A DNA stretch of 64,000 nt from Croceicoccus naphthovorans (GTDB taxonomy: Bacteria; Pseudomonadota; Alphaproteobacteria; Sphingomonadales; Sphingomonadaceae), in assembly GCF_001028705.1 (NCBI RefSeq), contig NZ_CP011772.1, positions 1 through 64,000 of the forward strand, given 5' to 3'. Under the pieces are notes generated by a model. The model saw only the letters and a list, made by a program, of their open reading frames with translations. It did no database searches and was not told the DNA's origin. The translations under genes were made by a program, and so were the position numbers. This document shows positions 1 to 64,000 of this stretch, piece after piece; positions within the stretch are counted from its first letter, which is position 1, and each line of letters starts with the position of its first letter.

Positions 1-1683
1 AAAGCTCGTCCGCCAGGCCTGCCCGCAGCAGTGTGGCTGGTGTAGCCGGCAGATCGCCTCGCGCCTCTTTGCGATCGCAACCGGTAGTTCCTGAATGAGA
101 TGCCCGCACCAGTGCGCCGACCATTCCGCGATAGTCCGCGCGACCACTTCACGGTCGCGCGCAGCATCGGCGAGGTGATCGGAAACCGGGTTGCCAGATA
201 CCGGGTCACAGGCACCGTGGAGTTGGCCAATACAGACGGGACAGGTGCCGTCGTCGACATGCTCATGGTCATGCATCCAAGTGGAAACCTTGGCGTAGAG
301 CTGCGCACGGCGCGCGCGATCGGGGGCACTCTCCAGCTGTGCCAAGGTTGTGGCTTCGGCCTCTACCTGCGCCAGCAAAGCGACGACCGCGGCGACATCA
401 TTGGAGTCCACCGAGAGCGATGATAGTCGGGCAATCGATGGTAGCTCGCCCGCAGTTTTCAGCCGTTCGATAGCAGGCAGGATACTCGCTTCAAGGTCAT
501 CGCGCGCCTGTTTATTCTCGGCGTCGAAGCCGTCGCCCAGAACTTCCTGCGCATTCCTAAGCGCCGCTGCCTTCAGATCGACAAAATGCGTGCCAATCGC
601 GCCAATCCGGTCTCTGGCTTGCGCATCGGTCACGGCAGGCGCGTCACCTTCAAATGCAATTGCCGGTGTCTCGGCGATGACGGCGGCGAGATCGTCGACA
701 GCCTGCTGATACTGGTCTGCGATTCCATCGCGCTGGGATTCGAGCTCCGGCGTCGCTGTCTTCCTGATCCGCACTGCCATTTTCTCGGTATGCTTCGCGA
801 GATCGACGAGGTCTGCAAGTCCGGTCAGGCGCGCCACGGATTCGCCAAGTTGGGATGCCGAGCCTACCGCCAGAAACGGCAGCAGTGCAGGCATCGTTGT
901 GGCGATCCGCCACGCGATCGGATCGATTCCGTCGAGGTCGGGCGGAGTCTCATTGAGCTTTCCGCGCGATGACCGGGTCTGGCTGCGCCGGAGCGGGGGC
1001 AGAGGCGCGCCGTCGCCATCGGCAAAGGTAACCTCAACCCAGCTGTCCGCCGGGATAGGTTGCCCGTCGGGGGTAGTTCGGTTGATTTTTGGGGCATCGG
1101 CGTGATGGCCGACATTCGGATGGGTGCTGACGCTGTGATCGTCCCTCGCGATCTCACACGCAAAATCAAGAGTCCCATCCTCTGGGGCACGCTGCGAGCG
1201 GATCAGTTGACCGGTAAGGCACCAGACAAGAGCATTCGCGATCGAGGTCTTGCCAGACCCATTGACGCCCTCGAGCAATGTGATCGGCTTGCCAGGCTCG
1301 AACACGAACGAGGCGGGCGGTTCGGTCACGCGCCCATAGGCATGCAGCCCGGCAAAACGGTGCGCTTCAACCCTAACCAGCCGCAGCACCCGGGTCGGAG
1401 AAGCCGGCGCGGCATCTGCTGTGGCCAAGATGGTGGGAGGTGGCGTGCCGATCGTGTCGATGACCGCCTCAGTATCTCCCACTGACAAATTGCCCTGCCA
1501 TTTGGCCCGGTTGCGACGATACCAATCAAGCACCGCGCGGGCGTCGTCCGACGCCAGTGTTAATTGCTCTCCATTGCCAAGTGTGACGGCTCGACCGCCG
1601 ATGAGATCGGCAAGCAAGGCATCGGTCGTCAGAAGATGAATATCGCGTGATGCTGCGGGTGTCGTCAGCCATAATGTCCTCAT
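1..1683 (-). CDS. Rad50/SbcC-like ATPase with zinc hook, N-terminal 561 residues (runs off left edge)
   Basis: The frame is open from an ATG at 1683 to the window edge, so the C-terminal half is missing. A roughly 100-residue leader precedes an ABC/SMC-type ATPase start: Walker A GVNGSGKT is at residues 139-146, preceded by FEPGKPITLLEG. A long charged, alanine-rich, probably coiled-coil stretch follows, with a CPVC pair at residues 481-484 that resembles the Rad50 zinc hook. In Rad50/SbcC and AAA_23 proteins this layout gives a long hooked arm and a split ATPase head that works on DNA ends. The leader ahead of Walker A is unusual, because SbcC normally has its P-loop within about the first 40 residues. 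The gene lies downstream of the DUF736 gene beyond a terminator, so it probably has its own promoter. The role (repair, defence or counter-defence) is unknown. Confidence 0.8.
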   Translation of the reverse strand, partial: MRTLWLTTPAASRDIHLLTTDALLADLIGGRAVTLGNGEQLTLASDDARAVLDWYRRNRAKWQGNLSVGDTEAVIDTIGTPPPTILATADAAPASPTRVLRLVRVEAHRFAGLHAYGRVTEPPASFVFEPGKPITLLEGVNGSGKTSIANALVWCLTGQLIRSQRAPEDGTLDFACEIARDDHSVSTHPNVGHHADAPKINRTTPDGQPIPADSWVEVTFADGDGAPLPPLRRSQTRSSRGKLNETPPDLDGIDPIAWRIATTMPALLPFLAVGSASQLGESVARLTGLADLVDLAKHTEKMAVRIRKTATPELESQRDGIADQYQQAVDDLAAVIAETPAIAFEGDAPAVTDAQARDRIGAIGTHFVDLKAAALRNAQEVLGDGFDAENKQARDDLEASILPAIERLKTAGELPSIARLSSLSVDSNDVAAVVALLAQVEAEATTLAQLESAPDRARRAQLYAKVSTWMHDHEHVDDGTCPVCIGQLHGACDPVSGNPVSDHLADAARDREVVARTIAEWSAHWCGHLIQELPVAIAKRREAICRLHQPHCCGQAWRTSF

Positions 1684-1880
1684 ATTGCTGAGACATTCTC
1701 GCGACAAAAATGATGGTCGTCCAGATCACGACAGATAAATCGGCGACTTCACCACCGGCGTTGAACAACCGGTAGGCGAGCATGCCCGCTCAACTATGCT
1801 CCATTTCCCCAAATAGAATAGCTGCAATGTACGCGTTCAAAGCCCTTCGACCTGTCGGAATTCTCCAAAGCCTCCCCTGC

Positions 1881-1929
1881 AAATAAAGAGGCGGAACGTC
1901 GGGCGGGGGATGCGCCGACGTTCCGCCTC
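1881..1929 (-). terminator. Rho-independent terminator after the DUF736 gene
   Basis: A perfect 15-bp stem pairs 1888-1902 with 1915-1929 around a 12-nt loop. Read on the minus strand, the stem is followed directly by TTTATTT (1887-1881). It lies 85 bp beyond the DUF736 stop codon and would end the long minus-strand transcript ahead of the Rad50-like gene. Confidence 0.75.
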
Positions 1930-1962
1930 GGGCCGCGTGGGGCGGTTGCGGCCGTTGCATGG

Positions 1963-1992
1963 GGACGGGGACCCGCGGTTGGGTCCCCGTCC
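1963..1992. repeat. 12-bp perfect inverted repeat (GC-rich hairpin)
   Basis: The arm GGACGGGGACCC (1963-1974) pairs with 1981-1992 around the 6-nt loop GCGGTT. It lies between the DUF736 stop and the terminator at 1881-1929. There is no T-tract on the minus strand, so it is more likely an RNA-stabilising or pausing hairpin than a terminator. Confidence 0.6.
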
Positions 1993-2013
1993 TTTCGGAG
2001 GAGCAGTTCAGGC

Positions 2014-2532
2014 TCAGGCGTCGACCATCGGCGGCAGGGCGCCTTCGTCTTCGCTGGTGCCGCTGTCCTTGGCGCTGCCACGACCGCGCTTTGCCGGGAG
2101 CGTCGCGGTGCTGTCACCGAGACCGTCGCCGGAGCTGTCGCTGTCGGAACCGGCATCGTCGCCAGCGAACATGTCGCCTTCGCCGTATTCGGCAGTGCCG
2201 AGCTGGCTGTTGCGCCGACGCGGACGCTGCCAGGCGACCGCCATGGTGCCGTCCTCGCGCGGGAACACGGCGATGTAGAGCGGCTGCGACATCGACGGAT
2301 CGTCTATCTTGCCCTGGTAGAAGATCTCGCCGGTCGAGTTCGAGGCGAGTTCGAACAGGGCGCCGACGATGACCCAGCGACGCTGGTCGTTGAGCGCGAC
2401 GATCTCGTACTTGGGCGCGCGCGGGTTGCTGGAGCTCACCGGCCGAAGGCCGATGGTGCGGGTGATGGTGAGCGTTTCGACAGAGCCGATCAGCTGGCCA
2501 TTCGCGTTCTTGCGGATTTCACCGATATTCAT
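2014..2532 (-). CDS. DUF736 family protein with acidic C-terminal tail
   Basis: A 172-residue protein that opens with MNIGEIRKNANGQLIGSVETL, the start pattern of DUF736, a small family very common on alphaproteobacterial plasmids. The DUF736 core takes up about residues 1-110. The remainder is an Asp/Ser/Gly-rich acidic tail ending in a basic patch (AKRGRG) and another acidic run. The function is unknown. The start at 2532 is supported by an AAGGAGAA Shine-Dalgarno sequence just upstream. It is the last gene of the minus-strand block before the terminator at 1881-1929. Confidence 0.85.
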   Translation of the reverse strand: MNIGEIRKNANGQLIGSVETLTITRTIGLRPVSSSNPRAPKYEIVALNDQRRWVIVGALFELASNSTGEIFYQGKIDDPSMSQPLYIAVFPREDGTMAVAWQRPRRRNSQLGTAEYGEGDMFAGDDAGSDSDSSGDGLGDSTATLPAKRGRGSAKDSGTSEDEGALPPMVDA

Positions 2533-2671
2533 GGGGACGTTCTCCTTGAAGGATTGATTGCGACCGGACCCCTTGTCCGATCACCATTCTTCCATCCCCC
2601 TTCCCTCCCGGCCGTCAGGCCGAGACCTGCGGGCCATGCCCGCAGCACTTCTGAGGAGAGGCACGGAGAGA

Positions 2672-3006
2672 TCACCGGGAACCGCCCCGCCCTGCCCCCA
2701 GCAATCCGACAATCAGCGTGCTGATGGGCCGGGTCTGATCATGAGGGTTACGCAGCCGGTCGATCTCGAGGCGCGAAGCAAGACCATCCGGCACCTCGGC
2801 ATAGTCGCGGACGAGCGCTAGCAGCGCGGAAGCGCTCGGGATTTCCCGGAAGGTGGTGCCGCGCCACAGGCGCACATCTGGATCGGGCGCGCCGTCGCTT
2901 GCGGCGAACACGGTGACGAAGAAGGTATCGAGCCGGGGTCCCAACCCAGGGCGACCTCGAAGAGGTCGACATGGTTGGGAAGCGGTTTGAGCGAATAGCG
3001 CGACAT
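2672..3006 (-). pseudogene. Small plasmid protein of unknown function with a one-base frameshift
   Basis: Translation from ATG 3006 reads MSRYSLKPLPNHVDLFEVAL then GWDPG. At about 2938 the sensible reading jumps frame and continues LDTFFVTVFAASDGAPDPDV and onward to a stop at 2672. One extra G in the GACCCC-GG run would restore a single product of about 111 residues. I recognise the opening as a common small hypothetical protein of sphingomonad plasmids but know no function. The start lies 6 bp after the stop of the DUF3768 gene, so it was the next cistron. The break is either a real mutation or a homopolymer sequencing error. Confidence 0.6.
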
Positions 3007-3011
3007 CTGGC

Positions 3012-3425
3012 TCAGTAGTCGGTCGCAAGCATGACGGTGACCACCCGGTAGCTGGTCTGCTCATCCCACGGCGCCTCTGCGCCCCACTCAAATGTGCCGT
3101 CGTTCTCGTAGACATCGACTTTCCAGAAGATCTTGCGATCAAGGAATGTCACCACGCCGAAGTCCCTCTCGCCGTTGGGGTCGTTGCCCGGATCGATCGG
3201 GGTTTCGCGAACGAGGCGGAGCAATGCAGCCTGGTTCTGAAATTGGCGCACCTGCGCAATGGCCGCATCGTCCGCGTCGCCCGCAAGCAGGTCGACGAGA
3301 TTGCGGGTGAACACCATGCGGGAGTTCGCAAGCGTACCGGCACGCGCGGCATCGTTGAGCCGGGCGATCTCGCCGGCGCGGGACTGTTCGGCGGAAAGGC
3401 ATGATGCCTGGGCAGGCTGGGCCAT
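3012..3425 (-). CDS. DUF3768 family protein
   Basis: A 137-residue product starting MAQPAQASCLSAEQ. The ATG at 3425 is chosen because AAAAGGAG lies 8 nt upstream. The second half shows the DUF3768 signature: NDPNGERDFGVVTF, then the FWKVDVYENDG block, then the C-terminal TSYRVVTVMLATDY. DUF3768 proteins are small, soluble and of unknown function, and are frequent on alphaproteobacterial plasmids. The gene is part of the tightly packed minus-strand block and is followed closely by the frameshifted gene at 2672-3006. Confidence 0.85.
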   Translation of the reverse strand: MAQPAQASCLSAEQSRAGEIARLNDAARAGTLANSRMVFTRNLVDLLAGDADDAAIAQVRQFQNQAALLRLVRETPIDPGNDPNGERDFGVVTFLDRKIFWKVDVYENDGTFEWGAEAPWDEQTSYRVVTVMLATDY

Positions 3426-3495
3426 GGAAAAATGCTCCTTTTGCAATTGATCGCCCGGTCCGATCCCCCTCCCCTCCTTGCCGGCGCTTGCCGGG

Positions 3496-3732
3496 TCAGG
3501 CGGGAATGGGTTCGTCATCGTTGCTGGAGATGACGACGCGGGTGACGATGCGCGCGGGCGAAGCGCGGCTCGCCAGGACGACGCGGAATGGTTGCAGGGG
3601 ATTGCCGGTCTTCACCACGGCGGTGTCGGCGGCCATACGTTCAGCGACCTGGCTCGCGACACGGTTGGCATTTTCGATACTGCACAGCCGCGCGCGCTTG
3701 GGCGAGCGAGTGGATAAGGCAGGTTCGCTCAT
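3496..3732 (-). CDS. Small conserved-looking hypothetical protein
   Basis: A 78-residue basic protein (MSEPALSTRSPKRARLCSIE...). The ATG at 3732 overlaps the TGA of the upstream gene (ATGA, 3729-3732), which points to translational coupling. No membrane segment or catalytic motif is visible. The string ENANRVASQVAERMAADTAV looks helical and TGNPLQPFRVV beta-rich. The overlap is the main argument that this frame is used. Function is unknown. Confidence 0.6.
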   Translation of the reverse strand: MSEPALSTRSPKRARLCSIENANRVASQVAERMAADTAVVKTGNPLQPFRVVLASRASPARIVTRVVISSNDDEPIPA

Positions 3733-4332
3733 GACACGTGCGGAGCTGCTGGAGGCGGGACGATGGTCCAGGCACGGCTCATCAGGTTCGTGATCCGCAC
3801 GCCTACGCCGTCGGTCATGCGGCACAGCCGCGTCTTGTTGCCAGAGGCAACCACGCGGAACGTTCGTTCGCTGTGGCCATCGGTGAACGTCAGGGCTTCG
3901 GCAAGCACCAGCGTGTCGCCGGGCCGGGGCTTGCGGCGCGAGGTCAGCGCCAGTCGCTGGCGGCAATGTTCGCGCCAATGCGCGGCGTGTTCGTTCCTCG
4001 GCGAATCGAGCAGGTCAAGAATCGAAGCCGGGCAATCGTAGCGATACGGCCCATGGATTCTTCCATGTCCTTGTATGCGAAGATGTAGCCGTCACGCGCC
4101 TTGGGGTTCCAGCGGATGAGGCAGATCGCCGCGAAGACGAGTGAGGTGCCATCGGACTCATAGCTCTGACAGGCAGCGTACCACGCGCCAGAACGGACCG
4201 AGGACTTGAGCACGCGCAGGCCCGTGGTCCGCCCTTGTCCAGGTCAGGCGGGAATGTGAACTGGGCATCGAGATATGCCTTGGGCGTGGCATGCGGCGCC
4301 ATGCCTGATGCGGTCATCGAGAGCCAACCCAT
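3729..4332 (-). pseudogene. DUF6927-like plasmid protein broken by two frameshifts
   Basis: The opening MGWLSMTASGMAPHATPKAY followed by LDAQFTF is that of a roughly 190-residue protein I associate with DUF6927. The reading runs in one frame to about 4231, continues in a second frame (TTGLRVLKSSVRSGAWYAA ... DGYIFAYKDMEESMG), and from about 4050 in a third (PYRYDCPASILDLLDSP ... TNLMSRAWTIVPPP) to TGA at 3729-3731. Each switch is consistent with one missing base in a G or C run. Either the gene is decaying or the assembly has homopolymer errors here. The terminal ATGA overlap with the next gene is intact. Confidence 0.65.
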
Positions 4333-4341
4333 CGGGGCCTC

Positions 4342-4998
4342 CTATACGAGTTCGGTTTGTCGGGGTTCGAGTTCGAGGCGGGTCTCGCGCACCACGGTCG
4401 CGCGGAAGCGGACCGGAACGGCCAGCACCGCGATGTCGCAATAGTGATTGCGCTCGCCGATATAGTCCTGCCGCCCGTTGCAGCGGCGGAACATCACCTC
4501 GCGGCCCGCACCCATGCAGGAGAGCGCGACCTGGATGTAGATCGCATCGGCATGAAGCGTGATCTCGCCCGAGACGGCGACGCCGCCTGGATTGACACGC
4601 AGGTCATAGTCGTCGGCACCAAGACCCAGCTGCCGTGCCGCAATCCTGAGCGCCGAGCGGGCTTCGCGCTGGAACACGCGTTTGGCTTCCGGGTCGTAGC
4701 CCACGCCGCGTCGGGCGAGCGCCACCAGCGCGGGCTTCGACTTCAATTCGTCGATCCGCTCGATGCATTGGCGGCGCAGCGGCGCATCTTCGGCGAAGGT
4801 CGCATCTGGGGCGTGGCCGAGCGCAATGCGTCCGACATGGCGGGCAAGCAGGATGGTCGCCGGATCGCGTGCCAGGTCGATTCCGGCATTGCGCGCGTCC
4901 TGCATTGCATCGATCACTGCCTGGGTCGCGGTCGGGATCGTTGACAGCCCATCGGGCTGGAGCGCCCGGCGGTAGCGGAAGTCGAGATCGTAGTTCAT
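4342..4998 (-). CDS. Hypothetical protein, 218 aa
   Basis: The product starts MNYDLDFRYRRALQPDGLS. The ATG at 4998 is preferred over one at 5040 because GGGAG lies 9-13 nt upstream of it. The first half is helical and charged, with LARHVGRIALGHAPDATFAED. The second half looks beta-rich (YDLRVNPGGVAVSGEITLHAD, then IYIQVALSCMG). No catalytic motif or membrane span is recognised. It lies 9 bp upstream of the DUF6927-like gene in the same block. Similar proteins seem to accompany DUF736/DUF3768 genes on sphingomonad plasmids, but no function is known to me. Confidence 0.65.
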   Translation of the reverse strand: MNYDLDFRYRRALQPDGLSTIPTATQAVIDAMQDARNAGIDLARDPATILLARHVGRIALGHAPDATFAEDAPLRRQCIERIDELKSKPALVALARRGVGYDPEAKRVFQREARSALRIAARQLGLGADDYDLRVNPGGVAVSGEITLHADAIYIQVALSCMGAGREVMFRRCNGRQDYIGERNHYCDIAVLAVPVRFRATVVRETRLELEPRQTELV

Positions 4999-5103
4999 CG
5001 CATGGCTCCCTTGCGCCGGAAAGGCGCATGGGCTGCCCACCCCCTCCCCTTCCCGCTCGCCGTGCGAGCGCGGTTGAAGAGATTGGCGATGTGCTCTCAG
5101 CGA

Positions 5104-6003
5104 TCAGGCCGCCTTGCGTTCAGGGTCCGCAAGCGCGGGATCGAACTGGCGCAGCCACTGGACCGCCTGCTCGGCCTTGGCCGCGGCATGGAGGATGGCG
5201 GTCTTGTCACCGCGCATGATATTGAGCCAGTGATCGATGTAGGAAGCGTGGCTGTCGTGCAGCTCGTTCGGCAGGCCGTATTCAGCGCAAAGGATCGACT
5301 GCGCCAGGCTCGCCACAACTTCCTCGAAAGCATAGGCCTGATCACCGAAGCGCTTGCCGAACTGGCGATTGAGCCGTTTGGCATGGCCTGAGGCGTGAGA
5401 TAGCTCATGGCAACGGGTCGAAAAGTACGCCTCGATTGAATGGAACGCCTGTGGCTGCGGCAGCGTCACCGTGTCTGTCGAAGGCGTGTAATGCGCGCTG
5501 CTGCCGCCATGGACGACCCGGATCGGAATCGCATCGAGGAAGTCACGCACGCCGGCCGACAGTTCGCCGATGGCTTTGGGGTCCGGTGGCTCCGGGTAGT
5601 AGTGCGCCGGCAAGCCATCGATCTGGCTGGCATTGAACACGTGGTTCCATTTCATGAACCGGATGGTCTTTTCAGTGGTCTCGCCGGTCTGCCGGTCGGT
5701 GTCGGTCTTGTGGGCGGTACTGTAGAAGACGCTGTAGGAACCGGACTCGCCCTTGCGGACCTGCCCGCCAAGTTCGGCAGCTTGCCTATACGTCATCCAG
5801 TAGGGACTGGCGTAGCCGCAGGCCTCGGCCACCGCCCAAAGGAAAAACGTGTTGATCCCCGTGTAGGGAATCCCGTTGTGTCGCATCGGGCGAGTGCTGG
5901 TCGCCGACCAGGGCTTGAGCCACGGCGCGGTGCCTGCAGCGATCTTCTCGAGGATGAGGTCAGTGATGACCTGCGCAACGTCAGGTCGTGGCTTACGGGT
6001 CAT
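5104..6003 (-). CDS. ardC: ArdC family antirestriction protein
   Basis: A 299-residue protein. The ATG at 6003 follows GGGAGTATACCC. The N-terminal part is the ArdC single-stranded-DNA-binding domain (DUF1738): ITDLILEKIAAGTAPWLKPW, GINTFFLW, and a YRQAAELGGQVRKGE stretch. The C-terminal part is the zincin-like metallopeptidase domain with HELSHASGH near residues 199-207 and a downstream EEVVASLAQ. ArdC proteins bind ssDNA and protect incoming conjugative DNA from restriction, which fits a leading-region location. The neighbours are a large ParB-like protein and a helicase-methyltransferase. The length is typical of the family and no residue appears lost. Confidence 0.9.
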   Translation of the reverse strand: MTRKPRPDVAQVITDLILEKIAAGTAPWLKPWSATSTRPMRHNGIPYTGINTFFLWAVAEACGYASPYWMTYRQAAELGGQVRKGESGSYSVFYSTAHKTDTDRQTGETTEKTIRFMKWNHVFNASQIDGLPAHYYPEPPDPKAIGELSAGVRDFLDAIPIRVVHGGSSAHYTPSTDTVTLPQPQAFHSIEAYFSTRCHELSHASGHAKRLNRQFGKRFGDQAYAFEEVVASLAQSILCAEYGLPNELHDSHASYIDHWLNIMRGDKTAILHAAAKAEQAVQWLRQFDPALADPERKAA

Positions 6004-6085
6004 GGGTATACTCCCGTGTTGTTGGGGCGCAAGCCATCCTCGCCCGGCACCTTGGCCAGGCGGGGATAGCAAAGCATTCGGATAA

Positions 6086-8140
6086 TCAGGCGTCGACCGT
6101 TTCGCGGACCTCATCGGCGGCATCTGTGACGTCCGGTTCGGGCGCTTCGTTCGGAGATTCACCTTCGCCTTCGTCGGGCTGCGCCTCCCCTGCCCCGGTG
6201 TCACCCAGCACCCGGAACCGCATCGCCTCAGGCACCCAGGCCAGCGCTGCCTGCTTGACCTCGGGCGCGACGATGGTCTCACCGGCGAACAGCTTCTTGC
6301 AGGATGCGGATAGGTCGCCCTTCTTGGCGCCCATGAAGATTGCCGCCATGGTCGGTCCGCCCACTTCGGTGACGTGCGCGAGCAGTGTCTGCTTGCTCAC
6401 CCGGTCGAAGTAGTTGGCCGAGGTGGGCCGCCAGTGATTGGCGACGTTGATCTCCATCAGCGATGCCAGATGATCGTGGAGTTCGATCGGTTCGGGACCG
6501 GACTGGCCGGGTTTGCGCGCCACGCCCATGCTCGCTTCGAGCGTACGGGCAACGCACCAGGCCAGCCATGCGGCCTTGGCTTCGTCATCGAGCGCGCTGA
6601 ACGCGGTGAACCTCTCGACCGTGCGCTCATGTTCGGTCCAGGCGGTATCGAGCGTCTCACGCATGTCGGCCATCAGCGTGTGCGCCGGAGACTCCGGATA
6701 GCTGGCAAGGTAGAGCGAGGGCGATGGCGCGCGGATCGTGGTGCCGAGCGCCTGTGCGCCGTAGGTGAGCCCGGCATCGGCAATCGCGAAGATCATGTAA
6801 TCGAGCGCGATCGCCGGGTTGGCTGCGAGGTTGACCGAGAGGATGTCGCGGCGCTGCACGGCGAGCTCCTCGACCAGCTTCTGCGAAAGCGGTTTGGGCG
6901 CCGATCCGGCATCGCCGCCTCCGTCAGGCGCACTACCCTCGCCACTGGCGTCGCTGCCACGCGCCTTGCGCTTCTCGAGCGGCTTGTCGCTGTAGAGGCC
7001 GTGGGCAATGGCCGGCTCGCCGTTCTCGCGCACGATGACGAAGCAGCCGAGGTTAGCCTTCATCTCCTCGGGGATCACCGGGGGTTTGTCGTGAAGGGCG
7101 TCGTACGCTTCGGTCGCTGCTTCCCAGCGTGACTGGAAGTCTGCAGCCGCAGTCTCGTCGTCTTCATCAAGGCCGTCGCTTTCGGCTTCGAGGGCGGAGA
7201 TCGTCTCGAGTAGGCGGTCGGCCTCGGCCTGTTCCTTGTCGGTAAGCGGGGCGGGTTCGAGATGGACCTGGTGCAGGTCTTCGGTTGCCGCATAGGGCAC
7301 TCGGCTTTCAAGAACCGGGCGCACCCAGGCATAGCCCGAAGTCTCGGCGACCTCTGTTGCAAAAGCCTGGAGTTTCTCGCCGGCGATGCGCTGGGCGATT
7401 TCGGCGTCGATCCAGGTCTCGTTCGAGTCCTCGGTGAAGAGATCGCGCTCGATCCGGCCACCCGCAGCGAGGTATTCTGCTTCACCGGCGAGCCTTGCCA
7501 TCGGCGAGGACGAGCGCACAGCGCTGTGGGTGATCATGCGCCGGATCGAATCGGGCTGGTTGCCCTGCCAGGAATCGGCCAGTTCGTTCCACACCATCAT
7601 CTGGCGTTCGTGATTGGGCGTGGTCGCGTAGGCCTTGGCAACATCGAGCGTGATCTGGCCTTCCTCGAGTGCGGCGAAGATCGGATCGGCGAGATCAGCC
7701 AGGCGCAGGCGACCCTCGATGAACCGTCGCGTGCGGCCGAACCGCTTGGCGATCGCGTCGAGGTCGCTGCCCTCGTTGACGAAGTGCTTGTAAGCGCGGA
7801 TCTCGTCGGTCGGGGTCATGTCGAGGCGGATGACGTTCTCGATCAGCGAAAGTTCGGACTGCTCGGCGCTGTCGGTGTCGATGACCTTGCAAGGCACTTC
7901 GTGGGTCTTGGCCACCTTGCCCGCCTCAAGCAATGCATTGAGCGCGCGCAGCCGCCGGCCGCCGGCGGTGACGTCGAAGAACCCGCGCCTTTTGGCGGGC
8001 ACCACGATCAGGTTCTGCAGGAGGCCCTTGGCCTCGATATTGGCGGCAAGCTCCTCGATGAAGAGGTTGCTGTCGTTCTTGCGGACATTGGCCTCGGACA
8101 AGCGCAGCTTGCTGAGCGGGATCATCTGGATATCGTTCAC
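6086..8140 (-). CDS. Large ParB-N domain protein (ParB/Spo0J-like, non-partition)
   Basis: A product of about 684 residues. The N-terminal ParB domain (about 5-120) has FIEELAANIEAKGLLQNLIV, GGRRLRAL near residue 55 and ENVIRLDMTPTDE near 97. An HTH (AIAKRFGRTRRFIEGRLRL) follows at about 125-150. A long helical middle and an acidic C-terminal tail complete it. The GTG at 8140 is chosen because AGGAG lies 7 nt upstream; an ATG at 8155 in the same frame is the alternative. It is distinct from the true plasmid parB at 15880. ParB-N domains also bind or hydrolyse CTP and occur in large phage and plasmid 'polyvalent' proteins beside Sbno helicases and ArdC, as here. An oriV-like iteron lies 64 bp upstream. 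Confidence 0.85.
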   Translation of the reverse strand: MNDIQMIPLSKLRLSEANVRKNDSNLFIEELAANIEAKGLLQNLIVVPAKRRGFFDVTAGGRRLRALNALLEAGKVAKTHEVPCKVIDTDSAEQSELSLIENVIRLDMTPTDEIRAYKHFVNEGSDLDAIAKRFGRTRRFIEGRLRLADLADPIFAALEEGQITLDVAKAYATTPNHERQMMVWNELADSWQGNQPDSIRRMITHSAVRSSSPMARLAGEAEYLAAGGRIERDLFTEDSNETWIDAEIAQRIAGEKLQAFATEVAETSGYAWVRPVLESRVPYAATEDLHQVHLEPAPLTDKEQAEADRLLETISALEAESDGLDEDDETAAADFQSRWEAATEAYDALHDKPPVIPEEMKANLGCFVIVRENGEPAIAHGLYSDKPLEKRKARGSDASGEGSAPDGGGDAGSAPKPLSQKLVEELAVQRRDILSVNLAANPAIALDYMIFAIADAGLTYGAQALGTTIRAPSPSLYLASYPESPAHTLMADMRETLDTAWTEHERTVERFTAFSALDDEAKAAWLAWCVARTLEASMGVARKPGQSGPEPIELHDHLASLMEINVANHWRPTSANYFDRVSKQTLLAHVTEVGGPTMAAIFMGAKKGDLSASCKKLFAGETIVAPEVKQAALAWVPEAMRFRVLGDTGAGEAQPDEGEGESPNEAPEPDVTDAADEVRETVDA

Positions 8141-8208
8141 GGGAGGGCTCCTCATGGCCGGAATGGATCGAGCCGAACGGCTCAACCCCTCCAACCCCCC
8201 TCCCCTTT

Positions 8209-8223
8209 CGACACTTCAGGAAC
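8209..8223 (+). repeat. Orphan copy of the oriV iteron upstream of the ParB-like gene
   Basis: CGACACTTCAGGAAC is identical to iteron 1 at 18517-18531. The identity extends to the 20-mer CCTTTCGACACTTCAGGAAC (8204-8223 and 18512-18531). It lies in the presumed promoter or leader of the minus-strand ParB-like gene. It could be a second RepA-binding site that links replication initiator level to that operon. It overlaps a GGGNAGGG-type site at 8198-8205. Confidence 0.7.
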
Positions 8224-8315
8224 GAAAGGGACGCCCGGTTGGCAGCAACGCGGGCGGTGCAGGTCATATTGAGGTTGTGCGGTGGATAGCCCCCGATAGC
8301 GAAGTCGTCACATCG

Positions 8316-8690
8316 TCAGGGAAGTTCGAAAAGCCGAAAGGTCCCGTCCAGGGAGACCTCAAGGACATGATTGACCATCACATCCGACGGGACCCCGCAT
8401 TCTGTGAGGTATCCAAGGGCTTCCTGCAAAAGGCGAAGGGCATCATCTCGGCGAGCGCTAGGCAGGATGATAAGACCAGGGTGTATCTCCTCGCGTGCCA
8501 CCAGCTTGCGGAAATCGATGGCGTTCTCGGTGACGATGACCCGATCTTCGGCAAGGCAGCGGGAAAGGACAACGTGATCAGGCTCGCCGAGGCGGCCCAT
8601 GTCTCTTGGATGAATTGCACTATGCTCGCCCGTTTCAGTGAGAACGCGGGCGAGCAGTGGAGACAGGCACTCGTCGATAAAAAGGTTCAA
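8316..8690 (-). CDS. DUF5615 PIN-like toxin of a toxin-antitoxin pair
   Basis: A 124-residue PIN-like fold. The acidic residues are placed as in DUF5615: NLFIDECLSPLLARVL at the start, a central AEDRVIVTENAIDFRKL, then HPGLIILPS. Such proteins are predicted RNases and usually pair with DUF433 proteins. The ATG at 8690 overlaps the TGA of the DUF433 gene (ATGA, 8687-8690), so translation is coupled and toxin follows antitoxin. Toxicity is inferred from family and context. The pair lies between the ParB-like gene and the Sno fusion, where it could act as an addiction module. Confidence 0.8.
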   Translation of the reverse strand: MNLFIDECLSPLLARVLTETGEHSAIHPRDMGRLGEPDHVVLSRCLAEDRVIVTENAIDFRKLVAREEIHPGLIILPSARRDDALRLLQEALGYLTECGVPSDVMVNHVLEVSLDGTFRLFELP

Positions 8691-9268
8691 GCCGCTTTCG
8701 CCCAGGGCCGCCCGCCCGGCCGCCCCACCAGCGGATGGGTCCGGGCATAAAGCGCGGCAGTCTCAATTGCCTCGCGGCTCAGGTGTGGATTGTCATCGAG
8801 AATATCCTCGACACTATCACCACCTTCGAGCCTGCCAAGAACCGAATAGACTGTCATGCGCGTGCCGCGCAGCACCGGAGTGCCGCCCATGATTTCTGGG
8901 TCGGTGACAATGTGGTCTTCGCGCGCCTTGCTGTAGCGCTCGGCACGTTCGGCGAGATCGGAACCGACGAGCGCGGGAATATCGACGACGACCGCAGGCG
9001 CGATTTCGAGCGGCTCGCTCGTCATGCTCGCCACCGGACGTTCGGAGAGCCTGCGAACAAGATCGCGCTTTGTGGCAAGCGAAAGCGTTACCGGCAGACG
9101 CGTGACGATCGCCGCGTAGGGCACAGCGTGGAGCGGCAGCATGCGCCGCCGCCCGCGCGCCTTGGCGCGAATCCCGGCAAGGACACGCTCTTCGATCGCC
9201 TTGTCGACAGACCGCACGGATACATCGGCAAGAGCCGCCACTTCCCGGGAAGAAAACTGGCCAGTCAT
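8687..9268 (-). CDS. DUF433 antitoxin with N-terminal HTH
   Basis: A 193-residue protein. Residues 1-40 look like an excisionase/MerR-type HTH (SSREVAALADVSVRSVDKAI). The C-terminal half is the DUF433 domain: HIVTDPEIMGGTPVLRGTRM, SVLGRLEGGDSVEDILDDNP, then LSREAIETAALYA. DUF433 proteins are the antitoxin partners of DUF5615 toxins, and the HTH suggests self-repression. The start at 9268 has GGGAG 8 nt upstream, and that Shine-Dalgarno forms the end of the palindrome at 9278-9289. Confidence 0.8.
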   Translation of the reverse strand: MTGQFSSREVAALADVSVRSVDKAIEERVLAGIRAKARGRRRMLPLHAVPYAAIVTRLPVTLSLATKRDLVRRLSERPVASMTSEPLEIAPAVVVDIPALVGSDLAERAERYSKAREDHIVTDPEIMGGTPVLRGTRMTVYSVLGRLEGGDSVEDILDDNPHLSREAIETAALYARTHPLVGRPGGRPWAKAA

Positions 9269-9277
9269 TTAATTACT

Positions 9278-9289
9278 CCCTAGCTAGGG
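9278..9289. promoter_or_regulatory. Candidate operator overlapping the DUF433 Shine-Dalgarno
   Basis: This is a perfect 12-bp palindrome CCCTAGCTAGGG, 10-21 nt upstream of the antitoxin ATG. Its last GGG belongs to the GGGAG Shine-Dalgarno. The position suits autoregulation by the HTH antitoxin at transcription or translation. Confidence 0.5.
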
Positions 9290-9381
9290 GATAGATATAC
9301 GCAATTGGCGAATTTTTCAAGGCGCAAGGATGCAGGACTCTGCTTTGGTCCCGACCATTTCAGCAGGGTGTACCCACCGGC

Positions 9382-12300
9382 TTAGCCAACGACAGCCTCC
9401 AGCACCGCCTCCGCCTTCTCCATCGGCACGAACACCCGTGTCTTGTAGGCGATGATCTCGGTGAAGCAGCCCATGGCCTTGAGCCCTGCGATCCTTCCGG
9501 GTTCGACATCGGCAATCTCGATCCGCCGCGCGCCGTTGACCCGTGAGGTGCGGATGGTGAAATTCTTCGGGTGCGGCGCTTTCCATGTGCCGCCGCCAAG
9601 TATGGCCTGGACGATCTTGCCGGGATCGACCTGGGCCTTGCGAGAAACCCCAAGCCGCTCGAGCGTGGCATCGACGAACAGGTCGTGGACGTGGCGACCG
9701 AGCCATGAGGCGCCGGTCTGGTCGACAATGCGATTGACCGTTAGGTCTTCCTTGGGGAGCGCGCCCCAGATCGGCAGCAGCAGACCGGTTGCGAGATAGA
9801 CTGTCTCGGTGACCAGCTGGTTCTCGTCGGCGGCGTACTCTGCCTGCCAGCGCGCCTCGAAGTCGTCGCGGGCAATATCCTCCCACGCGGATTCGGCGAG
9901 CCGTTCGGCGAGGATATACTCGCTGCGCAAGGGGCGGACGAGTTCGAACCGGCGGATGTAGTTGCCTTCCTCGTCCATGTGCGAGGGCGCAGGAATGCAC
10001 AGCGCGACCTTGTCCGAGCGGGAGTTGTGCAGGAACCGCGGATTGTCTTGATGCGCCGCCATCGCCATGACGCGTTCGAGCGAGGTGAGCTTGCGGCGCT
10101 GGGTGAGCGAGAGTTCAAGCAGGTGCGAAGTCGCCCCGGTCACCGGATCGGTACGGATCACCGTGTCGGACAGGACTTCGCAGGTCTCCACTGCAATGGT
10201 CTCGACCCCGATGTCGAAGGTGCCAGCTTCGCGGGCGGTGGCGACCCGGGTTTCGACGAGCGTGAGGAACTCGTCGAAGATCGCATTCTGCACCGCGATC
10301 TTCATCGCGAGGATGCGGTTGAGCCAGCGCTGGATCGGCGGCAGGTTTTCGCTGAGCACACCGTCGCGGTCGGTCAGTTCGAGCCCGCTGATCGTCTCGA
10401 ACTCCTGCAAGCTGGTGCTTTTGAGCTTGCCGGTGGCAAGCAGGCAATACCAGTCGTGCAACGCGTGCTTGGCGTAGATGCTCTCAAGATTGTCGGAAGC
10501 ATCGAACATGCCCTGACCGCCGGTCTGGCGCTGACCGCGTGTCAGTGCGCCCAGCGCATCGAGGCGGCGAGCGATGGTGCTGGTGAACCGCGCCTCGCCC
10601 TTGCAGTCGGTGGTGACCGGGCGGAACAGTGGCGGGCAGGCCTGATGAGTGCGATGCGTGCGCCCGAGGCCCTGGATTGCCCGGTCGGCGCGCCACCCCG
10701 GTTCAAGCAGGAAGTGGACACGGCGCTGCTGGTTCTTGACGTCGAGACTGGCATGGTAACTGCGCCCGGTGCCGCCAGCGTCGGAGAATACGAGGATGCG
10801 CTTGGCTCCGGTCATGAACGCGCTGGTCTCGGCAAGGTTGGTGCGCGGCGAGCGGCTTTCGAGGCGCTGCTGACCCGAGCCATCGCGCACCAGGCGCTTG
10901 GACCGCCCCGTCACTTCGGCCACCGCCGTGACGCCATAGTGCTCAAGCAAGGCATCGAGCGCAGTCGGGATCGGCGGCATGGCGCAGATATATTCGAGCA
11001 GCTCGTCACGTTTTGCCTCGGCCTCGGGGTTGATAACGGGGTTGCCGGCGTCGTCATACATCGGGCGTGAGCGAACATCGCCGAGTTCGTCGACGTATTC
11101 CTCCATCTGGCGGGTTGGGAATGCGCGGCCAAGGTAGTCGACGACGTATTCCTTGCAGTCGGTTGTTATGTCGAGCGTCTCGCGCTCCGGTTCGAGCTCG
11201 TTCAGCCGCCGGTTGAGGATCGATTCCGCCGTGCTGACCAGCTGCACGACCACGCTTTCATCCTGTGCCAGATGCTCGTCTATCGCGGGATAGATCGATG
11301 GCAGCTTCATCGAAAGCAGCACCTGGCTGAAGAAGCGCTGCTTGGTGCCCTCGAACCGGCTGCGCGCCGCGGCCTTGGCACCGCTGTTCAAGGTGCGATC
11401 TTCAAGGCCATCGACAATCCCGGTCAGTTCGAGCGCGGCTTTGAGGTTCTGGTGGATGATGGTCCAGGCTTGCGAATAGGTGTCGTAGATCTCGATCTGC
11501 TCGGGTGTGAGTTCGTGGCGCAGGATGTCGTATTCGATGCCGGCAAAGCTCAGTGCCCGGGCGAGGTATAGCCCTGATGCCTTGAGATCGCGCGCCACCA
11601 GTTCCATCGCGGCAATGCCGCCGTCGCGGATCTCGCTGATGAACTGCTCGCGCGTAGCAAAGGCTGTGCCCGGCCCCCACAGTCCGAGCCGCACCGCATA
11701 GGCGAGATTGTTGACGTCCGAGGCCCCGGTCGCCGAAGCATAGAGCACGCGGGCGCGCGGCAGAGTGTTCTGCAGCAGCACCCCGGCGATGCCCTGGAGC
11801 GAGCCTTCCTTCTGGCCCAGCGCCCCTTCCCCACCGGCAACACCGCCCATTTCATGGGCCTCGTCGAAAACGATCACGCCCTCGAAGTCAGCGCCTGCCC
11901 AGCGCACGATCTGGTCGAGCCGCGTGTCTTCGACGCGCGATGATCGCAATGTGCCGTAGGGCACGAACAGGATGCCCTCGGGCGCGGTGATTTCCTCGCC
12001 GATCTTCCAGCGCGCAATGTCGAGAATGTCTGCGGGCAGCCCGCCGATCGCCGACCAGTCGCGCTGCGCGTCCTCGAGCAGCGGTGCATTCTTCGATATC
12101 CAGATATGGCGGCGATTGCCCCTGAGCCATTGGTCGAGGATGCAAGCCGCCGCTTGCCTCCCCTTCCCCGCCCCGGTGCCATCACCGAGAAAGAAGCCGG
12201 TGCGATAGAGCTGTCCGTCGGGATCTTCCTTCAGAGCAACCTCTCCGGCGGGATGGCTGAACCGACCCTGCAGATCGCGAGACCAAGCCTCGCCTGCATA

Positions 12301-13593
12301 GATGACGGTTTCGAGCTGGGCGGCCGAAAGCAGGCGCGCGGTGACCGTACGTTCGGGCAGGTGCGGCACATAGCGGGGCATTGGCGCGGCGATCGAAGCC
12401 ATGGCGGCAGATTCGACGAGGTGGGTCGGGTGTTCGCCTGCTTCGGGAAGCACGATCCGAGAGGGCCGGTAATCTGCATAGACCCCGCGTTGTTCGCCCA
12501 TCGGCGCCGGGTCTCCCAGCACCTCGTAGGAGACCGGCCTGACTTCGTTGGTCTGGGCAGCGCGGATGACGACGGGGCGCGCCGGTCCAGCCTTCACTGA
12601 ACGGAAAAACCCGAGTTTGGCCGCACGGGGAACGGCCGACTGCTGCGCTTCGCGCAGTGGCATGCGTGGGGGCACCGTAGCAATAGCCGCGAGCAACTCG
12701 CCCGCTGACTGGCGGTTGATCGTCGAGACCGCGCCATCGCCCGCCACCTTGTCGATCACCAGCATTCGCACCGCGATGCCAGTGCCGTGCTTGGCGTAGC
12801 CGCCCTTGTCGAGGCGAAGCGAAAGCGCGACGCGCGCGCCTTGCAGCGAATGGCAGAATGCATCGCCACCTCGCACGGTTGGCGCGAACCAGTCGGGCAT
12901 GATCGCCACGATCCGGCCGCCGGGGCGCAGGAAATCGAGCGCGGAACGCAAATGCCGGGCCGCCGTATTGGGATCTTCGCCTCGCGATTGCGAGACCGAG
13001 AACGGCGGGTTCATGAGAATAACGCTCGGTCGTTGCGCACCAGCAAGAAGCGCGGTCAGCTTCGCGCCATCGTGACGGGTAACGGGTACGCCCGGGAACA
13101 GGCCTTCGAGCAGCTCGGCTCGGGTCGGTTCCAATTCATTGAGCAAGAGCCGGTCGACATGGGGCTGTGCTAGCATCGCCAGGATACCGGTTCCCGCGCT
13201 CGGTTCGAGCAGGACATCGTCGGGTGTCAGGCGTGCGAGGTGAACCGCGAGCATGGCCAGCGCGGGCGGGGTCGAAAACTGCTGGAAAGCGATCTGGCTC
13301 TCGCTGCGCACGGTATGGGTCGGAAGCTCGCGTGACAGGGCCTCGAGCGCGCGGATAGATGCAGCCGCGTCGCAACCTCGGATCAGTTCGGGCACGGCTC
13401 TCACCACTGCCGCTTCAAGCGCCTCGAAACTGTCGCGCTGCTGCCAGAATCCGGCGGCATCGGAGCCGCCGCAGGCTTCGGTCATCGCTTCGCTGAGCGC
13501 CGCGCGATCGATGGGAATGGCCAACAACAGTTTGGCGGCAAGCGTACGGGCGGCGGAAAGGATGGCATCGGCGCGCGAGATCGTGACGGTCAT
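9382..13593 (-). CDS. DNA methyltransferase-strawberry notch-like helicase fusion
   Basis: A giant 1403-residue protein. The start at 13593 (MTVTISRADAIL) is used because AGGGGA lies about 9 nt upstream and frames further up are low-complexity. N-terminal Rossmann methyltransferase: motif I VLLEPSAGTG near residue 128 and NPPF near residue 193, the amino-methyltransferase pattern. The SF2 helicase part is of the strawberry notch (Sbno) type: Walker A-like GDGTGAGKGRQ near 468, DEAH near 575, SATGASDV, then motif VI QGLGRTHR near 970. The C-terminal about 350 residues are the Sbno C-terminal region. Such fusions occur on phages and conjugative elements and are thought to protect or modify incoming DNA. 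It lies in the minus-strand block just downstream of a Toprim protein and is intact. Confidence 0.88.
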   Translation of the reverse strand: MTVTISRADAILSAARTLAAKLLLAIPIDRAALSEAMTEACGGSDAAGFWQQRDSFEALEAAVVRAVPELIRGCDAAASIRALEALSRELPTHTVRSESQIAFQQFSTPPALAMLAVHLARLTPDDVLLEPSAGTGILAMLAQPHVDRLLLNELEPTRAELLEGLFPGVPVTRHDGAKLTALLAGAQRPSVILMNPPFSVSQSRGEDPNTAARHLRSALDFLRPGGRIVAIMPDWFAPTVRGGDAFCHSLQGARVALSLRLDKGGYAKHGTGIAVRMLVIDKVAGDGAVSTINRQSAGELLAAIATVPPRMPLREAQQSAVPRAAKLGFFRSVKAGPARPVVIRAAQTNEVRPVSYEVLGDPAPMGEQRGVYADYRPSRIVLPEAGEHPTHLVESAAMASIAAPMPRYVPHLPERTVTARLLSAAQLETVIYAGEAWSRDLQGRFSHPAGEVALKEDPDGQLYRTGFFLGDGTGAGKGRQAAACILDQWLRGNRRHIWISKNAPLLEDAQRDWSAIGGLPADILDIARWKIGEEITAPEGILFVPYGTLRSSRVEDTRLDQIVRWAGADFEGVIVFDEAHEMGGVAGGEGALGQKEGSLQGIAGVLLQNTLPRARVLYASATGASDVNNLAYAVRLGLWGPGTAFATREQFISEIRDGGIAAMELVARDLKASGLYLARALSFAGIEYDILRHELTPEQIEIYDTYSQAWTIIHQNLKAALELTGIVDGLEDRTLNSGAKAAARSRFEGTKQRFFSQVLLSMKLPSIYPAIDEHLAQDESVVVQLVSTAESILNRRLNELEPERETLDITTDCKEYVVDYLGRAFPTRQMEEYVDELGDVRSRPMYDDAGNPVINPEAEAKRDELLEYICAMPPIPTALDALLEHYGVTAVAEVTGRSKRLVRDGSGQQRLESRSPRTNLAETSAFMTGAKRILVFSDAGGTGRSYHASLDVKNQQRRVHFLLEPGWRADRAIQGLGRTHRTHQACPPLFRPVTTDCKGEARFTSTIARRLDALGALTRGQRQTGGQGMFDASDNLESIYAKHALHDWYCLLATGKLKSTSLQEFETISGLELTDRDGVLSENLPPIQRWLNRILAMKIAVQNAIFDEFLTLVETRVATAREAGTFDIGVETIAVETCEVLSDTVIRTDPVTGATSHLLELSLTQRRKLTSLERVMAMAAHQDNPRFLHNSRSDKVALCIPAPSHMDEEGNYIRRFELVRPLRSEYILAERLAESAWEDIARDDFEARWQAEYAADENQLVTETVYLATGLLLPIWGALPKEDLTVNRIVDQTGASWLGRHVHDLFVDATLERLGVSRKAQVDPGKIVQAILGGGTWKAPHPKNFTIRTSRVNGARRIEIADVEPGRIAGLKAMGCFTEIIAYKTRVFVPMEKAEAVLEAVVG

Positions 13594-13652
13594 GGAGCGG
13601 GTCCCCTCAAGGCAATGGGCCGGACTGGCCCATCCCCTCCGCCCCCCTCCCC

Positions 13653-14495
13653 TCACCGCTTCAGGAGATCGGCCCAGTCGTTCGCGCCGCGCGGAGGCCA
13701 ACGGGTCTCGATGGCAAGGCCAGACCGGGAGTAGGCAGCAAGGGCGCGGTTCGCCGCGCGATGCCCTTCCGCATCGTTGTCGGCGAGCAGGATCAGCCGT
13801 ACAACGGTTCGCGGAATGGTCAGCTGGTGAAACCGCTTGGCGCCCATGCTGGCCCAGGCCTTGATGCCGACAAGATCGGTGAAGGCTGCTGCGGTCTCGA
13901 ACCCTTCGCACAGGCCAAGAACGCTCTCAGGTGTGCCGTTGGTCCATGCAGCCCCGATGGCGCGGCCAAGGCAGAGTTTGGCAGTGCTGGCCCCGGTTCG
14001 TGGATCGAGGAATATCCGCTGGATCGCGGCAAGATTGCCATCGCGGCGCATCCCGACCAGCAGCGCCGGTTCGAATCGAGCCAGGGCTCCCTGCCCTCTC
14101 GGACACCGTGGATGGAAACGCAGGTCCTGGAGTACGCCGCCGATGCCACGAACCTGGCGGACATAGTATTCGGCCAGCGAACCCTCGATGGGACGACCCT
14201 CGCGCCAGATTTTGAGGAAGGCGTTTCGCGACCTTGCAGGCGCTCGCTCGATCTTGGCCGGATCGAAATGCGGTATGCGTGTGATTCGGCCGATGGCCCG
14301 CAACACGTCCGAGCGGTCGCAACCTGCATGGCAGGTAACGAGAATTGCGCGATCACCCTGCCGGATCGACAGCGAGGGCGTCCTGTCGGCATGGGCCGGG
14401 CAAAGACACATGGCGGTGTTCCCGGACCAGGTGCCGCCGAGTCGGCTAACCAGGGCTTTCAGCTCGGATGTGGGTCTGTTGCAAGCGAGGGTCAT
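13653..14495 (-). CDS. Toprim protein with CHC2-like zinc finger (DUF7146/primase-like)
   Basis: A 280-residue protein starting MTLACNRPTSELKAL. A zinc finger resembling DnaG CHC2 uses C30, C32, H35, C55 and C59. The Toprim fold is marked by LCEGFETAAAF near residue 195 (the Glu motif) and LLADNDAEGHR near 235 (the DxD motif). In plasmids and phages this arrangement is typical of Toprim primase-like or helicase-loader proteins; no helicase domain is present. The gene starts a minus-strand transcript running into the methyltransferase-Sno gene 59 bp downstream and is divergent from parA. An ATG at 14525 is an alternative start. Confidence 0.82.
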   Translation of the reverse strand: MTLACNRPTSELKALVSRLGGTWSGNTAMCLCPAHADRTPSLSIRQGDRAILVTCHAGCDRSDVLRAIGRITRIPHFDPAKIERAPARSRNAFLKIWREGRPIEGSLAEYYVRQVRGIGGVLQDLRFHPRCPRGQGALARFEPALLVGMRRDGNLAAIQRIFLDPRTGASTAKLCLGRAIGAAWTNGTPESVLGLCEGFETAAAFTDLVGIKAWASMGAKRFHQLTIPRTVVRLILLADNDAEGHRAANRALAAYSRSGLAIETRWPPRGANDWADLLKR

Positions 14496-14613
14496 GCAAT
14501 CGAAGCACGATCCCCCTCCCCTCACCCCGCTTCAGGATCGAATCCCGGCTGGACTGAATGAGATTATGGTTATAGGAGAAAGAAAACGTTCAAGTCTATT
14601 TGCTGGGATCAAA

Positions 14614-15807
14614 ATGCATTCAGAAGTCGAGCGCATAGCAGAAATGGCGCAAACTGGCGAACGCATGATCGAAAGACTGCGACGCCAAGCATTCCTGCCC
14701 GAATCGCGCAAGGAGCTTACCGTTCGATTCGGGATCGCAGAAGCCGCGAGCCTGCTTGGCTGTTCAACGAATCGTATCCGCATGGCTGAAGACGATGGGC
14801 GACTGCCTCCTCCCCCGCCAACAGAGAATGGACGGCGCCCCGGATACGGGATCAATGATCTGCTTAACATGCGCGAAGTTCTGGGCGCATCTCCGGCGCG
14901 CGCTCCGCTCGATAACCCGGCAATTATTGCTGTACAGAATTTCAAGGGCGGTGTCGGCAAATCCACTGTGACGACCCACCTTGCGCATTATTTCGCGGTC
15001 CAGGGATATCGCGTCCTCGTGGTTGATTGCGACAGCCAGGCGACGACAACGACCTTGTTCGGCTTCAATCCGCATTTCAATATCACGCGAGAGCAGACGC
15101 TCTATCCATACCTCTCAATCGATCCTACCCAGACCGACCTTCTCTATGCCGTGCAGAAGACGCCCTGGCCCAACGTTGATCTGATCCCGTCCAATCTCGA
15201 ACTCTTCGACGTTGAGTATGAGCTGGCCGCATCGGGTGCCGATGGTGGCAGTGTGCTAGCCTCTCGCTTCCGCAAGTTGAAACAGGGCTTGCAGGACCTT
15301 GCCAGGGATTACGATGTCGTGATCCTCGACCCGCCTCCGGCACTTGGAACTATTTCGCTCGCGGTAATGCAGGCGGCCAATTCACTGATCGTGCCGCTGG
15401 CAGCCACGACGCCAGATTTCTGCTCGACCGTGCAGTTCCTTTCGATGATGGATCAGGTGACCGGGCAACTGGCGGAAGCGGGAATCGTTGTCGATTACGA
15501 TTTCGTCCGGCTTCTGTGTTCGAAGTTCGACAGCAACGATCCGAGCCACGCGATGGTAAGGCAGATCATGGAGCAGACCTTCGGCCCTGCCCTGCTGCCC
15601 GTTCCAATACTCGAAAGCGCGGAAATCAGCCATGCCGCATTGCGCATGATGACGGTTTACGAACTGGAGCGTCCGATCGGCACGGCACGAACGCACAAGC
15701 GCTGCAAAGGCAATCTCGATGAAGCTCTCGCCCAGGTCGAAGTTCTCGTGCGTAAAGGCTGGGGTGTTGCCTCACCTGCCAGCGAGCAGGAGGTGATCAA
15801 TGCATAA
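14614..15807 (+). CDS. parA: ParA-type partition ATPase
   Basis: A 397-residue ParA (type Ia, as in RepA of repABC systems). An N-terminal HTH region has GIAEAASLLGCSTNRIRMAE at about 38-60, a deviant Walker A KGGVGKS at 111-117, VLVVDCDSQATTT, and the Walker B-like VVILDPPPALG. It drives segregation of the plasmid with ParB and represses its own operon in related systems. The ATG at 14614 gives the usual length; an in-frame ATG at 14563 is possible. ParB follows 72 bp downstream. Confidence 0.9.
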   Translation: MHSEVERIAEMAQTGERMIERLRRQAFLPESRKELTVRFGIAEAASLLGCSTNRIRMAEDDGRLPPPPPTENGRRPGYGINDLLNMREVLGASPARAPLDNPAIIAVQNFKGGVGKSTVTTHLAHYFAVQGYRVLVVDCDSQATTTTLFGFNPHFNITREQTLYPYLSIDPTQTDLLYAVQKTPWPNVDLIPSNLELFDVEYELAASGADGGSVLASRFRKLKQGLQDLARDYDVVILDPPPALGTISLAVMQAANSLIVPLAATTPDFCSTVQFLSMMDQVTGQLAEAGIVVDYDFVRLLCSKFDSNDPSHAMVRQIMEQTFGPALLPVPILESAEISHAALRMMTVYELERPIGTARTHKRCKGNLDEALAQVEVLVRKGWGVASPASEQEVINA

Positions 15808-15879
15808 GTCTATATCTGTTCCATGCCGCAATGTTCATGCTTTGTTCGTTGCAGTGGCACTCGGCGAAGGAGCGATCTG

Positions 15880-16959
15880 ATGGCGAAAAAGCAAAGCGAC
15901 TACCTCGCCAGTCTTCTGGCTGAGGACGAGGCGGAAGCGGAAGCGCCAAAGAGCGACACCCAGGATGCAGCGATCCCCCTTCCCTCTCGCGGTGAGCCGA
16001 CGCGCGCCAGTGCGCGTGCAGGCCTTTCGCTCCTTGGACGTGAGAATGCGCTGTCGCGGGTTGCAACCGGCGAAGTCCGGCAAGTCACACAACTGCTTTT
16101 GGATCCGGCGCGTGTGCGGGTCTGGGCTGGAAATGCGCGAATTCAAGCAAAGCTCACTGAGGACAATTGCCGCGATCTCATCGATTCGATCGTAGCAGAA
16201 GGTGGGCAGAAGGTTCCCGTGGTTGTTCGCCACATCAAGGACGATCCGGCCCACGACTATGAGCTGATCGCAGGAACCCGGCGCCACTTCGCCATCTCCT
16301 GGCTGCGGGCACATTCGTACCCGGACATGAGGTTGCTCGCGCAGGTTGCCGAACTCGACGATGAGGCAGCATTCCGCCTCGCCGATATCGAGAACAGGGC
16401 CCGCAAGGACATCTCGGACATCGAGAGGGCGCGGAACTACGCTGCAGCACTCGAATTGCATTATGGCGGCAAGGCCGTCCGCATGGCTGAGCGGCTCAAG
16501 CTCTCAAAAGGCTGGCTTTCGAAGATGTTGAAGGCAGCCACGATCTCTGACGATGTGCTCGTTGCATTTGCCAACCTGCACGAGCTGACGCTCAATCCTG
16601 CTTACAAGCTGGCCACCGCTCTTGACGATAGTGCGCGCGCGACCGCCATCCTCAAAGAAGCCAAAGCGATCGCTGGCGAAAACCAGGCTGCACTAGACAG
16701 CGGCACCCCTCCCCTCCCCGGCGCAGCAACCTTGCGTCGGCTCATGGCTGCAAATGCCGTGAAGGCTCCAGCACCGGTCGATTTGCGGATGGAGATTGCC
16801 GGTCCACACGGTAGGCCTGTCGTGGCCGTCAAGGCGGTTAACCGACAGGGGATCACCCTGCACCTGCCGATGGCAAGCGGTGCAAGCGACGATGCTGTCG
16901 CCGAGGCGGTTCTGAAGGTTCTGGAAGGCCTTCGAGAGAACGGGATCTCGGTGAAATAG
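15880..16959 (+). CDS. parB: ParB-type centromere-binding protein
   Basis: A 359-residue ParB. The start (MAKKQSDYLASLLAED) has AAGGAG upstream. The ParB-N CTP-binding fold includes LIAGTRRHFAISWL near residue 129 (equivalent of GERRxxA) and IENRARKDISDIERA. The HTH (MAERLKLSKGWLSKMLKAA) is at about 201. A helical linker and C-terminal dimerisation region follow. It should bind a nearby parS; palindromes at 16997-17018 and 17970-17989 are candidates. Its C-terminus is followed by repA after 61 bp, giving a parA-parB-repA order like repABC. Confidence 0.9.
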   Translation: MAKKQSDYLASLLAEDEAEAEAPKSDTQDAAIPLPSRGEPTRASARAGLSLLGRENALSRVATGEVRQVTQLLLDPARVRVWAGNARIQAKLTEDNCRDLIDSIVAEGGQKVPVVVRHIKDDPAHDYELIAGTRRHFAISWLRAHSYPDMRLLAQVAELDDEAAFRLADIENRARKDISDIERARNYAAALELHYGGKAVRMAERLKLSKGWLSKMLKAATISDDVLVAFANLHELTLNPAYKLATALDDSARATAILKEAKAIAGENQAALDSGTPPLPGAATLRRLMAANAVKAPAPVDLRMEIAGPHGRPVVAVKAVNRQGITLHLPMASGASDDAVAEAVLKVLEGLRENGISVK

Positions 16960-16996
16960 TGGACGGCGCGGCTGCATTGGTCGGCGCAAGTGCCCG

Positions 16997-17018
16997 GAAG
17001 TTTCCTCGAGGAAACTTC
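16997..17018. promoter_or_regulatory. parS-like palindrome in the parB-repA gap
   Basis: A perfect 22-bp palindrome with arm GAAGTTTCCTC. It ends 2 nt before the repA GTG and contains repA's GAGGAAA Shine-Dalgarno. A copy differing at one of 20 positions lies inside repA (17970-17989). ParB binding (parS), RepA autoregulation, or both are plausible. Confidence 0.6.
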
Positions 17019-17020
17019 TC

Positions 17021-18283
17021 GTGAGTCGCGCCCGCAAGCAAGCTGTAGGCGAGCAGTTCGATTTGTTTCTGCCGTATATCGCCGATCTCAACTTCCGCGA
17101 TCAGCGGGAGATGATGGAGCGACCGTTCTTCAGCCTGGCAAAGTCGAAGCGCATCAAGCCAATTGACTATAACAGCCCGGATGGGAAGCTGTGGGTCCAT
17201 GTCAGCGCCAATCCTGACTATGGCATGGCCACGATTTGGGATGCGGACATCCTGATTTATTGCGCAAGCATGCTCGCCGACATGGCTAGGCGAGGGCAGA
17301 ACGACATTCCTCGCAAGCTCCATATCATGCCCTATGACTTGCTTCGGGCTATCGGGCGGCCAACGACTGGGCGAGCGTATGAGCTACTTGGCCAGGCCCT
17401 CGACAGGCTCGTATCGACGACAATCAAGACCAACATCCGCGCGGAGAATCGTCGCGAGGCAACGTTCAGCTGGCTCGATGGCTGGACGCAGCTGGTCGAC
17501 GAGCGCACTGAACGTTCCAAAGGCATGACGCTTGAGCTCTCAAACTGGTTCTATGAAGGCGTGCTCATGAAGGGCGGAGTGCTGGCAATCGACCGTGCCT
17601 ATTTCAGCATCAGTGGTGGGCGTGAGCGATGGCTTTACAAGGTGGCGCGCAAACATGCCGGCGGGGCAGGGGAGGGCGGCTTTGCCATCACCATGCCAGT
17701 ACTGTTCGAAAAGAGCGGTGCCGAAGGGGCCTACCGTCGGTTCAAGTTCGAGCTCCTGAAGCTTGCCGAGAAAAACGCGCTGCCAGGCTATGAATTGGTG
17801 GTCGAACAGTCAGCAAGAGGAGAACCACTCCTCCGGATGCTCCGTAACAACGCGAAAGGCGAAGGGTTGACGGTATCTGCCGAAGACATCGCCGACGGTC
17901 GATCCGCGTTCGAACAGCTCGCAGGCAATGCTAAAGCAGGGGAGGGCGCGACAACCGAACTGGTCGAGAAAGTTTCCTCAAGGAAACTTCCCGAGCCGGT
18001 GAAGCCTCCAAGAGATGAGGAAGAGGTTCTGGTCGACGCTCGCTCGTTGATCAAAAGCACCGTCACCGGGCTCTCCGACGCCGCCACACGTGGCTTCATG
18101 ACGGATGATACGATTGAGCTCCTCCGCCGCGAATGTCCGGGCTGGGACCTCTATAATCTTCATGCCGAGTTCGAAGCCTGGGTGAACGCTTCAGCCGAGC
18201 GAAGCCCGGTCAATTGGCAAAAAGCCTTCATAGGCTGGGTGAAGCGACATCACGAAAAACACCGGCACGAATTGCGCGGCTGA
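17021..18283 (+). CDS. repA: Replication initiator protein A (RPA family)
   Basis: A 420-residue initiator of the alphaproteobacterial RPA type: early DLNFRDQREMMERPFFSLAK, YGMATIWDADILIYCASML, a LHIMPYDLLRAIGRPTTGRA block, the TFSWLDGWTQLVDE core, then winged-helix-like KFELLKLAEKNALPGYELVV. The start is GTG at 17021, with GAGGAAA about 8 nt upstream inside the palindrome at 16997-17018. Such proteins bind iterons; five iterons lie 230 bp downstream of its stop. The C-terminal 100 residues after the internal palindrome are a linker plus the ECPGWDLYNLHAEFEAWV segment seen in this family. Confidence 0.9.
   Translation: MSRARKQAVGEQFDLFLPYIADLNFRDQREMMERPFFSLAKSKRIKPIDYNSPDGKLWVHVSANPDYGMATIWDADILIYCASMLADMARRGQNDIPRKLHIMPYDLLRAIGRPTTGRAYELLGQALDRLVSTTIKTNIRAENRREATFSWLDGWTQLVDERTERSKGMTLELSNWFYEGVLMKGGVLAIDRAYFSISGGRERWLYKVARKHAGGAGEGGFAITMPVLFEKSGAEGAYRRFKFELLKLAEKNALPGYELVVEQSARGEPLLRMLRNNAKGEGLTVSAEDIADGRSAFEQLAGNAKAGEGATTELVEKVSSRKLPEPVKPPRDEEEVLVDARSLIKSTVTGLSDAATRGFMTDDTIELLRRECPGWDLYNLHAEFEAWVNASAERSPVNWQKAFIGWVKRHHEKHRHELRG
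17970..17989. promoter_or_regulatory. Second parS-like palindrome inside repA
   Basis: Arms AAGTTTCCT and AGGAAACTT lie around a CA centre. The 20-mer matches 16998-17017 except for G to A in the centre. It lies within the repA coding sequence (EKVSSRKLP), 972 bp from the first copy. The conservation of a palindrome inside a gene suggests a bound site. Confidence 0.55.
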
Positions 18284-18804
18284 GGCCCTCGAGGCCGCCG
18301 AGCGGAGCCAACGTAGCAGTGCCGATTGCCCCGGCAAACCGGTCAAATTTCAGGTCAGCGCCAGTCCGCGTTCCCGAAGTGTCGTGTCGAGACAACCTGG
18401 CACCAAACCCGAAGTAGACCATTCAGCTCCCACGCGCCCAATTGAATCACTTTGTGACGACCTCCGGCAAAACTGATTCAAAAACTCGTGCAAGCCTGAG
18501 GCATTGCGTAGCCTTTCGACACTTCAGGAACACAAAGCAGTCTGTCAACGACACTCCGGGAACCGATAACCGACACATCAGGAACAGCACTCCCGACACA
18601 ACGGGAACGGATTGTCGATACAACAGGAACGGCTCGATGTGCCCGACTCGTGGATTTCCGGGCCAAACGCGCCAATTCTGGGCCATCTAACTTTCTAACA
18701 ATACCATTTAACCCCTCTAACCCATAGGAGAAGTTCAATTTCATTGAATTGATCAGGGGAAGGGCGGGATCGGCTAGGACGTAATCACGAAGCATATAAA
18801 CTGC
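18284..18804. other. Probable replication origin (oriV): non-coding iteron and AT-rich region
   Basis: 521 bp without a credible gene. It holds five direct repeats (18517-18630, listed separately), then an AT-rich stretch (about 18685-18745) rich in CTAAC and TTTAAC words and containing a short inverted repeat around CAATTTCATTGAATTG (18736-18751). Iterons beside an AT-rich stretch, just downstream of the initiator gene, are the standard iteron-origin layout. No clear DnaA box was found by eye. Confidence 0.7.
18517..18630 (+). repeat. Five 15-bp iterons, consensus CGAYACWHCRGGAAC
   Basis: Copies start at 18517, 18549, 18571, 18594 and 18616: CGACACTTCAGGAAC, CGACACTCCGGGAAC, CGACACATCAGGAAC, CGACACAACGGGAAC and CGATACAACAGGAAC. 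Start-to-start spacings are 32, 22, 23 and 22 bp, close to whole helical turns, so the sites face the same side of the DNA. They are presumed RepA-binding sites. Confidence 0.85.
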
Positions 18805-19968
18805 CTACCGCGTGCGCTCGAGCAGCCTGTCAATCTCATCCATTGCCGCATCGAACTCGGCAAGCAGCGGGGAGGGCAGGGCGCCCGACCGCTCGCTGCT
18901 CATCTGGATAGCTCTCTCATGTTCGCCAGTGGCTACCAGCAGGACCTTGCCCCTGACCGTCTCGACCCGGGCCATCCCCGCATCGACCAGCGCATCGCGA
19001 ACGGCATAGGTGCCTCGCCGTGTAATCCCGAATGCCACGCCCATCTGTTCGAGCCCGAGCGGAGCAAACCCCGCAAGTAGCATCCAGACCTGCGGAGCAC
19101 GCGCCGACGAACGCAAATGGCCAAGACTGTGGTGCATGCGCATCGCCTGCCTGCGCGCAGTTTCGGCCAGCTCGATCAGCCCCTGAACACTTGCTGCCAG
19201 CCTCTCGGCCATGACGATCCGCCGCGAGCAGGGCCCCAGCACCGGCCTGAGTGCTTCGGCGGTCACCGCACCGGGGCAGGGGAGGGGGACCCGCCAGGCG
19301 CCACAGGAGGCCAGCAGGCGGCCCTGGAGCGCATCGAGGGCCCACAGTGGCGTGCGAATGCCTGCGCGCTCGATCGCGACGTCACGGCCCAGCAGTGGGA
19401 GCACAGCGGCACCGCGTTCAATGGGCGCGAACAGCGCCGATTGCCGCAGGCGCCGGTTAAGCTGTTCGAGCGCCGCGAACGGCAAGGACGAGGCAGAGAC
19501 AAAGGGGAGGGGGCCTTCCCCGATCAGCCCGCGTGCAGCCTCAAGCGCCTTGGTGGGAAGCCCTACAGCGCTGTTATCGCTGCCATCGGCAGTGAACCTC
19601 GCGGCGGCCGATATAGTTCGGGCTGCCGCGCTCAGCAGCTCCCAGGGATGATGGCCCAGTTCGGTAAGCAGGGCGCGGACGATGGTGTGCGCGGGGCAGG
19701 GGGTGAGGGGGGTCTCCAGCGGGGCACGCTCGAGTCCAGCGAACCAGTGATCGAAGCGCATTTCGGCATCGGTGAACCCCGATTGCAGCAGCGCGGCGAT
19801 CAGCGTCCGGCGTAGCAAGTGCATGCAAAACAGAGTCTTTTCGTCATCGGAGAGGCCCGCGACCAGTCCGTCTAGCCGTCCCAGAACAAGCGCGCAGGAC
19901 GCCTCGGTGAGGGCTGCGTCCTCAGCCGGAGCGTCGTCATCAAGGGTAAATGCGGTGAGCGGCTCCAT
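18805..19968 (-). CDS. Hypothetical DNA-binding-like protein downstream of oriV
   Basis: A protein of about 387 residues, read from ATG 19968 (MEPLTAFTLDDDAPAEDAAL). An upstream GTG at 20043 would lie inside the dif-like site and is less likely. It is mostly helical, with an Ala/Leu-rich middle. The C-terminal region APLGLEQMGVAFGITRRGTY then AVRDALVDAGMARVETVRGK resembles a winged HTH, as in the DUF1612/HTH plasmid proteins, though I am not certain of the family. It is divergent from the recombinase at 20092 with the inverted repeat 20027-20054 between them. Possible roles are copy control or recombination accessory factor. It contains seven GGGNAGGG sites on the non-coding strand. Confidence 0.6.
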   Translation of the reverse strand: MEPLTAFTLDDDAPAEDAALTEASCALVLGRLDGLVAGLSDDEKTLFCMHLLRRTLIAALLQSGFTDAEMRFDHWFAGLERAPLETPLTPCPAHTIVRALLTELGHHPWELLSAAARTISAAARFTADGSDNSAVGLPTKALEAARGLIGEGPLPFVSASSLPFAALEQLNRRLRQSALFAPIERGAAVLPLLGRDVAIERAGIRTPLWALDALQGRLLASCGAWRVPLPCPGAVTAEALRPVLGPCSRRIVMAERLAASVQGLIELAETARRQAMRMHHSLGHLRSSARAPQVWMLLAGFAPLGLEQMGVAFGITRRGTYAVRDALVDAGMARVETVRGKVLLVATGEHERAIQMSSERSGALPSPLLAEFDAAMDEIDRLLERTR

Positions 19969-20026
19969 GCCCAATGTGTAGTGAAACGCAGAACACTGCA
20001 CAAGTGCCCGGACGTACTGCGAATGG

Positions 20027-20054
20027 ACATGTGATAATTGCACTTATCACATGT
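20027..20054. promoter_or_regulatory. dif-like site 1 (11-6-11 inverted repeat) upstream of the recombinase
   Basis: Arm ACATGTGATAA (20027-20037), spacer TTGCAC, then the perfect inverted arm TTATCACATGT (20044-20054). XerC/XerD core sites have the same 11-6-11 architecture with inner TAA/TTA ends. It lies 37 bp before the recombinase ATG. It could also serve as an operator for the divergent genes. Confidence 0.6.
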
Positions 20055-20091
20055 TGCAAATCTATAAGATCGGGGGCAGAATCGCCTTCTG

Positions 20092-21300
20092 ATGGCCCCG
20101 GAAACCGCCCTCGATGACGATCGCCCTGACAGGGGTGAAGCGCTGTCGCTGTCGCGCGATCTGGCGCTAGTGGCGCATGGGCCGGGTGCCGGGCCCAGCC
20201 CGGAACTGCTGGCCGCCTATGTCCGTGCCGCCGCGCCCAACACGTTGCGGGCGTTTCGATCAGATGTGCTGGCGTTTGACGCATGGTGCCGGAGCAGGGG
20301 GGAGAAGTCTATACCGGCCTCGCCGCAGATCGTCGCCGACTGGCTCTCGACGAGGGCAAGCGGAGGAGCGGCACCTGCCTCGCTGTCGCGCTACAAGGCT
20401 TCGATCGCGCGGCTGCATCGGCTGTGCGGTTTGGCCGATCCGACCGGTGACGAACTGGTGCGGCTGACGCTCGCTGCCTATAGGCGTGAGAAGGGGGTCG
20501 CGCAAAAGCAGGCGCGCGCCTTGCGGTTCCGGGGCGCGGTGAAGGATCCATTGTCCGATACCCCGCGCGGGATCAACGTGCGCGCGGTGCTGGCTTCACT
20601 CGGCGACGGCCTCACCGATCTGCGCGACAAGGCACTGCTCAGCCTCGCCTACGATACCGGGCTGCGTGCCAGCGAGCTGGTCGCCGTGCAGGTGGAGGAC
20701 ATTGGCGAGGCGATCGACGCCGATGCGCGACTGCTGGCAATTCCGCGCTCGAAGGGCGACCAGGAAGGCGAGGGAGCCACCGCCTATCTCTCTCCGCGCA
20801 CCGTACGTGCGCTTGAGGCCTGGCTCAAAGCTGCCGTAATTGGCGAGGGGCCGGTATTCCGCCGCGTGGTCGTGCGGCGCTATGCCGCCCGCCAAGCGCG
20901 GAAGGCCCGCAATGGTAAGGAGCGGGGATGGAATGCGCGCTGGGTGCCCGAACGGTTTGCGGCAAAGGACGCAGAGCCGGTGCGGATCGAATCCGATGTA
21001 GGGGAGGGGGCCTTGCACCCCGGTTCGATCACGCCGCTGATTCGCTCGATGTTGCGCCGTGCGTTCGATGTGGGCGCGTTTGGAGATCTCGATGCGGCGA
21101 CGTTTGAGAAGCAGGTGCGCGAGATCAGTGCGCACTCGACGCGGGTCGGTGTCAACCAGGACTACTTTGCTGCCGGCGAAGACCTTGCCGGGATCATGGA
21201 TGCACTGCGATGGAAATCGCCAAGGATGCCGCTCCAGTACAACCGTAACCTCGCGGCTGAACAGGGCGCGGCAGGGAGGCTCTTGGGGAAACTACGTTAG
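20092..21300 (+). CDS. Tyrosine recombinase (Xer-like)
   Basis: A 402-residue protein. An N-terminal SAM-like core-binding domain (SPELLAAYVRAAAPNTLRAF, about 40-130) precedes the catalytic domain. Box I is TGLRASEL near residue 190, box II HSTR at about 347-350, a Trp in place of the second His (RWKS near 373), and the nucleophile Tyr383 in LQYNRNL. All four classes of catalytic residue are present, so it should be active. It lies between the origin and a decayed second recombinase, with an 11-6-11 inverted repeat on each side. A role in plasmid multimer resolution is more likely than phage-type integration, but this is inferred from context. Confidence 0.85.
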   Translation: MAPETALDDDRPDRGEALSLSRDLALVAHGPGAGPSPELLAAYVRAAAPNTLRAFRSDVLAFDAWCRSRGEKSIPASPQIVADWLSTRASGGAAPASLSRYKASIARLHRLCGLADPTGDELVRLTLAAYRREKGVAQKQARALRFRGAVKDPLSDTPRGINVRAVLASLGDGLTDLRDKALLSLAYDTGLRASELVAVQVEDIGEAIDADARLLAIPRSKGDQEGEGATAYLSPRTVRALEAWLKAAVIGEGPVFRRVVVRRYAARQARKARNGKERGWNARWVPERFAAKDAEPVRIESDVGEGALHPGSITPLIRSMLRRAFDVGAFGDLDAATFEKQVREISAHSTRVGVNQDYFAAGEDLAGIMDALRWKSPRMPLQYNRNLAAEQGAAGRLLGKLR

Positions 21301-21317
21301 CTTAGAGGCCAGTTTAA

Positions 21318-21345
21318 ACTATCGATAATGCACTTTATCGATAGT
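21318..21345. promoter_or_regulatory. dif-like site 2 (11-6-11 inverted repeat)
   Basis: Arm ACTATCGATAA (21318-21328), spacer TGCACT, then the perfect inverted arm TTATCGATAGT (21335-21345). It shares GATAA-N6-TTATC and a near-identical spacer with the site at 20027. It lies 18 bp after the intact recombinase and 33 bp before the decayed one. A hairpin terminator is the alternative, but there is no T-tract. Confidence 0.55.
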
Positions 21346-21378
21346 GACATTGCCAACTAGCGCGCCTAGCATATCCGC

Positions 21379-22506
21379 ATGGCTGCAATCTTACCCTCGG
21401 TCTCCTCCGCTGCAAACGCTTCGGCACGGGTGGGCGAGATTGTGGTCGTCCGCGGCGCCGGTGAGGCTCCACTGCCGCGAAGGCATCGCGGACGGGCTAC
21501 CGTCGCCAGCTAACCGACTTGCTCGCGGCACTCGTGGGTCAGGGAGCGACGATCGGTCGCCACGCCTTCCGCAGCAGTCTCGAGGCGCGCGCTCCGACGA
21601 GCGTCAACGCGCTCGCCAATGATCTCGCCAGTCTTGCCGTGGTGCACGGCCTGCTTGCGAGCCGAGCCCAACGCGGGGACCGATCGTGCGCGATGCGATG
21701 CGCGGTTTCCGGTGCCGGGTCGATGAGGCCCAGCGCTAGGCGGGACCGTTGCGGTTTGGCGCGGGCATCGGCGTCGGCCCCGCCAAAGGGTTCACCTTGG
21801 GCACGCTACTGCAGGCCTGTCCGGAAACGGTGCCGGGCCTGCGTGATGCGGCGCTGCTCAGCCTTGCCTATTACACGAGACTGCGGGTTTGCGAGCTGGA
21901 GCGGGTCGCATGCGAATCGAAAGCGATGGTTCGGCCGTGCTCACCGGACGGCGTTCGAAGACCGATCAGGAAGGGCAGGGGGCCTATGCCTGGCTTTCGC
22001 CCGACATCATGCGTCGGCTTGCGGCCTGGCGTGAAGCAAGCGGAATTCTTGACGGGCCGCTGTTTCGGCGTATCGGTCTGGTCCGCACCAAAGCGCGCGC
22101 CGCTGCGCCAACCGCAGCGCTGCCGCCTCCCCCGGAATTTCAGTGGCGGGTACCTGCCGGGGCGAAAGTGTCCACGGAATCGAAATCCGTCCTCGGCTCG
22201 ACGACTTATGTCATCGGCGAGGAGCCGCTGACGCCGGCGGCGGTGCGACTGATCACCAAGTGCACGGCCATGCGTGCGGTGGAGAATCATCTGGTCCATC
22301 TCTTCGGCAAGGAACTCGATGCCGCGCTCAGCACCCTTTCGCTTAGGGTCGGGCTCACGAAAGATCTGTTCGCGAGTGGTGAAGATGCGGGCCCGACCGC
22401 TCAAGCACAGCGGTAGACGCCGACGTCTACCGCGCTGCGTTACGGCCGCAAGCTTGCACCGGCTTCCACTGCGACCGCGCGGATGCTGCGGGAGGTGAGG
22501 GGGTAA
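21379..22506 (+). pseudogene. Decayed second tyrosine recombinase
   Basis: Fragments in several frames align in order with the intact recombinase upstream: LRDAALLSLAYYTRLRVCEL (box I region), RSKTDQEGQGAYAWLSPDIM, EEPLTPAAVRLITKCTAM, LSLRVGLTKDLFASGEDAG (box II region, with the HSTR motif lost), then TALRYGRKLAPASTATARML and a TAA at about 22506. Stops and frame changes interrupt it at about 21510, 21740 and 22416. It is not functional. A second recombinase with its own upstream dif-like site suggests that there was once a XerC/XerD-like pair or a tandem duplication. Confidence 0.65.
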
Positions 22507-22608
22507 CGGCCACCATTCGGGTCGGGACTGCCCGAGTGATGGGTGCAATTCGCTGCCATCAATTATGGCAGAGCGACCGTCCAAGTGCCTACAGCAATGA
22601 CCTAGGGA

Positions 22609-23652
22609 TGTTTGATCCCAGACTTTGATGGTGCATTATTCAGTGTCAGCTGGAAGGAAGCACTATGGGCCAGGTTCTCCATGGGAGCGCCACAACGACT
22701 AAGGCAGTCCGTCGAGCGATACAGCATAGTCAAGCGAGCTTGAGGACGCTGGCCAAGCGCTACGGGATCAACCAGAAGACCGTCGCCAAGTGGAAGAAGC
22801 GGACCGCGACCGCCGATCTACCGACCGGCCCGAAGGTCGCGAGATCGACCGTGCTGTCGGTCGAGGAGGAAGCGGTGATCGTGGCCTTTCGCCGGCACAC
22901 GCTGCTTCCGCTGGACGACTGCCTCTATGCCTTGCAGGCCAGCATTTCGCATCTGACGCGCTCTTCACTGCATCGCTGTCTCCAACGCCACGGCATCTCT
23001 CAGTTGCCGAAGATCGAGGGCGACGCGCCCAATAAGCGCAAGTTCAAGAGCTACCCGCTCGGCTACTTCCACATCGACATTGCCGAAGTCCGTACCGAGG
23101 AGGGGCGTCTATACCTGCTTGTGGCCATTGATCGCACTACCAAGTTCGCCTTTGTCGAGTTGCACCAAAAGGCCACCCGTCGGATCGCCGCTGACTTCCT
23201 GCGTCACCTCGCCGCCGCGGTGCCCTATAAAATCCACACCGTGCTCACCGACAATGGGACGCACTTCACCGACCCCACGGGCGATGGCTGGACGCCCGGC
23301 GATATCAAGAAGATGCAGGCAGAGAACCAGCGCTTCCTCTGCCATGCGTTCGAGTTCGCCTGCGCCGAGCTGGACGTAGACCATCGGCTGACAAAGCCTC
23401 GGCATCCCTGGACCAACGGTCAGGTCGAGAGAATGAACCGGACGATCAAGGACGCGACGGTCAAACGCTACCACTACGACAGCCACGACCAACTCCGGCA
23501 ACACCTCGCCGACTTCATTGCCGCCTACAACTTCGGTCGACGTCTCAAGACCCTGAAGGGCCTCACACCATACGAAGCCATCTGCAAAGCGTGGCTCCGA
23601 GAACCACACCGATTTACGTCAGATCCGACCCATCAAATCCCGAGACCAAACA
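22609..23652 (+). mobile_element. IS481-family insertion sequence
   Basis: One transposase gene lies between imperfect terminal inverted repeats: left TGTTTGATCCCAGACTTTGA (from 22609), and right, inverted, TGTTTGGTCTCGGGATTTGA (ending 23652). The TGT...ACA ends are usual for IS481. No obvious target duplication is seen. The transposase stop lies just past the right repeat. It separates the recombinase remnant from the cargo. Confidence 0.75.
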
Positions 23653-23657
23653 TCTAA
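22665..23657 (+). CDS. IS481 family transposase
   Basis: A 330-residue DDE transposase. The N-terminal HTH covers SLRTLAKRYGINQKTVAKWK. The rve core has the first Asp in FHIDIAEV (near residue 137), the second in VLTDNGTHF (near 193) and Glu in NGQVERMNRTIK (near 255). The length matches the family and the frame is intact, so the element may still be mobile. The last codons and stop extend over the right terminal repeat. Confidence 0.9.
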   Translation: MGQVLHGSATTTKAVRRAIQHSQASLRTLAKRYGINQKTVAKWKKRTATADLPTGPKVARSTVLSVEEEAVIVAFRRHTLLPLDDCLYALQASISHLTRSSLHRCLQRHGISQLPKIEGDAPNKRKFKSYPLGYFHIDIAEVRTEEGRLYLLVAIDRTTKFAFVELHQKATRRIAADFLRHLAAAVPYKIHTVLTDNGTHFTDPTGDGWTPGDIKKMQAENQRFLCHAFEFACAELDVDHRLTKPRHPWTNGQVERMNRTIKDATVKRYHYDSHDQLRQHLADFIAAYNFGRRLKTLKGLTPYEAICKAWLREPHRFTSDPTHQIPRPNI

Positions 23658-24066
23658 ACTTTGGCAGCCGACAGCAGGGGAGCGGAAGCCGTATTTCGTA
23701 TCGGTTCGCTCACCACCAGCTATGTTCATTTCTGCTTCCTGTCCGCACCCGTTACCGTCGCGCGGATCTTCACCGACAAGGTTTGAGCGAACAGGTCGCA
23801 CTATGGCGCGGGGGCAGTGTTTGGCCCGCCGCCGCGCCTGATCTTAACACCTAGCAAAATGGCGACGAAGCGGATGTTGTCTCGTTCCGCGCGGTGGTAT
23901 TGCGCTGAATATCGTGGCCAGATTCTGGCCAATAACTGCCGTCCGGTATATTTGAGCATGACTCCGACATCGAACAAGTCGTAGCTGGTGCCAACGCAAT
24001 CGCAATTACGGTGACCTATGCCGAGGCGAGGCTTTGAATGAGCATCTAGGCGGCCTAAGAACGGCG
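23658..24066. other. Non-coding gap between IS481 and the LysR gene
   Basis: 409 bp with no frame I can support as a gene and no strong repeat. It is probably remnant sequence at the edge of the cargo region. The LysR gene ends at its right side. Confidence 0.5.
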
Positions 24067-24993
24067 CTAACCCGTACCATGCCGATAAGGCTGGCAATCA
24101 CCGGCGAGATGATCGATCAACGCGCGGACAGACGGCAGCATGCCCCGGCGCGGCGGGAAGATGGCATTGACCGTAATATTGGGGGACTTCCATCCGGAAA
24201 GAAGTTCGATCAGTCGCCCTTGGGCAATGTCGTCAGTGGCCATCAGATTGGGCATCTGAACTATGCCGATGCCTGCAAGAGCCGCCGCGCGGATGGCGGG
24301 CAGGTCATCGCTGACCAGACGTGGTGTGAAGGGAATGTCCACGGTCGCGCCAGTTTCGTCGAGCAATGTCCATGCATGAGGGGCGCCATTGGCCTCCAAG
24401 ACTGGCTGGCCTACGGCAATACCGGGGTAGCGGGACAGGTCGACCGGATTTTCAGGTAATCCCGCTGTCTTGAGCAGCTCTGGCGAGGCAACAAGGCACT
24501 GGCTGACTTCACCCAACTTGCGCATCACGAGGCTGGCACTGTCCACCTTAACCTCGCCGGTGCGGATGACGAGATCGAAGCCCTCACCGATCAGATCCAC
24601 TGGTCGGTTGTATGCTTTCAATTCTATCTCGACCCTGGGAAATGCCGCCATGAACTCGGCAATTGCCATACCCATGCGATAGGTCAGCAACCCCGGCGGG
24701 CAGGTAACGCGGATCAGGCCGGCGGGTTCCGCCTGCACCGAATCGATCGCCTGCTGCGCGGTTTCGGCCTCTACCAGCATGGCAAGGCAATGCTGATAAT
24801 AGGTATGCCCGATATCGGTAATAACGAACTTACGTGTAGAGCGCTGGATCAGCCGCACGCCAAGCCGTTGCTCCAGCCCGGCAATGCGACGGCTGAGTTT
24901 GGACTTCTGCATGCCCAGTGCGCGTGCGGCGGGCGCGAAGCCGCCATGGTCCACGACTTTCACGAAATAGGCGAGATCGTTGAGATCGAACAT
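24067..24993 (-). CDS. LysR family transcriptional regulator
   Basis: A 308-residue LTTR read from ATG 24993 (MFDLNDLAYFVKVVDHGGFA). The winged HTH is at about 17-36 (FAPAARALGMQKSKLSRRI), followed by the LysR effector-binding domain (LIRVTCPPGLLTYRMGMA, FDLVIRTGEVKVDS, and so on). It is divergent from the pirin gene with 114 bp between, the usual arrangement in which an LTTR controls the adjacent operon. The inducer is unknown. The redox character of the operon suggests a quinone or electrophile signal. Confidence 0.9.
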   Translation of the reverse strand: MFDLNDLAYFVKVVDHGGFAPAARALGMQKSKLSRRIAGLEQRLGVRLIQRSTRKFVITDIGHTYYQHCLAMLVEAETAQQAIDSVQAEPAGLIRVTCPPGLLTYRMGMAIAEFMAAFPRVEIELKAYNRPVDLIGEGFDLVIRTGEVKVDSASLVMRKLGEVSQCLVASPELLKTAGLPENPVDLSRYPGIAVGQPVLEANGAPHAWTLLDETGATVDIPFTPRLVSDDLPAIRAAALAGIGIVQMPNLMATDDIAQGRLIELLSGWKSPNITVNAIFPPRRGMLPSVRALIDHLAGDCQPYRHGTG

Positions 24994-25107
24994 CGTCCTG
25001 TTTATGAGACAGTCATTCCTGTTTGGCAATCTACCTATAAAACTGTCCTGTCCATATAACTCTCCATGACAGCAACGGCGTGAGTCGCTTGCGAATGGAG
25101 ACAGGCA
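24994..25107. promoter_or_regulatory. Divergent LysR/pirin promoter region
   Basis: A 114-bp intergenic region with CTGT/ACAG words: CTGTTTATGAGACAG (24998-25012) is an imperfect inverted repeat next to the LysR start, and ACTGTCCTGTC follows at 25042-25052. TATAAAACTGTCC (25036-25048) may contain a -10 element for the pirin operon. These are plausible LTTR boxes, not proven. Confidence 0.4.
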
Positions 25108-25977
25108 ATGAAGACCGTTCTTGGACGTTACAGCAATCCCAACCGTCACTGGGTCGGCGATGGCTTTCCGGTGCGCTCGCTCTTTTCCTACAATACGCTG
25201 GGCGCGCATATCAGCCCGTTCCTGCTGCTCGATTTTGCCGGGCCGCATTACTTCGAGCCGGCCACGAGCCCGCGCGGCGTCGGGTCGCACCCGCATCGCG
25301 GCTTCGAGACCGTGACCATCGTTTACGAAGGCGAAGTTTCGCACCGGGATTCCACCGGCAAGGGCGGCACGATCGGACCCGGCGATGTCCAGTGGATGAC
25401 GGCGGCGGGCGGTATCCTGCACGAGGAGTTTCATTCCGAAGGCTTCACGAAGTCCGGTGGTCCGTTCCGCATGGTCCAGCTGTGGGTCAATCTTCCTGCG
25501 AAGGACAAGATGAGCGATCCCGGTTACCAGTCGATCACCTCGGCCGACATTCCCGTTGTCTGCCTGCCCAATGACGTGGGCAAGGCACGGATCATCGCTG
25601 GCGAGTTCGAAGGGACGAGGGGCCCGGCGACGACCTTCACGCCAATCAATGTGTGGGATCTGCGGCTAGCGGCAGATGCCGATCTGACGCTCGACTTGCC
25701 CGAAGGCCACACTGCGGCGCTGGTGGTGCTGTCCGGCCATATCACTGTGGCCGGCAGCCAGGAAGCGGGCGAAGCGGAAATGGTCCTGCTGTCGCGTGAA
25801 GGCGAGGGTGTGAGCGTGAGGGCCGACGGTGATGCCACTGTGCTGGTCCTCAGTGGTGAACCGATTGACGAGCCTATCGTCGGTTACGGCCCCTTCGTGA
25901 TGAACAGCGAGGAGGAAATCCGTGCCGCCGCGGAAGACTTCAACAGCGGACGCTTCGGCCAGATGGCTACGGCGTGA
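25108..25977 (+). CDS. Pirin family protein (first of two)
   Basis: A 289-residue bicupin. The N-terminal pirin cupin shows the metal-binding pattern: [20 protein letters not shown] then RDSTG, followed by [13 protein letters not shown]. The second cupin is at about 180-270. Bacterial pirins are Fe(II) proteins; some have quercetinase activity and others modulate metabolism, so no specific reaction is assigned. It is the first gene of an eight-gene plus-strand set divergent from LysR. A second, distinct pirin lies at 28392. Confidence 0.9.
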
Positions 25978-25982
25978 CCGCA

Positions 25983-26020
25983 GGGGAGAGCCGGCAACAG
26001 CCCCCCGTCCGGCTCTCCCC
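25983..26020. repeat. Intercistronic hairpin between pirin and hydrolase genes
   Basis: A perfect 12-bp stem (GGGGAGAGCCGG, 25983-25994, with 26009-26020) and a 14-nt loop. No T-run follows, so it is more likely an mRNA stability or processing element than a terminator. A comparable hairpin lies after the next gene. Confidence 0.5.
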
Positions 26021-26060
26021 CACTTCTTCACGCGGGGCACATATGAAGAGGAGATATCCC

Positions 26061-26741
26061 ATGTCCCAACCTGCAAATTTCAACGGCGCGCGCCCGGTGA
26101 TCGATCCCGATGACGCCGCGATGCTGCTGATCGATCATCAAAGCGGTCTGTTTCAGACCGTCGCCGATATGCCGATGCCGGCACTGCGCAACCATGCAAC
26201 CGCGCTGGCCAAGATGGCGACGCTCACCAAAATGCCCGTCATCACCACTGCATCGGTGCCGCAGGGCCCCAACGGCCCGCTCATCCCCGAAATTCACGCC
26301 AATGCGCCTCATGCCAAATATGTCGCGCGCAAGGGGGAGATCAACGCCTGGGACAACCCGGAATTCGTCGATGCGGTCAAAGCCACGGGCCGCAAGACGC
26401 TGATTATTGCGGGCACCATCACCAGCGTATGCATGGCCTTCCCGGCGATCAGCGCGGTAGCCGAAGGCTACAAGGTATTTGCCGTGGTTGATGCCTCGGG
26501 CACCTATTCCAAGATGGCGCAGGAAATCACGCTGGCGCGCGTGGTGCAGGCCGGTGTTGTGCCGATGGATACCGCGGCGGTTGCCTCCGAACTGCAACGC
26601 ACCTGGCACCGCGACGATGCGCAGGAATGGGCACAGCTCTACACGCTGATCTTCCCGCCCTATCAGTTGCTGATCGAATCCTACGCCAAGGCGCAGGAGG
26701 TCGTGACCAACAACGAGCAGCTCGATTCCGCGCGAGGCTGA
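26061..26741 (+). CDS. Isochorismatase-like cysteine hydrolase (YcaC type)
   Basis: A 226-residue protein; the start ([18 protein letters not shown]) follows GAAGAGGAGATA. The fold markers are [16 protein letters not shown] (catalytic Asp), AINAWDN-like [15 protein letters not shown], and the nucleophile Cys in [13 protein letters not shown]. YcaC-like members are hydrolases of unknown substrate. It lies between pirin and yceI in the LysR-flanked operon. Confidence 0.85.
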
Positions 26742-26748
26742 TCGTGCT

Positions 26749-26780
26749 CCCGGCCTCGCCAGGCAAATGGCGGGGCCGGG
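26749..26780. repeat. Intercistronic hairpin after the hydrolase gene
   Basis: The stem CCCGGCCTCGCC (26749-26760) pairs with 26769-26780, with one G-U pair and a short loop. It has no T-tract. Like the hairpin at 25983, it may protect or segment the polycistronic mRNA. Confidence 0.45.
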
Positions 26781-26807
26781 CTGGCGCCTCCCCACCAGCG
26801 AAAGGAT

Positions 26808-27452
26808 ATGAATGTGATACGACTTTCCATTGCCACCAGCCTTGCCCTTGCGCTGATCGTCACGCCGATTGCGATTGCCGCACAGGCGCAGGATGCTTCG
26901 GCCCCGTCACCCGTCGTGAAAATGGCGCTGCCGGTATCGGGTATCTACCAGATCGATCCCACGCATACGCAAGTGCGCGCGACCTGGAACCATCTGGGCT
27001 TTTCGCGTCCCGGCGCCACCTTCGGGCACGTCGAGGGCACGATAACGCTCGATGCCGTCAACCCGGCAAAGTCGAGCGTATCGGTGCAAATTCCGATTAG
27101 CGGCGTCGATACTGGCGTGCCCGCGCTCGATGAGCATTTCCGGTCGGCTGACTATTTCGATGCGGTAAAATATCCCCAAGTGACATTCGTCAGCCGCTCG
27201 GTCAATTTTACCGGCCTTGGCACCGCCTTTAGCGTCGAAGGCGACCTGACCATCAGGGGCGTGACCAGGCCGATTGTGCTGCAGGCCACACTGAACGGCG
27301 CCGGGATGCACCCGCTTGCAAACGCCCCTGCCGTCGGATTTTCGGCAACGACGCAAGTCAAACGTTCCGATTTTGGCATCAATGCTTTCGTGCCGATGGT
27401 CAGCGACGAGATCGATCTCGTCATCACCGCCGAAGCGACGCTGGCGCCATGA
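26808..27452 (+). CDS. YceI family periplasmic protein
   Basis: A 214-residue protein with a Sec signal peptide (residues 1 to about 27: LSIATSLALALIVTPIAIAA, then QAQ). The YceI lipocalin-like domain begins YQIDPTHTQVRATWNHLGFS and includes VQIPISGVDTGVPALDEHF and VEGDLTIRGVTRPIVL. YceI proteins bind isoprenoid/quinone-like lipids in the periplasm, which fits the quinone-related genes around it. The next gene overlaps its stop by 4 nt. Confidence 0.88.
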   Translation: MNVIRLSIATSLALALIVTPIAIAAQAQDASAPSPVVKMALPVSGIYQIDPTHTQVRATWNHLGFSRPGATFGHVEGTITLDAVNPAKSSVSVQIPISGVDTGVPALDEHFRSADYFDAVKYPQVTFVSRSVNFTGLGTAFSVEGDLTIRGVTRPIVLQATLNGAGMHPLANAPAVGFSATTQVKRSDFGINAFVPMVSDEIDLVITAEATLAP

Positions 27453-27730
27453 CCGTTCGCCACGAACCCGGCGCCAGTCGTTTCATACTCAATATTGATG
27501 GCAGCGATGATTCCGCGATCGCCTGGTATCAAACCGACCCTGAAGGCAACCTGCTCATGACCCATACCGAGGTCCCGTTCGCGGCTTCGGGACAAGGAAT
27601 CGGCTCAAGGCTGGCCCGCGGCCTGTTCGACATCGCACGGAAAGACGGGCTGCGGCTCGTACTGCGTTGCCCGTTCCTGGGGCAATGGTTCGCCCGGCAT
27701 CCGGAATATAGCGACGTCGTAGCCGGATAG
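27449..27730 (+). CDS. Small GNAT-type N-acetyltransferase (YidJ-like), first copy
   Basis: A 93-residue single-domain protein of the short GNAT type: [20 protein letters not shown], then the acetyl-CoA loop [17 protein letters not shown], then [16 protein letters not shown]. The substrate is unknown. The ATG overlaps the yceI TGA (ATGA), so it is translationally coupled. A paralogue ends the same gene set at 30229. Confidence 0.8.
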
Positions 27731-27767
27731 ACGATTTCAGTTCACCGAAGTACAAAGGTTTCAAATA

Positions 27768-28367
27768 ATGTCCAAAGTTCTCGTTCTCTATTATTCTTCC
27801 TATGGCCACATCGAAACGATGGCGCACGCGATTGCCGAAGGCGCGCGTTCCGCCGGGGCCGAAGTGGACATCAAACGCGTTCCTGAAACCGTGCCCGAAG
27901 AGGTCGCGAAAGGCGCCGGCTACAAACTCGATCAGGCCGCGCCCGTCGCCAAGGTGTCCGACATTGCCGATTATGATGCGATCATCGTCGGCACCGGCAC
28001 CCGGTTCGGGCGGATGTCCTCGCAGATGGCGGCCTTTCTCGATCAGGCGGGCGGATTGTGGGCCAGCGGCGCGCTCAACGGCAAGGTGGGCGGGGCCTTC
28101 ACCTCGACAAACACCCAGCATGGCGGACAGGAAACGACGCTGTTCTCGATCATCACCAATCTGCTGCACTTCGGGATGACCATTGTCGGCCTCGACTATG
28201 GCCATGCCGGGCAGATGCATGACAAGGATCTGGTAGGCGGCGCGCCCTATGGCGCCACCACCATCGCTGGTGCCGACGGTAGCCGCCAGCCCAGTGAAAT
28301 CGACCTTGAGGGCGCACGCTATCAGGGCCGCCGTGTGGCTGAAGTGGCGAACAAGCTGTTCGGTTGA
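27768..28367 (+). CDS. wrbA: NAD(P)H:quinone oxidoreductase, WrbA type
   Basis: A 199-residue flavodoxin-fold enzyme: N-terminal [20 protein letters not shown] (FMN phosphate loop), [29 protein letters not shown] and [17 protein letters not shown] are all WrbA signatures. It catalyses two-electron reduction of quinones, avoiding semiquinone radicals. The gene sits 37 bp after the GNAT gene and before the second pirin. Confidence 0.93.
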
Positions 28368-28391
28368 AGCAAACGAAGAGGAGCCGGATCC

Positions 28392-29270
28392 ATGACCATC
28401 GAACGCATTATCGACAGACGTACGCACGACCTGGGCGGCGGTTTCGTGGTCGGAAGGGTTCTGCCCTTCCATGCGCGGCGCATGGTGGGGCCGTATATAT
28501 TCTTCGATCACCTCGGCCCGCTGGAACTGGCGCCGGGCATTCCGAAGGATCTCGATGTCCGGCCCCACCCGCATATCGGTCTCGCCACCGTGACCTATCT
28601 CTATTCCGGCCAGATCACGCACCGCGATTCTCTGGGTTTCGAACAGGAAGTGCGGCCGGGTGAGGTCAACTGGATGGTATCGGGCAGCGGCATCACGCAC
28701 AGCGAACGTCTGGAACATGCGCGCGCGAACGGCGCTTCCATGCACGGCATTCAGGCCTGGGTCGCCCTGCCGGACGACGCGGAGGAATCCGATCCCAGCT
28801 TCGATCATCTGGAAGGTGATGATTTGCCGGAATGGAGCGAAGGCGGCCTCAAGGGGCGCCTGATCGCCGGCGAGGCCGATGGCATGAAATCGGCAGCGCG
28901 CATTCACTCGCCGCAATTCTACCAGCATTGGGAGATGCAGGCGGGAGCACAGCGCGGCGTGACATCGGCCTATCCCGAACGCGCGGTTTATTGCGCAGCG
29001 GGCGAGATCGAAGTGGATGGAACCGTCCTTGCTCCGGGGCAGATGGCAGTCCTCGATGGCCGCAGCGGAGGCAAGGTCGTAGCAAGTCAGCCATCGCAGG
29101 TCATGGTGCTGGGCGGCGAACCGATCGGCGAACGCTTCCTGCTGTGGAACTTTGTCTCTTCGCGCAAGGAACGGCTCGAACAGGCGGCAGAGGACTGGAG
29201 GGCGGGGCGCATGAAACTGCCCGATGCCGATAATCAGGAATTCATCCCATTTCCGGAAAAAGGCAAGTGA
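28392..29270 (+). CDS. Pirin family protein (second)
   Basis: A 292-residue pirin; AAGAGGAG precedes the ATG. The metal ligands lie in RPHPHIGLATVTYLYSGQI-THRD, and GSGITHSERLEHARANG follows. It ends with a FPEKGK tail. It differs clearly from the first pirin (for example FVVGRVLPFHARRMVGPYIF at the start), so this is not a recent duplication. The stop overlaps the GTG of the next gene (GTGA). Confidence 0.9.
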   Translation: MTIERIIDRRTHDLGGGFVVGRVLPFHARRMVGPYIFFDHLGPLELAPGIPKDLDVRPHPHIGLATVTYLYSGQITHRDSLGFEQEVRPGEVNWMVSGSGITHSERLEHARANGASMHGIQAWVALPDDAEESDPSFDHLEGDDLPEWSEGGLKGRLIAGEADGMKSAARIHSPQFYQHWEMQAGAQRGVTSAYPERAVYCAAGEIEVDGTVLAPGQMAVLDGRSGGKVVASQPSQVMVLGGEPIGERFLLWNFVSSRKERLEQAAEDWRAGRMKLPDADNQEFIPFPEKGK

Positions 29271-30232
29271 AGGCGGCTGTACTCGACGTACTGGGGCAGA
29301 CGCCCACTTATGCGGAGTTTACCGAACCGGACGTCCAGCCTGGCGAGCAACTGGTCCATGTCCGCGCAGCGGCGATCAAACAGCTCGAACGCCTCATCGC
29401 TTCGGGTAAGCACTATTCCAGTCCCAGGAGCTTGCCGATCGTGCCGGGCCTCGATGGCGTCGGCAAACTGGAGGGTGGCCGCCGCGTCTACTTCATGGCG
29501 CCGCGCCGCCCATATGGGGCCATGGCCGAGCGTGCACCCGCCAGCCTGACCGTGCCGGTGCCCGTGGCCTTGAGCGATGCCGTGGCCGCCGCCGTGGTCA
29601 ATCCGGGCCTTGCCGGGTGGTTGCCGCTGGTCGAACGCGGCAGGATGCAGCCAGGCGAACATGTATTGATCCTGGGTGCGACCGGCACATCGGGGCGAAT
29701 GGCCGTCGCCATTGCCCAACATCTTGGCGCGGGCCGGGTGATTGCCTGCGGGCGGCGTCAGGATGTGCTGGCCATGCTGGGCGCGGACGCCACAATCGAT
29801 CTTTCCGCGCCCGAGGATCAGATCTCGGAAGCTTTCGCCGGCGAAATCGATCGCGGACTTGGCGTGGTCGTCGATTATCTGTGGGCTCGTCCGGCCGAGC
29901 TGCTCATCGGCCAGTTGGCCCGGCCCGACGTTCGTTCCAGTACCGGCGACGCCACCCGCTTTGTCACCGTGGGCCAGATGGCGGGGCCTGACATTACCCT
30001 TGCCTCCAATGCGCTACGCGGATCACGGCTCGAGCTGATCGGCAGCGGGACCGGCAATTTTCCACTTGGCGGTGCGATGAAGGCGGCGATCGGCGCTGTG
30101 TTCGACCTTGCCGTAAACGGCAAACTACCAATCGTCGTCGAGCAAGTGCCCCTGGCCGATGTCGCCAGTGCATGGGCGGCTCGGGCAGACCCGGATTTGC
30201 GAACCGTATTGACCATGGGAGAGCCGGCATGA
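29267..30232 (+). CDS. Zinc-independent MDR quinone oxidoreductase
   Basis: A 321-residue medium-chain dehydrogenase/reductase. An N-terminal GroES-like fold (LVHVRAAAIKQLERLIASGK, VPGLDGVGKL) is followed by a Rossmann domain with VLILGATGTSGRMAVAIAQH. No structural Zn-Cys cluster is seen, as in the QOR subgroup. The start is GTG 29267, which overlaps the pirin stop by 4 nt. It is likely an NADPH-dependent quinone or enone reductase. Confidence 0.85.
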   Translation: MKAAVLDVLGQTPTYAEFTEPDVQPGEQLVHVRAAAIKQLERLIASGKHYSSPRSLPIVPGLDGVGKLEGGRRVYFMAPRRPYGAMAERAPASLTVPVPVALSDAVAAAVVNPGLAGWLPLVERGRMQPGEHVLILGATGTSGRMAVAIAQHLGAGRVIACGRRQDVLAMLGADATIDLSAPEDQISEAFAGEIDRGLGVVVDYLWARPAELLIGQLARPDVRSSTGDATRFVTVGQMAGPDITLASNALRGSRLELIGSGTGNFPLGGAMKAAIGAVFDLAVNGKLPIVVEQVPLADVASAWAARADPDLRTVLTMGEPA

Positions 30233-30582
30233 GCGAGATAACGCTAAGCAAACAGGATGATGGCCGCCACGGACGCTATGTGGCGAAAGTCGCGGGGATT
30301 GACGATGAAGCGGAACTGACTTTCACCCATCGCGGCCCGGGCCTCATCAGCGCCGATCACACCGGCGCGCCGGAAATCATGCGCGGCAGCGGCGCTGCCG
30401 CCGCTCTCGTCGATTATCTGATCGCGGACGCTCGCAGAAACGGGTTTCAGATCATCCCGCTGTGCCCCTATGTCCGCGCCCGTTATGAAAAGCACCCGGA
30501 CTGGCAGGACGTAATGACAGTAGGACCAGGCGAAAAGCCCCGGATTCCCGCTCCCGGCAATTCCGGAAGGCATCCGGATTGA
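30229..30582 (+). CDS. Small GNAT-type N-acetyltransferase, second copy
   Basis: A 117-residue protein; the ATG overlaps the previous TGA (ATGA, 30229-30232). The short GNAT layout is DDEAELTFTHRGPGLISADH, GSGAAAALVDYLIADAR (CoA loop), then IIPLCPYVRARYEKHPDW. Its Pro/Gly-rich tail is not part of the domain. It is the last gene of the LysR-flanked set. Confidence 0.82.
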   Translation: MSEITLSKQDDGRHGRYVAKVAGIDDEAELTFTHRGPGLISADHTGAPEIMRGSGAAAALVDYLIADARRNGFQIIPLCPYVRARYEKHPDWQDVMTVGPGEKPRIPAPGNSGRHPD

Positions 30583-30647
30583 GCTGCAGGCAGACCAATT
30601 GGGGCGGCCCTGGAAGGTTCGGTCAGCCGGTCCGGTGAAGCGCTTGG

Positions 30648-30983
30648 TTACTTTTTGCGCTTTTCGATGATGTACTTGTCGTTGAATTCGCCATCCAGTC
30701 TGGTCGTACTTTCGACCGATGCCTCGTCTGTGGCAGAATTGTCGTCTCGTTCTGCCATGATGCCCGAAGCCTTGTTGGACCGCGTCGTATTATGATTTGT
30801 TGGCGCTGCATTTTCGCCAGCTCCGGTTTCCGGCCCAGCAGGACTATTTCCGTTTTCGCTCGCAGCGATCCCTGATGCCTTGTTGGATCGGGTCGTGTTG
30901 TGGTTGGCCGGATCGGCTGCGAGAGCCGGAACCGTGAAGCTGGCGATGGCGACCCCTGCGATCAGACAACGAACAAGCTGCAT
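30648..30983 (-). CDS. Small secreted protein with a duplicated NHNTTRSNKASGI motif
   Basis: A 111-residue protein with a signal peptide (LIAGVAIASFTVPALA, cleavage near 22). The mature part holds two identical 13-residue repeats (27-39 and 63-75), each followed by acidic Ser/Asn-rich spacers, and a basic C-terminus (EKRKK). No known domain. It lies alone, convergent with the GNAT gene. Function unknown. Confidence 0.65.
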   Translation of the reverse strand: MQLVRCLIAGVAIASFTVPALAADPANHNTTRSNKASGIAASENGNSPAGPETGAGENAAPTNHNTTRSNKASGIMAERDDNSATDEASVESTTRLDGEFNDKYIIEKRKK

Positions 30984-31101
30984 CTGGTGTTTCCCCTGTA
31001 ATTTCTAATCGTTGTCACTCTTGAAATAAACCAACTGAACTATCGGTTAACTCCTTCAGGGATTTGTGTGCTTCCGTCGAGAACCAGGAAAGGGAACGTA
31101 T

Positions 31102-31521
31102 ATGGCGCAAAAGATTGTGGCCAACGTCAGCGATGCACAGGGCAGTCCGCTCGCCGTCGCCATCGAAGTGTCGGGTCATCATATCATGGGCGACGAACCA
31201 GTCGACCAAGGCGGCAAGAATCTCGGTCCATCGCCGTACGACCTGCTCACCGCCGCACTTGGTGAATGTACCGCCATGACAATCCGCTGGTATGCGGCAC
31301 GAAAGGGCTGGTCGGTGGAGCATGTCGATGTTCAGGTTTCGCACCGCAAGACGATGAAGGCTGGTACGGACCAAATGATTGACGAATTTCACAAGACAGT
31401 TGCGATTACCGCGCCTGATCTGACCGAGGAGGAGCACACCAAACTGATCGAGGTTGCCGGCAAATGTCCTGTCCACAAGACATTGACTGGCACGATCAGT
31501 ATCGTGACCGGGATTGGCTGA
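31102..31521 (+). CDS. OsmC family peroxide-reductase-like protein
   Basis: A 139-residue OsmC fold: GPSPYDLLTAALGECTAMTI (first Cys) and EVAGKCPVHKTLTG (second Cys) form the redox pair of the family. The ATG at 31102 follows AGGAAAGGGAACG. It reduces organic hydroperoxides in characterised members. It is convergent with the esterase gene, with 25 bp between. Confidence 0.9.
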   Translation: MAQKIVANVSDAQGSPLAVAIEVSGHHIMGDEPVDQGGKNLGPSPYDLLTAALGECTAMTIRWYAARKGWSVEHVDVQVSHRKTMKAGTDQMIDEFHKTVAITAPDLTEEEHTKLIEVAGKCPVHKTLTGTISIVTGIG

Positions 31522-31546
31522 TTGCCAAGCCGCTCAGGAGTAGTCT

Positions 31547-32500
31547 CTAACTGCGCAGCAACCGCGCCAACCAGGCATCACGTGCCGCCAGACAGGAGCG
31601 TGCGATGTCGGTCTGCGGAGCAACGTCGTAGAAGCCGTGAAACGCGCCGCCCCAGACGTGAAGTTCACATGTGCCTCCTGCCGCCCATATCCCTTGCGCA
31701 AACGCGACAGATTCATCGCGGAACACTTCCTCGGAGCCAACATCGATAAATGTCGGAGGGAGACCCGACAGATCACTCTCACGTGCTGGTGCACAGGCCG
31801 CGTTGACTGCATTGGCGCCGCGCTGCTCTCCCAACACGGCATCCCATGCGGTGCGGTTGCTGGTCCGGTCCCAGATACCGACGCCGTCGTGCCGCAGGGT
31901 TGAAGCAGTGGCGTCGCGATCGTCCAGCATCGGGCACTGCAGCAACTGGCCTCGTAGCGCGGGGCCACCGCGTTCACGCGACAGCAGCGTGGTTCCTGCA
32001 GCGAGCCCGGCTCCGCCACTGCCTCCGAAAATGACCAAAGGCTCGGAATCGATACCGAGCTCGTCCACCGCGTTCGCCATCCAGCATAGTGCGGCATAAC
32101 AATCCTCAACGCCGTATGGTGCGGGAAACTCTGGGGCCAAGCGATATTCGACAGTTACGCAAACCGCATTGTGATCCAGCGCCCATGCGACAGCTGGCGC
32201 CATGCCGGCGAAGCGGTTGCCCATGATCATTCCGCCGCCATGGATACACAGGATTCCGGGGGCGCGCGCGGACATGCCTTTTGGCCGGATCACCGAGGCC
32301 TGGATTTCATCGTCGTTGAAACCGGGAAGGATATGGTCCGTACAATCGACCGGCGCATCTCCAATCAGGTCCTCGCGCGTCGGTGCGCTGAGCTTGCGGA
32401 ACCGGGGCAAGTCTTCGAGCGTCATGCTTCGCGGCACGAACCCGTCGAGGGTAGGGAGGATGGCGGCGAGTTGACTGTCGTAATGGTTATCTCTTGACAT
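31547..32500 (-). CDS. Alpha/beta hydrolase, hormone-sensitive-lipase family esterase
   Basis: A 317-residue esterase with the HSL oxyanion motif HGGG (ILCIHGGGMIMG), the nucleophile in FGGSGGAGLAAG (an atypical elbow where GDSAGG is usual), a likely acid in FIDVGSEEVFRDE, and His in GGAFHGFYD. Cytoplasmic, no signal peptide. Substrate unknown. It is on the opposite strand to osmC. Confidence 0.85.
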   Translation of the reverse strand: MSRDNHYDSQLAAILPTLDGFVPRSMTLEDLPRFRKLSAPTREDLIGDAPVDCTDHILPGFNDDEIQASVIRPKGMSARAPGILCIHGGGMIMGNRFAGMAPAVAWALDHNAVCVTVEYRLAPEFPAPYGVEDCYAALCWMANAVDELGIDSEPLVIFGGSGGAGLAAGTTLLSRERGGPALRGQLLQCPMLDDRDATASTLRHDGVGIWDRTSNRTAWDAVLGEQRGANAVNAACAPARESDLSGLPPTFIDVGSEEVFRDESVAFAQGIWAAGGTCELHVWGGAFHGFYDVAPQTDIARSCLAARDAWLARLLRS

Positions 32501-32657
32501 TCACGAACCTATACTTGGCATGCTCCCTAGCGCAAAGCCATCGACGATTTTTGGCACCATCGGGCCAAGGAATTTTTACAAACCGAAACAAGTTATTCGG
32601 TGTGATCCATTCGGAACCTATGCAAGTGCCTGCGCTCGCAACGCTTCGAAGGCGCTC

Positions 32658-32942
32658 TCAGGTTGTGCCGACACCGATAGGAGACTGGCGGTTGATCAGG
32701 CGCCGCATGGCATCCGCATCGGTCAAAAGGTCAGCGATGGTGAAGGAATCGAATACCGCCATCATCGCCTGCATCCCCTTGGCAAGGACTCCGGTCAGCC
32801 CACAGGCAGGAGATAGCGCGCAACCCGAGCAATCCGCGAGCTGAAACCCTTCCTCAGTGTGACGTATCACTTCTCCAACACCGATCTTGTCCGCCGGTCG
32901 TGCCAGGCGCATGCCGCCACCACGTCCGCGGACGGTTTGGAT
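32658..32942 (-). pseudogene. Rrf2 family regulator, 5' part lost at the IS3 element
   Basis: The remaining part reads IQTVRGRGGGMRLARPADKI, then GVGEVIRHTEEGFQLADCSG, with the Fe-S-type cysteines CSGCALSPAC. This is the C-terminal two-thirds of an NsrR/IscR-like Rrf2 regulator. The coding frame breaks exactly at the outer base of the IS3 element (32942/32943); its N-terminal HTH is missing. The lost piece is not found on the other side of the IS. Confidence 0.75.
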
Positions 32943-33016
32943 TGTTCGTCGTCAGAACATTCGGCACAACTCGCGGCGTAGATTAGCGGAGTGCGGGCCT
33001 CGTCTGGGGGTTGATG

Positions 33017-34003
33017 TTAGGCGGCGAGCTTGCGGTGCTGCAAGCGCCGATATTCGATGGTCTGTCGCTTGATCCTTTCTCGTCGTTCGATGATGGCCGG
33101 GGCCCTGCCGAAGTAGGCGTCGGCGGGCGTCACGTTATTTAGGCTCTCGTGATAGCGCTGGTGATTGTAATGTTCGACGAAGGCCTCGATCTGGGCTTCG
33201 AGGTCGCCGGGCAGGAAGTAGTTCTCCAGCAGGATGCGGTTTTTCAGGGTCTGGTGCCAGCGCTCGATCTTGCCCTGGGTTTGCGGGTGCATGGGAGCGC
33301 CGCGGACATGGCTCATTTTGTTGGCCTCGATATATTCGGCCAGTTCGCCGGCGATGTAGCTGGGGCCGTTATCGCTGAGCAGCCGGGGCTTGTGCAGCAC
33401 CGTGGCGCTGTCACAGCCGGAAGCCGCCAAGGCGAGGTCCAGCGTTTCGGTTACATCCTCGGCACGCATGTTGGTGCACAACTTCCAGGCAATGATATAG
33501 CGCGAGAAGTCGTCGAGCACGGTCGAGAGGTACATCCAGCCCCACCCGATGATCTTGAAGTAGGTGAAGTCGGTCTGCCACATCTCGTTCGGGCGGGTAG
33601 TCTTGGTGTGGAACTGATCGGCGGCCTTTATCACGACATAGGCCGGACTGGTGATCAGATCGTGCGCCTTGAGCAGGCGGTAAACCGTGGATTCCGATAC
33701 GAAGTAGCGCTTCTCGTCGGTGAAGCGCACCGCCAGTTCGCGGGGGCTGAGATTGGTCGCGTCGGCTTCCAGCGCCATTTCGATGATCTGGTTCTGGATG
33801 TCGTCACCGATGCGGTTCCACACGCGGCTCGGCGCCGATGGCCGATCCTGTAACGCTTCCGGCCCGCCCCCAAGATAACGGTCATACCAACGGTAGAACG
33901 TCCGGCGGGCGATGCCGAGCTTGTCCAGCGTGCGTTTGGCGGGCAGGTGCGACTGCTCGACGATCCGGATGATCTCGAGCTTTTCGGATGCGGGATACCT
34001 CAT
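33017..34003 (-). CDS. IS3 family transposase OrfB
   Basis: A protein of about 328 residues from ATG 34003 (MRYPASEKLEIIRIVEQSHL). It has an N-terminal HTH (RTLDKLGIARRTFYRWYDRY), then the integrase core: Asp in MWQTDFTYFK, Asp in LLSDNGPSYIAG, Glu in GKIERWHQTLKNR. The start overlaps the orfA stop by ATGA (34000-34003), so it is made by coupling or as an OrfAB frameshift fusion. Intact. Confidence 0.9.
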   Translation of the reverse strand: MRYPASEKLEIIRIVEQSHLPAKRTLDKLGIARRTFYRWYDRYLGGGPEALQDRPSAPSRVWNRIGDDIQNQIIEMALEADATNLSPRELAVRFTDEKRYFVSESTVYRLLKAHDLITSPAYVVIKAADQFHTKTTRPNEMWQTDFTYFKIIGWGWMYLSTVLDDFSRYIIAWKLCTNMRAEDVTETLDLALAASGCDSATVLHKPRLLSDNGPSYIAGELAEYIEANKMSHVRGAPMHPQTQGKIERWHQTLKNRILLENYFLPGDLEAQIEAFVEHYNHQRYHESLNNVTPADAYFGRAPAIIERRERIKRQTIEYRRLQHRKLAA

Positions 34004-34386
34004 TCGTCGTCGCCCCCATCCGCGATCATGCTTTTTTTCAGCAGACGGTTTTCGAGTGTCAGGTCGGCCACGCATTCCTTCAGGGCACGCGCTTCGCGGC
34101 GCAGATCCTGCACCTCGCCGGTGGTCGCGGCACGGGCAGTGTCGCCCGCCAGGCGGCGCTTGCCCGCTTCCATGAACTCCTTCGACCAGGTGTAGTACAG
34201 GCTTTGCGCGATGCCTTCCTTGCGGCACAGCTCGGCAATGCTGTCCTCGCCGCGAAGGCCTTCAAGCACGATGCGGATCTTGTCCTCGGCAGAGAAGTGC
34301 CGCCGGGTCTGCCGCCGGATATCCTTCACCACCTGCTCCGCAGGGGCCTTCGACGGCGATTTTGAATAGGAGGATTTGGGCTTCAT
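34000..34386 (-). CDS. IS3 family transposase OrfA
   Basis: A 128-residue HTH protein: RRHFSAEDKIRIVLEGLRGE then DSIAELCRKEGIAQSLYYTW is the HTH_Tnp_1 domain. A leucine-zipper-like tail follows (DLRREARALKECVADLTLEN). It provides end binding for the element. It overlaps orfB in the -1 frame, as expected of IS3. Confidence 0.9.
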   Translation of the reverse strand: MKPKSSYSKSPSKAPAEQVVKDIRRQTRRHFSAEDKIRIVLEGLRGEDSIAELCRKEGIAQSLYYTWSKEFMEAGKRRLAGDTARAATTGEVQDLRREARALKECVADLTLENRLLKKSMIADGGDDE

Positions 34387-34438
34387 CTTCGTTCCTTCGT
34401 CACTACGACGAAGCCCAAATCCTCCTTAAATCACAACC

Positions 34439-36952
34439 TCAAATCTGTGCCATTGGTGCTGACGGCGGACACGTGACCCCAAGCGCCTTTATCTGACGAA
34501 GCACATGGAGCGCGCGCAGCTTGTCCGAGATGATCGCGGTTTCGGTGATTTCGAGTTCGAGCCGGCTGGCGGGCAAGCTCGATTCTAGTAGTGCCTCGGT
34601 CACGATTTCAACGAGATCGACTGCCATAAGCTGGATCGACGAAATGTTGACGGCAACACGCCAGGGTTCGGGCCAGCCAGCGGCTTCACGGCAGGCATTT
34701 CGTAGCACCCACTCACCAATCCGGACAATCTCTCCGCTCTCTTCCGCGATTGGTATGAACTCTGTGGGCGGAATCCAGCCATCGCGGAGATGTTGCCAGC
34801 GTAGCAGCGCTTCGTACCCGATCACCTCTTCGGTGGTCACGGACTTCTGCGCCTGGAAGACCAGGGTGAATTCATTGCGAGCGATGGCATCGCGAAGATC
34901 ATTCGCGAGCACCCGACGTTTACGCGCGGCCTCGTCCATGCCTTCCTCGTAGTAGCACGCGACGCGACCGATGGTGATCTTGGCCCGGTACATGGCGAGG
35001 TCCGCATTGTTCTGGACATGCTCGCGCGTCTCACCATCCGTCGGATAGACGGCGACGCCGATGCTGGCGCTAGTGTGAACGGCGAGCTCGTCAAGTTCGA
35101 TGGTGGTCGTTAGGCAGGCCTCGAGGCGGTTCACGAACTCGGATAGCTCGGCCTGATCCCCGAAAGGCTTGAAGGCGGCGAACTCGTCTCCGCCGAAACG
35201 GGCGAAACACTCGCCATCGGCAAGCATGGCCTTTGCCTTCTCGGCGGTCATCGCTAGAATCTTGTCGCCGGTCGCGTGGCCATAGGTGTCGTTGATTTCC
35301 TTGAAGCGGTCGAGATCGATCCCGATCACGGCAACCTTGGTTTCCGTGCCTTGTGCGCGGGTAATTTCATCCTCGAGGCGGTCTATAAAATTCAGCCGGT
35401 TTGGCAGACCGGTCAGGCCATCGTGCAAGGCCATGTGCTCGATATGGCGTTCAGCACGATAGCGTTCGGTGATGTCGTCAAATGTCGTGATCCATCCTCC
35501 GCCTTCCATAGGTTGATGAGCGATCGAAAGGATGCAGCTTTCGGTGAAGGGAACAATGAGGGCACCTCCGCTCGGCGAGAGAAGACAATCACGGTGCCGC
35601 TGCATCACTTCGTGCAGCAGCGCGGCCGGAACCGGCCCCCCCGCGCGTTGTTCGAGCCCGCAGCGGAAGACATCTTCAAAGGTTGTCCCCGGAGGGCATT
35701 TGTCGGGTGGAACCTCGAATATCTCGCTTACGCGCGAGTTGCTCATGATAAGCTTTTCATCCGGGCCGAACATGCAGAGACCGTGCTGCATGTTGGAGAG
35801 GGCGGCGTCCAGGCTCTGGGTCAGGGCAACCAGTTGATCCTGATCGCTTTTGAACCGCGACATGTCGCGCATGAATTTCGCAAATCCGTGACACACTCCC
35901 GCTTCATCGTAGACGGCCTCGATCGTGACATGTGCCCAGAAGCGGCTTCCGTCTTTGCGATAGCGCCATCCCTCTTCGTGGTATTCGCCATGTCTGCGCG
36001 CTTCTTCGAGAGATTTCGAAGGCAGACCGGCTCGCCGTTCTTCCGCGGAATAGAAGCGGCAATGCATGATGCCGATGGCCTCCATTGCAGTGTAGCCCTT
36101 GAGTCGTTCAGCCCCCGCATTCCAGGTCACGACGCGGCCGTCGGAATCGAGCATGAAGAGGGCGCAGTCGCGGATACCCTTCACGAAGATATTGAACTCA
36201 CGTTCGGTTTTACGCAGCGTCGTGCGTGCCTTCGCGCTAACCAATGCAATCACCGCCGCGAGCGACAGCGTGGCAAAGGCCATCCCGGCAATCGTCAGCG
36301 CCAGCGATGTGGGCGACAATAGCATGGTTCGAATGGCGCCTACGGGTGCCTGGACCAGCTGAACTCCAGCCATGCCCGTAAAGTGCAGCAGCAATATGGA
36401 CACGATGACAAGCAGCGCGGCCTTGGTGGCGCTTGCGCCACACTGCTGACTCAAGGCCAGCTTCAATGCGGGTGCTATTGGCAGGATGGCGAGCGGAACC
36501 GATGCCAGGACATAGGATGTGGACCACATGAACGTCCCTGCGAACCGGGCAGCTTGCATTCCGAGATAGTGCATGGCGGCAATGCCAATGCCGATCACGA
36601 TCGCCGAGATCCAGCGTTGGGACCATCGGGGCGAGCCCAGCGCGATCCGAAAGCCGAAATATGTGGCGCCAATTGCAACCAGTAACGAGGCGATGGTGGG
36701 TGCCGCGGCATAGACGATCGGCAGTCCCGGATTGTATCCGAGCATGGCGACGAAATGCGTCGCCCAAATTCCGAAGCCGCTGACGATCCCGGTGACCTGC
36801 AGCCATTTGGCTCTTTCGCGGGAATCGCTGTCGCGCGCTTGCCGCAGAAGAAGTACCGAGACTATCGATGCCGCGACACAGATCAGCAGCGCCACTGCCA
36901 GAAATCGGGGGTCGTGTTCGTCACGTATACAGTAAAGCAGCCTGGGCATCAC
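34439..36952 (-). CDS. MHYT-PAS-PAS-GGDEF-EAL signalling protein, EAL truncated by the IS
   Basis: 837 codons. An MHYT sensor of about seven membrane helices covers residues 1-250 (motifs THFVAM, MHYLGM and LHFTGM). A PAS domain (FVKGIRDCALFMLDSDGRVV), a second PAS-like domain, and GGDEF (RFGGDEF near 582, intact A-site) follow. EAL begins at about 700 (EALLRWQH, NISSIQL, ELEITET). The EAL domain stops after LGVT at 34472; the final residues CPPSAPMAQI come from the IS3 end. The DDFGTGYSS loop and later catalytic residues are lost, so cyclic-di-GMP hydrolysis is not expected. Synthesis may remain if the protein is stable. Confidence 0.85.
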   Translation of the reverse strand: MMPRLLYCIRDEHDPRFLAVALLICVAASIVSVLLLRQARDSDSRERAKWLQVTGIVSGFGIWATHFVAMLGYNPGLPIVYAAAPTIASLLVAIGATYFGFRIALGSPRWSQRWISAIVIGIGIAAMHYLGMQAARFAGTFMWSTSYVLASVPLAILPIAPALKLALSQQCGASATKAALLVIVSILLLHFTGMAGVQLVQAPVGAIRTMLLSPTSLALTIAGMAFATLSLAAVIALVSAKARTTLRKTEREFNIFVKGIRDCALFMLDSDGRVVTWNAGAERLKGYTAMEAIGIMHCRFYSAEERRAGLPSKSLEEARRHGEYHEEGWRYRKDGSRFWAHVTIEAVYDEAGVCHGFAKFMRDMSRFKSDQDQLVALTQSLDAALSNMQHGLCMFGPDEKLIMSNSRVSEIFEVPPDKCPPGTTFEDVFRCGLEQRAGGPVPAALLHEVMQRHRDCLLSPSGGALIVPFTESCILSIAHQPMEGGGWITTFDDITERYRAERHIEHMALHDGLTGLPNRLNFIDRLEDEITRAQGTETKVAVIGIDLDRFKEINDTYGHATGDKILAMTAEKAKAMLADGECFARFGGDEFAAFKPFGDQAELSEFVNRLEACLTTTIELDELAVHTSASIGVAVYPTDGETREHVQNNADLAMYRAKITIGRVACYYEEGMDEAARKRRVLANDLRDAIARNEFTLVFQAQKSVTTEEVIGYEALLRWQHLRDGWIPPTEFIPIAEESGEIVRIGEWVLRNACREAAGWPEPWRVAVNISSIQLMAVDLVEIVTEALLESSLPASRLELEITETAIISDKLRALHVLRQIKALGVTCPPSAPMAQI

Positions 36953-37327
36953 TGCTAACCGCTAGCGAGCACTGCCTTGCCGAAGACCTAATACACACAG
37001 ATATGAGTGCTATTTGAATATGGCATCGTTCGCAAAGGCTGGCAGCAGCGTGTGCTACCCATAGTGCGCGACATCGCAGCATATCCACAACTTCGCCTTT
37101 CTAGGACGCATCGGTTGTCTCAGACATCTGAGGGCGTCGCGGTAGGCGCCGGTTGATCGTCCTGCAGCGCGAGCTATCCTCGCTTCGGAAAGGCGGCCAT
37201 CTGCGGCCTGATTTGTGAAGCGAGTATTTGCCACGTGCCAAATGCCGAAAGGGCGGCTGATGGGTGCAGGGCGGAGGCGCCGACTGAAAGGTTGGGAGAG
37301 AATGTTTCCACGCAGTGCGGAGTTTTG
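36953..37327. other. Non-coding gap upstream of the beta-lactamase-like gene
   Basis: 375 bp between divergent genes. No supported coding frame and no long inverted repeat. It must hold the promoters of the GGDEF-EAL gene and the beta-lactamase-like gene; none is clear enough to place. Confidence 0.5.
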
Positions 37328-38446
37328 ATGATTTCAGGTGTTTCAGGCAGGTCGTTGGTTGCGATGGTTATAAGTGCTGCAGTGCTTGCTGGCTGCGTCA
37401 GCGGCGCGAAGATCGTGCCGCCCGCGCGCAAAGCACCGTACGGGTCGGATGGAGCGCGGATGTCGGGCCATCGCTCGATGCAGACCTCGCAAATACCGTC
37501 GGATCCCGGCTTCCGCCGTCCGCCCCCGGGTCTAAACGATCGTATATTTCAGCTATGGCGAGCCTTTCCGGGCAGGACGGGGATCGCCGTGCAGCGCGTC
37601 GACGGCGAGTGGGCTATCGCCCAGCGCGGCGGTGACCTGTTCCCCCAGCAGAGTGTTTCGAAGCTGTGGGTAGCACTCACCGCGCTTGATGCGGTGGATC
37701 AGGGCCAGCTCAGCCTCGACCATGACGTCCGCATCGGACCCGGCGATCTGACCCTGTTCCATCAGCCGATCGCCGCCCGCGTCCGTTCCGAAGGTTCGGT
37801 AACGATGACTGTTCGCGATCTCATCGAAAGTGCGATCACGCAAAGCGACAACACGGCGAATGACAGCCTGCTGCGCTCCATCGGCGGGCCCGATGCCGTG
37901 CGAAGCTTTATCGCCCGAAAGGATCTGGGACCCATTCGTTTCGGACCAGGTGAGCGGCTGCTGCAGTCAGGAACCGCTGGGCTGACTTGGCGGCAGGCTT
38001 ATTCGGTCGACCGCTCATTTCAGCGAGCGCGCGCCGCGCTTCCCGAGGCACGGCGCAAGGCGGCGATGGATGCCTATCTAGCTAATCCGGTCGATGGAGC
38101 GACGCCTTCGGCGATCGCCAGCGCGCTGACCCGGCTGGCGCGTGGTAGTCTCCTCTCCCCGGAATCGACCAGCTATCTGCTGGACGTGATGAGCCGGACC
38201 CGGAGCGGGCCGAAGCGGCTCAAGGCGGGCCTGCCGCAGGGCTGGAAATTTCTCCATAAAACCGGGACCGGGCAGAATTTTCGGGGGATGACCGCCGGCT
38301 ACAATGACATCGGCATTGCTACGGCGCCCGATGGGACGCGCTATGCCATCGTCGTGATGCTGCGCGATACGACCGCCACGGTGCCCGCGCGCATGGCCCT
38401 GATGCAGGCCGTGTCGGGCGCGGTCGCCGAATTTCACGGGCGCTAG
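37328..38446 (+). CDS. Class A beta-lactamase-like serine hydrolase, lipoprotein
   Basis: A 372-residue protein from ATG 37328 (GGAG 6 nt upstream). A lipobox VLAGC (Cys23) implies membrane anchoring. The penicilloyl-serine motifs are present: SVSK at about 109-112, SDN at about 174-176 and KTG at about 311-313. The omega loop reads AYLANPVDGATPS; counting back from its Asp, no Glu falls at the Ambler 166 position, and no ExxLN is seen. Either the general base is elsewhere or the protein is a divergent penicillin-recognising hydrolase. Resistance should not be assumed. Confidence 0.75.
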   Translation: MISGVSGRSLVAMVISAAVLAGCVSGAKIVPPARKAPYGSDGARMSGHRSMQTSQIPSDPGFRRPPPGLNDRIFQLWRAFPGRTGIAVQRVDGEWAIAQRGGDLFPQQSVSKLWVALTALDAVDQGQLSLDHDVRIGPGDLTLFHQPIAARVRSEGSVTMTVRDLIESAITQSDNTANDSLLRSIGGPDAVRSFIARKDLGPIRFGPGERLLQSGTAGLTWRQAYSVDRSFQRARAALPEARRKAAMDAYLANPVDGATPSAIASALTRLARGSLLSPESTSYLLDVMSRTRSGPKRLKAGLPQGWKFLHKTGTGQNFRGMTAGYNDIGIATAPDGTRYAIVVMLRDTTATVPARMALMQAVSGAVAEFHGR

Positions 38447-38676
38447 ACGACGAACTGGCGGCTGGAGGTCGTTGGAGGAAAATACCGCCTTCGTTGGCGC
38501 AGTTGCTGACGTTGTTTCGCTCAAGCAGATTTGCGAAGTGCAGTTCTTGCGAGCCGCGAATGGGACACCGGGGCTGCATGAACGTATCGGTTCGATCTCC
38601 TCCAGAGACTGGCCTTGCGCTTTTTCCAGGGCATGGCATCCACGTCTGGAAAATCCTTCAGGGCTGACAACGTTAG

Positions 38677-38698
38677 TTTGCTGCGCTAGCGCAGCAAA
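38677..38698. promoter_or_regulatory. 22-bp perfect palindrome before a small membrane-protein gene
   Basis: The arm TTTGCTGCGCT repeats in inverse and ends 3 nt before the ATG at 38702, covering the expected Shine-Dalgarno. It could be a repressor operator or a start-codon-masking hairpin. It includes GCTAGC at its centre. Confidence 0.45.
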
Positions 38699-38701
38699 AC
38701 C

Positions 38702-39064
38702 ATGCCTATGGGATTGAACAGGTTACAGACGATCTGGCGCGGCGTGACGCTTGCCGTCCTGCTTGTCGTTTCCTTGCACACGATCGCACCGATTGACCTG
38801 TCCGTTGGACCGCAATCCGGTTCGGCCTTCAGCGCCTTTACAGGCGATGTCGCCCTGGCCTGCAGGGAACAGACAGCCTCACAACAGAAATTGCGCTCTG
38901 ACAAGCCCGAGCCACCTGTGCTCGTGCTTCCGACACGCATTGCTCTGGATTCCGTCAGCTTCAATCCGGACTCTGAAGTTTGCTGGCAAAGTCCGAGGGG
39001 ACCGCCTGTCGGACCGCGATCCCGATATTCTCCCCTCAATCCCAGAGCGCCGCCGGTCGCATAA
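38702..39064 (+). CDS. Hypothetical exported or membrane-anchored protein
   Basis: A 120-residue protein with one hydrophobic segment (VTLAVLLVVSLHTIAPIDLS, about 15-33), signal-anchor-like. The rest is Pro-rich with two Cys and a tail PRSRYSPLNPRAPPVA. I recall similar small proteins in sphingomonads but no function. There is no clear Shine-Dalgarno apart from the palindrome just upstream. Confidence 0.45.
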   Translation: MPMGLNRLQTIWRGVTLAVLLVVSLHTIAPIDLSVGPQSGSAFSAFTGDVALACREQTASQQKLRSDKPEPPVLVLPTRIALDSVSFNPDSEVCWQSPRGPPVGPRSRYSPLNPRAPPVA

Positions 39065-39257
39065 GCCGTCGCTCCCGTGATCGATGCACGGGATTGTTGT
39101 TGTTCGCGCGAACAACGCATTGCGGAAATGCCATGCGGACGATTGCCTCGTTCCGGTAACGGCTGTCGCAACCGCGCTACGGCGCGAGTTTGCCGAACCG
39201 GGCCCGGTGCTGGCGGCGATCCGTACATCTTCCGCATTCTACGGAAATGCAAACAAG

Positions 39258-39560
39258 ATGAATTGTATCAAGGAACATGCCGCCGGGGCAGAAGCGCGCC
39301 GGTTGGAGATTGAGCGCATGATTGCGCGTTATCCGGAACTGGAAGGTGAGGAATTGAACCGGACGCTGAGCTATCTCAAGCGCGAGGCGTCCGCCATGGA
39401 TCAGGCGATGATCGCCTCCAATCCCGATATCATGCGGCAATACCGGCAACTAAGCCGCGATCATTACCTCGACCGGTTGCGCCCGTCGCAGCTTGCCCTC
39501 GCCACGATAGTCGCGTTGGTGATTGTCGTGGCTCTCATCTTGGCGGTGATTTTGCTATAG
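39258..39560 (+). CDS. Small tail-anchored membrane protein
   Basis: About 100 residues from ATG 39258 (MNCIKEHAAGAEARRLEIER). The N-terminal 75 residues are charged and helical (MIARYPELEGEELNRTLSYL). The last 22 are a single membrane span (LALATIVALVIVVALILAVILL without a tail), a tail anchor. An in-frame ATG at 39084 would add 58 residues with poor coding character. Function unknown. Confidence 0.5.
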   Translation: MNCIKEHAAGAEARRLEIERMIARYPELEGEELNRTLSYLKREASAMDQAMIASNPDIMRQYRQLSRDHYLDRLRPSQLALATIVALVIVVALILAVILL

Positions 39561-39972
39561 TGGCGTCGGCTATACGGGCAATCGTCGCGTGCCAAAGGGG
39601 ACCGTTCGATTTGCCCGTATGGCGAATGACCCGCAATCGACATTCGATGGCTGCCGGCTGCTGAGATCACATGCACTTGCACGCTATTGTGCCTATGTTC
39701 CGTCATGCCGGCTACAGTCCGTCAGGAGCCTGGCGTTTTCGGGGCGTGTGATGCCAAGATGTGCTTGCGTCCAACAGGAGGTGCCGGCTGTCGGGGCTCT
39801 TGCGGACATTCCGGCAAGGCGATCGATGGACAATTCTGGATTGACGCCGGAAGCATGTGATACCGGCCACCGCGGCCGATCCTGGAAACGCCAACACCTC
39901 CTGCATCCGATAAAACGGGATAGGATGGGCGCAGACGCTGACACACTGACGGGACCCGGCTAAGGGATCAGC
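39561..39972. other. Gap without a supported gene
   Basis: 412 bp. Open frames exist on both strands but lack a Shine-Dalgarno, domain or sensible composition. Nothing else was seen. Confidence 0.45.
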
Positions 39973-40140
39973 ATGGCTTTGCTCTGCCTTATCGGTCGTC
40001 ACAGACCCTCGATGTCCTCGATCACGCGCGGCAAGAATGGCGGCTATGCAGGCCTGTGCGATGGCTGCGGTCTACCGCTTGAACGGGCGGAGAAAGGACC
40101 ATGGCGGGCCAGCGAACCCCTGACATCTCGCCAGCGTTAG
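39973..40140 (+). CDS. Small CxxC protein, 55 aa
   Basis: A frame of 55 residues: MALLCLIGRHRPSMSSITRG, then KNGGYAGLCDGCGLPLERAE, then KGPWRASEPLTSRQR. The LCDGCGLPLE knuckle with the early Cys and His looks like a small zinc-ribbon. I recall similar short proteins in sphingomonad genomes. There is no strong Shine-Dalgarno. Function unknown. Confidence 0.5.
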   Translation: MALLCLIGRHRPSMSSITRGKNGGYAGLCDGCGLPLERAEKGPWRASEPLTSRQR

Positions 40141-40209
40141 ACCGTTTGCGACATCGGTAGATTATCCGCTCTCTTGTTTCTTGCCGTTTCCTGACAACAG
40201 GATACCAGG

Positions 40210-40602
40210 TCAGTTGCAGGGCAATGTCGGGCAAGGATCGGTTTCGTCAATGGGGTCCAGCGTCGTGTCGAGATCGTGCGGCAGCTTTCTCAGCTTCTTG
40301 CCCTTGAAGGGCCAAATGCGCTGATTGGCATCCTCCGTATCGTCTGCATTGCCACCGCCCGAGCCATCCGTCGCCGCCTGAGGGGCTTTGTAAAGCGCAT
40401 TTTCATGGGTCGTTCCGGAGGCCTCGTGCAGCGGGTTCTCGCCGGATTTTCTCGTATCCGTCTCAACGGGTTCGGACTGGACCGCCTGAGGCTGGCGCCT
40501 ATCCGGTTCAGCCGTCTGCGCATTGCTGGCGGCTGTAAACGCCATCGTGCCCGCTACGATCATACCCGCGAACCGGGCTGTCCTGTATGAGCGTGTGACC
40601 AT
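40210..40602 (-). CDS. Small secreted hypothetical protein
   Basis: A 130-residue protein read from ATG 40602, chosen for the GGGAGAGGGAAC upstream. Signal peptide: FAGMIVAGTMAFTAASNAQT, cleavage near 25. The mature part is polar and acidic (PDRRQPQAVQSEPVETDTRK, DTEDANQRIWPFKGKKLRKL) and ends with a PCPTLPCN cysteine pair. No recognised domain. Confidence 0.6.
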   Translation of the reverse strand: MVTRSYRTARFAGMIVAGTMAFTAASNAQTAEPDRRQPQAVQSEPVETDTRKSGENPLHEASGTTHENALYKAPQAATDGSGGGNADDTEDANQRIWPFKGKKLRKLPHDLDTTLDPIDETDPCPTLPCN

Positions 40603-40843
40603 TGGTTCCCTCTCCCTGTCTGGCATAATCATCGAGGCGTTCACTTATCATCGCGTCAACATGAACTGCGCCCTAATGCACGGTTGGCGATGATGCAGAT
40701 GCGTGGATCATGGAGGGCTCACGTTGTCTTCGCGCTGGCGCCTTTCATTGCCGGTCTATTTGGCATGAAAATCGGTATAATATTAGCATGTTTTAGCGTA
40801 ATGGCCGCAAGCAACAAAATTTGGAAGCAGGAAAATCAGCGTC

Positions 40844-41119
40844 ATGCGCAGCGATAGGCAGCAATCAGCGCGACAACTCCGACGTATGGTCAAATGGATC
40901 ATTATGGCAGGCGTCTTGATGGTCGTCGGCGCGCTTCTCTATCTGCGAGCAATGGATGCATGGAGCACCCATGCCGTTATCGCGACGGTTCTGGGTGTGT
41001 TCCTCTCCGTCCTTCTGGGCTGCGGATTGTTCGCGCTGGCTTTCTATAGCGACAAGAGCGGTCACGATGAGGACGTGAGCAATACTACGTCAAAACGCAA
41101 TGATGAGCATGACGTGTGA
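40844..41119 (+). CDS. Small two-span membrane protein
   Basis: A 91-residue protein. The basic N-terminus (MRSDRQQSARQLRRMVKW) is followed by two hydrophobic helices (about 18-35, IIMAGVLMVVGALLYL; and 43-68, AVIATVLGVFLSVLLGCGLF) and an acidic tail. Its stop overlaps the start of the degenerate porin frame. Function unknown. Confidence 0.6.
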   Translation: MRSDRQQSARQLRRMVKWIIMAGVLMVVGALLYLRAMDAWSTHAVIATVLGVFLSVLLGCGLFALAFYSDKSGHDEDVSNTTSKRNDEHDV

Positions 41120-41906
41120 TGTCTCCTTGGAAGCGCTTAGCAAAAACCGACGCGATTGACGTGGACCTGACGATAATGGGCCTATCCTCGCAAATTCAGG
41201 GGTTACCACTGGAATCCCCTACGGAAACTTCTCGCCGGAGGGCAGCACCGGGATTGCTGACGAGGACGTGGCAACGCTCGATTCCGCGACCAAGGTAGAC
41301 TGGTCACGGCTCAGTTTTGGCACCGCCTATAATCTCTTCGAGAGTAGTGAAGCCTTTGCGGAAATAGCACGTTTCGTGCTGTCCGGCTATGTCGATGTGG
41401 AATTGAGCGACACCGACATCAGAACCGCGCCGACCGGCACCTGCACGGTCGAACGTTTCGCCTTCAGCTTCGACCAGGCCCGCGTTCACGACCTCAAGGA
41501 AAGAACGTACGGGCTTGGCCTCAAGATGGAGTATGCAATGTCCCTCGCCGAGAGGCTGGGTCTGAAACTGAATGTGGAAATCGGCCCTTACCTCTATGAT
41601 TTCAAACGAGAAATAACCGAGACCGACCGGTCCAGCTTTATTCTCCCGCTCGACAATGAGTTTGCGCTGAACTCCACCGAAAGCGATAGCGGCGTCGGTC
41701 TGAGGGCACACGCCCTACTCAAGCTTGAATATGATCTCGGCGGCGGCTTTACCATCGGCGCCGCGGGCTCCTATGCCTGGCGCTCGGACGGGCGGGGCGT
41801 CTTTGTGCCTAAGTCCGGCGTCAGACCCTTGGCGGACAAACGACCATGCTACGCCGGGAGGAGCGCGATGAATTCGGCGTGAGAGTGATCCTTGAGATCC
41901 CGTTCG
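41116..41906 (+). pseudogene. Degenerate outer-membrane beta-barrel gene
   Basis: An N-terminal piece (DLTIMGLSSQIQG) changes frame at about 41200 to GVTTGIPYGNFSPEGSTGIA, then VDWSRLSFGTAYNLFESSEA. It continues as alternating barrel strands (YGLGLKMEYAMSLAERLGLK, GGGFTIGAAGSYAWRSDGRG) to about 41820. Another frame change gives MLRREERDEFGVRVILEIPF at the end, a typical barrel C-terminus. No signal peptide remains. This is a remnant of a porin-like protein. Confidence 0.55.
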
Positions 41907-42093
41907 GGGGGTCGAGGCTCGCCGCCGCGGAGGCCGTCCCGGCGGTGTCAAACCTTGAGAGGAAAGCGGCAAGGTGGCCCCTTGCTGAGCAATAAACCCA
42001 ATGACAAACTGTAATATCTCCTCATAGTTGCCGTTTAGCCTCCTAGAGGCTGTGGGAAGAGCTATAGCGTCCTATCAATAAGGGAGAAGAGAT

Positions 42094-43083
42094 ATGTGGC
42101 GGGCCTTCGTTGCCAGTTTGGCGCTGACCGTATTCGCGCAAGGAAGCATGGCGCAGGCGCGCAACATCGTCATCACTAACGATGATGGCCTTTCGAACAA
42201 TGTCGTGGCGCTTTACAAGGCCCTGAAGGCGGAAGGGCACGATGTTGTGGTGTCGGTGCCATGCACCAACCAGAGCGGTATGGGCACCGCGCTCAAGATC
42301 GGCAGGCCGGTCGTGCCATTGGAGGCAGCCTGCCGCGCCGATGCCGCGCAGCCGGGAGACCCCGGAACGGGCGCAATGACGCGCCAAGACCTTGTCGCAG
42401 GCGACTTTTTCTATGTAGACGGCACGCCCACCATGGCGATGCTCTATGGTGTCGATGTCGTGGCGGCGAAGCGGTGGGGCAAGGCGCCGGATCTCGTCCT
42501 GTCCGGCCCCAACGAGGGGCAGAATGTCGGCGCGATCATTCTGAGTTCGGGCACGGTAAGCGCCGCCCAGGGCGCAGCGGTGCGGGGCATTCCGGCGATC
42601 GCGCTCAGCGCCGGTGGGCGTACGGTCGACGACAAGGCCTTCAGCAACCCGGATTCGGCCCGTGTGGCGCAGCTTTCTGCCGAGTTGGTCGGTCGGCTCG
42701 ACAAGCTGGCGGGAGAGGCTTCGCTCTTGCCCAGCGGCATGGCGCTCAATGTCAACTTTCCGGACAAGCTGGAAGGTGCGAAATGGCGAAGTGCCCGCAT
42801 CGGAACGTACAATGCCTATGAACTGCGCTTTGTCGACGACATGGCGGCATCGAGTTCACCCGAAATGGTTGCCATGGCCAAGGAGCACGGCATGGAAATC
42901 CCGCACCTGCCCGGGCTTTCTGCGCAAAGGGATACCGGAACGCCGACCGCGATGCAGGCTGACGACGAGTCCGTTGTCTACAAGACCGCAATCTCGGTCA
43001 GCCCGATGCAAGCCGGATACGAACCTGTTGCGTTTGAGGGCTGGGGGCGCTGGCTGGTGGGGGCGCTTAACTCGGACGAATAG
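42094..43083 (+). CDS. surE: Exported SurE-type 5'/3'-nucleotidase
   Basis: A 329-residue SurE fold: NIVITNDDGLSNNVVALYKA (metal-binding DD), VPCTNQSGMGTALK, and LSGPNEGQNVGAIILSSGTV. Unlike canonical cytoplasmic SurE (about 250 aa), it has a signal peptide (AFVASLALTVFAQGSMAQA, residues 4-22) and a longer C-terminus. It would act in the periplasm as a nucleotidase or acid phosphatase. It is convergent with the RND efflux operon. Confidence 0.85.
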   Translation: MWRAFVASLALTVFAQGSMAQARNIVITNDDGLSNNVVALYKALKAEGHDVVVSVPCTNQSGMGTALKIGRPVVPLEAACRADAAQPGDPGTGAMTRQDLVAGDFFYVDGTPTMAMLYGVDVVAAKRWGKAPDLVLSGPNEGQNVGAIILSSGTVSAAQGAAVRGIPAIALSAGGRTVDDKAFSNPDSARVAQLSAELVGRLDKLAGEASLLPSGMALNVNFPDKLEGAKWRSARIGTYNAYELRFVDDMAASSSPEMVAMAKEHGMEIPHLPGLSAQRDTGTPTAMQADDESVVYKTAISVSPMQAGYEPVAFEGWGRWLVGALNSDE

Positions 43084-43117
43084 GCCAGCCGGCAACAGGG
43101 TTGGCCAACCAAAGAGG

Positions 43118-44548
43118 TCAATTCAAGCCGCCTCCAATGGCGCGATAAATCTCCACCATATTGGTTGCACGGTTCAACCTTGCCGCAATCAACGATTGTT
43201 CAGCACTGTAGACCGTCCTCTGGGAATCGAGCGTCACCAGAAAGCCATCGACACCTGCGCGAAATCGCGCATCGGAGAGCCTGTAGGCGGACCTGGCCGC
43301 ATCCCGCAGCGAGACTTGTGCTTCGAGCTCGTCCGCCATCGTCGCGCGTCTTGCAAGTGCGTCAGCGACTTCCCTGAAACCGGATTGGACGCTCTTTTCA
43401 TATGTGGCCACCATGGCGTCGTAGGTGGCACGCGAATAGCGAAGATTGCCCGTGTTCCTGCCAAAATCGAAAATGGTCAGATCGGCAGACGGTGTCACCG
43501 TCCAGTAATCGCTACCCGATCCGAACAGGTTTGAAAGGCCAAGGCTCATCGAGCCCAACGCCGCGGTCAGCGAAATTCGCGGAAAGAAGGCGGCGCGAGC
43601 CGCGCCGATATTGGCGTTCGCGGCACGAAGGCGGTGTTCGGCAGCGACGATATCCGGGCGGTTCAGCAACAATTCTGACGGGAGTTCGGCCGGGAGTTCA
43701 TCAAGCGTGACGTCCGTTTCAGGAAAGCCTGATGGAAGATCGCTGGCGGTAAGCGCCGTGCCAGCCAGAAGATCGAGGGCGTTCCTGTCCTGCGCTACAC
43801 GGGTGGTCGACGCGGCGATATCGGCCCGCGCCTGATCGTAGCTTGTCTGTGCCTGGCGAACTTCAAGCTCGGACGCGATACCCTTGGCAAACCGGGCCCT
43901 CGTCAATTCCAGGGTTTGCCCGAACGCCTGTTCAAGGTCATGCGCAATTCGGAGCCGTTCCTGATCCGCCGCCATTGTCAGCCATGCCGTCGCCACTTCG
44001 GCGATCAGAGCTGTCTGTGCCGCGTTCCGGTTCTCGACACTGGCGAAAAATTCCTGCTGCGCTGCCGATGACAAGTTGCGGATCCGGCCAAACAGATCGA
44101 TTTCCCAGGCCGACACGCCTGCCGAAGCCGAATAGGTATCGGTCCGGCCCGACACGGCCCCACCCGTGCTGCCCGCAAACGGCTGATCCTGATAGGCAGC
44201 GCTGCCCGTAACTCCAACCGTAGGCAAAAGATCTGCGCGCTGCACTCGATATTGCGCGCGTGCCTGCTCGACATTGGCAAGGGCGATGCGAAGATCACGG
44301 TTGTTGTCCAGAGCCATCTGGAGGACGCGCGTCAGACGCGGATCGACGAAAAAGTCATGCCAGGCGGTTTCGGCTGACACGGTCATGACCGTACCGGCCG
44401 CACCTTCACCCGGCCCGGCAAGTCCGGCTGCTGCAGTTGTTTCAGGCACAGGCAGTTCGGGGCGTACATATTTGGGCGCCATATTGCACGCAGTCAGTGC
44501 AAGTATCAGCGCAGGGGTGGCGAGCAGCTTCGTATTTCGCATGGTCAT
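43118..44548 (-). CDS. RND efflux outer-membrane channel (OprM/NodT family lipoprotein)
   Basis: A 476-residue TolC-fold lipoprotein: lipobox LALTAC, then NMAPKYVRPELPVPE. Two OEP repeats follow (AWHDFFVDPRLTRVLQMALD; NRPDIVAAEHRLRAANANIG). It forms the outer-membrane exit duct of the tripartite pump. Its start overlaps the RND gene stop (ATGA), so the order MFP-RND-OMF is coupled on the minus strand. Confidence 0.92.
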   Translation of the reverse strand: MTMRNTKLLATPALILALTACNMAPKYVRPELPVPETTAAAGLAGPGEGAAGTVMTVSAETAWHDFFVDPRLTRVLQMALDNNRDLRIALANVEQARAQYRVQRADLLPTVGVTGSAAYQDQPFAGSTGGAVSGRTDTYSASAGVSAWEIDLFGRIRNLSSAAQQEFFASVENRNAAQTALIAEVATAWLTMAADQERLRIAHDLEQAFGQTLELTRARFAKGIASELEVRQAQTSYDQARADIAASTTRVAQDRNALDLLAGTALTASDLPSGFPETDVTLDELPAELPSELLLNRPDIVAAEHRLRAANANIGAARAAFFPRISLTAALGSMSLGLSNLFGSGSDYWTVTPSADLTIFDFGRNTGNLRYSRATYDAMVATYEKSVQSGFREVADALARRATMADELEAQVSLRDAARSAYRLSDARFRAGVDGFLVTLDSQRTVYSAEQSLIAARLNRATNMVEIYRAIGGGLN

Positions 44549-47500
44549 GCCTCCCGCGGCATATCGGGTTCATCGCCGTCACGCCCTGCGATGAGATGTT
44601 CCTGATGCTGGCGGAACACGCGCTTCACCACCGTAAAGAACAAGGGAACGAAAAAGATCGCCAGCACCGTTGCCGAAACCATGCCGCCCACCACGGCCCA
44701 GCCGATTGCATTCTGGCCGCCCGCACCCGCACCGGTTGATAGCGCCAGCGGCAGCACGCCGAAAGTGAAGGCAAGACTGGTCATGAGGATCGGACGGAGG
44801 CGCAGTTTGCCCGCTTCGAGGGCAGCCTGAACCGGAGATAGCCCCTGACGCATCTTTTCTTCCGCGAACTCGACGATCAGGATCGCGTTCTTGGCCGATA
44901 CGCCTATGGTGGTAATGATGCCGACCTGAAGATAGATGTCGTTGTTCAGACCTGCCAGGGTTGCTGCAACCACCGCCCCGAGTACGCCGAGAGGGACAAC
45001 GAGCATCACTGCCACTGGCACGGACCAGCTTTCATACAGCGCGGCGAGACACAGGAACACGATCAGCATGGACAGAGCATAGACCGCCGGAGCCTGACCA
45101 CCCGAAGTTCTTTCCTCGTATGAAATACCACTCCATTCGATACCCACTCCGTCGGGCAATTGCGTGGCAAGTTCCTCGACGGCTTCCATCGCCTCGCCGG
45201 TCGACACGCCAGGTGCTGGCGCGCCCACGATCTGAATGGACGATACGCCGTTGAAGCGTTCCAGTTTCGCCGGACCTTGTGCCCACTCCGTTGTCGCGAA
45301 CGCCGAAATTGGCGCCATCGTACCGCTGTTACCGCGTACATGAAACGCGCCAATGGATTCAGGGCTTGTGCGGAATTGTGCGTCGGCCTGTACGAACACC
45401 TTTTTTACGCGGTCACGATCGATAAAATCGTTGACGTAAGTGCCCCCCATTGCGGTGCTGATAGTGGCATTGATGTCTGATTGGGCGACTCCGAAAGATC
45501 CGGCTGCAGCCTGATCGACATCCAGCTTGAGTTGCGGCGTATCATCAAGGCCGTTGGGCCGCACTTGCGAGAGTCGGGGGTCCGTGGACGCCAAGCCGAG
45601 GAACTGATTGCGTGCCTCGGTCATTTTCCGGTGGCCGAGGCCCGCACGGTCAACAAGCTGCACTTCGAAGCCTGAGGCATTGCCCAGTTCCCGGACAGCG
45701 GGTGGGGCAAAGGCGATTATCATGCCGGACGTTATCTTCTGGAATGCCATGTTGGCGCGTTGGGCAACAGCGGCAACCCCGTTTTCGCTTCCTTCGCGTT
45801 CCGACCAGTCGCGCATGTCAACGAAAATCATGCCGACATTCTGGCCCTGCCCCGCAAATCCGAAGCCGGCGAGCGTGAATACATTGGCGACATTGTCGCC
45901 TTCCTCGGTGATGTAGTGCGCGCGCGCGCGGGCGAGAGTACGCTCCGTCTCTTCAATGGTGGAACCGGCGGGCAAATAGACCTGATTGATGATCGTTCCC
46001 TGATCCTCGTCAGGCAGGAAACCACTGGGGAGCCTAAGGAAGATTACCGCCATTCCGACGACGACCAGCGCGTAGATCGCCATTGATTGGCCCCATCGCC
46101 GCTCGACCTTTCCCAGAGCACCGCCATAGTGGCTTACACCGCGATCGAAGGTAGTGTTGAACCAGTTGAAAAACCTGTCGGACAATCCGGCAAGTCCGGT
46201 CCTGCTGCGTTCCGGGTTATGCCCGTTGGTGGACGGCTTGAGGATGCTGGCGCACAAAGCGGGGGTCAGGATAAGCGCTACCAGAACCGAAAGCGCCATG
46301 GCAGAGGCAATGGTGATGGAAAACTGCCGGAAAATTACCCCCGTGGAACCACCGAAAAACGCCATCGGTATGAACACCGCAGACAGGACAAGCCCGACAC
46401 CAACCAGGGCTCCGCTGATTTCGTCCATGGACCGTCGCGCGGCCTCCTTGGGACTCAGTTGCTCGGTGTGAATGAGCCTTTCCACGTTCTCGACAACAAC
46501 GATGGCGTCATCGACCAGCAGGCCAATTGCCAGCACCATGCCGAACAGGGTGAGCGTATTGATCGTAAAGCCAGCCAGCGCCAGAATCGCGATTGACCCC
46601 AGAAGAACGACGGGTATGGCAATTGTAGGGATCAGGGTCGCCCGCCAGTTCTGAAGGAACAGGAACATGACGAGGAAGACCAGGACAACGGCCTCGATCA
46701 GCGTGTAGATGACTTGCTCGACCGACAATTCGACAAATGTCGAGTTATCGACCGGGAATTCGTATTTCACCCAGGCAGGAAAATCATCCGACAATGTATC
46801 CAGTTCGGCCTTGATTGCCTCGACCGTATTGAGCGCATTGGCGCCAGGAGCCAGATTTATGCCGACAGCCGCAGCCGGATGACCATTGAACTTTCCCCTG
46901 AAACCATACGTTTCGATGCCCAGTTCGACTCGCGCAACGTCAGCCAGGCGGACGACCGAACCGTCGCTATTGTTGCGCAGCATGATCTCGCGGAACTCAT
47001 CGACCGTCTGCAATCGTGACTGGGCCGTGATCGTGGCATTCAGCACCTGCCCTCCGGGCGAGGGCGCGCCTCCGACCTGACCGGCGGACACCTGTGCGTT
47101 TTGCGCCCTGATCGCACTCAGAATATCCGCTGTCGTGATGCTCAGGTTTGCCATCTTGTATGGATCGAGCCAGATGCGCATCGCATATTGTGCGCCAAGA
47201 AGCTGCGTATCGCCCACGCCGGTCAGCCGGCTGAGGCGGTCCTGCAATGTTGATGCGATAAAGTCGCCCGCGTCATTCTGATCGTGAATACCATCATCGG
47301 CATAGACAGCCATGATCATCAGAAACGTCGAACTGGACTTGGTTACACGCAACCCCAGTTGCTGAACTTCCTGCGGTAACATGGGTGTTGCCTGCGCCAG
47401 CTTGTTCTGGACCTGCACTTGCGCGATGTCCGGGTCGGCACCTTGCTCGAAAGTCAAGGTGACAGTCAGATTTCCGGCCCCGTCGCTGGACGAGGTGAAA

Positions 47501-47730
47501 TAGCGCAGATTGTCTATGCCCTTGAGCTGCTGCTCGATCACTTTCGTGGTTGTGTTTTCCAGTGTTTCCGCGTCAGCGCCCGGATAGCTGCCCATGATCT
47601 GCACGGTCGGGGGCGCGATCGACGGGAACTGGGCCACAGCAAGGGAACGCAAGGCAATTGCGCCCGCAAGCATCAACACGATGGCAAGGACCCATGCAAA
47701 GATGGGTCTGTCAATGAAGAAACGCGACAT
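44545..47730 (-). CDS. RND multidrug efflux transporter (HAE1/AcrB family)
   Basis: A 1061-residue transporter starting MSRFFIDRPIFAWVLAIVLM. AcrB hallmarks are PSIAPPTVQIMGSYPGADAE, the TM4 proton-relay pair in GLLVDDAIVVVENVERL, and PIAIPVVLLGS. It has full length with 12 expected spans and two periplasmic loops. It exports hydrophobic drugs using the proton gradient. It lies 3 bp after the MFP gene. Confidence 0.95.
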   Translation of the reverse strand: MSRFFIDRPIFAWVLAIVLMLAGAIALRSLAVAQFPSIAPPTVQIMGSYPGADAETLENTTTKVIEQQLKGIDNLRYFTSSSDGAGNLTVTLTFEQGADPDIAQVQVQNKLAQATPMLPQEVQQLGLRVTKSSSTFLMIMAVYADDGIHDQNDAGDFIASTLQDRLSRLTGVGDTQLLGAQYAMRIWLDPYKMANLSITTADILSAIRAQNAQVSAGQVGGAPSPGGQVLNATITAQSRLQTVDEFREIMLRNNSDGSVVRLADVARVELGIETYGFRGKFNGHPAAAVGINLAPGANALNTVEAIKAELDTLSDDFPAWVKYEFPVDNSTFVELSVEQVIYTLIEAVVLVFLVMFLFLQNWRATLIPTIAIPVVLLGSIAILALAGFTINTLTLFGMVLAIGLLVDDAIVVVENVERLIHTEQLSPKEAARRSMDEISGALVGVGLVLSAVFIPMAFFGGSTGVIFRQFSITIASAMALSVLVALILTPALCASILKPSTNGHNPERSRTGLAGLSDRFFNWFNTTFDRGVSHYGGALGKVERRWGQSMAIYALVVVGMAVIFLRLPSGFLPDEDQGTIINQVYLPAGSTIEETERTLARARAHYITEEGDNVANVFTLAGFGFAGQGQNVGMIFVDMRDWSEREGSENGVAAVAQRANMAFQKITSGMIIAFAPPAVRELGNASGFEVQLVDRAGLGHRKMTEARNQFLGLASTDPRLSQVRPNGLDDTPQLKLDVDQAAAGSFGVAQSDINATISTAMGGTYVNDFIDRDRVKKVFVQADAQFRTSPESIGAFHVRGNSGTMAPISAFATTEWAQGPAKLERFNGVSSIQIVGAPAPGVSTGEAMEAVEELATQLPDGVGIEWSGISYEERTSGGQAPAVYALSMLIVFLCLAALYESWSVPVAVMLVVPLGVLGAVVAATLAGLNNDIYLQVGIITTIGVSAKNAILIVEFAEEKMRQGLSPVQAALEAGKLRLRPILMTSLAFTFGVLPLALSTGAGAGGQNAIGWAVVGGMVSATVLAIFFVPLFFTVVKRVFRQHQEHLIAGRDGDEPDMPREA

Positions 47731-47733
47731 TTG

Positions 47734-48879
47734 CTACTTCGTCCCGCTTGCGCTGGCGGTCACTTGCTGCGGTTTTTCAGGCTTTACTACCGTGCCTGGG
47801 CGCAGGTTCATCAGACCCTCGACGATAAGCCGGTCGCCAGGCTTGAGCCCGTCCGTCACAATCCACTTATCGCCGACCGCGCGATCCGTCTTGACTTGAC
47901 GAACCTCAACCTTGTTGTCCTTGCCAATCACCATGGCGGTGGCGCGGCCGCGCACATCCCGGGAGATGCCTTGCTGGGGGGCTAGTATGATATTGATGCG
48001 CTCACCTTCGACAACCCGTGCACGCACATACATGCCGGGAAGCAGCAGGCCGTCGGGATTGGGAAAGGTGGCGCGCAACACAACTGCGCCGGAGTCCGGG
48101 TCGACAGTGACATCGGAAAACTGAAGCCGCCCCTCAAGGGGATAGACCGAGCCATTTGGAAGAGTCAGCTTTATGCGTGCGCCATCACTTTCGTTCAGTT
48201 CGCCGGCAGCCAGGGACTGCCTGAGGTCGATGAGCTGCGCGGCGGACTGGGTCACATCGACATAGACCGAATCGGTTCGCTGGATTGTCGCCAGAGGGCT
48301 TGCTTGCGCCGCCGAGACAAGCGCGCCGGGCGTGATCAGCGAGCGACCGATTCTCCCCGAAATCGGAGCGCGAATGCGTGTGAAATTCTGGTTGACCTGC
48401 GCGACACGCAGCGCACCTTGCTGCGCTGCGACGTTGGCGCGGGCCTGCGCCGCAGCTGCTGCCGCATCGTCAAATTCCTGCTTGCTGACGGCATTGATCG
48501 CAACAAGGTCTTTGTAGCGGCTCGCTTGTGAAGCGGTTGAGTTGATCGTTGCCCTGGCGACAGCAAGGGCACCCTGAGCCTGCGCAACGGCCGCGCGATA
48601 AGGTGCGTCCTCGATTTCATACAAGACCTGTCCCGCCCTGACGAAGCTGCCTTCTTCAAACAACCTGCGGCGAATGACACCGGAAATCTGCGGTCGAACA
48701 TCGGCCGTTTCCCGAGCGGCAATCCGTCCCGGCAGTTCGTTTGCCAGTTCTGTCGATCCTGTCGCGAGCGTGACGATTCCCACAGTTGGAGGAGGCGGCT
48801 CGAACTGTTCCTGCCCACAGGCCGCAAGCGAGAGTGTCAGGATACAGGCGAGAATTACGCCTTGTATGCCATTTTGCAT
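47734..48879 (-). CDS. RND efflux periplasmic adaptor (AcrA family)
   Basis: A 381-residue membrane-fusion lipoprotein: lipobox LSLAAC, then GQEQFEPPPPTVGIVTL. The biotinyl-lipoyl half (LPGRIAARETADVRPQISGV), alpha-hairpin (ALAVARATINSTASQASRYK), beta-barrel and the ITDGLKPGDRLIVEGL end are all present. It is the first gene of the pump operon, divergent from tetR with a palindromic operator between. Confidence 0.93.
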   Translation of the reverse strand: MQNGIQGVILACILTLSLAACGQEQFEPPPPTVGIVTLATGSTELANELPGRIAARETADVRPQISGVIRRRLFEEGSFVRAGQVLYEIEDAPYRAAVAQAQGALAVARATINSTASQASRYKDLVAINAVSKQEFDDAAAAAAQARANVAAQQGALRVAQVNQNFTRIRAPISGRIGRSLITPGALVSAAQASPLATIQRTDSVYVDVTQSAAQLIDLRQSLAAGELNESDGARIKLTLPNGSVYPLEGRLQFSDVTVDPDSGAVVLRATFPNPDGLLLPGMYVRARVVEGERINIILAPQQGISRDVRGRATAMVIGKDNKVEVRQVKTDRAVGDKWIVTDGLKPGDRLIVEGLMNLRPGTVVKPEKPQQVTASASGTK

Positions 48880-48904
48880 GGTGCATTTTCCGTTGTAAAC
48901 ACGT

Positions 48905-48940
48905 ACTGGCGAGTAAATGAACGCTCATTCACTCGCCAGT
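48905..48940. promoter_or_regulatory. 36-bp imperfect palindrome, TetR operator candidate
   Basis: Arms ACTGGCGAGTAAATGAAC and, inverted, ACTGGCGAGTGAATGAGC differ at two of 18 positions. It lies 26 bp upstream of the adaptor start and 54 bp upstream of tetR. AcrR-type repressors bind such long palindromes between the divergent genes. Confidence 0.75.
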
Positions 48941-48994
48941 CGAGTAGGTTTCGAAAACTAGGATTGCAAGGTGAAATAGACGGGGAGTGGTGAA

Positions 48995-49579
48995 ATGTCC
49001 GCGATCGAACACAAGCTGCCCAGTAAGGATCGCATCCTGCTTGCGGCGCGTAAGCTCTTTGGCGAAAACGGTTTTCATCGGACATCAATGTCCGAACTGG
49101 CGGCAGGGGCGGACATGTCGGTCGGTCTGATCTACCGCTCGTTCAAGAGCAAGGAAGAGATAATCGAGGCGATTGTTTGCGCCGATTTCGATCGCAAACT
49201 CGCTGAGTTCGAAAGCCTTCGGCAGAGGTTGGTCGATGGAGAGCTAACGGTCAGGCAAACTTTCGAAGAGCTCTTCCAAAAAACCATCGAGGAGAATCGA
49301 GAGGCCTTGGCATTCGACATCCTTGCGGAAGGCTTTAGAAACGGGCGAGTCGGAAGAACCATTGACGAATCGTGTCAGCGGTTGCGCGATTATTTGCGCC
49401 AATTCATACGAACTGCGAATGGCGGATTGAACAACGAAGAACTTGAGGGTGCGACTGAGTTGGCGTTGTGCTGTCTGTTTGGTCTCGGGCATCGCAACAT
49501 ATCAAAGCCTCGGCTTGGCGCTGTTCAAACCGCTCGTCAGAGTGCCAGAATGGTTACAGCCGCGCTGGAAGGCCTCTGA
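48995..49579 (+). CDS. TetR/AcrR family repressor of the RND pump
   Basis: A 194-residue protein with GGGGAG upstream. The N-terminal HTH is KDRILLAARKLFGENGFHRT then SMSELAAGADMSVGLIYRSF, followed by an all-helical ligand domain (FEELFQKTIEENREALAFDI). Divergent from the pump operon; the ligand is probably a pump substrate. Confidence 0.92.
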   Translation: MSAIEHKLPSKDRILLAARKLFGENGFHRTSMSELAAGADMSVGLIYRSFKSKEEIIEAIVCADFDRKLAEFESLRQRLVDGELTVRQTFEELFQKTIEENREALAFDILAEGFRNGRVGRTIDESCQRLRDYLRQFIRTANGGLNNEELEGATELALCCLFGLGHRNISKPRLGAVQTARQSARMVTAALEGL

Positions 49580-50044
49580 AAAAGAGGCTACACGCAGTCA
49601 GGACTACCAGGAACTGGCCTGCGTCCTGATGGATCAACCCAGACCGGGCCGGAAAGATGCCTAGTAGCGGCGCTTCATATCGTACTGAGCCGCGCCTAGT
49701 TGATCCGGGAGATAGAGCGACGCATGGGACGGGACGGGCCTGGCGCGCAATACGATCCGCAAGTACTTGCGCAACGGCACGGTGGAACGCGCTCGTGCCC
49801 GCATTATCACATGGCATCGTTATAGCACCAACGTCTCCCGTCCAGGTCAAGACGCGGCTCATCAACATTGCGCTTCAAATGCATAAAGTGGGCCCGGGAC
49901 AGCGTTCCCGATGCAACGGATGAAGGCGGTTCTGAATGACCACCAACGGCAATCGGGTGCGGCGCAGTATTGACGCCCACGCGCTCATCTGCTTGGTCTT
50001 TCGCGCGCAACCTGCCGACCCGCACGCACCAAACGGTGCGCGAC
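49580..50044. other. Gap between tetR and the transglycosylase, with an IS21 remnant
   Basis: 465 bp without an intact gene. The segment about 49700-49790 translates, with one frame change, as EIERRMGR then TGLARNTIRKYLRNGTVERA. This is the HTH of an IS21-type IstA transposase. It marks an old insertion at the border between cargo and the conjugation region. Nothing else was found. Confidence 0.45.
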
Positions 50045-50893
50045 ATGAATTTCCTTGGCTTCCCAACTACCTTGTTCGTCCTTGCGTGTGCCGCTCCCAC
50101 CAGTGCGCGCGAAGTCGATCTGCTGCAATTCGCGAATGCCAACGCAGTTGAGCCCGAGTCCAAATCTACCTTCGACACGCGCAGAGGCGGCGTGGCTGTT
50201 TCTACCTCCTTGCTCGACCACTTTGCAGAAGAATTGGAGGAACAAACGCAAGCAGCCGTTTTGCAGATTAGTCCTGTCGGCGGATTAATTCGATCGCGCG
50301 TCGATGATTTGAACCTGCCGCGGCAACGGTCGGCAACGGCAGGCTTGGCCTGTGACGGTGCATCGTACACTCCAACATGGTGGCTCTCGCTCACAGCTGA
50401 GACGCGCAGATCACTGTACTTCGACACCGTCGCCCGGATCGCATGCGAACATGGTCTTCCCACTCGCCTGCTTGATGCCGTGATTGCCCAGGAGTCAGGC
50501 TACAATTCGCGCGCGATCAGTTCTGCTGGCGCCATGGGCATGATGCAGATCATGCCCGGCACCGCTCGCTCGCTTGGCCTCTCTCGTCCATTCGATCCGA
50601 TCGCCAACATGCGCGCCGGTGCTCGCTACCTGCGCCAGCAACTCGACCGCTTCGGCCGCGTCGATCTCGCGCTCGCCGCGTACAACGCCGGACCCGAGCG
50701 CCGCTCATTGCGGCGCGGCACAATCCCTCGCATCCCGGAAACCATCAACTACGTGCGCACGATCACCACCAACTGGGCACGCCTCGCCGAACTTAGCCAG
50801 GGACAATCCCCATCTGTCGATCGCGCGCGGGCAGCGATGGTGGCCGTCAATTCATCGCCCTATCGCAGCGTCGAGCTGGTCAGCTACGATTGA
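50045..50893 (+). CDS. Lytic transglycosylase (conjugation-associated, VirB1-like)
   Basis: A 282-residue protein from ATG 50045 with a signal peptide (LGFPTTLFVLACAAPTSA, cleavage near 21). The SLT domain is C-terminal: VIAQESGYNSRAISSAGAMG (catalytic Glu), MMQIMPGTARSLGLS and LALAAYNAGPERR. It opens peptidoglycan for the transfer apparatus. It is the first conjugation gene in the block and reads towards the tra operon, though two divergent small genes lie between. Confidence 0.88.
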   Translation: MNFLGFPTTLFVLACAAPTSAREVDLLQFANANAVEPESKSTFDTRRGGVAVSTSLLDHFAEELEEQTQAAVLQISPVGGLIRSRVDDLNLPRQRSATAGLACDGASYTPTWWLSLTAETRRSLYFDTVARIACEHGLPTRLLDAVIAQESGYNSRAISSAGAMGMMQIMPGTARSLGLSRPFDPIANMRAGARYLRQQLDRFGRVDLALAAYNAGPERRSLRRGTIPRIPETINYVRTITTNWARLAELSQGQSPSVDRARAAMVAVNSSPYRSVELVSYD

Positions 50894-50951
50894 GGTGCTG
50901 GGCCGTCCCAACTGACGCGGTGTCAGCCCGAGACCTGTCGAGCCGACCAAT

Positions 50952-51473
50952 TCATTCGAACAGTCTGTCATCGACCTCAAGCACCCGTTCCTGGTGCTTC
51001 AGCAGCATCTCGTAAGTCCGTCCCAGAGCCTCATGGATGAGCTGCGGACGGATCGATACATGCAGTTCGCCGCGGCGACACGAGAGTACTTCGCTGCAAA
51101 ACCCCTTCATCGCTTCGCAGACGACCGAGATCGACGGGTCGTCATAGGCCGTTTGGTTGTGCAGGAAGACAACGCAGAACTTTGCTCGGACAGGATCGAG
51201 CTCGAGCGCATCAAACAGCCGGTCACGCAGTTCGTCGGACAGTGCGGCACCATTTCGCAGAACCTTATGGAGACGCGAGCGTCCCGCACCAATCCGGTCT
51301 GCAAGATGGCCCAGCGGCAGTGCCTGTTTCGCGGCCTGCTCAATAATGAGAAGCTTGTAGCGGTCCTGCTCAGTAAGCGGTTTTTTGGTTGGTCCGAACG
51401 AAAATGCGGAAGGCTCATCTGCCGATGGGCGCGGCATGAATACCGTATCAGGCGTCAAGGAACGATGCGGCAT
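50952..51473 (-). CDS. HTH protein, candidate regulator of the tra operon
   Basis: A 173-residue protein from ATG 51473 (GGGAGGG upstream). A lambda-repressor-like HTH is visible at about 55-85 (LGHLADRIGAGRSRLHKVLR, then NGAALSDELRDRLFDALELD). The C-terminal half (FCVVFLHNQTAYDDPSISVV) is unknown. It is on the strand opposite tra, 92 bp downstream of another small gene. A repressor or licensing role is inferred from position. Confidence 0.6.
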   Translation of the reverse strand: MPHRSLTPDTVFMPRPSADEPSAFSFGPTKKPLTEQDRYKLLIIEQAAKQALPLGHLADRIGAGRSRLHKVLRNGAALSDELRDRLFDALELDPVRAKFCVVFLHNQTAYDDPSISVVCEAMKGFCSEVLSCRRGELHVSIRPQLIHEALGRTYEMLLKHQERVLEVDDRLFE

Positions 51474-51565
51474 CGAACGACCCTCCCGAACCAATCGCTC
51501 TATGGGATGCCATAAGATGTCAAGTGGGTAGAACCCAGTATCTTTGCGAATAATTCGCAGAAAAA

Positions 51566-51958
51566 TCAAAGGAGTTTATTTGTCCGGACCAGCCAGACTA
51601 CGAAGGCAATCACGACCCGGTCGTGCATAACCCGGCCACAAGTCTCGGCGATCCTGTGGCGGACTGCATCGTAATCTTCGATCCAGTCGGGTTTGACTTC
51701 GAGCCAGATCGAGATGGAGCCTTCAAGCGGAAGGCCTGAGATGAACTTCTCAACCTCCTCGCGCGCAATTTCAAGGCCTTTCGCGCGTGCGCAGGCATGC
51801 TGTACGGTCGAGCGCAGGCTCTGGAAACGGCCGGTCGACTTGGAAAATTCGCACATGGCATCGGCCAGAAGCGCGAAGCATTCCTGGCTCACGGTTATGC
51901 GGATGTTGCGCGTTCCGCCTGCCACCAACATCAACTCCAAGCGCGATCCTGCGCCCAT
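51566..51958 (-). CDS. Hypothetical protein divergent from the tra operon
   Basis: A 130-residue protein (MGAGSRLELMLVAGGTRNIR...). A central helical region contains STVQHACARAKGLEIAREEV. The end VVIAFVVWLVRTNKLL is hydrophobic. No known domain is recognised. It starts at the edge of the 315-bp region with repeated TTTCC-N5-GGAAA boxes and could be under the same control as tra. Confidence 0.55.
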   Translation of the reverse strand: MGAGSRLELMLVAGGTRNIRITVSQECFALLADAMCEFSKSTGRFQSLRSTVQHACARAKGLEIAREEVEKFISGLPLEGSISIWLEVKPDWIEDYDAVRHRIAETCGRVMHDRVVIAFVVWLVRTNKLL

Positions 51959-52273
51959 GAGTATGATCGAGAACCGTTAATATCCCGAGTCGCCGCACTT
52001 CGGCTGCGATTCGCATTGCCCGAGTTCCAATATGGCACTCGTGATTTCCTTTTCGGAAATTGTAAATTGTCTGCGCGGAACTCTCGGTTTGCCGATCCGG
52101 CATCTGCCGTTTCCAATACGGAAATTGCGACCCCCTTCGCATTCCCGATTCTGCAATCCATGTCCCGCGAAGTCGGTTGCCGGTCGTCCTGCCGATTGCC
52201 CGGCGAGCCCGATCGCTGTCCTTTTGACCTGGCCCCGCGAACAACGCGGCTGAAGCAGCGAAAGGACGAAGCG
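51959..52273. promoter_or_regulatory. Divergent control region upstream of the tra operon
   Basis: 315 bp between the divergent hypothetical gene and the pilin gene, without a coding frame I support. It contains three related short inverted repeats (52024-52127, listed separately). TTGACCTGG at 52223 is a possible -35, but no convincing -10 follows. An AAAGGA Shine-Dalgarno precedes the pilin ATG. Confidence 0.5.
52024..52127. repeat. Three TTTCC-N5-GGAAA boxes upstream of tra
   Basis: TTTCCTTTTCGGAAATTG (52045-52062) and TTTCCAATACGGAAATTG (52110-52127) share both arms and the ATTG tail. A weaker copy, GTTCCAATATGGCA, is at 52024-52037. Spacings are 21 and 65 bp, close to whole helical turns. 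These are probable operators for a dimeric regulator. Confidence 0.55.
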
Positions 52274-52600
52274 ATGCAATTGACGATCAAGGGGATGGGC
52301 AAAGTGAAGGGCCAGGCACTCGCGCAAGGCGTGGCGGCATTCGCCATCGCGGGTCTGGTGGGCAGCAGCGCGGCCTTTGCCGGCGCGGACGGGACGTTCA
52401 ACACCGCACTCACGGCATTCACCGGCTTCCTCGAAGGCTCGGGCGGCAAGATCATCACCGTGCTTTCGCTTGCCGGCGGCATTGTCGGGCTCGCCTCGGG
52501 CCGTTTCAGCCTCGGTCAGGTCGCGATCCCCGTCGGCGTCGGGGTCGGCGCTGGCACGGGCGTGCCGATCGTCACCGCCGCGGTCACCGCGACGATCTGA
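52274..52600 (+). CDS. traA: TraA-like conjugative pilin precursor
   Basis: A 108-residue protein: a long leader (about 36 residues, LAQGVAAFAIAGLVGSSAAFA end), then ADGTFNTALTAFTGFLEGSG and two hydrophobic segments (IITVLSLAGGIVGLASG; VAIPVGVGVGAGTGVPIVTA). This is the F-pilin/VirB2 pattern of two spans after a cleaved leader. Its place immediately before traL supports the call. Confidence 0.75.
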   Translation: MQLTIKGMGKVKGQALAQGVAAFAIAGLVGSSAAFAGADGTFNTALTAFTGFLEGSGGKIITVLSLAGGIVGLASGRFSLGQVAIPVGVGVGAGTGVPIVTAAVTATI

Positions 52601-52675
52601 TCCATTCACAGCTTCCGGCTCAAGGGGTTCACGCATGGCCCCCGCGCCGGAACAGCCAAGAGGGTGGCGGCGGCA

Positions 52676-52960
52676 ATGAACCGGTACACGGTCCCAGCAC
52701 ATCTCGATGACCCGGAGCTGATCGGCTTCTGGACGCTCGACGAGTTCATCGCGATGATCGTGCCCTTCGCCTGGGGCGTCCTGTCTCAACATATTCTGAT
52801 TGGGCTCTTTGCAAGCGTGCTGGCCTGGTGGGGATTGCGCAAGTTGAAGGCAGGCCGCGCGGTCTCGTGGATCATCCACACCGCCTACTGGTACCTGCCG
52901 GGCTCCTTCATGGGCCTCAAGGCGACGCCACCCTCGCACCTTCGCGTGATGGCAGGCTGA
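52676..52960 (+). CDS. traL: TraL, F-type T4SS inner-membrane protein
   Basis: A 94-residue protein: RYTVPAHLDDPELIGFWTLD is the conserved TraL opening, with hydrophobic helices at about 25-55. An upstream in-frame GTG (52664) is possible, but the ATG at 52676 fits the family start. TraL is needed for pilus assembly and corresponds to VirB3. Confidence 0.88.
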   Translation: MNRYTVPAHLDDPELIGFWTLDEFIAMIVPFAWGVLSQHILIGLFASVLAWWGLRKLKAGRAVSWIIHTAYWYLPGSFMGLKATPPSHLRVMAG

Positions 52961-52961
52961 G

Positions 52962-53534
52962 ATGGACCTCTCGATCTCGCATGGCCAGGCGCAGCGCTTG
53001 CTTCGCCAGCGCAATCTCCTAGCGATCGGCTGCGCGCTGCTGTTCGGGGTCTGCGTGCTGCTAACGCTGACCGCAGCAAGCCGCGACCGCGAAGTGGTGC
53101 TCCAGCCAGTGCTCGCAAAGCCGCTGACGCTTTCCTCAAGCCATGTCGACAAGGACTATCTCGAGCTGGTCACGCGCGATGCCGCGCTGCTCACGCTCAA
53201 TCGCTCGCCTTCGAACCTGCAGTACTGGATGGAATCGATCCTCGAGATCACCGATCCCAGAACCCACGGCCGGATGAAGGCCGAACTGATGAAGATCATG
53301 AGCGAGCAGAACGGCTCGAACGTCTCTCAGTACTTCACGATTGAAAAACTCACTGTCGATCCCGAGGAGCTGACCAGCGAGGTCAATGGCATACTCCACA
53401 CCGTGGTTGGTTCGAAGGAAGTGACCGCCGAGGCGCGCACCTTTCGCTACGTCTGGTCCTATTCTGGTGTGAGCCTCAAGCTCGCCGGGTTCGGACAGGT
53501 GACCGACAAGGACAAGAGCGGAGGCGAGGCATGA
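52962..53534 (+). CDS. traE: TraE, F-type T4SS bitopic protein
   Basis: A 190-residue protein: a basic N-terminus, one membrane span (LLAIGCALLFGVCVLLTLTA, about 19-38), and a periplasmic VirB8-like domain with KPLTLSSSHVDKDYLELVTR. It starts 1 bp after the traL stop and overlaps traK by 4 nt. Confidence 0.9.
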   Translation: MDLSISHGQAQRLLRQRNLLAIGCALLFGVCVLLTLTAASRDREVVLQPVLAKPLTLSSSHVDKDYLELVTRDAALLTLNRSPSNLQYWMESILEITDPRTHGRMKAELMKIMSEQNGSNVSQYFTIEKLTVDPEELTSEVNGILHTVVGSKEVTAEARTFRYVWSYSGVSLKLAGFGQVTDKDKSGGEA

Positions 53535-54340
53535 TCGCGCCGCTCTCCTTCAATCTCGCCTGGTGCCTAGTTGGTGTCGGCAGCGCACTTGCCGGAAGGC
53601 CGCTCGCCTTCGCCGGCCGCCCGATCGGGGCAATGCTCATCGCGATCGGGCTTGCAAGCCTCGCAAGCCCGGCGCTGGCCGACCAGAACGTGCTCACCGC
53701 CGACAATGGCACGGTGCAATGTGTCGCGTCGGCCAAGGATCTGACTCGTATCAGCCTTGCCGGCGACCAGTTCGCCTCGGTTTCCAAGATATCGACCGGC
53801 AATCCGGCCGAAGACTTCAAGATCGTCAACGAGCCGGTGCGCGGCGACATCTACATATCCGTGCCAGACGGGTTTCCGCGCGCGGCGATCTCGTTCTTTG
53901 GCACGACCCGCAAGGGCTATGTCTACAAGTTCGTCTGCCAGGTGCGAGGGCAGGACGCCGAGCAGGTCTTCGTTGCCAACGAGGCGATCGCTCAAGACAG
54001 CGCGCGCGACTGGGAACTGCGCACATCGCCCGAGGACGCCGCCGTTCGGCTTGCCCAGGCGATGTACCGCGGCGAACCCATCGATGGCTACGACATGCGC
54101 GCTTCGGTGCTTGAGCCGGTGCGGCTTGGCCCGCTCGAAGTCCAGCAGGTCGGCGAATGGCGCGGCGCGGAACTGAAGGGCCTGGTGCTCAAGGTGCGCA
54201 ATGCCGGACGCACGGCGCAGAACCTCGATGAGACCATGCTCGCCGCGCGCGGCAGCCTTGCCTTCATGACCCCCGTGAGCGCCATCGGCCCCGGCGAGGA
54301 AACCGCCGTCTACCTCATCCAGTCGAACGGAGCCCGCTGA
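53531..54340 (+). CDS. traK: TraK, F-type T4SS secretin-like core protein
   Basis: A 269-residue protein. A long hydrophobic N-terminus contains a signal peptide ending SLASPALA at about 50; an internal ATG at 53633 would give a normal-length signal. The periplasmic part (ISLAGDQFASVSKISTGNPA, VVNEPVRGDIYISVP-like) corresponds to VirB9/TraK. With TraB and TraV it forms the outer-membrane core complex. Confidence 0.85.
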   Translation: MIAPLSFNLAWCLVGVGSALAGRPLAFAGRPIGAMLIAIGLASLASPALADQNVLTADNGTVQCVASAKDLTRISLAGDQFASVSKISTGNPAEDFKIVNEPVRGDIYISVPDGFPRAAISFFGTTRKGYVYKFVCQVRGQDAEQVFVANEAIAQDSARDWELRTSPEDAAVRLAQAMYRGEPIDGYDMRASVLEPVRLGPLEVQQVGEWRGAELKGLVLKVRNAGRTAQNLDETMLAARGSLAFMTPVSAIGPGEETAVYLIQSNGAR

Positions 54341-55716
54341 TGGACCTGCGTCGCCTCTTTCAAAAAAGACCAAAGGCTCTCGATCATGCCGATGACGGGT
54401 TCGGCGAAGATGACGACGATACCGCACCGCTCGGCGATGCCATGGCGGCCAACGATGCCGCGCGGCGCAAGCAGATGCTGCTGCTTGGCGGAGCAGGGGC
54501 GGGAGCGCTCATTATCGGCTCGCTCTACATCTTCGACGACGGTCCCGGCAAAGGCGAGGGCGAGCTTGCCGAAGCGGTCGAGGGCGTCTCGGTCGACGAG
54601 ATGGTCAACAAGAACATGGCCGAGAAGGAATGGCGCGCCCAGTCCGAAGCGCAGATGATGTCGATGGACACCAACATGCGCGCGCTGGCCGCCCAGGCCG
54701 AACGCGCCGACCAGCTCGAAGCCCAGCTCGCGCGTGAACAGGGCGGCAGCGTTTCGCCAGAAACCGAGCGCGTGCTGTCCGCCTACCAGGCGGAGAACGA
54801 ACAACTGCGGGCAGCGCTCGCCGCCGCGCGCCAGTCACCGGTCGGCGGCAATGCCGGACCCACTTCGCTCTACGGGCGCACCAGCCCGCCAGGCTACCAG
54901 GTGGCGGGGAGCCCGCGCGGCAATGCCGGTAGCGCCACCCCCGCAGGACAAGCAGCCGCCGCTGCGGCGGGCCTGCAGGGGCGGAGCAGCGAGGTCGCGC
55001 TGGTCTCGTTCGGCGAGGGCGCGGTGAGCAGTAATGGCTCGCCCGTGCCGAAAGGCAATACGGTCTACACCGACAGCGCCAATTACCTGCCGCCCAATTC
55101 GATTGCTCTGGCGCGCGTCATCGTCGGGGTCGACGCCAATGCCGGCGTCCAGAGCCAGACCGATCCGCTGCCCGTGGTGCTGCGCATCACCGGGCCTGCA
55201 CGCTCGGTCTACGACAATGGGCGTCTGCTCACGACCAATATTTCCGGATGCCTGGTAAACGGGGCGGCGCGCGGAGACCTTTCTTCGGAAAAGGTCTACG
55301 TCAAGCTCCAGCGCATGACCTGCCCGCAGCCCAACGGGCGCTACGCGGTCTCCGAAGTAAAGGGGTTCATAGCCTTTGGCGGCAAGACCGGGGTCAGGGG
55401 CCGGGTGGTCAGCCGCGAGGGCGCACTGGTCGGCCAGGCGTTCCTTGCCGGGCTTGCCGGAGGGTTCGGCCGCGGGTTCTCGGCAAACACCAGTTCGATC
55501 CTTACCGGCACCAATGTCACCGTCGATGGCAAGCGCCAGCGGCTCGGCACCGGCGAGATTCTCGAGGGAGGCCTCGGCGAGGGCGTCGCGACCTCGGCCG
55601 ACATGGTCTCCAAATATCTGATCGAGCGGGCCGAACAGTACCAGCCCGTGATCGAGATGCCGACCGGCATCGATGTCGAAATCGTCTTCCTCGAAGGCGT
55701 GTTCATCAACGGATGA
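54340..55716 (+). CDS. traB: TraB, F-type T4SS core scaffold (VirB10-like)
   Basis: A 458-residue protein: an acidic cytosolic N-terminus, a membrane span at about 46-62 (LLLGGAGAGALIIGSLYIF), a coiled-coil (SMDTNMRALAAQAERADQLE), then a TrbI/VirB10 barrel domain (SIALARVIVGVDANAGVQSQ, LLTTNISGCLVNGAARGDLS, GLAGGFGRGFSANTSSI). It spans both membranes. Its ATG overlaps the traK TGA by 1 nt. Confidence 0.92.
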   Translation: MDLRRLFQKRPKALDHADDGFGEDDDDTAPLGDAMAANDAARRKQMLLLGGAGAGALIIGSLYIFDDGPGKGEGELAEAVEGVSVDEMVNKNMAEKEWRAQSEAQMMSMDTNMRALAAQAERADQLEAQLAREQGGSVSPETERVLSAYQAENEQLRAALAAARQSPVGGNAGPTSLYGRTSPPGYQVAGSPRGNAGSATPAGQAAAAAAGLQGRSSEVALVSFGEGAVSSNGSPVPKGNTVYTDSANYLPPNSIALARVIVGVDANAGVQSQTDPLPVVLRITGPARSVYDNGRLLTTNISGCLVNGAARGDLSSEKVYVKLQRMTCPQPNGRYAVSEVKGFIAFGGKTGVRGRVVSREGALVGQAFLAGLAGGFGRGFSANTSSILTGTNVTVDGKRQRLGTGEILEGGLGEGVATSADMVSKYLIERAEQYQPVIEMPTGIDVEIVFLEGVFING

Positions 55717-55724
55717 GGAGGAAG

Positions 55725-56588
55725 ATGATGCAGTTCAAACGCCTTGGCTGGGCCCTGTCGGCCATCGCGCTCGGAAGCGGCGCCTCGCTGGTCTGGGCCA
55801 ATGCCGGTGAGGGCAAGCGCGCGCAGCCTTCCAACGTCGATACGGCGGTTGCCCAGCTGCTCAAGACGCGCCTGCCACGCACGCAGGTCTCGAAGATCGA
55901 TTGCCAGGTGGTCGAGGGAATCTGCGAAGTGACTGCGGGCTCGCAGCTCTTCTATGTCGACAGGAGTGCGCGCTACCTCCTGATCGGGCGGGTCTATGAC
56001 ATGGAAACGCGCCAGGACCTCACCGCCGTGCGCCTGCTCGAAGTCAATCCCGACCTGCTGGTTGGCGGCGCGGCAGGACGCCGGCGCGAAGCCGAGGACG
56101 TCGAAGCGCCCCGGCGCGGGATCAGCACGGCCGCCACAGCCAGAACGGCTGCGACCGGCAACCCCCGGACGATGTCGCTTGCCGCACTGCCCGAGGCCGG
56201 CGGCATCGTCTGGGGCAACCCTTCGGGCAAGACAGTGACTGTCTTCAGCGATTTTCGCTGCGGCTATTGCCGCGCGCTCGCGAGTGAACTCGAAGCGATG
56301 AATGTGCGGGTGATCGAGCGGCCGATTTCGCTGCTTGGCAGCCGCGATCTGGCCAACCAGGTGTTCTGCGCGCGCGACCGGCGCAAGGCGATCAAGGCAG
56401 CCTATGCCGGGGCACCGATCATCGGCAGTAGCCCCTGCGACACCTCGCCGCTCGATGCCAACGAGCGCTTCGCGCGCGAGCAGGGGATTGCCGGAACGCC
56501 GGTGATCGTGCGCTCTGACGGCGCGGTAATCGAAGGCTTCCGTCCGCGCGCCGTCCTCGAGACCTGGCTCAAGGGAGCCTCTTCGTGA
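55725..56588 (+). CDS. dsbC: DsbC-like thiol:disulfide protein of the tra operon
   Basis: A 287-residue periplasmic protein; GAGGAGGAAG precedes the ATG. Signal peptide about 1-27 (ALSAIALGSGASLVWANA). A DsbC dimerisation-like region (TRLPRTQVSKIDCQVVEGIC) precedes a thioredoxin domain with active site CGYC (FSDFRCGYCRAL, near 178-181) and the cis-Pro loop GIAGTPVIV. It probably folds the cysteine-rich TraU, TraN and TrbC-type proteins. Confidence 0.88.
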   Translation: MMQFKRLGWALSAIALGSGASLVWANAGEGKRAQPSNVDTAVAQLLKTRLPRTQVSKIDCQVVEGICEVTAGSQLFYVDRSARYLLIGRVYDMETRQDLTAVRLLEVNPDLLVGGAAGRRREAEDVEAPRRGISTAATARTAATGNPRTMSLAALPEAGGIVWGNPSGKTVTVFSDFRCGYCRALASELEAMNVRVIERPISLLGSRDLANQVFCARDRRKAIKAAYAGAPIIGSSPCDTSPLDANERFAREQGIAGTPVIVRSDGAVIEGFRPRAVLETWLKGASS

Positions 56589-57760
56589 CCCTGCTTGCCA
56601 GACCCGAACTGGCGAGCCTGCGTCGTGCGGTCGGGCGTCGCTCGAGAGGGCAGGTGCGGATACCCGCCGGCGATCTCGGTCGCGAGCTGGCTATCGCCCT
56701 GTGGCGCGATGTCGCAACCGCGTTCTCGCCGGGTAAGGGCAGGGTGCTGACCGACCAGGAATGCGCTCATCTGCGTCAACGTGCCTGGCGATTTTCGCAT
56801 GGATATGTCGCCCTGTCCGATAGCCCGCTCACGCTCGACCAGGGCCTGGCCCTCTGGGCGCTTGCATGTCAGCTCGGTGAGCTTGCGACTGGCGAACCGC
56901 GCTCGCGGTTTCTCCGCGCGGCGGGCGTTGCCGCCTTCGGGCTTGCCGCGACCCAGCTCGCCGCCTGCACAACCTTTCTGGGCAGCAACGTCAAAGGCAG
57001 TTTTTCGTGCAGCGCGCCGGGCGGCACCTGCGCGCCATCGACAGTGATCGACGACCAGGCATTGAGCCTGATCCAGAACGCGCGGCCCATGGTGCCCGAA
57101 ACCCGGTTTCCCGCAGGACCGACCTTCGAGGGGCAACCCCGGCGTTCCAGCACCAGGACCTCCGCCAGCGGGCAGGAAGGCCGGGGCAGACTCGCCGCCG
57201 TGCGCCCTGACCTGGTCCATCGCGAGCGCAGGGTGCTCAAGGTCGTGTTTCCTTCCTATGTCGATGGTGCGGGCAATTTCCATGAACCGCGTGTCGTCCA
57301 CACGGTCGCCGACGAAGGCGGGTGGATGCAGCTTTCCGCTGTCGCGCCGACCCCGGTACTGGCAACATCAGGCACCGGCCCTTCGATCCCCGAAGCGTCC
57401 GCCGCAATGCCCGCCGGGTCTGTTGAGCCGACCCTGGCGGCTAGCGGGCTTGCACCCGCCGGACCTCCAGACCCCCGTGTTGTTGCCGCTGCCCGGGCAA
57501 GAGGCACCGCCGCGCGCACCGCCAACCCGATCGATGCGATCAAGGCCGAAGTCGATGCGCGCCTTGGCCAGAGTGCCAAAGCGCCCGGTGGACTTATGGC
57601 ATCACCTGGACTCGCCGCATCGCCTGCAGATGTGCAGCCCGCAGAGGGCACTGCGGAGCAAGCAGCCTCGCGTCCTAAAGGGGCATCGCAGCCTCCTGCG
57701 ACCGGCGAGGCCACATCGATCAACCCGCCCGCATCCTTTCCCGCCGTCGAGGAGGATTGA
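56585..57760 (+). CDS. traV: TraV-like lipoprotein with an unusual N-terminal extension
   Basis: A 391-residue frame. Residues 1-115 are soluble-looking (LASLRRAVGRRSRGQVRIPA, GLALWALACQLGELATGEP). A signal/lipobox appears only at about 118-129 (GVAAFGLAATQLAAC), followed by the TraV pattern GSNVKGSFSCSAPGGTC. The rest is long, Ala/Pro-rich and low-complexity. TraV is normally a lipoprotein of 170-320 aa that starts with its signal, so this is a fusion or hides an internal start; no ATG, GTG or TTG lies directly before the signal. It overlaps dsbC by 4 nt. Confidence 0.7.
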   Translation: MTLLARPELASLRRAVGRRSRGQVRIPAGDLGRELAIALWRDVATAFSPGKGRVLTDQECAHLRQRAWRFSHGYVALSDSPLTLDQGLALWALACQLGELATGEPRSRFLRAAGVAAFGLAATQLAACTTFLGSNVKGSFSCSAPGGTCAPSTVIDDQALSLIQNARPMVPETRFPAGPTFEGQPRRSSTRTSASGQEGRGRLAAVRPDLVHRERRVLKVVFPSYVDGAGNFHEPRVVHTVADEGGWMQLSAVAPTPVLATSGTGPSIPEASAAMPAGSVEPTLAASGLAPAGPPDPRVVAAARARGTAARTANPIDAIKAEVDARLGQSAKAPGGLMASPGLAASPADVQPAEGTAEQAASRPKGASQPPATGEATSINPPASFPAVEED

Positions 57761-57765
57761 TAGCC

Positions 57766-60387
57766 ATGGCGCGGCGCGGTTTCTGGGAGAGCTTTCTCGA
57801 TCTCGTCTTCGGCGAAAGCGCGCGGCCCGAGGCCGAGCGCCCGCTGCTTGGCGCACCGATGCTGTCGAACTGGCTTCCCTACCGCAGCTACGACGCCAAG
57901 GCGCGGATGTTCATCAACACCGAGTCGATCGGGTTCATCCTCGAACTCGCGCCGATGATGGGCGCCGACGAGCGCAGCGGTGAAATCCTCACGCAGTTCC
58001 TCTCCGACGCTGTGCCGTCGGGCTGCGAGATCCAGCTGATCCACTGGCAAAGTCCCTCGGTGGGTGAGCGCATCGCCGACTGGGTCATGCCGCGCGTTGC
58101 CGCCAAGGGGGTCTATGGCCGTGCAGCCGAGCACCGTGCACGCTGGCTGCGGCGCGGGGCATGGATGTCGATCTCGCGCGACGCGCCCTTCTACCTGCGT
58201 TCGCACCGCGTGATCCTCTCGGTCGGAGCCTCGCTGCGCTCGTCAACTGGGGCCGACGCATTATCGACCGTGCGCGAAAGCCTGATGGGGACCTTGCAGG
58301 CGCTTTCGATCCCCGCACGCGAAATGGGTCCGGTCGAGCTTATCGCTTTCCTCGATGATTTCCTCTGTCCCTCGGTCGACAATGCCGACCGGCCCGAACA
58401 CTATTCCGAACTCGATCCGATCAATGTCCAGTGCATCCGCCGCGACCTCGAAACAAGGATCACGCCAGAGCGGATCGTTCTCAGAACCGAGCGCTTTCGC
58501 CCCACTGGGGAGAAGCATGACGGCGTCCCCGTCATCGGCGAGGTTGTGCCCGACGCCTTCGACTGGCGCTTCTTCGGAGTGCGGCACTTGCCCAAACAGT
58601 GGGCGCCCTGGGACGTGCAGAAGATCATCGGCGACATGGTCAACGACAAGCTGCGTTTCGGCTGCAATGTCATGACCGTGCTGGCGCTGGCTTTCCAGGA
58701 CGAGGAGGCGGTCGCCTCGCGCACCGGGCTCAAGGTCATGCGCACAACCAGCCTGGCGGATTCGCGATCCGCGCGCTTCCTGCCCCAGCTCTCCGATCAG
58801 CGCGACGAATGGCAATATGTGCAATCCGAGATCCGCCAGGGCCGCAAGCTGGCGCAGGTCTACTACGGCGTCGGCGCGCTCTCCCCGCTCGGCAAAGGCG
58901 ACGTCAACGAGCGGCTCGTGAAGTCGGTCTACAAGGCTGCCGGTTGGGACCTGATCGACGAGCGCTACCTCCAGGTGATGGGACTGCTTGCCGCGATGCC
59001 GTTGTCGTTGCCCAACGGGCTTTCCGCCGACCTGAAGCGCATGAAGCGTTTTCGCACCATGCTCACCACCACCGCCGCAGCGATCGCGCCGGTCCAGGGC
59101 GAGCCGCTGGGCGGGACGATCCCGCATGTCCTGCTGGTGGGGCGGCGAGGGCAGCCCTTCTTCTGGTCGCCGTTCCAGAACCAGGCGGGAAATCACAATG
59201 TCGCGGTCTTCGGCAAGTCGGGTTCGGGCAAATCGGTGTTCCTGCAGGATGTCTGCGCCGCGATGTCGGGCGCAGGCGCCAAGGTCATTGTCATCGACGA
59301 CGGCCGTTCGTTCGAACACATGGCGAAAGCCTTCGGCGGCGCCTTCGTCGAGTTCCGTTTGTCTGCAGGCTTCTCGCTCAACCCCTTCGACATGATCGAT
59401 GCCGCGGCGCTCACCGACGATGCGGACGGCGAGGACTACGAGGTCGAATGCCTTGCCATGCTCAAGGCCATCGTCGGGCAGATGGCGCGCCAGCAGGACC
59501 GGCTCTCGGACACCGAGCGTGGGCTTATCGATTCGGCGGTGAGTTCAGTCTGGCGCGAGCATCAGCGCGAAGGGACCATCGACCACGTCGCTGCCGCGCT
59601 GCGCGCTTTGCCATCGCCCTTCGCCGGCGATCTCGCCGATGCGATGGCGCCATTCCTGAAAGGGGGCACTTACGGGCGCTTCTTTACCGGGGCCTGTTCG
59701 ATCGATCTTTCTGCCGGGCTCACCGTGTTCGAGCTTTCGGACCTTTCCTCGAAGCCCGAACTGCGCTCGGTCGCGCTTACCGCGCTCATGTTCCTGACGC
59801 TTCGCGTCATGCGCGATCTCAACCGCTCGGTGCCCAAGCTCACGATGATCGACGAGGCCTGGCAGCTCCTGGGTGGCGGGCAGATGGGCCAGGCGATCGA
59901 GACCTATGCGCGCACCTGCCGCAAATATGGCGGGGCGCTCGTTACCGCGACGCAATCGCTCAACGATTTCTACAAGTCCGAGGGCTCGCTGGCGGCGCTG
60001 GAAAACTCAGACTGGTCGGTGGTGCTCCAGCAGAAGGAAGAGACGATCAACGATCTCGCGCGCCACCAGCGCTTCGAGATGGACCGCTATACCGAGACCC
60101 TGCTGCGGTCGCTGAAGCGCAACGGCACAGAATATTCCGATGTGCTCATCAAGGGTCCGGAAACGCTCTGCGTTGGCCGCCTCGTGCTCGATCCTTATTC
60201 GGCAACGCTCTATTCCTCGAGCCCGCGCGTGTTCTCCGCGATCGAGGAGCTTGTGAAGAGCGGGATGGCGCTGCCCGATGCAATCGAGCGGATTGCCTTT
60301 CCCGACTTCGTTCCGCCCGAACCGGGTGCGCCCGATTTTCATGAAGGCGAAGTTGCAGGCGGCTTCCAGCAGGAGGCGGCAGAATGA
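57766..60387 (+). CDS. traC: TraC, F-type T4SS ATPase (VirB4-like)
   Basis: An 873-residue ATPase; GAGGAGGAT precedes the ATG. The N-terminal TraC_F_IV domain (WLPYRSYDAKARMFINTESI) and the AAA core are complete: Walker A FGKSGSGKS at about 482-490, Walker B LTMIDEAWQLL near 693, and TATQSLNDFYKSEGSLAALE downstream. It energises pilus assembly and DNA transfer at the inner membrane. Confidence 0.95.
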   Translation: MARRGFWESFLDLVFGESARPEAERPLLGAPMLSNWLPYRSYDAKARMFINTESIGFILELAPMMGADERSGEILTQFLSDAVPSGCEIQLIHWQSPSVGERIADWVMPRVAAKGVYGRAAEHRARWLRRGAWMSISRDAPFYLRSHRVILSVGASLRSSTGADALSTVRESLMGTLQALSIPAREMGPVELIAFLDDFLCPSVDNADRPEHYSELDPINVQCIRRDLETRITPERIVLRTERFRPTGEKHDGVPVIGEVVPDAFDWRFFGVRHLPKQWAPWDVQKIIGDMVNDKLRFGCNVMTVLALAFQDEEAVASRTGLKVMRTTSLADSRSARFLPQLSDQRDEWQYVQSEIRQGRKLAQVYYGVGALSPLGKGDVNERLVKSVYKAAGWDLIDERYLQVMGLLAAMPLSLPNGLSADLKRMKRFRTMLTTTAAAIAPVQGEPLGGTIPHVLLVGRRGQPFFWSPFQNQAGNHNVAVFGKSGSGKSVFLQDVCAAMSGAGAKVIVIDDGRSFEHMAKAFGGAFVEFRLSAGFSLNPFDMIDAAALTDDADGEDYEVECLAMLKAIVGQMARQQDRLSDTERGLIDSAVSSVWREHQREGTIDHVAAALRALPSPFAGDLADAMAPFLKGGTYGRFFTGACSIDLSAGLTVFELSDLSSKPELRSVALTALMFLTLRVMRDLNRSVPKLTMIDEAWQLLGGGQMGQAIETYARTCRKYGGALVTATQSLNDFYKSEGSLAALENSDWSVVLQQKEETINDLARHQRFEMDRYTETLLRSLKRNGTEYSDVLIKGPETLCVGRLVLDPYSATLYSSSPRVFSAIEELVKSGMALPDAIERIAFPDFVPPEPGAPDFHEGEVAGGFQQEAAE

Positions 60388-60752
60388 GCGTGCCTGTCGC
60401 TCCTGCGCGGACCGCCGCACGAGAGCGCTGGTGGGCGAGGGCCTGCTATGTGACGCTCAGGCTTTGTGGGTGGCTCGCGGTCTGCGTGGCGTTCGTTGCG
60501 GCATGCTGGGCGCTGTTCTTTGCCGCGCTTGGCGAGTTCACTTTCGCAGGGCTGGTGCTTCATCTCGACAATTTCGCGGACCGCTACATCAGCGCCGATC
60601 CGCTGCGTCAGGCCGCGTTTCGCGCGCAGTTCTGGCTCGCTTCGGGCGCGGTGTTCCTCGTTGTCGCGGTGCTGCGCCTGCCCGTGCTTATCCAATCAAT
60701 CGCACCCAGCAAGGAGAGGCCCGATGGCCAGGAACACGCCGCCGGCCGGTAA
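60384..60752 (+). CDS. Two-span membrane protein of the tra operon
   Basis: A 122-residue protein with spans at about 30-52 (LAVCVAFVAACWALFFAALG) and 85-104 (WLASGAVFLVVAVLRLPVLI) and a periplasmic loop HLDNFADRYISADPLR. It overlaps traC by 4 nt and trbI by 29 nt. I do not recognise a counterpart in the F plasmid; it appears to be lineage-specific. Confidence 0.65.
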   Translation: MSVPVAPARTAARERWWARACYVTLRLCGWLAVCVAFVAACWALFFAALGEFTFAGLVLHLDNFADRYISADPLRQAAFRAQFWLASGAVFLVVAVLRLPVLIQSIAPSKERPDGQEHAAGR

Positions 60753-61296
60753 CGGGCCGCTGTTCGATGACAGGTCCGAAGAGGGGGCTGATGCATTGGC
60801 GTCGAAGCCCAGGCGCCGCGTGCCGCGCAATCTTGGCCTCGTCCCGGTCGCGCTTGTGGTCGCACTGGTTGGAACGGGCCTGTGGGGCGCGTGGGTGACG
60901 AAGGAACTGCTAGCCGATTCCGCCCTGCCGCCGATCGCCAAGGTTCAGCTCTCCACTATCGTCGGCGAATATGTCCAGGCGCAGGCGCGCTCGGCAACCC
61001 CGCCCGACCAGGTGACCGCCGAGACCCGCGCATTCATGGCCGAGATCGAGCGCAACCTGAAAGCGCGCGGGGCTCATGGCCAGACTGTGCTGGTGGGCGA
61101 GGCGGTGCTCGCCGGCGACGTTCCCGACATCACCGCCGATCTGCGCCGCGAGATCTATGCCAGGGTCAAGATGCCGCAGCCTGCTGCGGCCGATGCCGGC
61201 GACGTCATGGGCGCCATGCGGGCTGCCATCGCCGCGCCCGCCGGGGAGGCTGGGTCTGGCATTATCGGAGGGGCGGCCAATGCCCCCGTCAACTGA
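60724..61296 (+). CDS. trbI: TrbI, F-type conjugation protein
   Basis: A 190-residue protein; AAGGAGAGG precedes the ATG. A cytosolic N-terminus, one span (LGLVPVALVVALVGTGLWGA, about 38-57) and a periplasmic helical domain (AKVQLSTIVGEYVQAQARSA). The F-type TrbI family sits between traC and traW, exactly as here. It is thought to affect pilus retraction. Confidence 0.8.
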   Translation: MARNTPPAGNGPLFDDRSEEGADALASKPRRRVPRNLGLVPVALVVALVGTGLWGAWVTKELLADSALPPIAKVQLSTIVGEYVQAQARSATPPDQVTAETRAFMAEIERNLKARGAHGQTVLVGEAVLAGDVPDITADLRREIYARVKMPQPAAADAGDVMGAMRAAIAAPAGEAGSGIIGGAANAPVN

Positions 61297-61798
61297 ACAC
61301 TCGCACCAGGTCCGGCGCTGGCTGGCGATCGGAGGCCTGGGGCTATGCCTTGCCGGGAGCTCAGCGCTCGCCGCCTGGCGCGACGAGCATGTGCTGCTCA
61401 TCAACACCACGCAGTCGCTGCCCAACTGGGCATTCTGGGTCGACCGCAGCCGCGTTCCCCAGCGCGGCGACTTTGTTGTGTTCAATCCGCCGCGCACGCC
61501 GCTAATCGTTGCGCATTTCGGCAAAGCACCGGCACCTTTCGCAAAGCGCGTGCTTGGCATGCCGGGCGATTTCGTCACGCGCGACGGGTCCGTGGTGCGG
61601 ATCGACGGACGCGAGGTCGCAAGGCTCAAGGCCTTCAGCAAGCGCGGTGAGAAGCTCGTGCCCGGTCCAGTGGGGCGCATCCCCGAGCATTGCTATTACG
61701 TTGGCACCGCGCATGCCGACGGGTTCGACAGCCGCTATTCCGATGTGGGCTTTGTCTGCCGGGACAGGATCGTTGGCACCGGGGACTCGGTGCTGTGA
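61280..61798 (+). CDS. S26 family signal peptidase of the tra operon (TraF-like)
   Basis: A 172-residue S26 protease: one N-terminal span, then TTQSLPNWAFWVDR (candidate nucleophile Ser), RGDFVVFNPPRTP, and KRVLGMPGDFVTRDG (catalytic Lys). Members with this layout mature the conjugative pilin in IncP-type systems; here it may process the TraA-like pilin. It overlaps trbI by 17 nt and traW by 4 nt. Confidence 0.85.
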   Translation: MPPSTEHSHQVRRWLAIGGLGLCLAGSSALAAWRDEHVLLINTTQSLPNWAFWVDRSRVPQRGDFVVFNPPRTPLIVAHFGKAPAPFAKRVLGMPGDFVTRDGSVVRIDGREVARLKAFSKRGEKLVPGPVGRIPEHCYYVGTAHADGFDSRYSDVGFVCRDRIVGTGDSVL

Positions 61799-62451
61799 GC
61801 CTGCGCCGTCGCCTTGTGCTCGGTATGGGACTTGGTTTGGCGGCAGGCTGGCCTGCGGCGTCCATGCTGCAGGCCGCCGACCATGGCCAGATGGGCCAGA
61901 CTTTCCCGATCATCGAGGAAGACCTGCTCGCCACCATCGAAGCAAGGCTGAGGACGCTCGAAGCTTCGGGCCAGATCGAAGACCTGCAACGGCGGATGCA
62001 GCAGCAGGCGACGATGAGCGTGCGGCGACCAAAACCGGTTGCGGGACTTTCGGCAGCAAGCGAGCGGCGACAATGGCTGTTCGATCCCTCGATCGTGCTC
62101 GAAGCCGATATCCGCGATGCCGAGAACAATCTGATCGCTACACGCGGCACGCGGGTCAACCCGCTCGACCATGTCTCGCTCGGACAGGACCTGGTCTTCA
62201 TCGATGGCACGGTTCCGGCGCAGATCGACTGGGCCGTGCGCGAGCATAGCGCCCAGACCGCCAAGATCATCTTTGTTGCCGGCTCGCCGTTCGACATGAT
62301 GAAGCCGCACCAGCGCCGGTTCTGGTTTGACCAAGGTGGCCGTCTGACGACGCGTTTCGGCATCCGCCACACGCCTGCCGTGGTCACATCGGCGGGCAAG
62401 GCGCTGCGGATCACCGAAGTCCCGCTTGGGGGCAAAGGTGGCGCGACATGA
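61795..62451 (+). CDS. traW: TraW, F-type conjugation protein
   Basis: 218 residues from GTG 61795 (overlap GTGA). Signal peptide LVLGMGLGLAAGWPAASML. Then the TraW start MGQTFPIIEEDLLATIEARL, and WLFDPSIVLEADIRDAENNL. Periplasmic; acts with TrbC and TraU in pilus assembly. It ends overlapping the next gene by 4 nt. Confidence 0.88.
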   Translation: MSLRRRLVLGMGLGLAAGWPAASMLQAADHGQMGQTFPIIEEDLLATIEARLRTLEASGQIEDLQRRMQQQATMSVRRPKPVAGLSAASERRQWLFDPSIVLEADIRDAENNLIATRGTRVNPLDHVSLGQDLVFIDGTVPAQIDWAVREHSAQTAKIIFVAGSPFDMMKPHQRRFWFDQGGRLTTRFGIRHTPAVVTSAGKALRITEVPLGGKGGAT

Positions 62452-62726
62452 CCCATCCGCTGCTCGCGTTCATGGCCACACCTATGGCTGACCCCGAGAC
62501 CCGAGCGCTGAGGCGGATGCGACATACATGGGTCCTGCTTTGCGCGGCGCTCATTCTCGCTGTGGCCCTCAATCCAGCAAGCGTCTCTCTCTTCGGTCCT
62601 TGGGGCGCTCTGCCGGCGCTGCTGCTCCTGATGGCGACGCCCATCGTCGGCATGATCTACTGGCGCGCCAAGACAAGGGCAGATGCCGCCTGGAACCGGT
62701 CCGATCACCCGAAAGGCGAGGCATGA
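62448..62726 (+). CDS. Small two-span membrane protein between traW and traU
   Basis: A 92-residue protein with hydrophobic helices at about 27-45 (WVLLCAALILAVALNPAS) and 48-70 (LFGPWGALPALLLLMATPIV). Overlaps both neighbours by 4 nt, so it is surely translated in the operon. No F-plasmid counterpart is recognised. Confidence 0.7.
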   Translation: MTHPLLAFMATPMADPETRALRRMRHTWVLLCAALILAVALNPASVSLFGPWGALPALLLLMATPIVGMIYWRAKTRADAAWNRSDHPKGEA

Positions 62727-63742
62727 TGCGCCTGCCACGCTTCTTCGTCGCTCTGTTCGCTGGCTTGGCGCTCGTGGGGCTAGGCGCCGCACCCGCGCGC
62801 GCTTCGGTTACCTGCCATGGCAAGTTCGTCAATCCGATCACCGACGTGTGCTGGTCGTGCCTGTTTCCGCTTTCGATCGGCGGGCTCGCCATCTGGAAAG
62901 GCTCGCGGCCCGATCCCAAAAACCCTTCGTTTCCCTTGTGCGCCTGCGGCTCGCCGATCCCGCGCATCGGCATCTCAGTGGGGTTCTGGGAACCCGTGCG
63001 GCTCGTCGATGTCACCAACAAGGCGTGGTGTTTTCCCAATCTTGGCGGCATCCGGCTCAACCCCGGGTTCGATATTGGTAACGGCCATGTCCAGGGCCGC
63101 AGCCAGGTCGGCGGCAAGACGCAGAATTCCTCGCAGTGGCAGGCCCACTACTATGTCTATCCGCTGCTCTACTGGATGGAGATCCTCACCGACTTCCTCT
63201 GCTTCGAACAGACCACATTCGATGTCGCCTATGTAACCGAGCTCGATCCGCTCTGGCAGGATTCCGCGCTCACCTCGATCATCAATCCTGAAGTCGCGCT
63301 CTTCGCCAATCCCGTCGCTACCGCCGCATGCGCCGCCGACTGCGTGGCCGCAACCGCGCGGCTTCCGATCGACCAGATGTTCTGGTGCGCGGGCTGTAAC
63401 GGGGGGATGTATCCGTTGAACGGCCATGTCGCCGCTCACGTCACGCCGGTTCAGGCCTCGCGGCTCGTGGCCGAACGCAAGCTCTACAAGATGCACCGCG
63501 AAGCGCTTGCCTGGGGGACGATGGGGTCCAAGGCGCTGTGCCACAAGTACCTCATGCCGGTGATGCGTAAGCAGCAGTACCGGCTGCAGATGACCAACCC
63601 GATCCCGACCGTCAAAGGCAGATACGCCTGCGCGCCGATCGGGGCGACCACAATCATTCCCCACACGGGCAAGTCCTTTCCGGTCAAAGGCGAGGATTTT
63701 GGCTACCTTGTGTGGAGGAAGCGAAATTGCTGCGCATTATGA
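62723..63742 (+). CDS. traU: TraU, F-type conjugation protein
   Basis: A 339-residue protein with a signal peptide (FFVALFAGLALVGLGAAPARA), then the cysteine-rich TraU domain: CHGKFVNPITDVCWSCLFPL, CACGSPIPRIGISVGFWEPV, NPVATAACAADCVAATARLP. Many Cys explain the DsbC-like gene upstream. Needed for DNA transfer more than for pilus formation in F. Starts overlapping the previous gene. Confidence 0.93.
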   Translation: MMRLPRFFVALFAGLALVGLGAAPARASVTCHGKFVNPITDVCWSCLFPLSIGGLAIWKGSRPDPKNPSFPLCACGSPIPRIGISVGFWEPVRLVDVTNKAWCFPNLGGIRLNPGFDIGNGHVQGRSQVGGKTQNSSQWQAHYYVYPLLYWMEILTDFLCFEQTTFDVAYVTELDPLWQDSALTSIINPEVALFANPVATAACAADCVAATARLPIDQMFWCAGCNGGMYPLNGHVAAHVTPVQASRLVAERKLYKMHREALAWGTMGSKALCHKYLMPVMRKQQYRLQMTNPIPTVKGRYACAPIGATTIIPHTGKSFPVKGEDFGYLVWRKRNCCAL

Positions 63743-64000
63743 ACAGGTTACGTCACCTTATCGGAGCCTTCCGCACCTCCAGACTGGCCGCTGTCGCCGC
63801 CTTCCTGGCGCTTGCGGGGATCTCGGCGGGATTGGCGCGCACCGCCGCACAAACGGTGGAAGGCCTTGATCTCGACGCCATCAAGGCGCGCGCCGGCGAG
63901 CAGACCAGCGAGGCACAGGACTTCGTCGACGCGCTTGCGGGCCGCGAAGCCGCGCATGCGCGCGATGCCGAGGAATTGCGCGAGGATGCGTTGGCCGCGA
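63739..64000 (+). CDS. trbC: TrbC (F-type), N-terminal 87 residues, cut by the window edge
   Basis: ATG 63739 overlaps the traU TGA (ATGA). Signal peptide LAAVAAFLALAGISAGLA, then TVEGLDLDAIKARAGEQTSE and a helical stretch. The family call rests on position (traU-trbC as in F) and the exported helical start; the diagnostic C-terminal domain is outside the window. Confidence 0.65.
   Translation, partial: MNRLRHLIGAFRTSRLAAVAAFLALAGISAGLARTAAQTVEGLDLDAIKARAGEQTSEAQDFVDALAGREAAHARDAEELREDALAA

Follow-up and report, generated by a model that had tools for sequence, protein, structure and literature searches.

Chromosome-like arrangements of KOPS on plasmids have already been published for other bacteria. 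In enterobacterial plasmids, as described in the passages of Fournes et al. (2025, PMC11724359) considered here, the polarity of GGGNAGGG converges on a Xer site, the 180.5-kb plasmid R27 undergoes FtsK-dependent resolution, and KOPS clustering is significant in 41% of plasmids larger than 75 kb, with the Xer site lying in the converging region in 64 of 78. The same passages report that an FtsK-type site becomes the rule above 250 kb and that replicons with a Xer site show no KOPS enrichment; they also describe plasmid P1, in which KOPS run from the origin to a resolution site served by Cre/loxP. On most of the large secondary replicons in a panel including Paracoccus and Sinorhizobium, KOPS polarity inverts at dif, according to the compared portions of a further study (Nat Commun 2026, PMC13342612), whose main text contains no occurrence of the term 'sphingo'. 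For Vibrio cholerae, the relevant parts of Val et al. (2008, PMC2533119) describe a single FtsK/XerCD system serving two replicons, with GGGNAGGG polar on both and dif sites that differ in their central regions, and name three FtsK residues that read KOPS.

Since KOPS clustering is documented on plasmids above 75 kb (in the same passages of PMC11724359), the size of the plasmid described here would not by itself be new. Compared with the enterobacterial plasmids of those passages, however, the sphingomonad plasmids have other Rep/Par systems, carry dif at 80–184 kb, are enriched for the motif in the par-rep core, and reach their highest motif density at the origin. P1, as described there, uses its own recombinase, whereas a host-type Xer/dif arrangement is found here; the Vibrio precedent, in the parts of PMC2533119 compared, concerns a second chromosome, in contrast to a modest plasmid. 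The replicons of PMC13342612 are large, and its compared passages describe no origin-proximal KOPS peak. What looks new is the occurrence in sphingomonad plasmids, a density peak at the plasmid origin (on the chromosome it lies at dif), and the heavy use of GGGGAGGG by plasmids. A survey of titles and abstract openings in the open-licence literature, in which the sphingomonad-directed part was weak, recovered no paper describing polar KOPS in plasmids of sphingomonads.

The window, that is, the whole 64-kb stretch of DNA analysed, is part of a 125-kb contig with overlapping ends, in which positions 105346–125076 repeat 1–19775 at 99.64% identity (2 mismatches, 70 gap bases). This repeat is an unresolved circular overlap, and the plasmid is a circle of ~105 kb; the same par-rep core thus stands twice in the contig and is to be counted once. 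We refer to this plasmid as C3, to the second plasmid of the genome (~176 kb) as C2, and to the chromosome, represented by a sample, as C1. An assembly artefact was rejected as the cause of the polarity described below: although the overlap does double the core, the polarity is also present in C2, in the sampled chromosome, and in the relatives.

The window holds 31 matches to GGGNAGGG, against 9.39 ± 3.11 expected, a number that none of 100 dinucleotide shuffles reached. All 16 sites between 2598 and 16719 lie on the minus strand and all 12 between 17664 and 21980 on the plus strand, with three stray sites in the rest of the window (Table 1). The switch falls in the par-rep region, in a bracket of 16719–17664 as originally predicted (16712–17664 when the circle is counted), which holds both a palindrome and the start of repA. 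The original prediction had described this strand exclusivity, the switch at the parB–repA junction, the 12 plus-strand sites, and the near absence of the motif beyond the core, all of which our recount reproduces; its tally of 12 for the minus-strand run, in contrast, was too low. The palindrome is a candidate centromere (parS-like) site.

Table 1. Features of the par-rep region and putative KOPS in the window
Feature	Position	Strand	Remark
parA, ParA-type ATPase (AAA_31)	14188..15807	+	
parB, SopB-type HTH, ParB_N	15823..16959	+	
repA, RPA replication initiator (PF10134)	17021..18283	+	
Palindrome AAGTTTCCTCGAGGAAACTT	16998..17017	.	at polarity switch
Second palindrome copy	17970..17991	.	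inside repA
KOPS GGGAAGGG	2598..2605	-	left arm, ori to dif; motif count
KOPS GGGCAGGG	2690..2697	-	motif count
KOPS GGGGAGGG	3467..3474	-	motif count
KOPS pair, overlapping, 5 bp apart	5042..5054	-	motif count
KOPS GGGCAGGG	6188..6195	-	motif count
KOPS GGGGAGGG	8198..8205	-	motif count
KOPS GGGAAGGG	11824..11831	-	motif count
KOPS GGGAAGGG	12161..12168	-	motif count
KOPS GGGGAGGG	13645..13652	-	motif count
KOPS GGGCAGGG	14089..14096	-	motif count
KOPS GGGGAGGG	14514..14521	-	parA template strand
KOPS GGGCAGGG	15585..15592	-	parA template strand
KOPS GGGAAGGG	15977..15984	-	parB template strand
KOPS GGGGAGGG pair, overlapping	16707..16719	-	parB template strand; last before switch
KOPS pair, overlapping	17664..17676	+	within repA; first after switch
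KOPS GGGGAGGG	17939..17946	+	motif count
KOPS GGGAAGGG	18757..18764	+	motif count
KOPS pair, overlapping	18869..18881	+	template strand of ORF 18805-20043
KOPS pair, overlapping	19274..19286	+	motif count
KOPS GGGGAGGG	19504..19511	+	motif count
KOPS GGGCAGGG	19694..19701	+	motif count
KOPS GGGGAGGG	21001..21008	+	motif count
KOPS GGGCAGGG	21973..21980	+	motif count
Isolated KOPS GGGTAGGG	32449..32456	+	right arm; fits ori to dif
Isolated GGGCAGGG	45845..45852	-	right arm; opposes polarity
Isolated KOPS GGGCAGGG	56737..56744	+	right arm; fits polarity

Around the complete C3 circle, we counted 48 GGGNAGGG sites (12.4 expected under an order-3 Markov model), 45 of which fit two switch points, one at par-rep and the other at 83081–86579. 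This second gap, outside the window, contains a dif site at 85951–85973. The oriented ori-to-dif copies fall on template strands (18), coding strands (14), and intergenic DNA (13) alike, as judged from our own gene calls, indicating that the skew is independent of gene direction, as had been noted from the core.

A dif or XerCD site spans 28 bp, with two 11-bp arms flanking a 6-bp centre. A proteobacterial dif consensus gave no match even with 3 mismatches allowed, and the sites were found with the XerD arm. The C3 site reads TGATAA-CAAAGA-TTATGTTAAAT and shares the full XerD arm and the inner 6 bases of the XerC arm with the chromosomal dif. The exact arm TTATGTTAAAT occurs at four contig places in the genome, equivalent to one per replicon (one in C1, one in C3, and two in C2, the latter only because its contig ends overlap). 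The contig's sole exact XerD arm is that at 85951–85973, and the window has none, so the dif-like site originally placed in the window is not borne out. Nor is the Xer-like recombinase assigned to 20–21 kb: ORF 20092–21300 scores 45.2 bits against the XerD model (model positions 11–154 of 290; cut-off 329.6) and is no more than a weak, partial tyrosine recombinase, short of a full-length XerD match. The strongest two XerC/D-like candidates lie on the chromosome and score 269.6 and 218.3 bits, also below the cut-off of 329.6. The host FtsK has a gamma domain that aligns with the solved FtsK-gamma chains 2j5p and 2ve8 and, in our placing of the residues, retains two of the three KOPS-reading residues (N and E); the third, R1300 in E. 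coli, appears as K, which weighs against the KOPS reading.

The other replicons of the genome show the same order. On C2, 42 of 46 sites fit two switches, with dif inside the switch gap; in the chromosome sample, 239 of 280 do so, and one of the switches lies in a 4.5-kb gap (1725718–1730213) surrounding the dif of the chromosome at 1728600. In that sample, GGGCAGGG is the most polar of 17,865 octamers with at least 20 copies (138/15, sites with/against the polarity). The ranking was first run on six plasmids with a dif-like site in the KOPS gap, chosen after gap mapping, and then repeated with all eight replicons carrying a dif-like site, which left the top two ranks unchanged. GGGCAGGG ranks first among 20,401 octamers in all eight (143/18), among 12,135 on C2 and C3 alone (38/3), and among 16,735 on the other six (105/15), with GGGGAGGG second in each plasmid set. 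GGGGAGGG accounts for 30 of 94 sites on C2 and C3 versus 20 of 280 in the chromosome sample (p=1.5e-8), and KOPS density in the latter is highest near dif, whereas in plasmids it is highest at the origin.

In a non-redundant set of 62 related RepA loci, the sites point away from repA (902 with, 63 against), with a majority 'with' at every one of the 62, and motif density is 2.0 per kb at par-rep versus 0.2–0.5 per kb at 7–10 kb. The same switch occurs in pNL1-type plasmids, which have another Rep and gene order; pNL1 itself, from Novosphingobium aromaticivorans DSM 12444, has its dif at 140,139. We found dif sites on 80–184 kb sphingomonad plasmids, and a dif-like site lies within the KOPS-inferred terminus gap in six of the eight replicons that have one. 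The exceptions are W06 (22 kb; 14 with, 6 against), whose dif-like site is outside its gap, and pLA5 (38/4), with a weak site ~4.7 kb outside; a Tn3-family transposase is encoded near the pLA5 gap. Among the 14 replicons with more than two sites, polarity had p≥0.05 in five: W04 (0.072), W06 (0.074), W08 (0.12), W09 (0.36), and W11 (0.64). W03 and W05 are significantly polar although neither carries a dif-like site at the threshold, so that Xer dif is not the sole correlate of polarity. W03 encodes a tyrosine recombinase at 48.1–49.1 kb, inside its convergence zone of 35.6–53.4 kb; convergence of dif-less polar plasmids on a recombinase of their own was rejected, as W03 is the one case that fits and no dedicated resolution recombinase is annotated close to the gaps of pLA5, W05, or W04.

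Polarity of this kind could also arise from leading-strand composition, if a replication-linked G bias rendered any G-rich octamer polar. Consistent with this, skew is also seen in the reversed control octamer GGGANGGG (26/3 on C3; 163/35 on six plasmids), partly because this octamer overlaps GGGGAGGGG, and the pooled RepA loci have a GC skew of about −0.03 to −0.05 on the left and +0.02 to +0.04 on the right beyond 3 kb. However, the two ori-to-dif arms of C3 are nearly without GC skew (+0.004 and −0.014), two composition-matched octamers free of overlap with GGGNAGGG are clearly less polar (GCGGAGGG, non-polar at 19/14; GAGGNGGG, 89/32), and no octamer outranks GGGCAGGG in the chromosome sample or in either of the two disjoint plasmid sets. 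Synonymous shuffles, which retain the protein and codon counts of each gene, gave a mean of 22.7/7.9 over the whole of C3, with at most 30 'with' in 500 shuffles, against the observed 45/3. GC skew, dinucleotide shuffles, and synonymous codon shuffles thus fail to account for the bias, and the compositional alternative raised in the original prediction is highly improbable. We give slighter credence still to protein conservation or shared descent, in which sites would merely be inherited within conserved parA, parB, and repA codons. Several positions do recur, as at +600 to +700 of repA, where plus sites concentrate in the relatives (45 in 62 loci), but the same shuffles yield far fewer sites than observed in the relatives (38.8 versus 212 in parAB-region ORFs; 22.6 versus 101 in repA), the sites lie on the template strand within parAB but on the coding strand within repA, and the pNL1-type plasmids share the switch despite their different Rep and gene order.

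A plasmid-specific signal that merely resembles KOPS and has another reader, such as replication priming, Chi-like recombination sites, or a plasmid-encoded translocase, would suit the density peak at par-rep, opposite to that of the chromosome sample, and the polar plasmids without dif. It would also suit the enrichment of GGGGAGGG, whose far greater use by plasmids than by the host chromosome is unexpected if one FtsK is the sole reader, and the overlapping 5-bp pairs, which number 97 among 984 sites in the RepA loci versus 3 among 280 in the chromosome sample. Against it, the chromosome is polar for the same octamer family, and, in the six plasmids whose KOPS gap contains dif, each of the two variants reverses its polarity at that site (last 15 kb before dif: N=G 17/3, N=C 33/2). 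We consider this reading unlikely.

The polarity, both switch points (the second emerging at dif once the full replicon was counted), the host chromosome with its identical octamer and polarity, and the relatives all agree with the proposed KOPS reading, and we consider it very probable that the motifs are KOPS orienting the host FtsK toward the plasmid dif. As such, they would be polar loading and orienting sites for this septal DNA translocase, diverging from the par-rep region and converging on dif at 85.95 kb. An FtsK that engages plasmid DNA, such as a dimer, at the septum during division would be steered to dif, and there the XerC/XerD encoded by the chromosome, once activated by FtsK-gamma, would convert dimers into monomers; we infer FtsK binding, translocation direction, and dimer resolution from sequence. 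This suggests that the cell-division motor of the host processes a plasmid of ~105 kb like a small chromosome. More tentatively, and with the odds rather against it, selection may maintain on sphingomonad plasmids, some of them dif-less, an array of strong KOPS, often overlapping and GGGGAGGG-rich, that diverges from the origin and whose principal role would be to recruit FtsK next to the partition complex and so clear the origin region from the septum as it closes. On this view, plasmids of ~50–180 kb would regularly rely on FtsK for segregation, beyond dimer resolution.

On the KOPS reading, the chromosome-style order of FtsK, KOPS, and dif would also hold for medium-sized plasmids in a large environmental group, with a segregation signal over-represented at synonymous positions in the rep and par genes. 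In addition, the switch in polarity offers a sequence-only means of placing a plasmid's origin (median bracket 816 bp across the 62 loci) and terminus, and the same layout on pNL1, a well-known catabolic plasmid, makes the idea directly testable. We found no significant tendency for the replicons of one genome to avoid sharing a dif centre (2 of 32 pairs identical across 20 genomes; mean of shuffles 2.39, P=0.57). In the present genome, the dif centres differ among the three replicons.

The degenerate octamer family GGGNAGGG matched 31 times in the window, against 9.4 expected from dinucleotide shuffles, with 16 minus-strand sites followed by 12 plus-strand sites and three strays. The original prediction was correct on the plus run and on the one switch, which falls in the interval 16719-17664, but undercounted the minus run, which it had put at 12. 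A palindrome of 20-22 bp lies just upstream of repA and again within it (Table). The genome comprises 3.86 Mb in three contigs: the chromosome (C1), a second plasmid contig (C2) and the 125,076-bp contig C3, whose positions 1-64000 form the window. Both plasmid contigs still carry circular end overlaps. The first 19.8 kb of C3 recurs as its final 19.7 kb, the two copies differing by 2 mismatches and 70 gap bases. The circle is therefore ~105,345 bp, and the sites at 107-125 kb are a second reading of those near the contig start. A similar overlap on C2 (99.74%, no mismatch) likewise gives a circle of ~175,666 bp. Because the overlapping copies differ almost only by gaps, reading frames there may hold indel errors.

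Counting over the full replicon upheld the chromosome-like polarity that had been proposed: on the C3 circle, right-arm copies of GGGNAGGG lie mainly on the plus strand as far as 83,081, and the minus strand takes over at 86,579. Of the 48 sites, 3 oppose the origin-to-dif orientation, and this second switch brackets dif. The top dif-like site of C3, TGATAA-CAAAGA-TTATGTTAAAT at 85,951, falls in this interval, and exact TTATGTTAAAT occurs once per replicon when the C2 overlap copy is discounted. Optimal two-switch fits accommodated 45/48 sites on C3 and 42/46 on C2, with dif within the inferred terminus gap in both (permutation p=0.0002 each, the floor for 5,000 permutations). The final 21 bases of the C3 dif are ATAACAAAGATTATGTTAAAT, which on our reading matches the Xer site of the enterobacterial plasmid R27 as corrected in the available text of PMC11724359. 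G252, G254, G266 and G276 also have sites with a CAAAGA centre, some of which carry a single mismatch in an arm.

Coordinates of features on the three contigs and on compared plasmids
Feature	Replicon	Position	Remark
Palindrome	C3	16998-17017	upstream of repA
Palindrome	C3	17970-17991	within repA
End overlap	C3	1-19775 and 105346-125076	
End overlap	C2	1-18989 and 175667-194680	
Exact TTATGTTAAAT	C1	1,728,600	genome-wide search
Exact TTATGTTAAAT	C2	8,994	genome-wide search; repeated at 184,685 via contig overlap
Exact TTATGTTAAAT	C3	85,963	genome-wide search
dif in KOPS terminus gap	C3	85951-85973	outside window
dif in KOPS terminus gap	C2		
dif in KOPS terminus gap	Q. citrea plasmid, 80 kb		
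dif in KOPS terminus gap	S. sanguinis plasmid, 98 kb		
dif in KOPS terminus gap	pNL1, 184 kb	140139	
dif in KOPS terminus gap	pCADAB1, 138 kb		
PIN-domain ORF	C3	86403-86825	~0.4 kb from dif
Tyrosine recombinase triplet	C1	1511279-1513934	
Tyrosine recombinase triplet	C1	2923855-2926510	
Tyrosine recombinase triplet	C2	147121-149770	
RepA-like gene	C1	2140063	~45% identical
RepA-like gene	C1	3168647	~45% identical
RepA-like gene	C1	3490979	~45% identical

The suggested comparison with the host chromosome gave the same picture. The sample consisted of 89 20-kb stretches, which together cover 1.78 Mb of the 3.54-Mb chromosome. In 200-kb bins, GGGNAGGG had a plus majority at 0.2-1.8 Mb and a minus majority at 1.8-3.2 Mb, with some bins showing a slim margin (6/4 at 0.4 Mb and 4/5 at 2.8 Mb). 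The best two-switch fit was consistent with 239/280 sites, and its terminus gap, 1725718-1730213, contains dif. Across 69 of these stretches (1.38 Mb), 17,865 octamers were present in 20 or more copies, and GGGCAGGG ranked 1st among them (138/15 with/against); stretches before 0.2 Mb and from 3.0 Mb were excluded because the origin position is ambiguous, as was the dif-holding stretch, and these exclusions were chosen after the bin counts were known. With plasmid arms defined by repA and dif, GGGCAGGG was again 1st of 18,376 octamers in the six plasmids with dif in the KOPS gap (111/13), 1st of 20,401 across all eight replicons with a dif-like site (143/18), and also led when C2+C3 (38/3) and the remaining six replicons (105/15) were ranked separately. 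In every plasmid ranking GGGGAGGG was 2nd, and GGGAAGGG came 9th, 10th, 46th and 13th in these four sets, respectively.

Base composition and codon usage were weighed as sources of the polarity. The two C3 arms have almost no GC skew (+0.004 and -0.014). Permuting synonymous codons in 79 C3 genes, called by a simple codon-usage caller, gave means of 22.7 sites with and 7.9 against, compared with 45/3 observed; the maximum "with" count in 500 shuffles was 30. The C3 core had 28/0 observed versus 10.3/1.3. In 140 plus-strand ORFs of the parAB region from 62 related loci, template-strand sites numbered 212 against 38.8 expected and coding-strand sites 4 against 5.4. In repA of the same loci, both strands were enriched (coding 101 versus 22.6; template 55 versus 20.5), probably through ORF calls starting upstream together with loci that switch further into or past repA.

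The predicted switch at the par-rep junction recurs in relatives. RepA tblastn over genome contigs, limited to the best 80 of 215 loci, left 62 after dereplication (one per group at ≥90% identity over 1.5 kb); all 62 showed a diverging majority, with 902 sites diverging from repA and 63 opposing. An earlier set of 20 loci, which shares some plasmids with this one, had 279 sites diverging and 23 opposing. When each locus was allowed one freely placed switch, 930/965 sites fitted (median bracket 816 bp); the bracket overlapped the first 300 bp after the start of the repA match in 46/62 loci, lay further right in 12/62 (beginning +757 to +1512) and upstream in 4/62. Among 13 hand-picked PLSDB plasmids plus C2 and C3, plasmid W10 carries only 2 sites; nine of the remaining 14 replicons were significantly polar (p<0.05), and the KOPS-inferred origin gap lay ≤0.4 kb from the repA start in 12/14, the exceptions being W09 and W11. 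W08, a linear record, was handled as a circle. Plasmids pNL1 and pCADAB1 have another Rep-Par layout, with parA divergent from repA, yet switch at the parA-repA junction. Dif-like sites (score ≥14 of 17) occurred in eight replicons, six of them inside the terminus gap (Table); the site lies outside it in W06 (22 kb) and in pLA5, where it is weak. The site on the 21.7-kb plasmid W06 (NZ_CP155761.1:978) has an exact XerD arm, and KOPS do not converge there. Bases 3' of the XerD arm look alike on C3, pCADAB1 (38521) and the Q. citrea plasmid (18092), reading TATCAATG or ATCAATG, and differ at the chromosomal dif. The pNL1 dif is flanked by a tyrosine recombinase gene and a VapC-type toxin-antitoxin pair.

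We consider the polarity pattern real, and its sequence features strongly support identity as KOPS; the octamers would be expected to act as such on these plasmids. In the available text of PMC11724359, KOPS bias on enterobacterial plasmids converges on Xer sites, with clustering in 41% of those >75 kb, FtsK-type sites are the rule above 250 kb, and no KOPS enrichment is reported; that of PMC13342612 describes KOPS bias converging on Xer sites in large replicons of diverse taxa. From these reports, the KOPS/Xer kind of plasmid and its size range were already known, and small size alone is not new. The papers listed by the literature searches include no report of KOPS polarity in the group of the present plasmids, which differ from the published ones, as described in those texts, in density profile and motif spectrum. 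They differ from the host chromosome as well. In the chromosomal sample, KOPS density climbs toward dif, with 8-13.5 sites per 100 kb at distances over 800 kb and 22.5 at distances under 200 kb. The six plasmids carry 5-12 sites per arm in the 10 kb nearest the origin and 0.6-4.1 per 10 kb mid-arm; in the 62 loci, density drops from 2.0 per kb immediately upstream of repA to 0.2-0.5 per kb at a distance of 7-10 kb. Candidate causes of this origin peak are that backbone genes have been on the plasmid longest, or selection for origin-proximal loading. A peak at the origin alone fits less well with the final 10 kb ahead of dif, where the left arms of C3 and pCADAB1 carry 11 and 7 sites, respectively. 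GGGGAGGG accounts for 30/94 sites on C2+C3 versus 20/280 in the chromosomal sample (p=1.5e-8), and its leading-strand count exceeds an order-3 model in the six plasmids (86 versus 8.4) more than on the chromosome (13 versus 8.6). Overlapping pairs 5 bp apart numbered 97 among 984 sites in the 62 loci, and 22 among 388 in ten plasmids versus 3 among 280 in the chromosomal sample.

The host genome has one FtsK gamma-domain match and two XerC/D-like genes, both chromosomal (269.6 and 218.3 bits, below the XerD model cut-off). In the alignment, this domain retains N1296 and E1303 of E. coli FtsK and appears to have K for R1300 (numbers placed manually; residue roles from the available text of PMC2533119). 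Three chromosomal RepA-like genes are perhaps integrated plasmid remnants. Tyrosine recombinase triplets, with identical scores at both C1 places, are also present on C2 (Table); we take them to be possible recombinase-in-trio elements.
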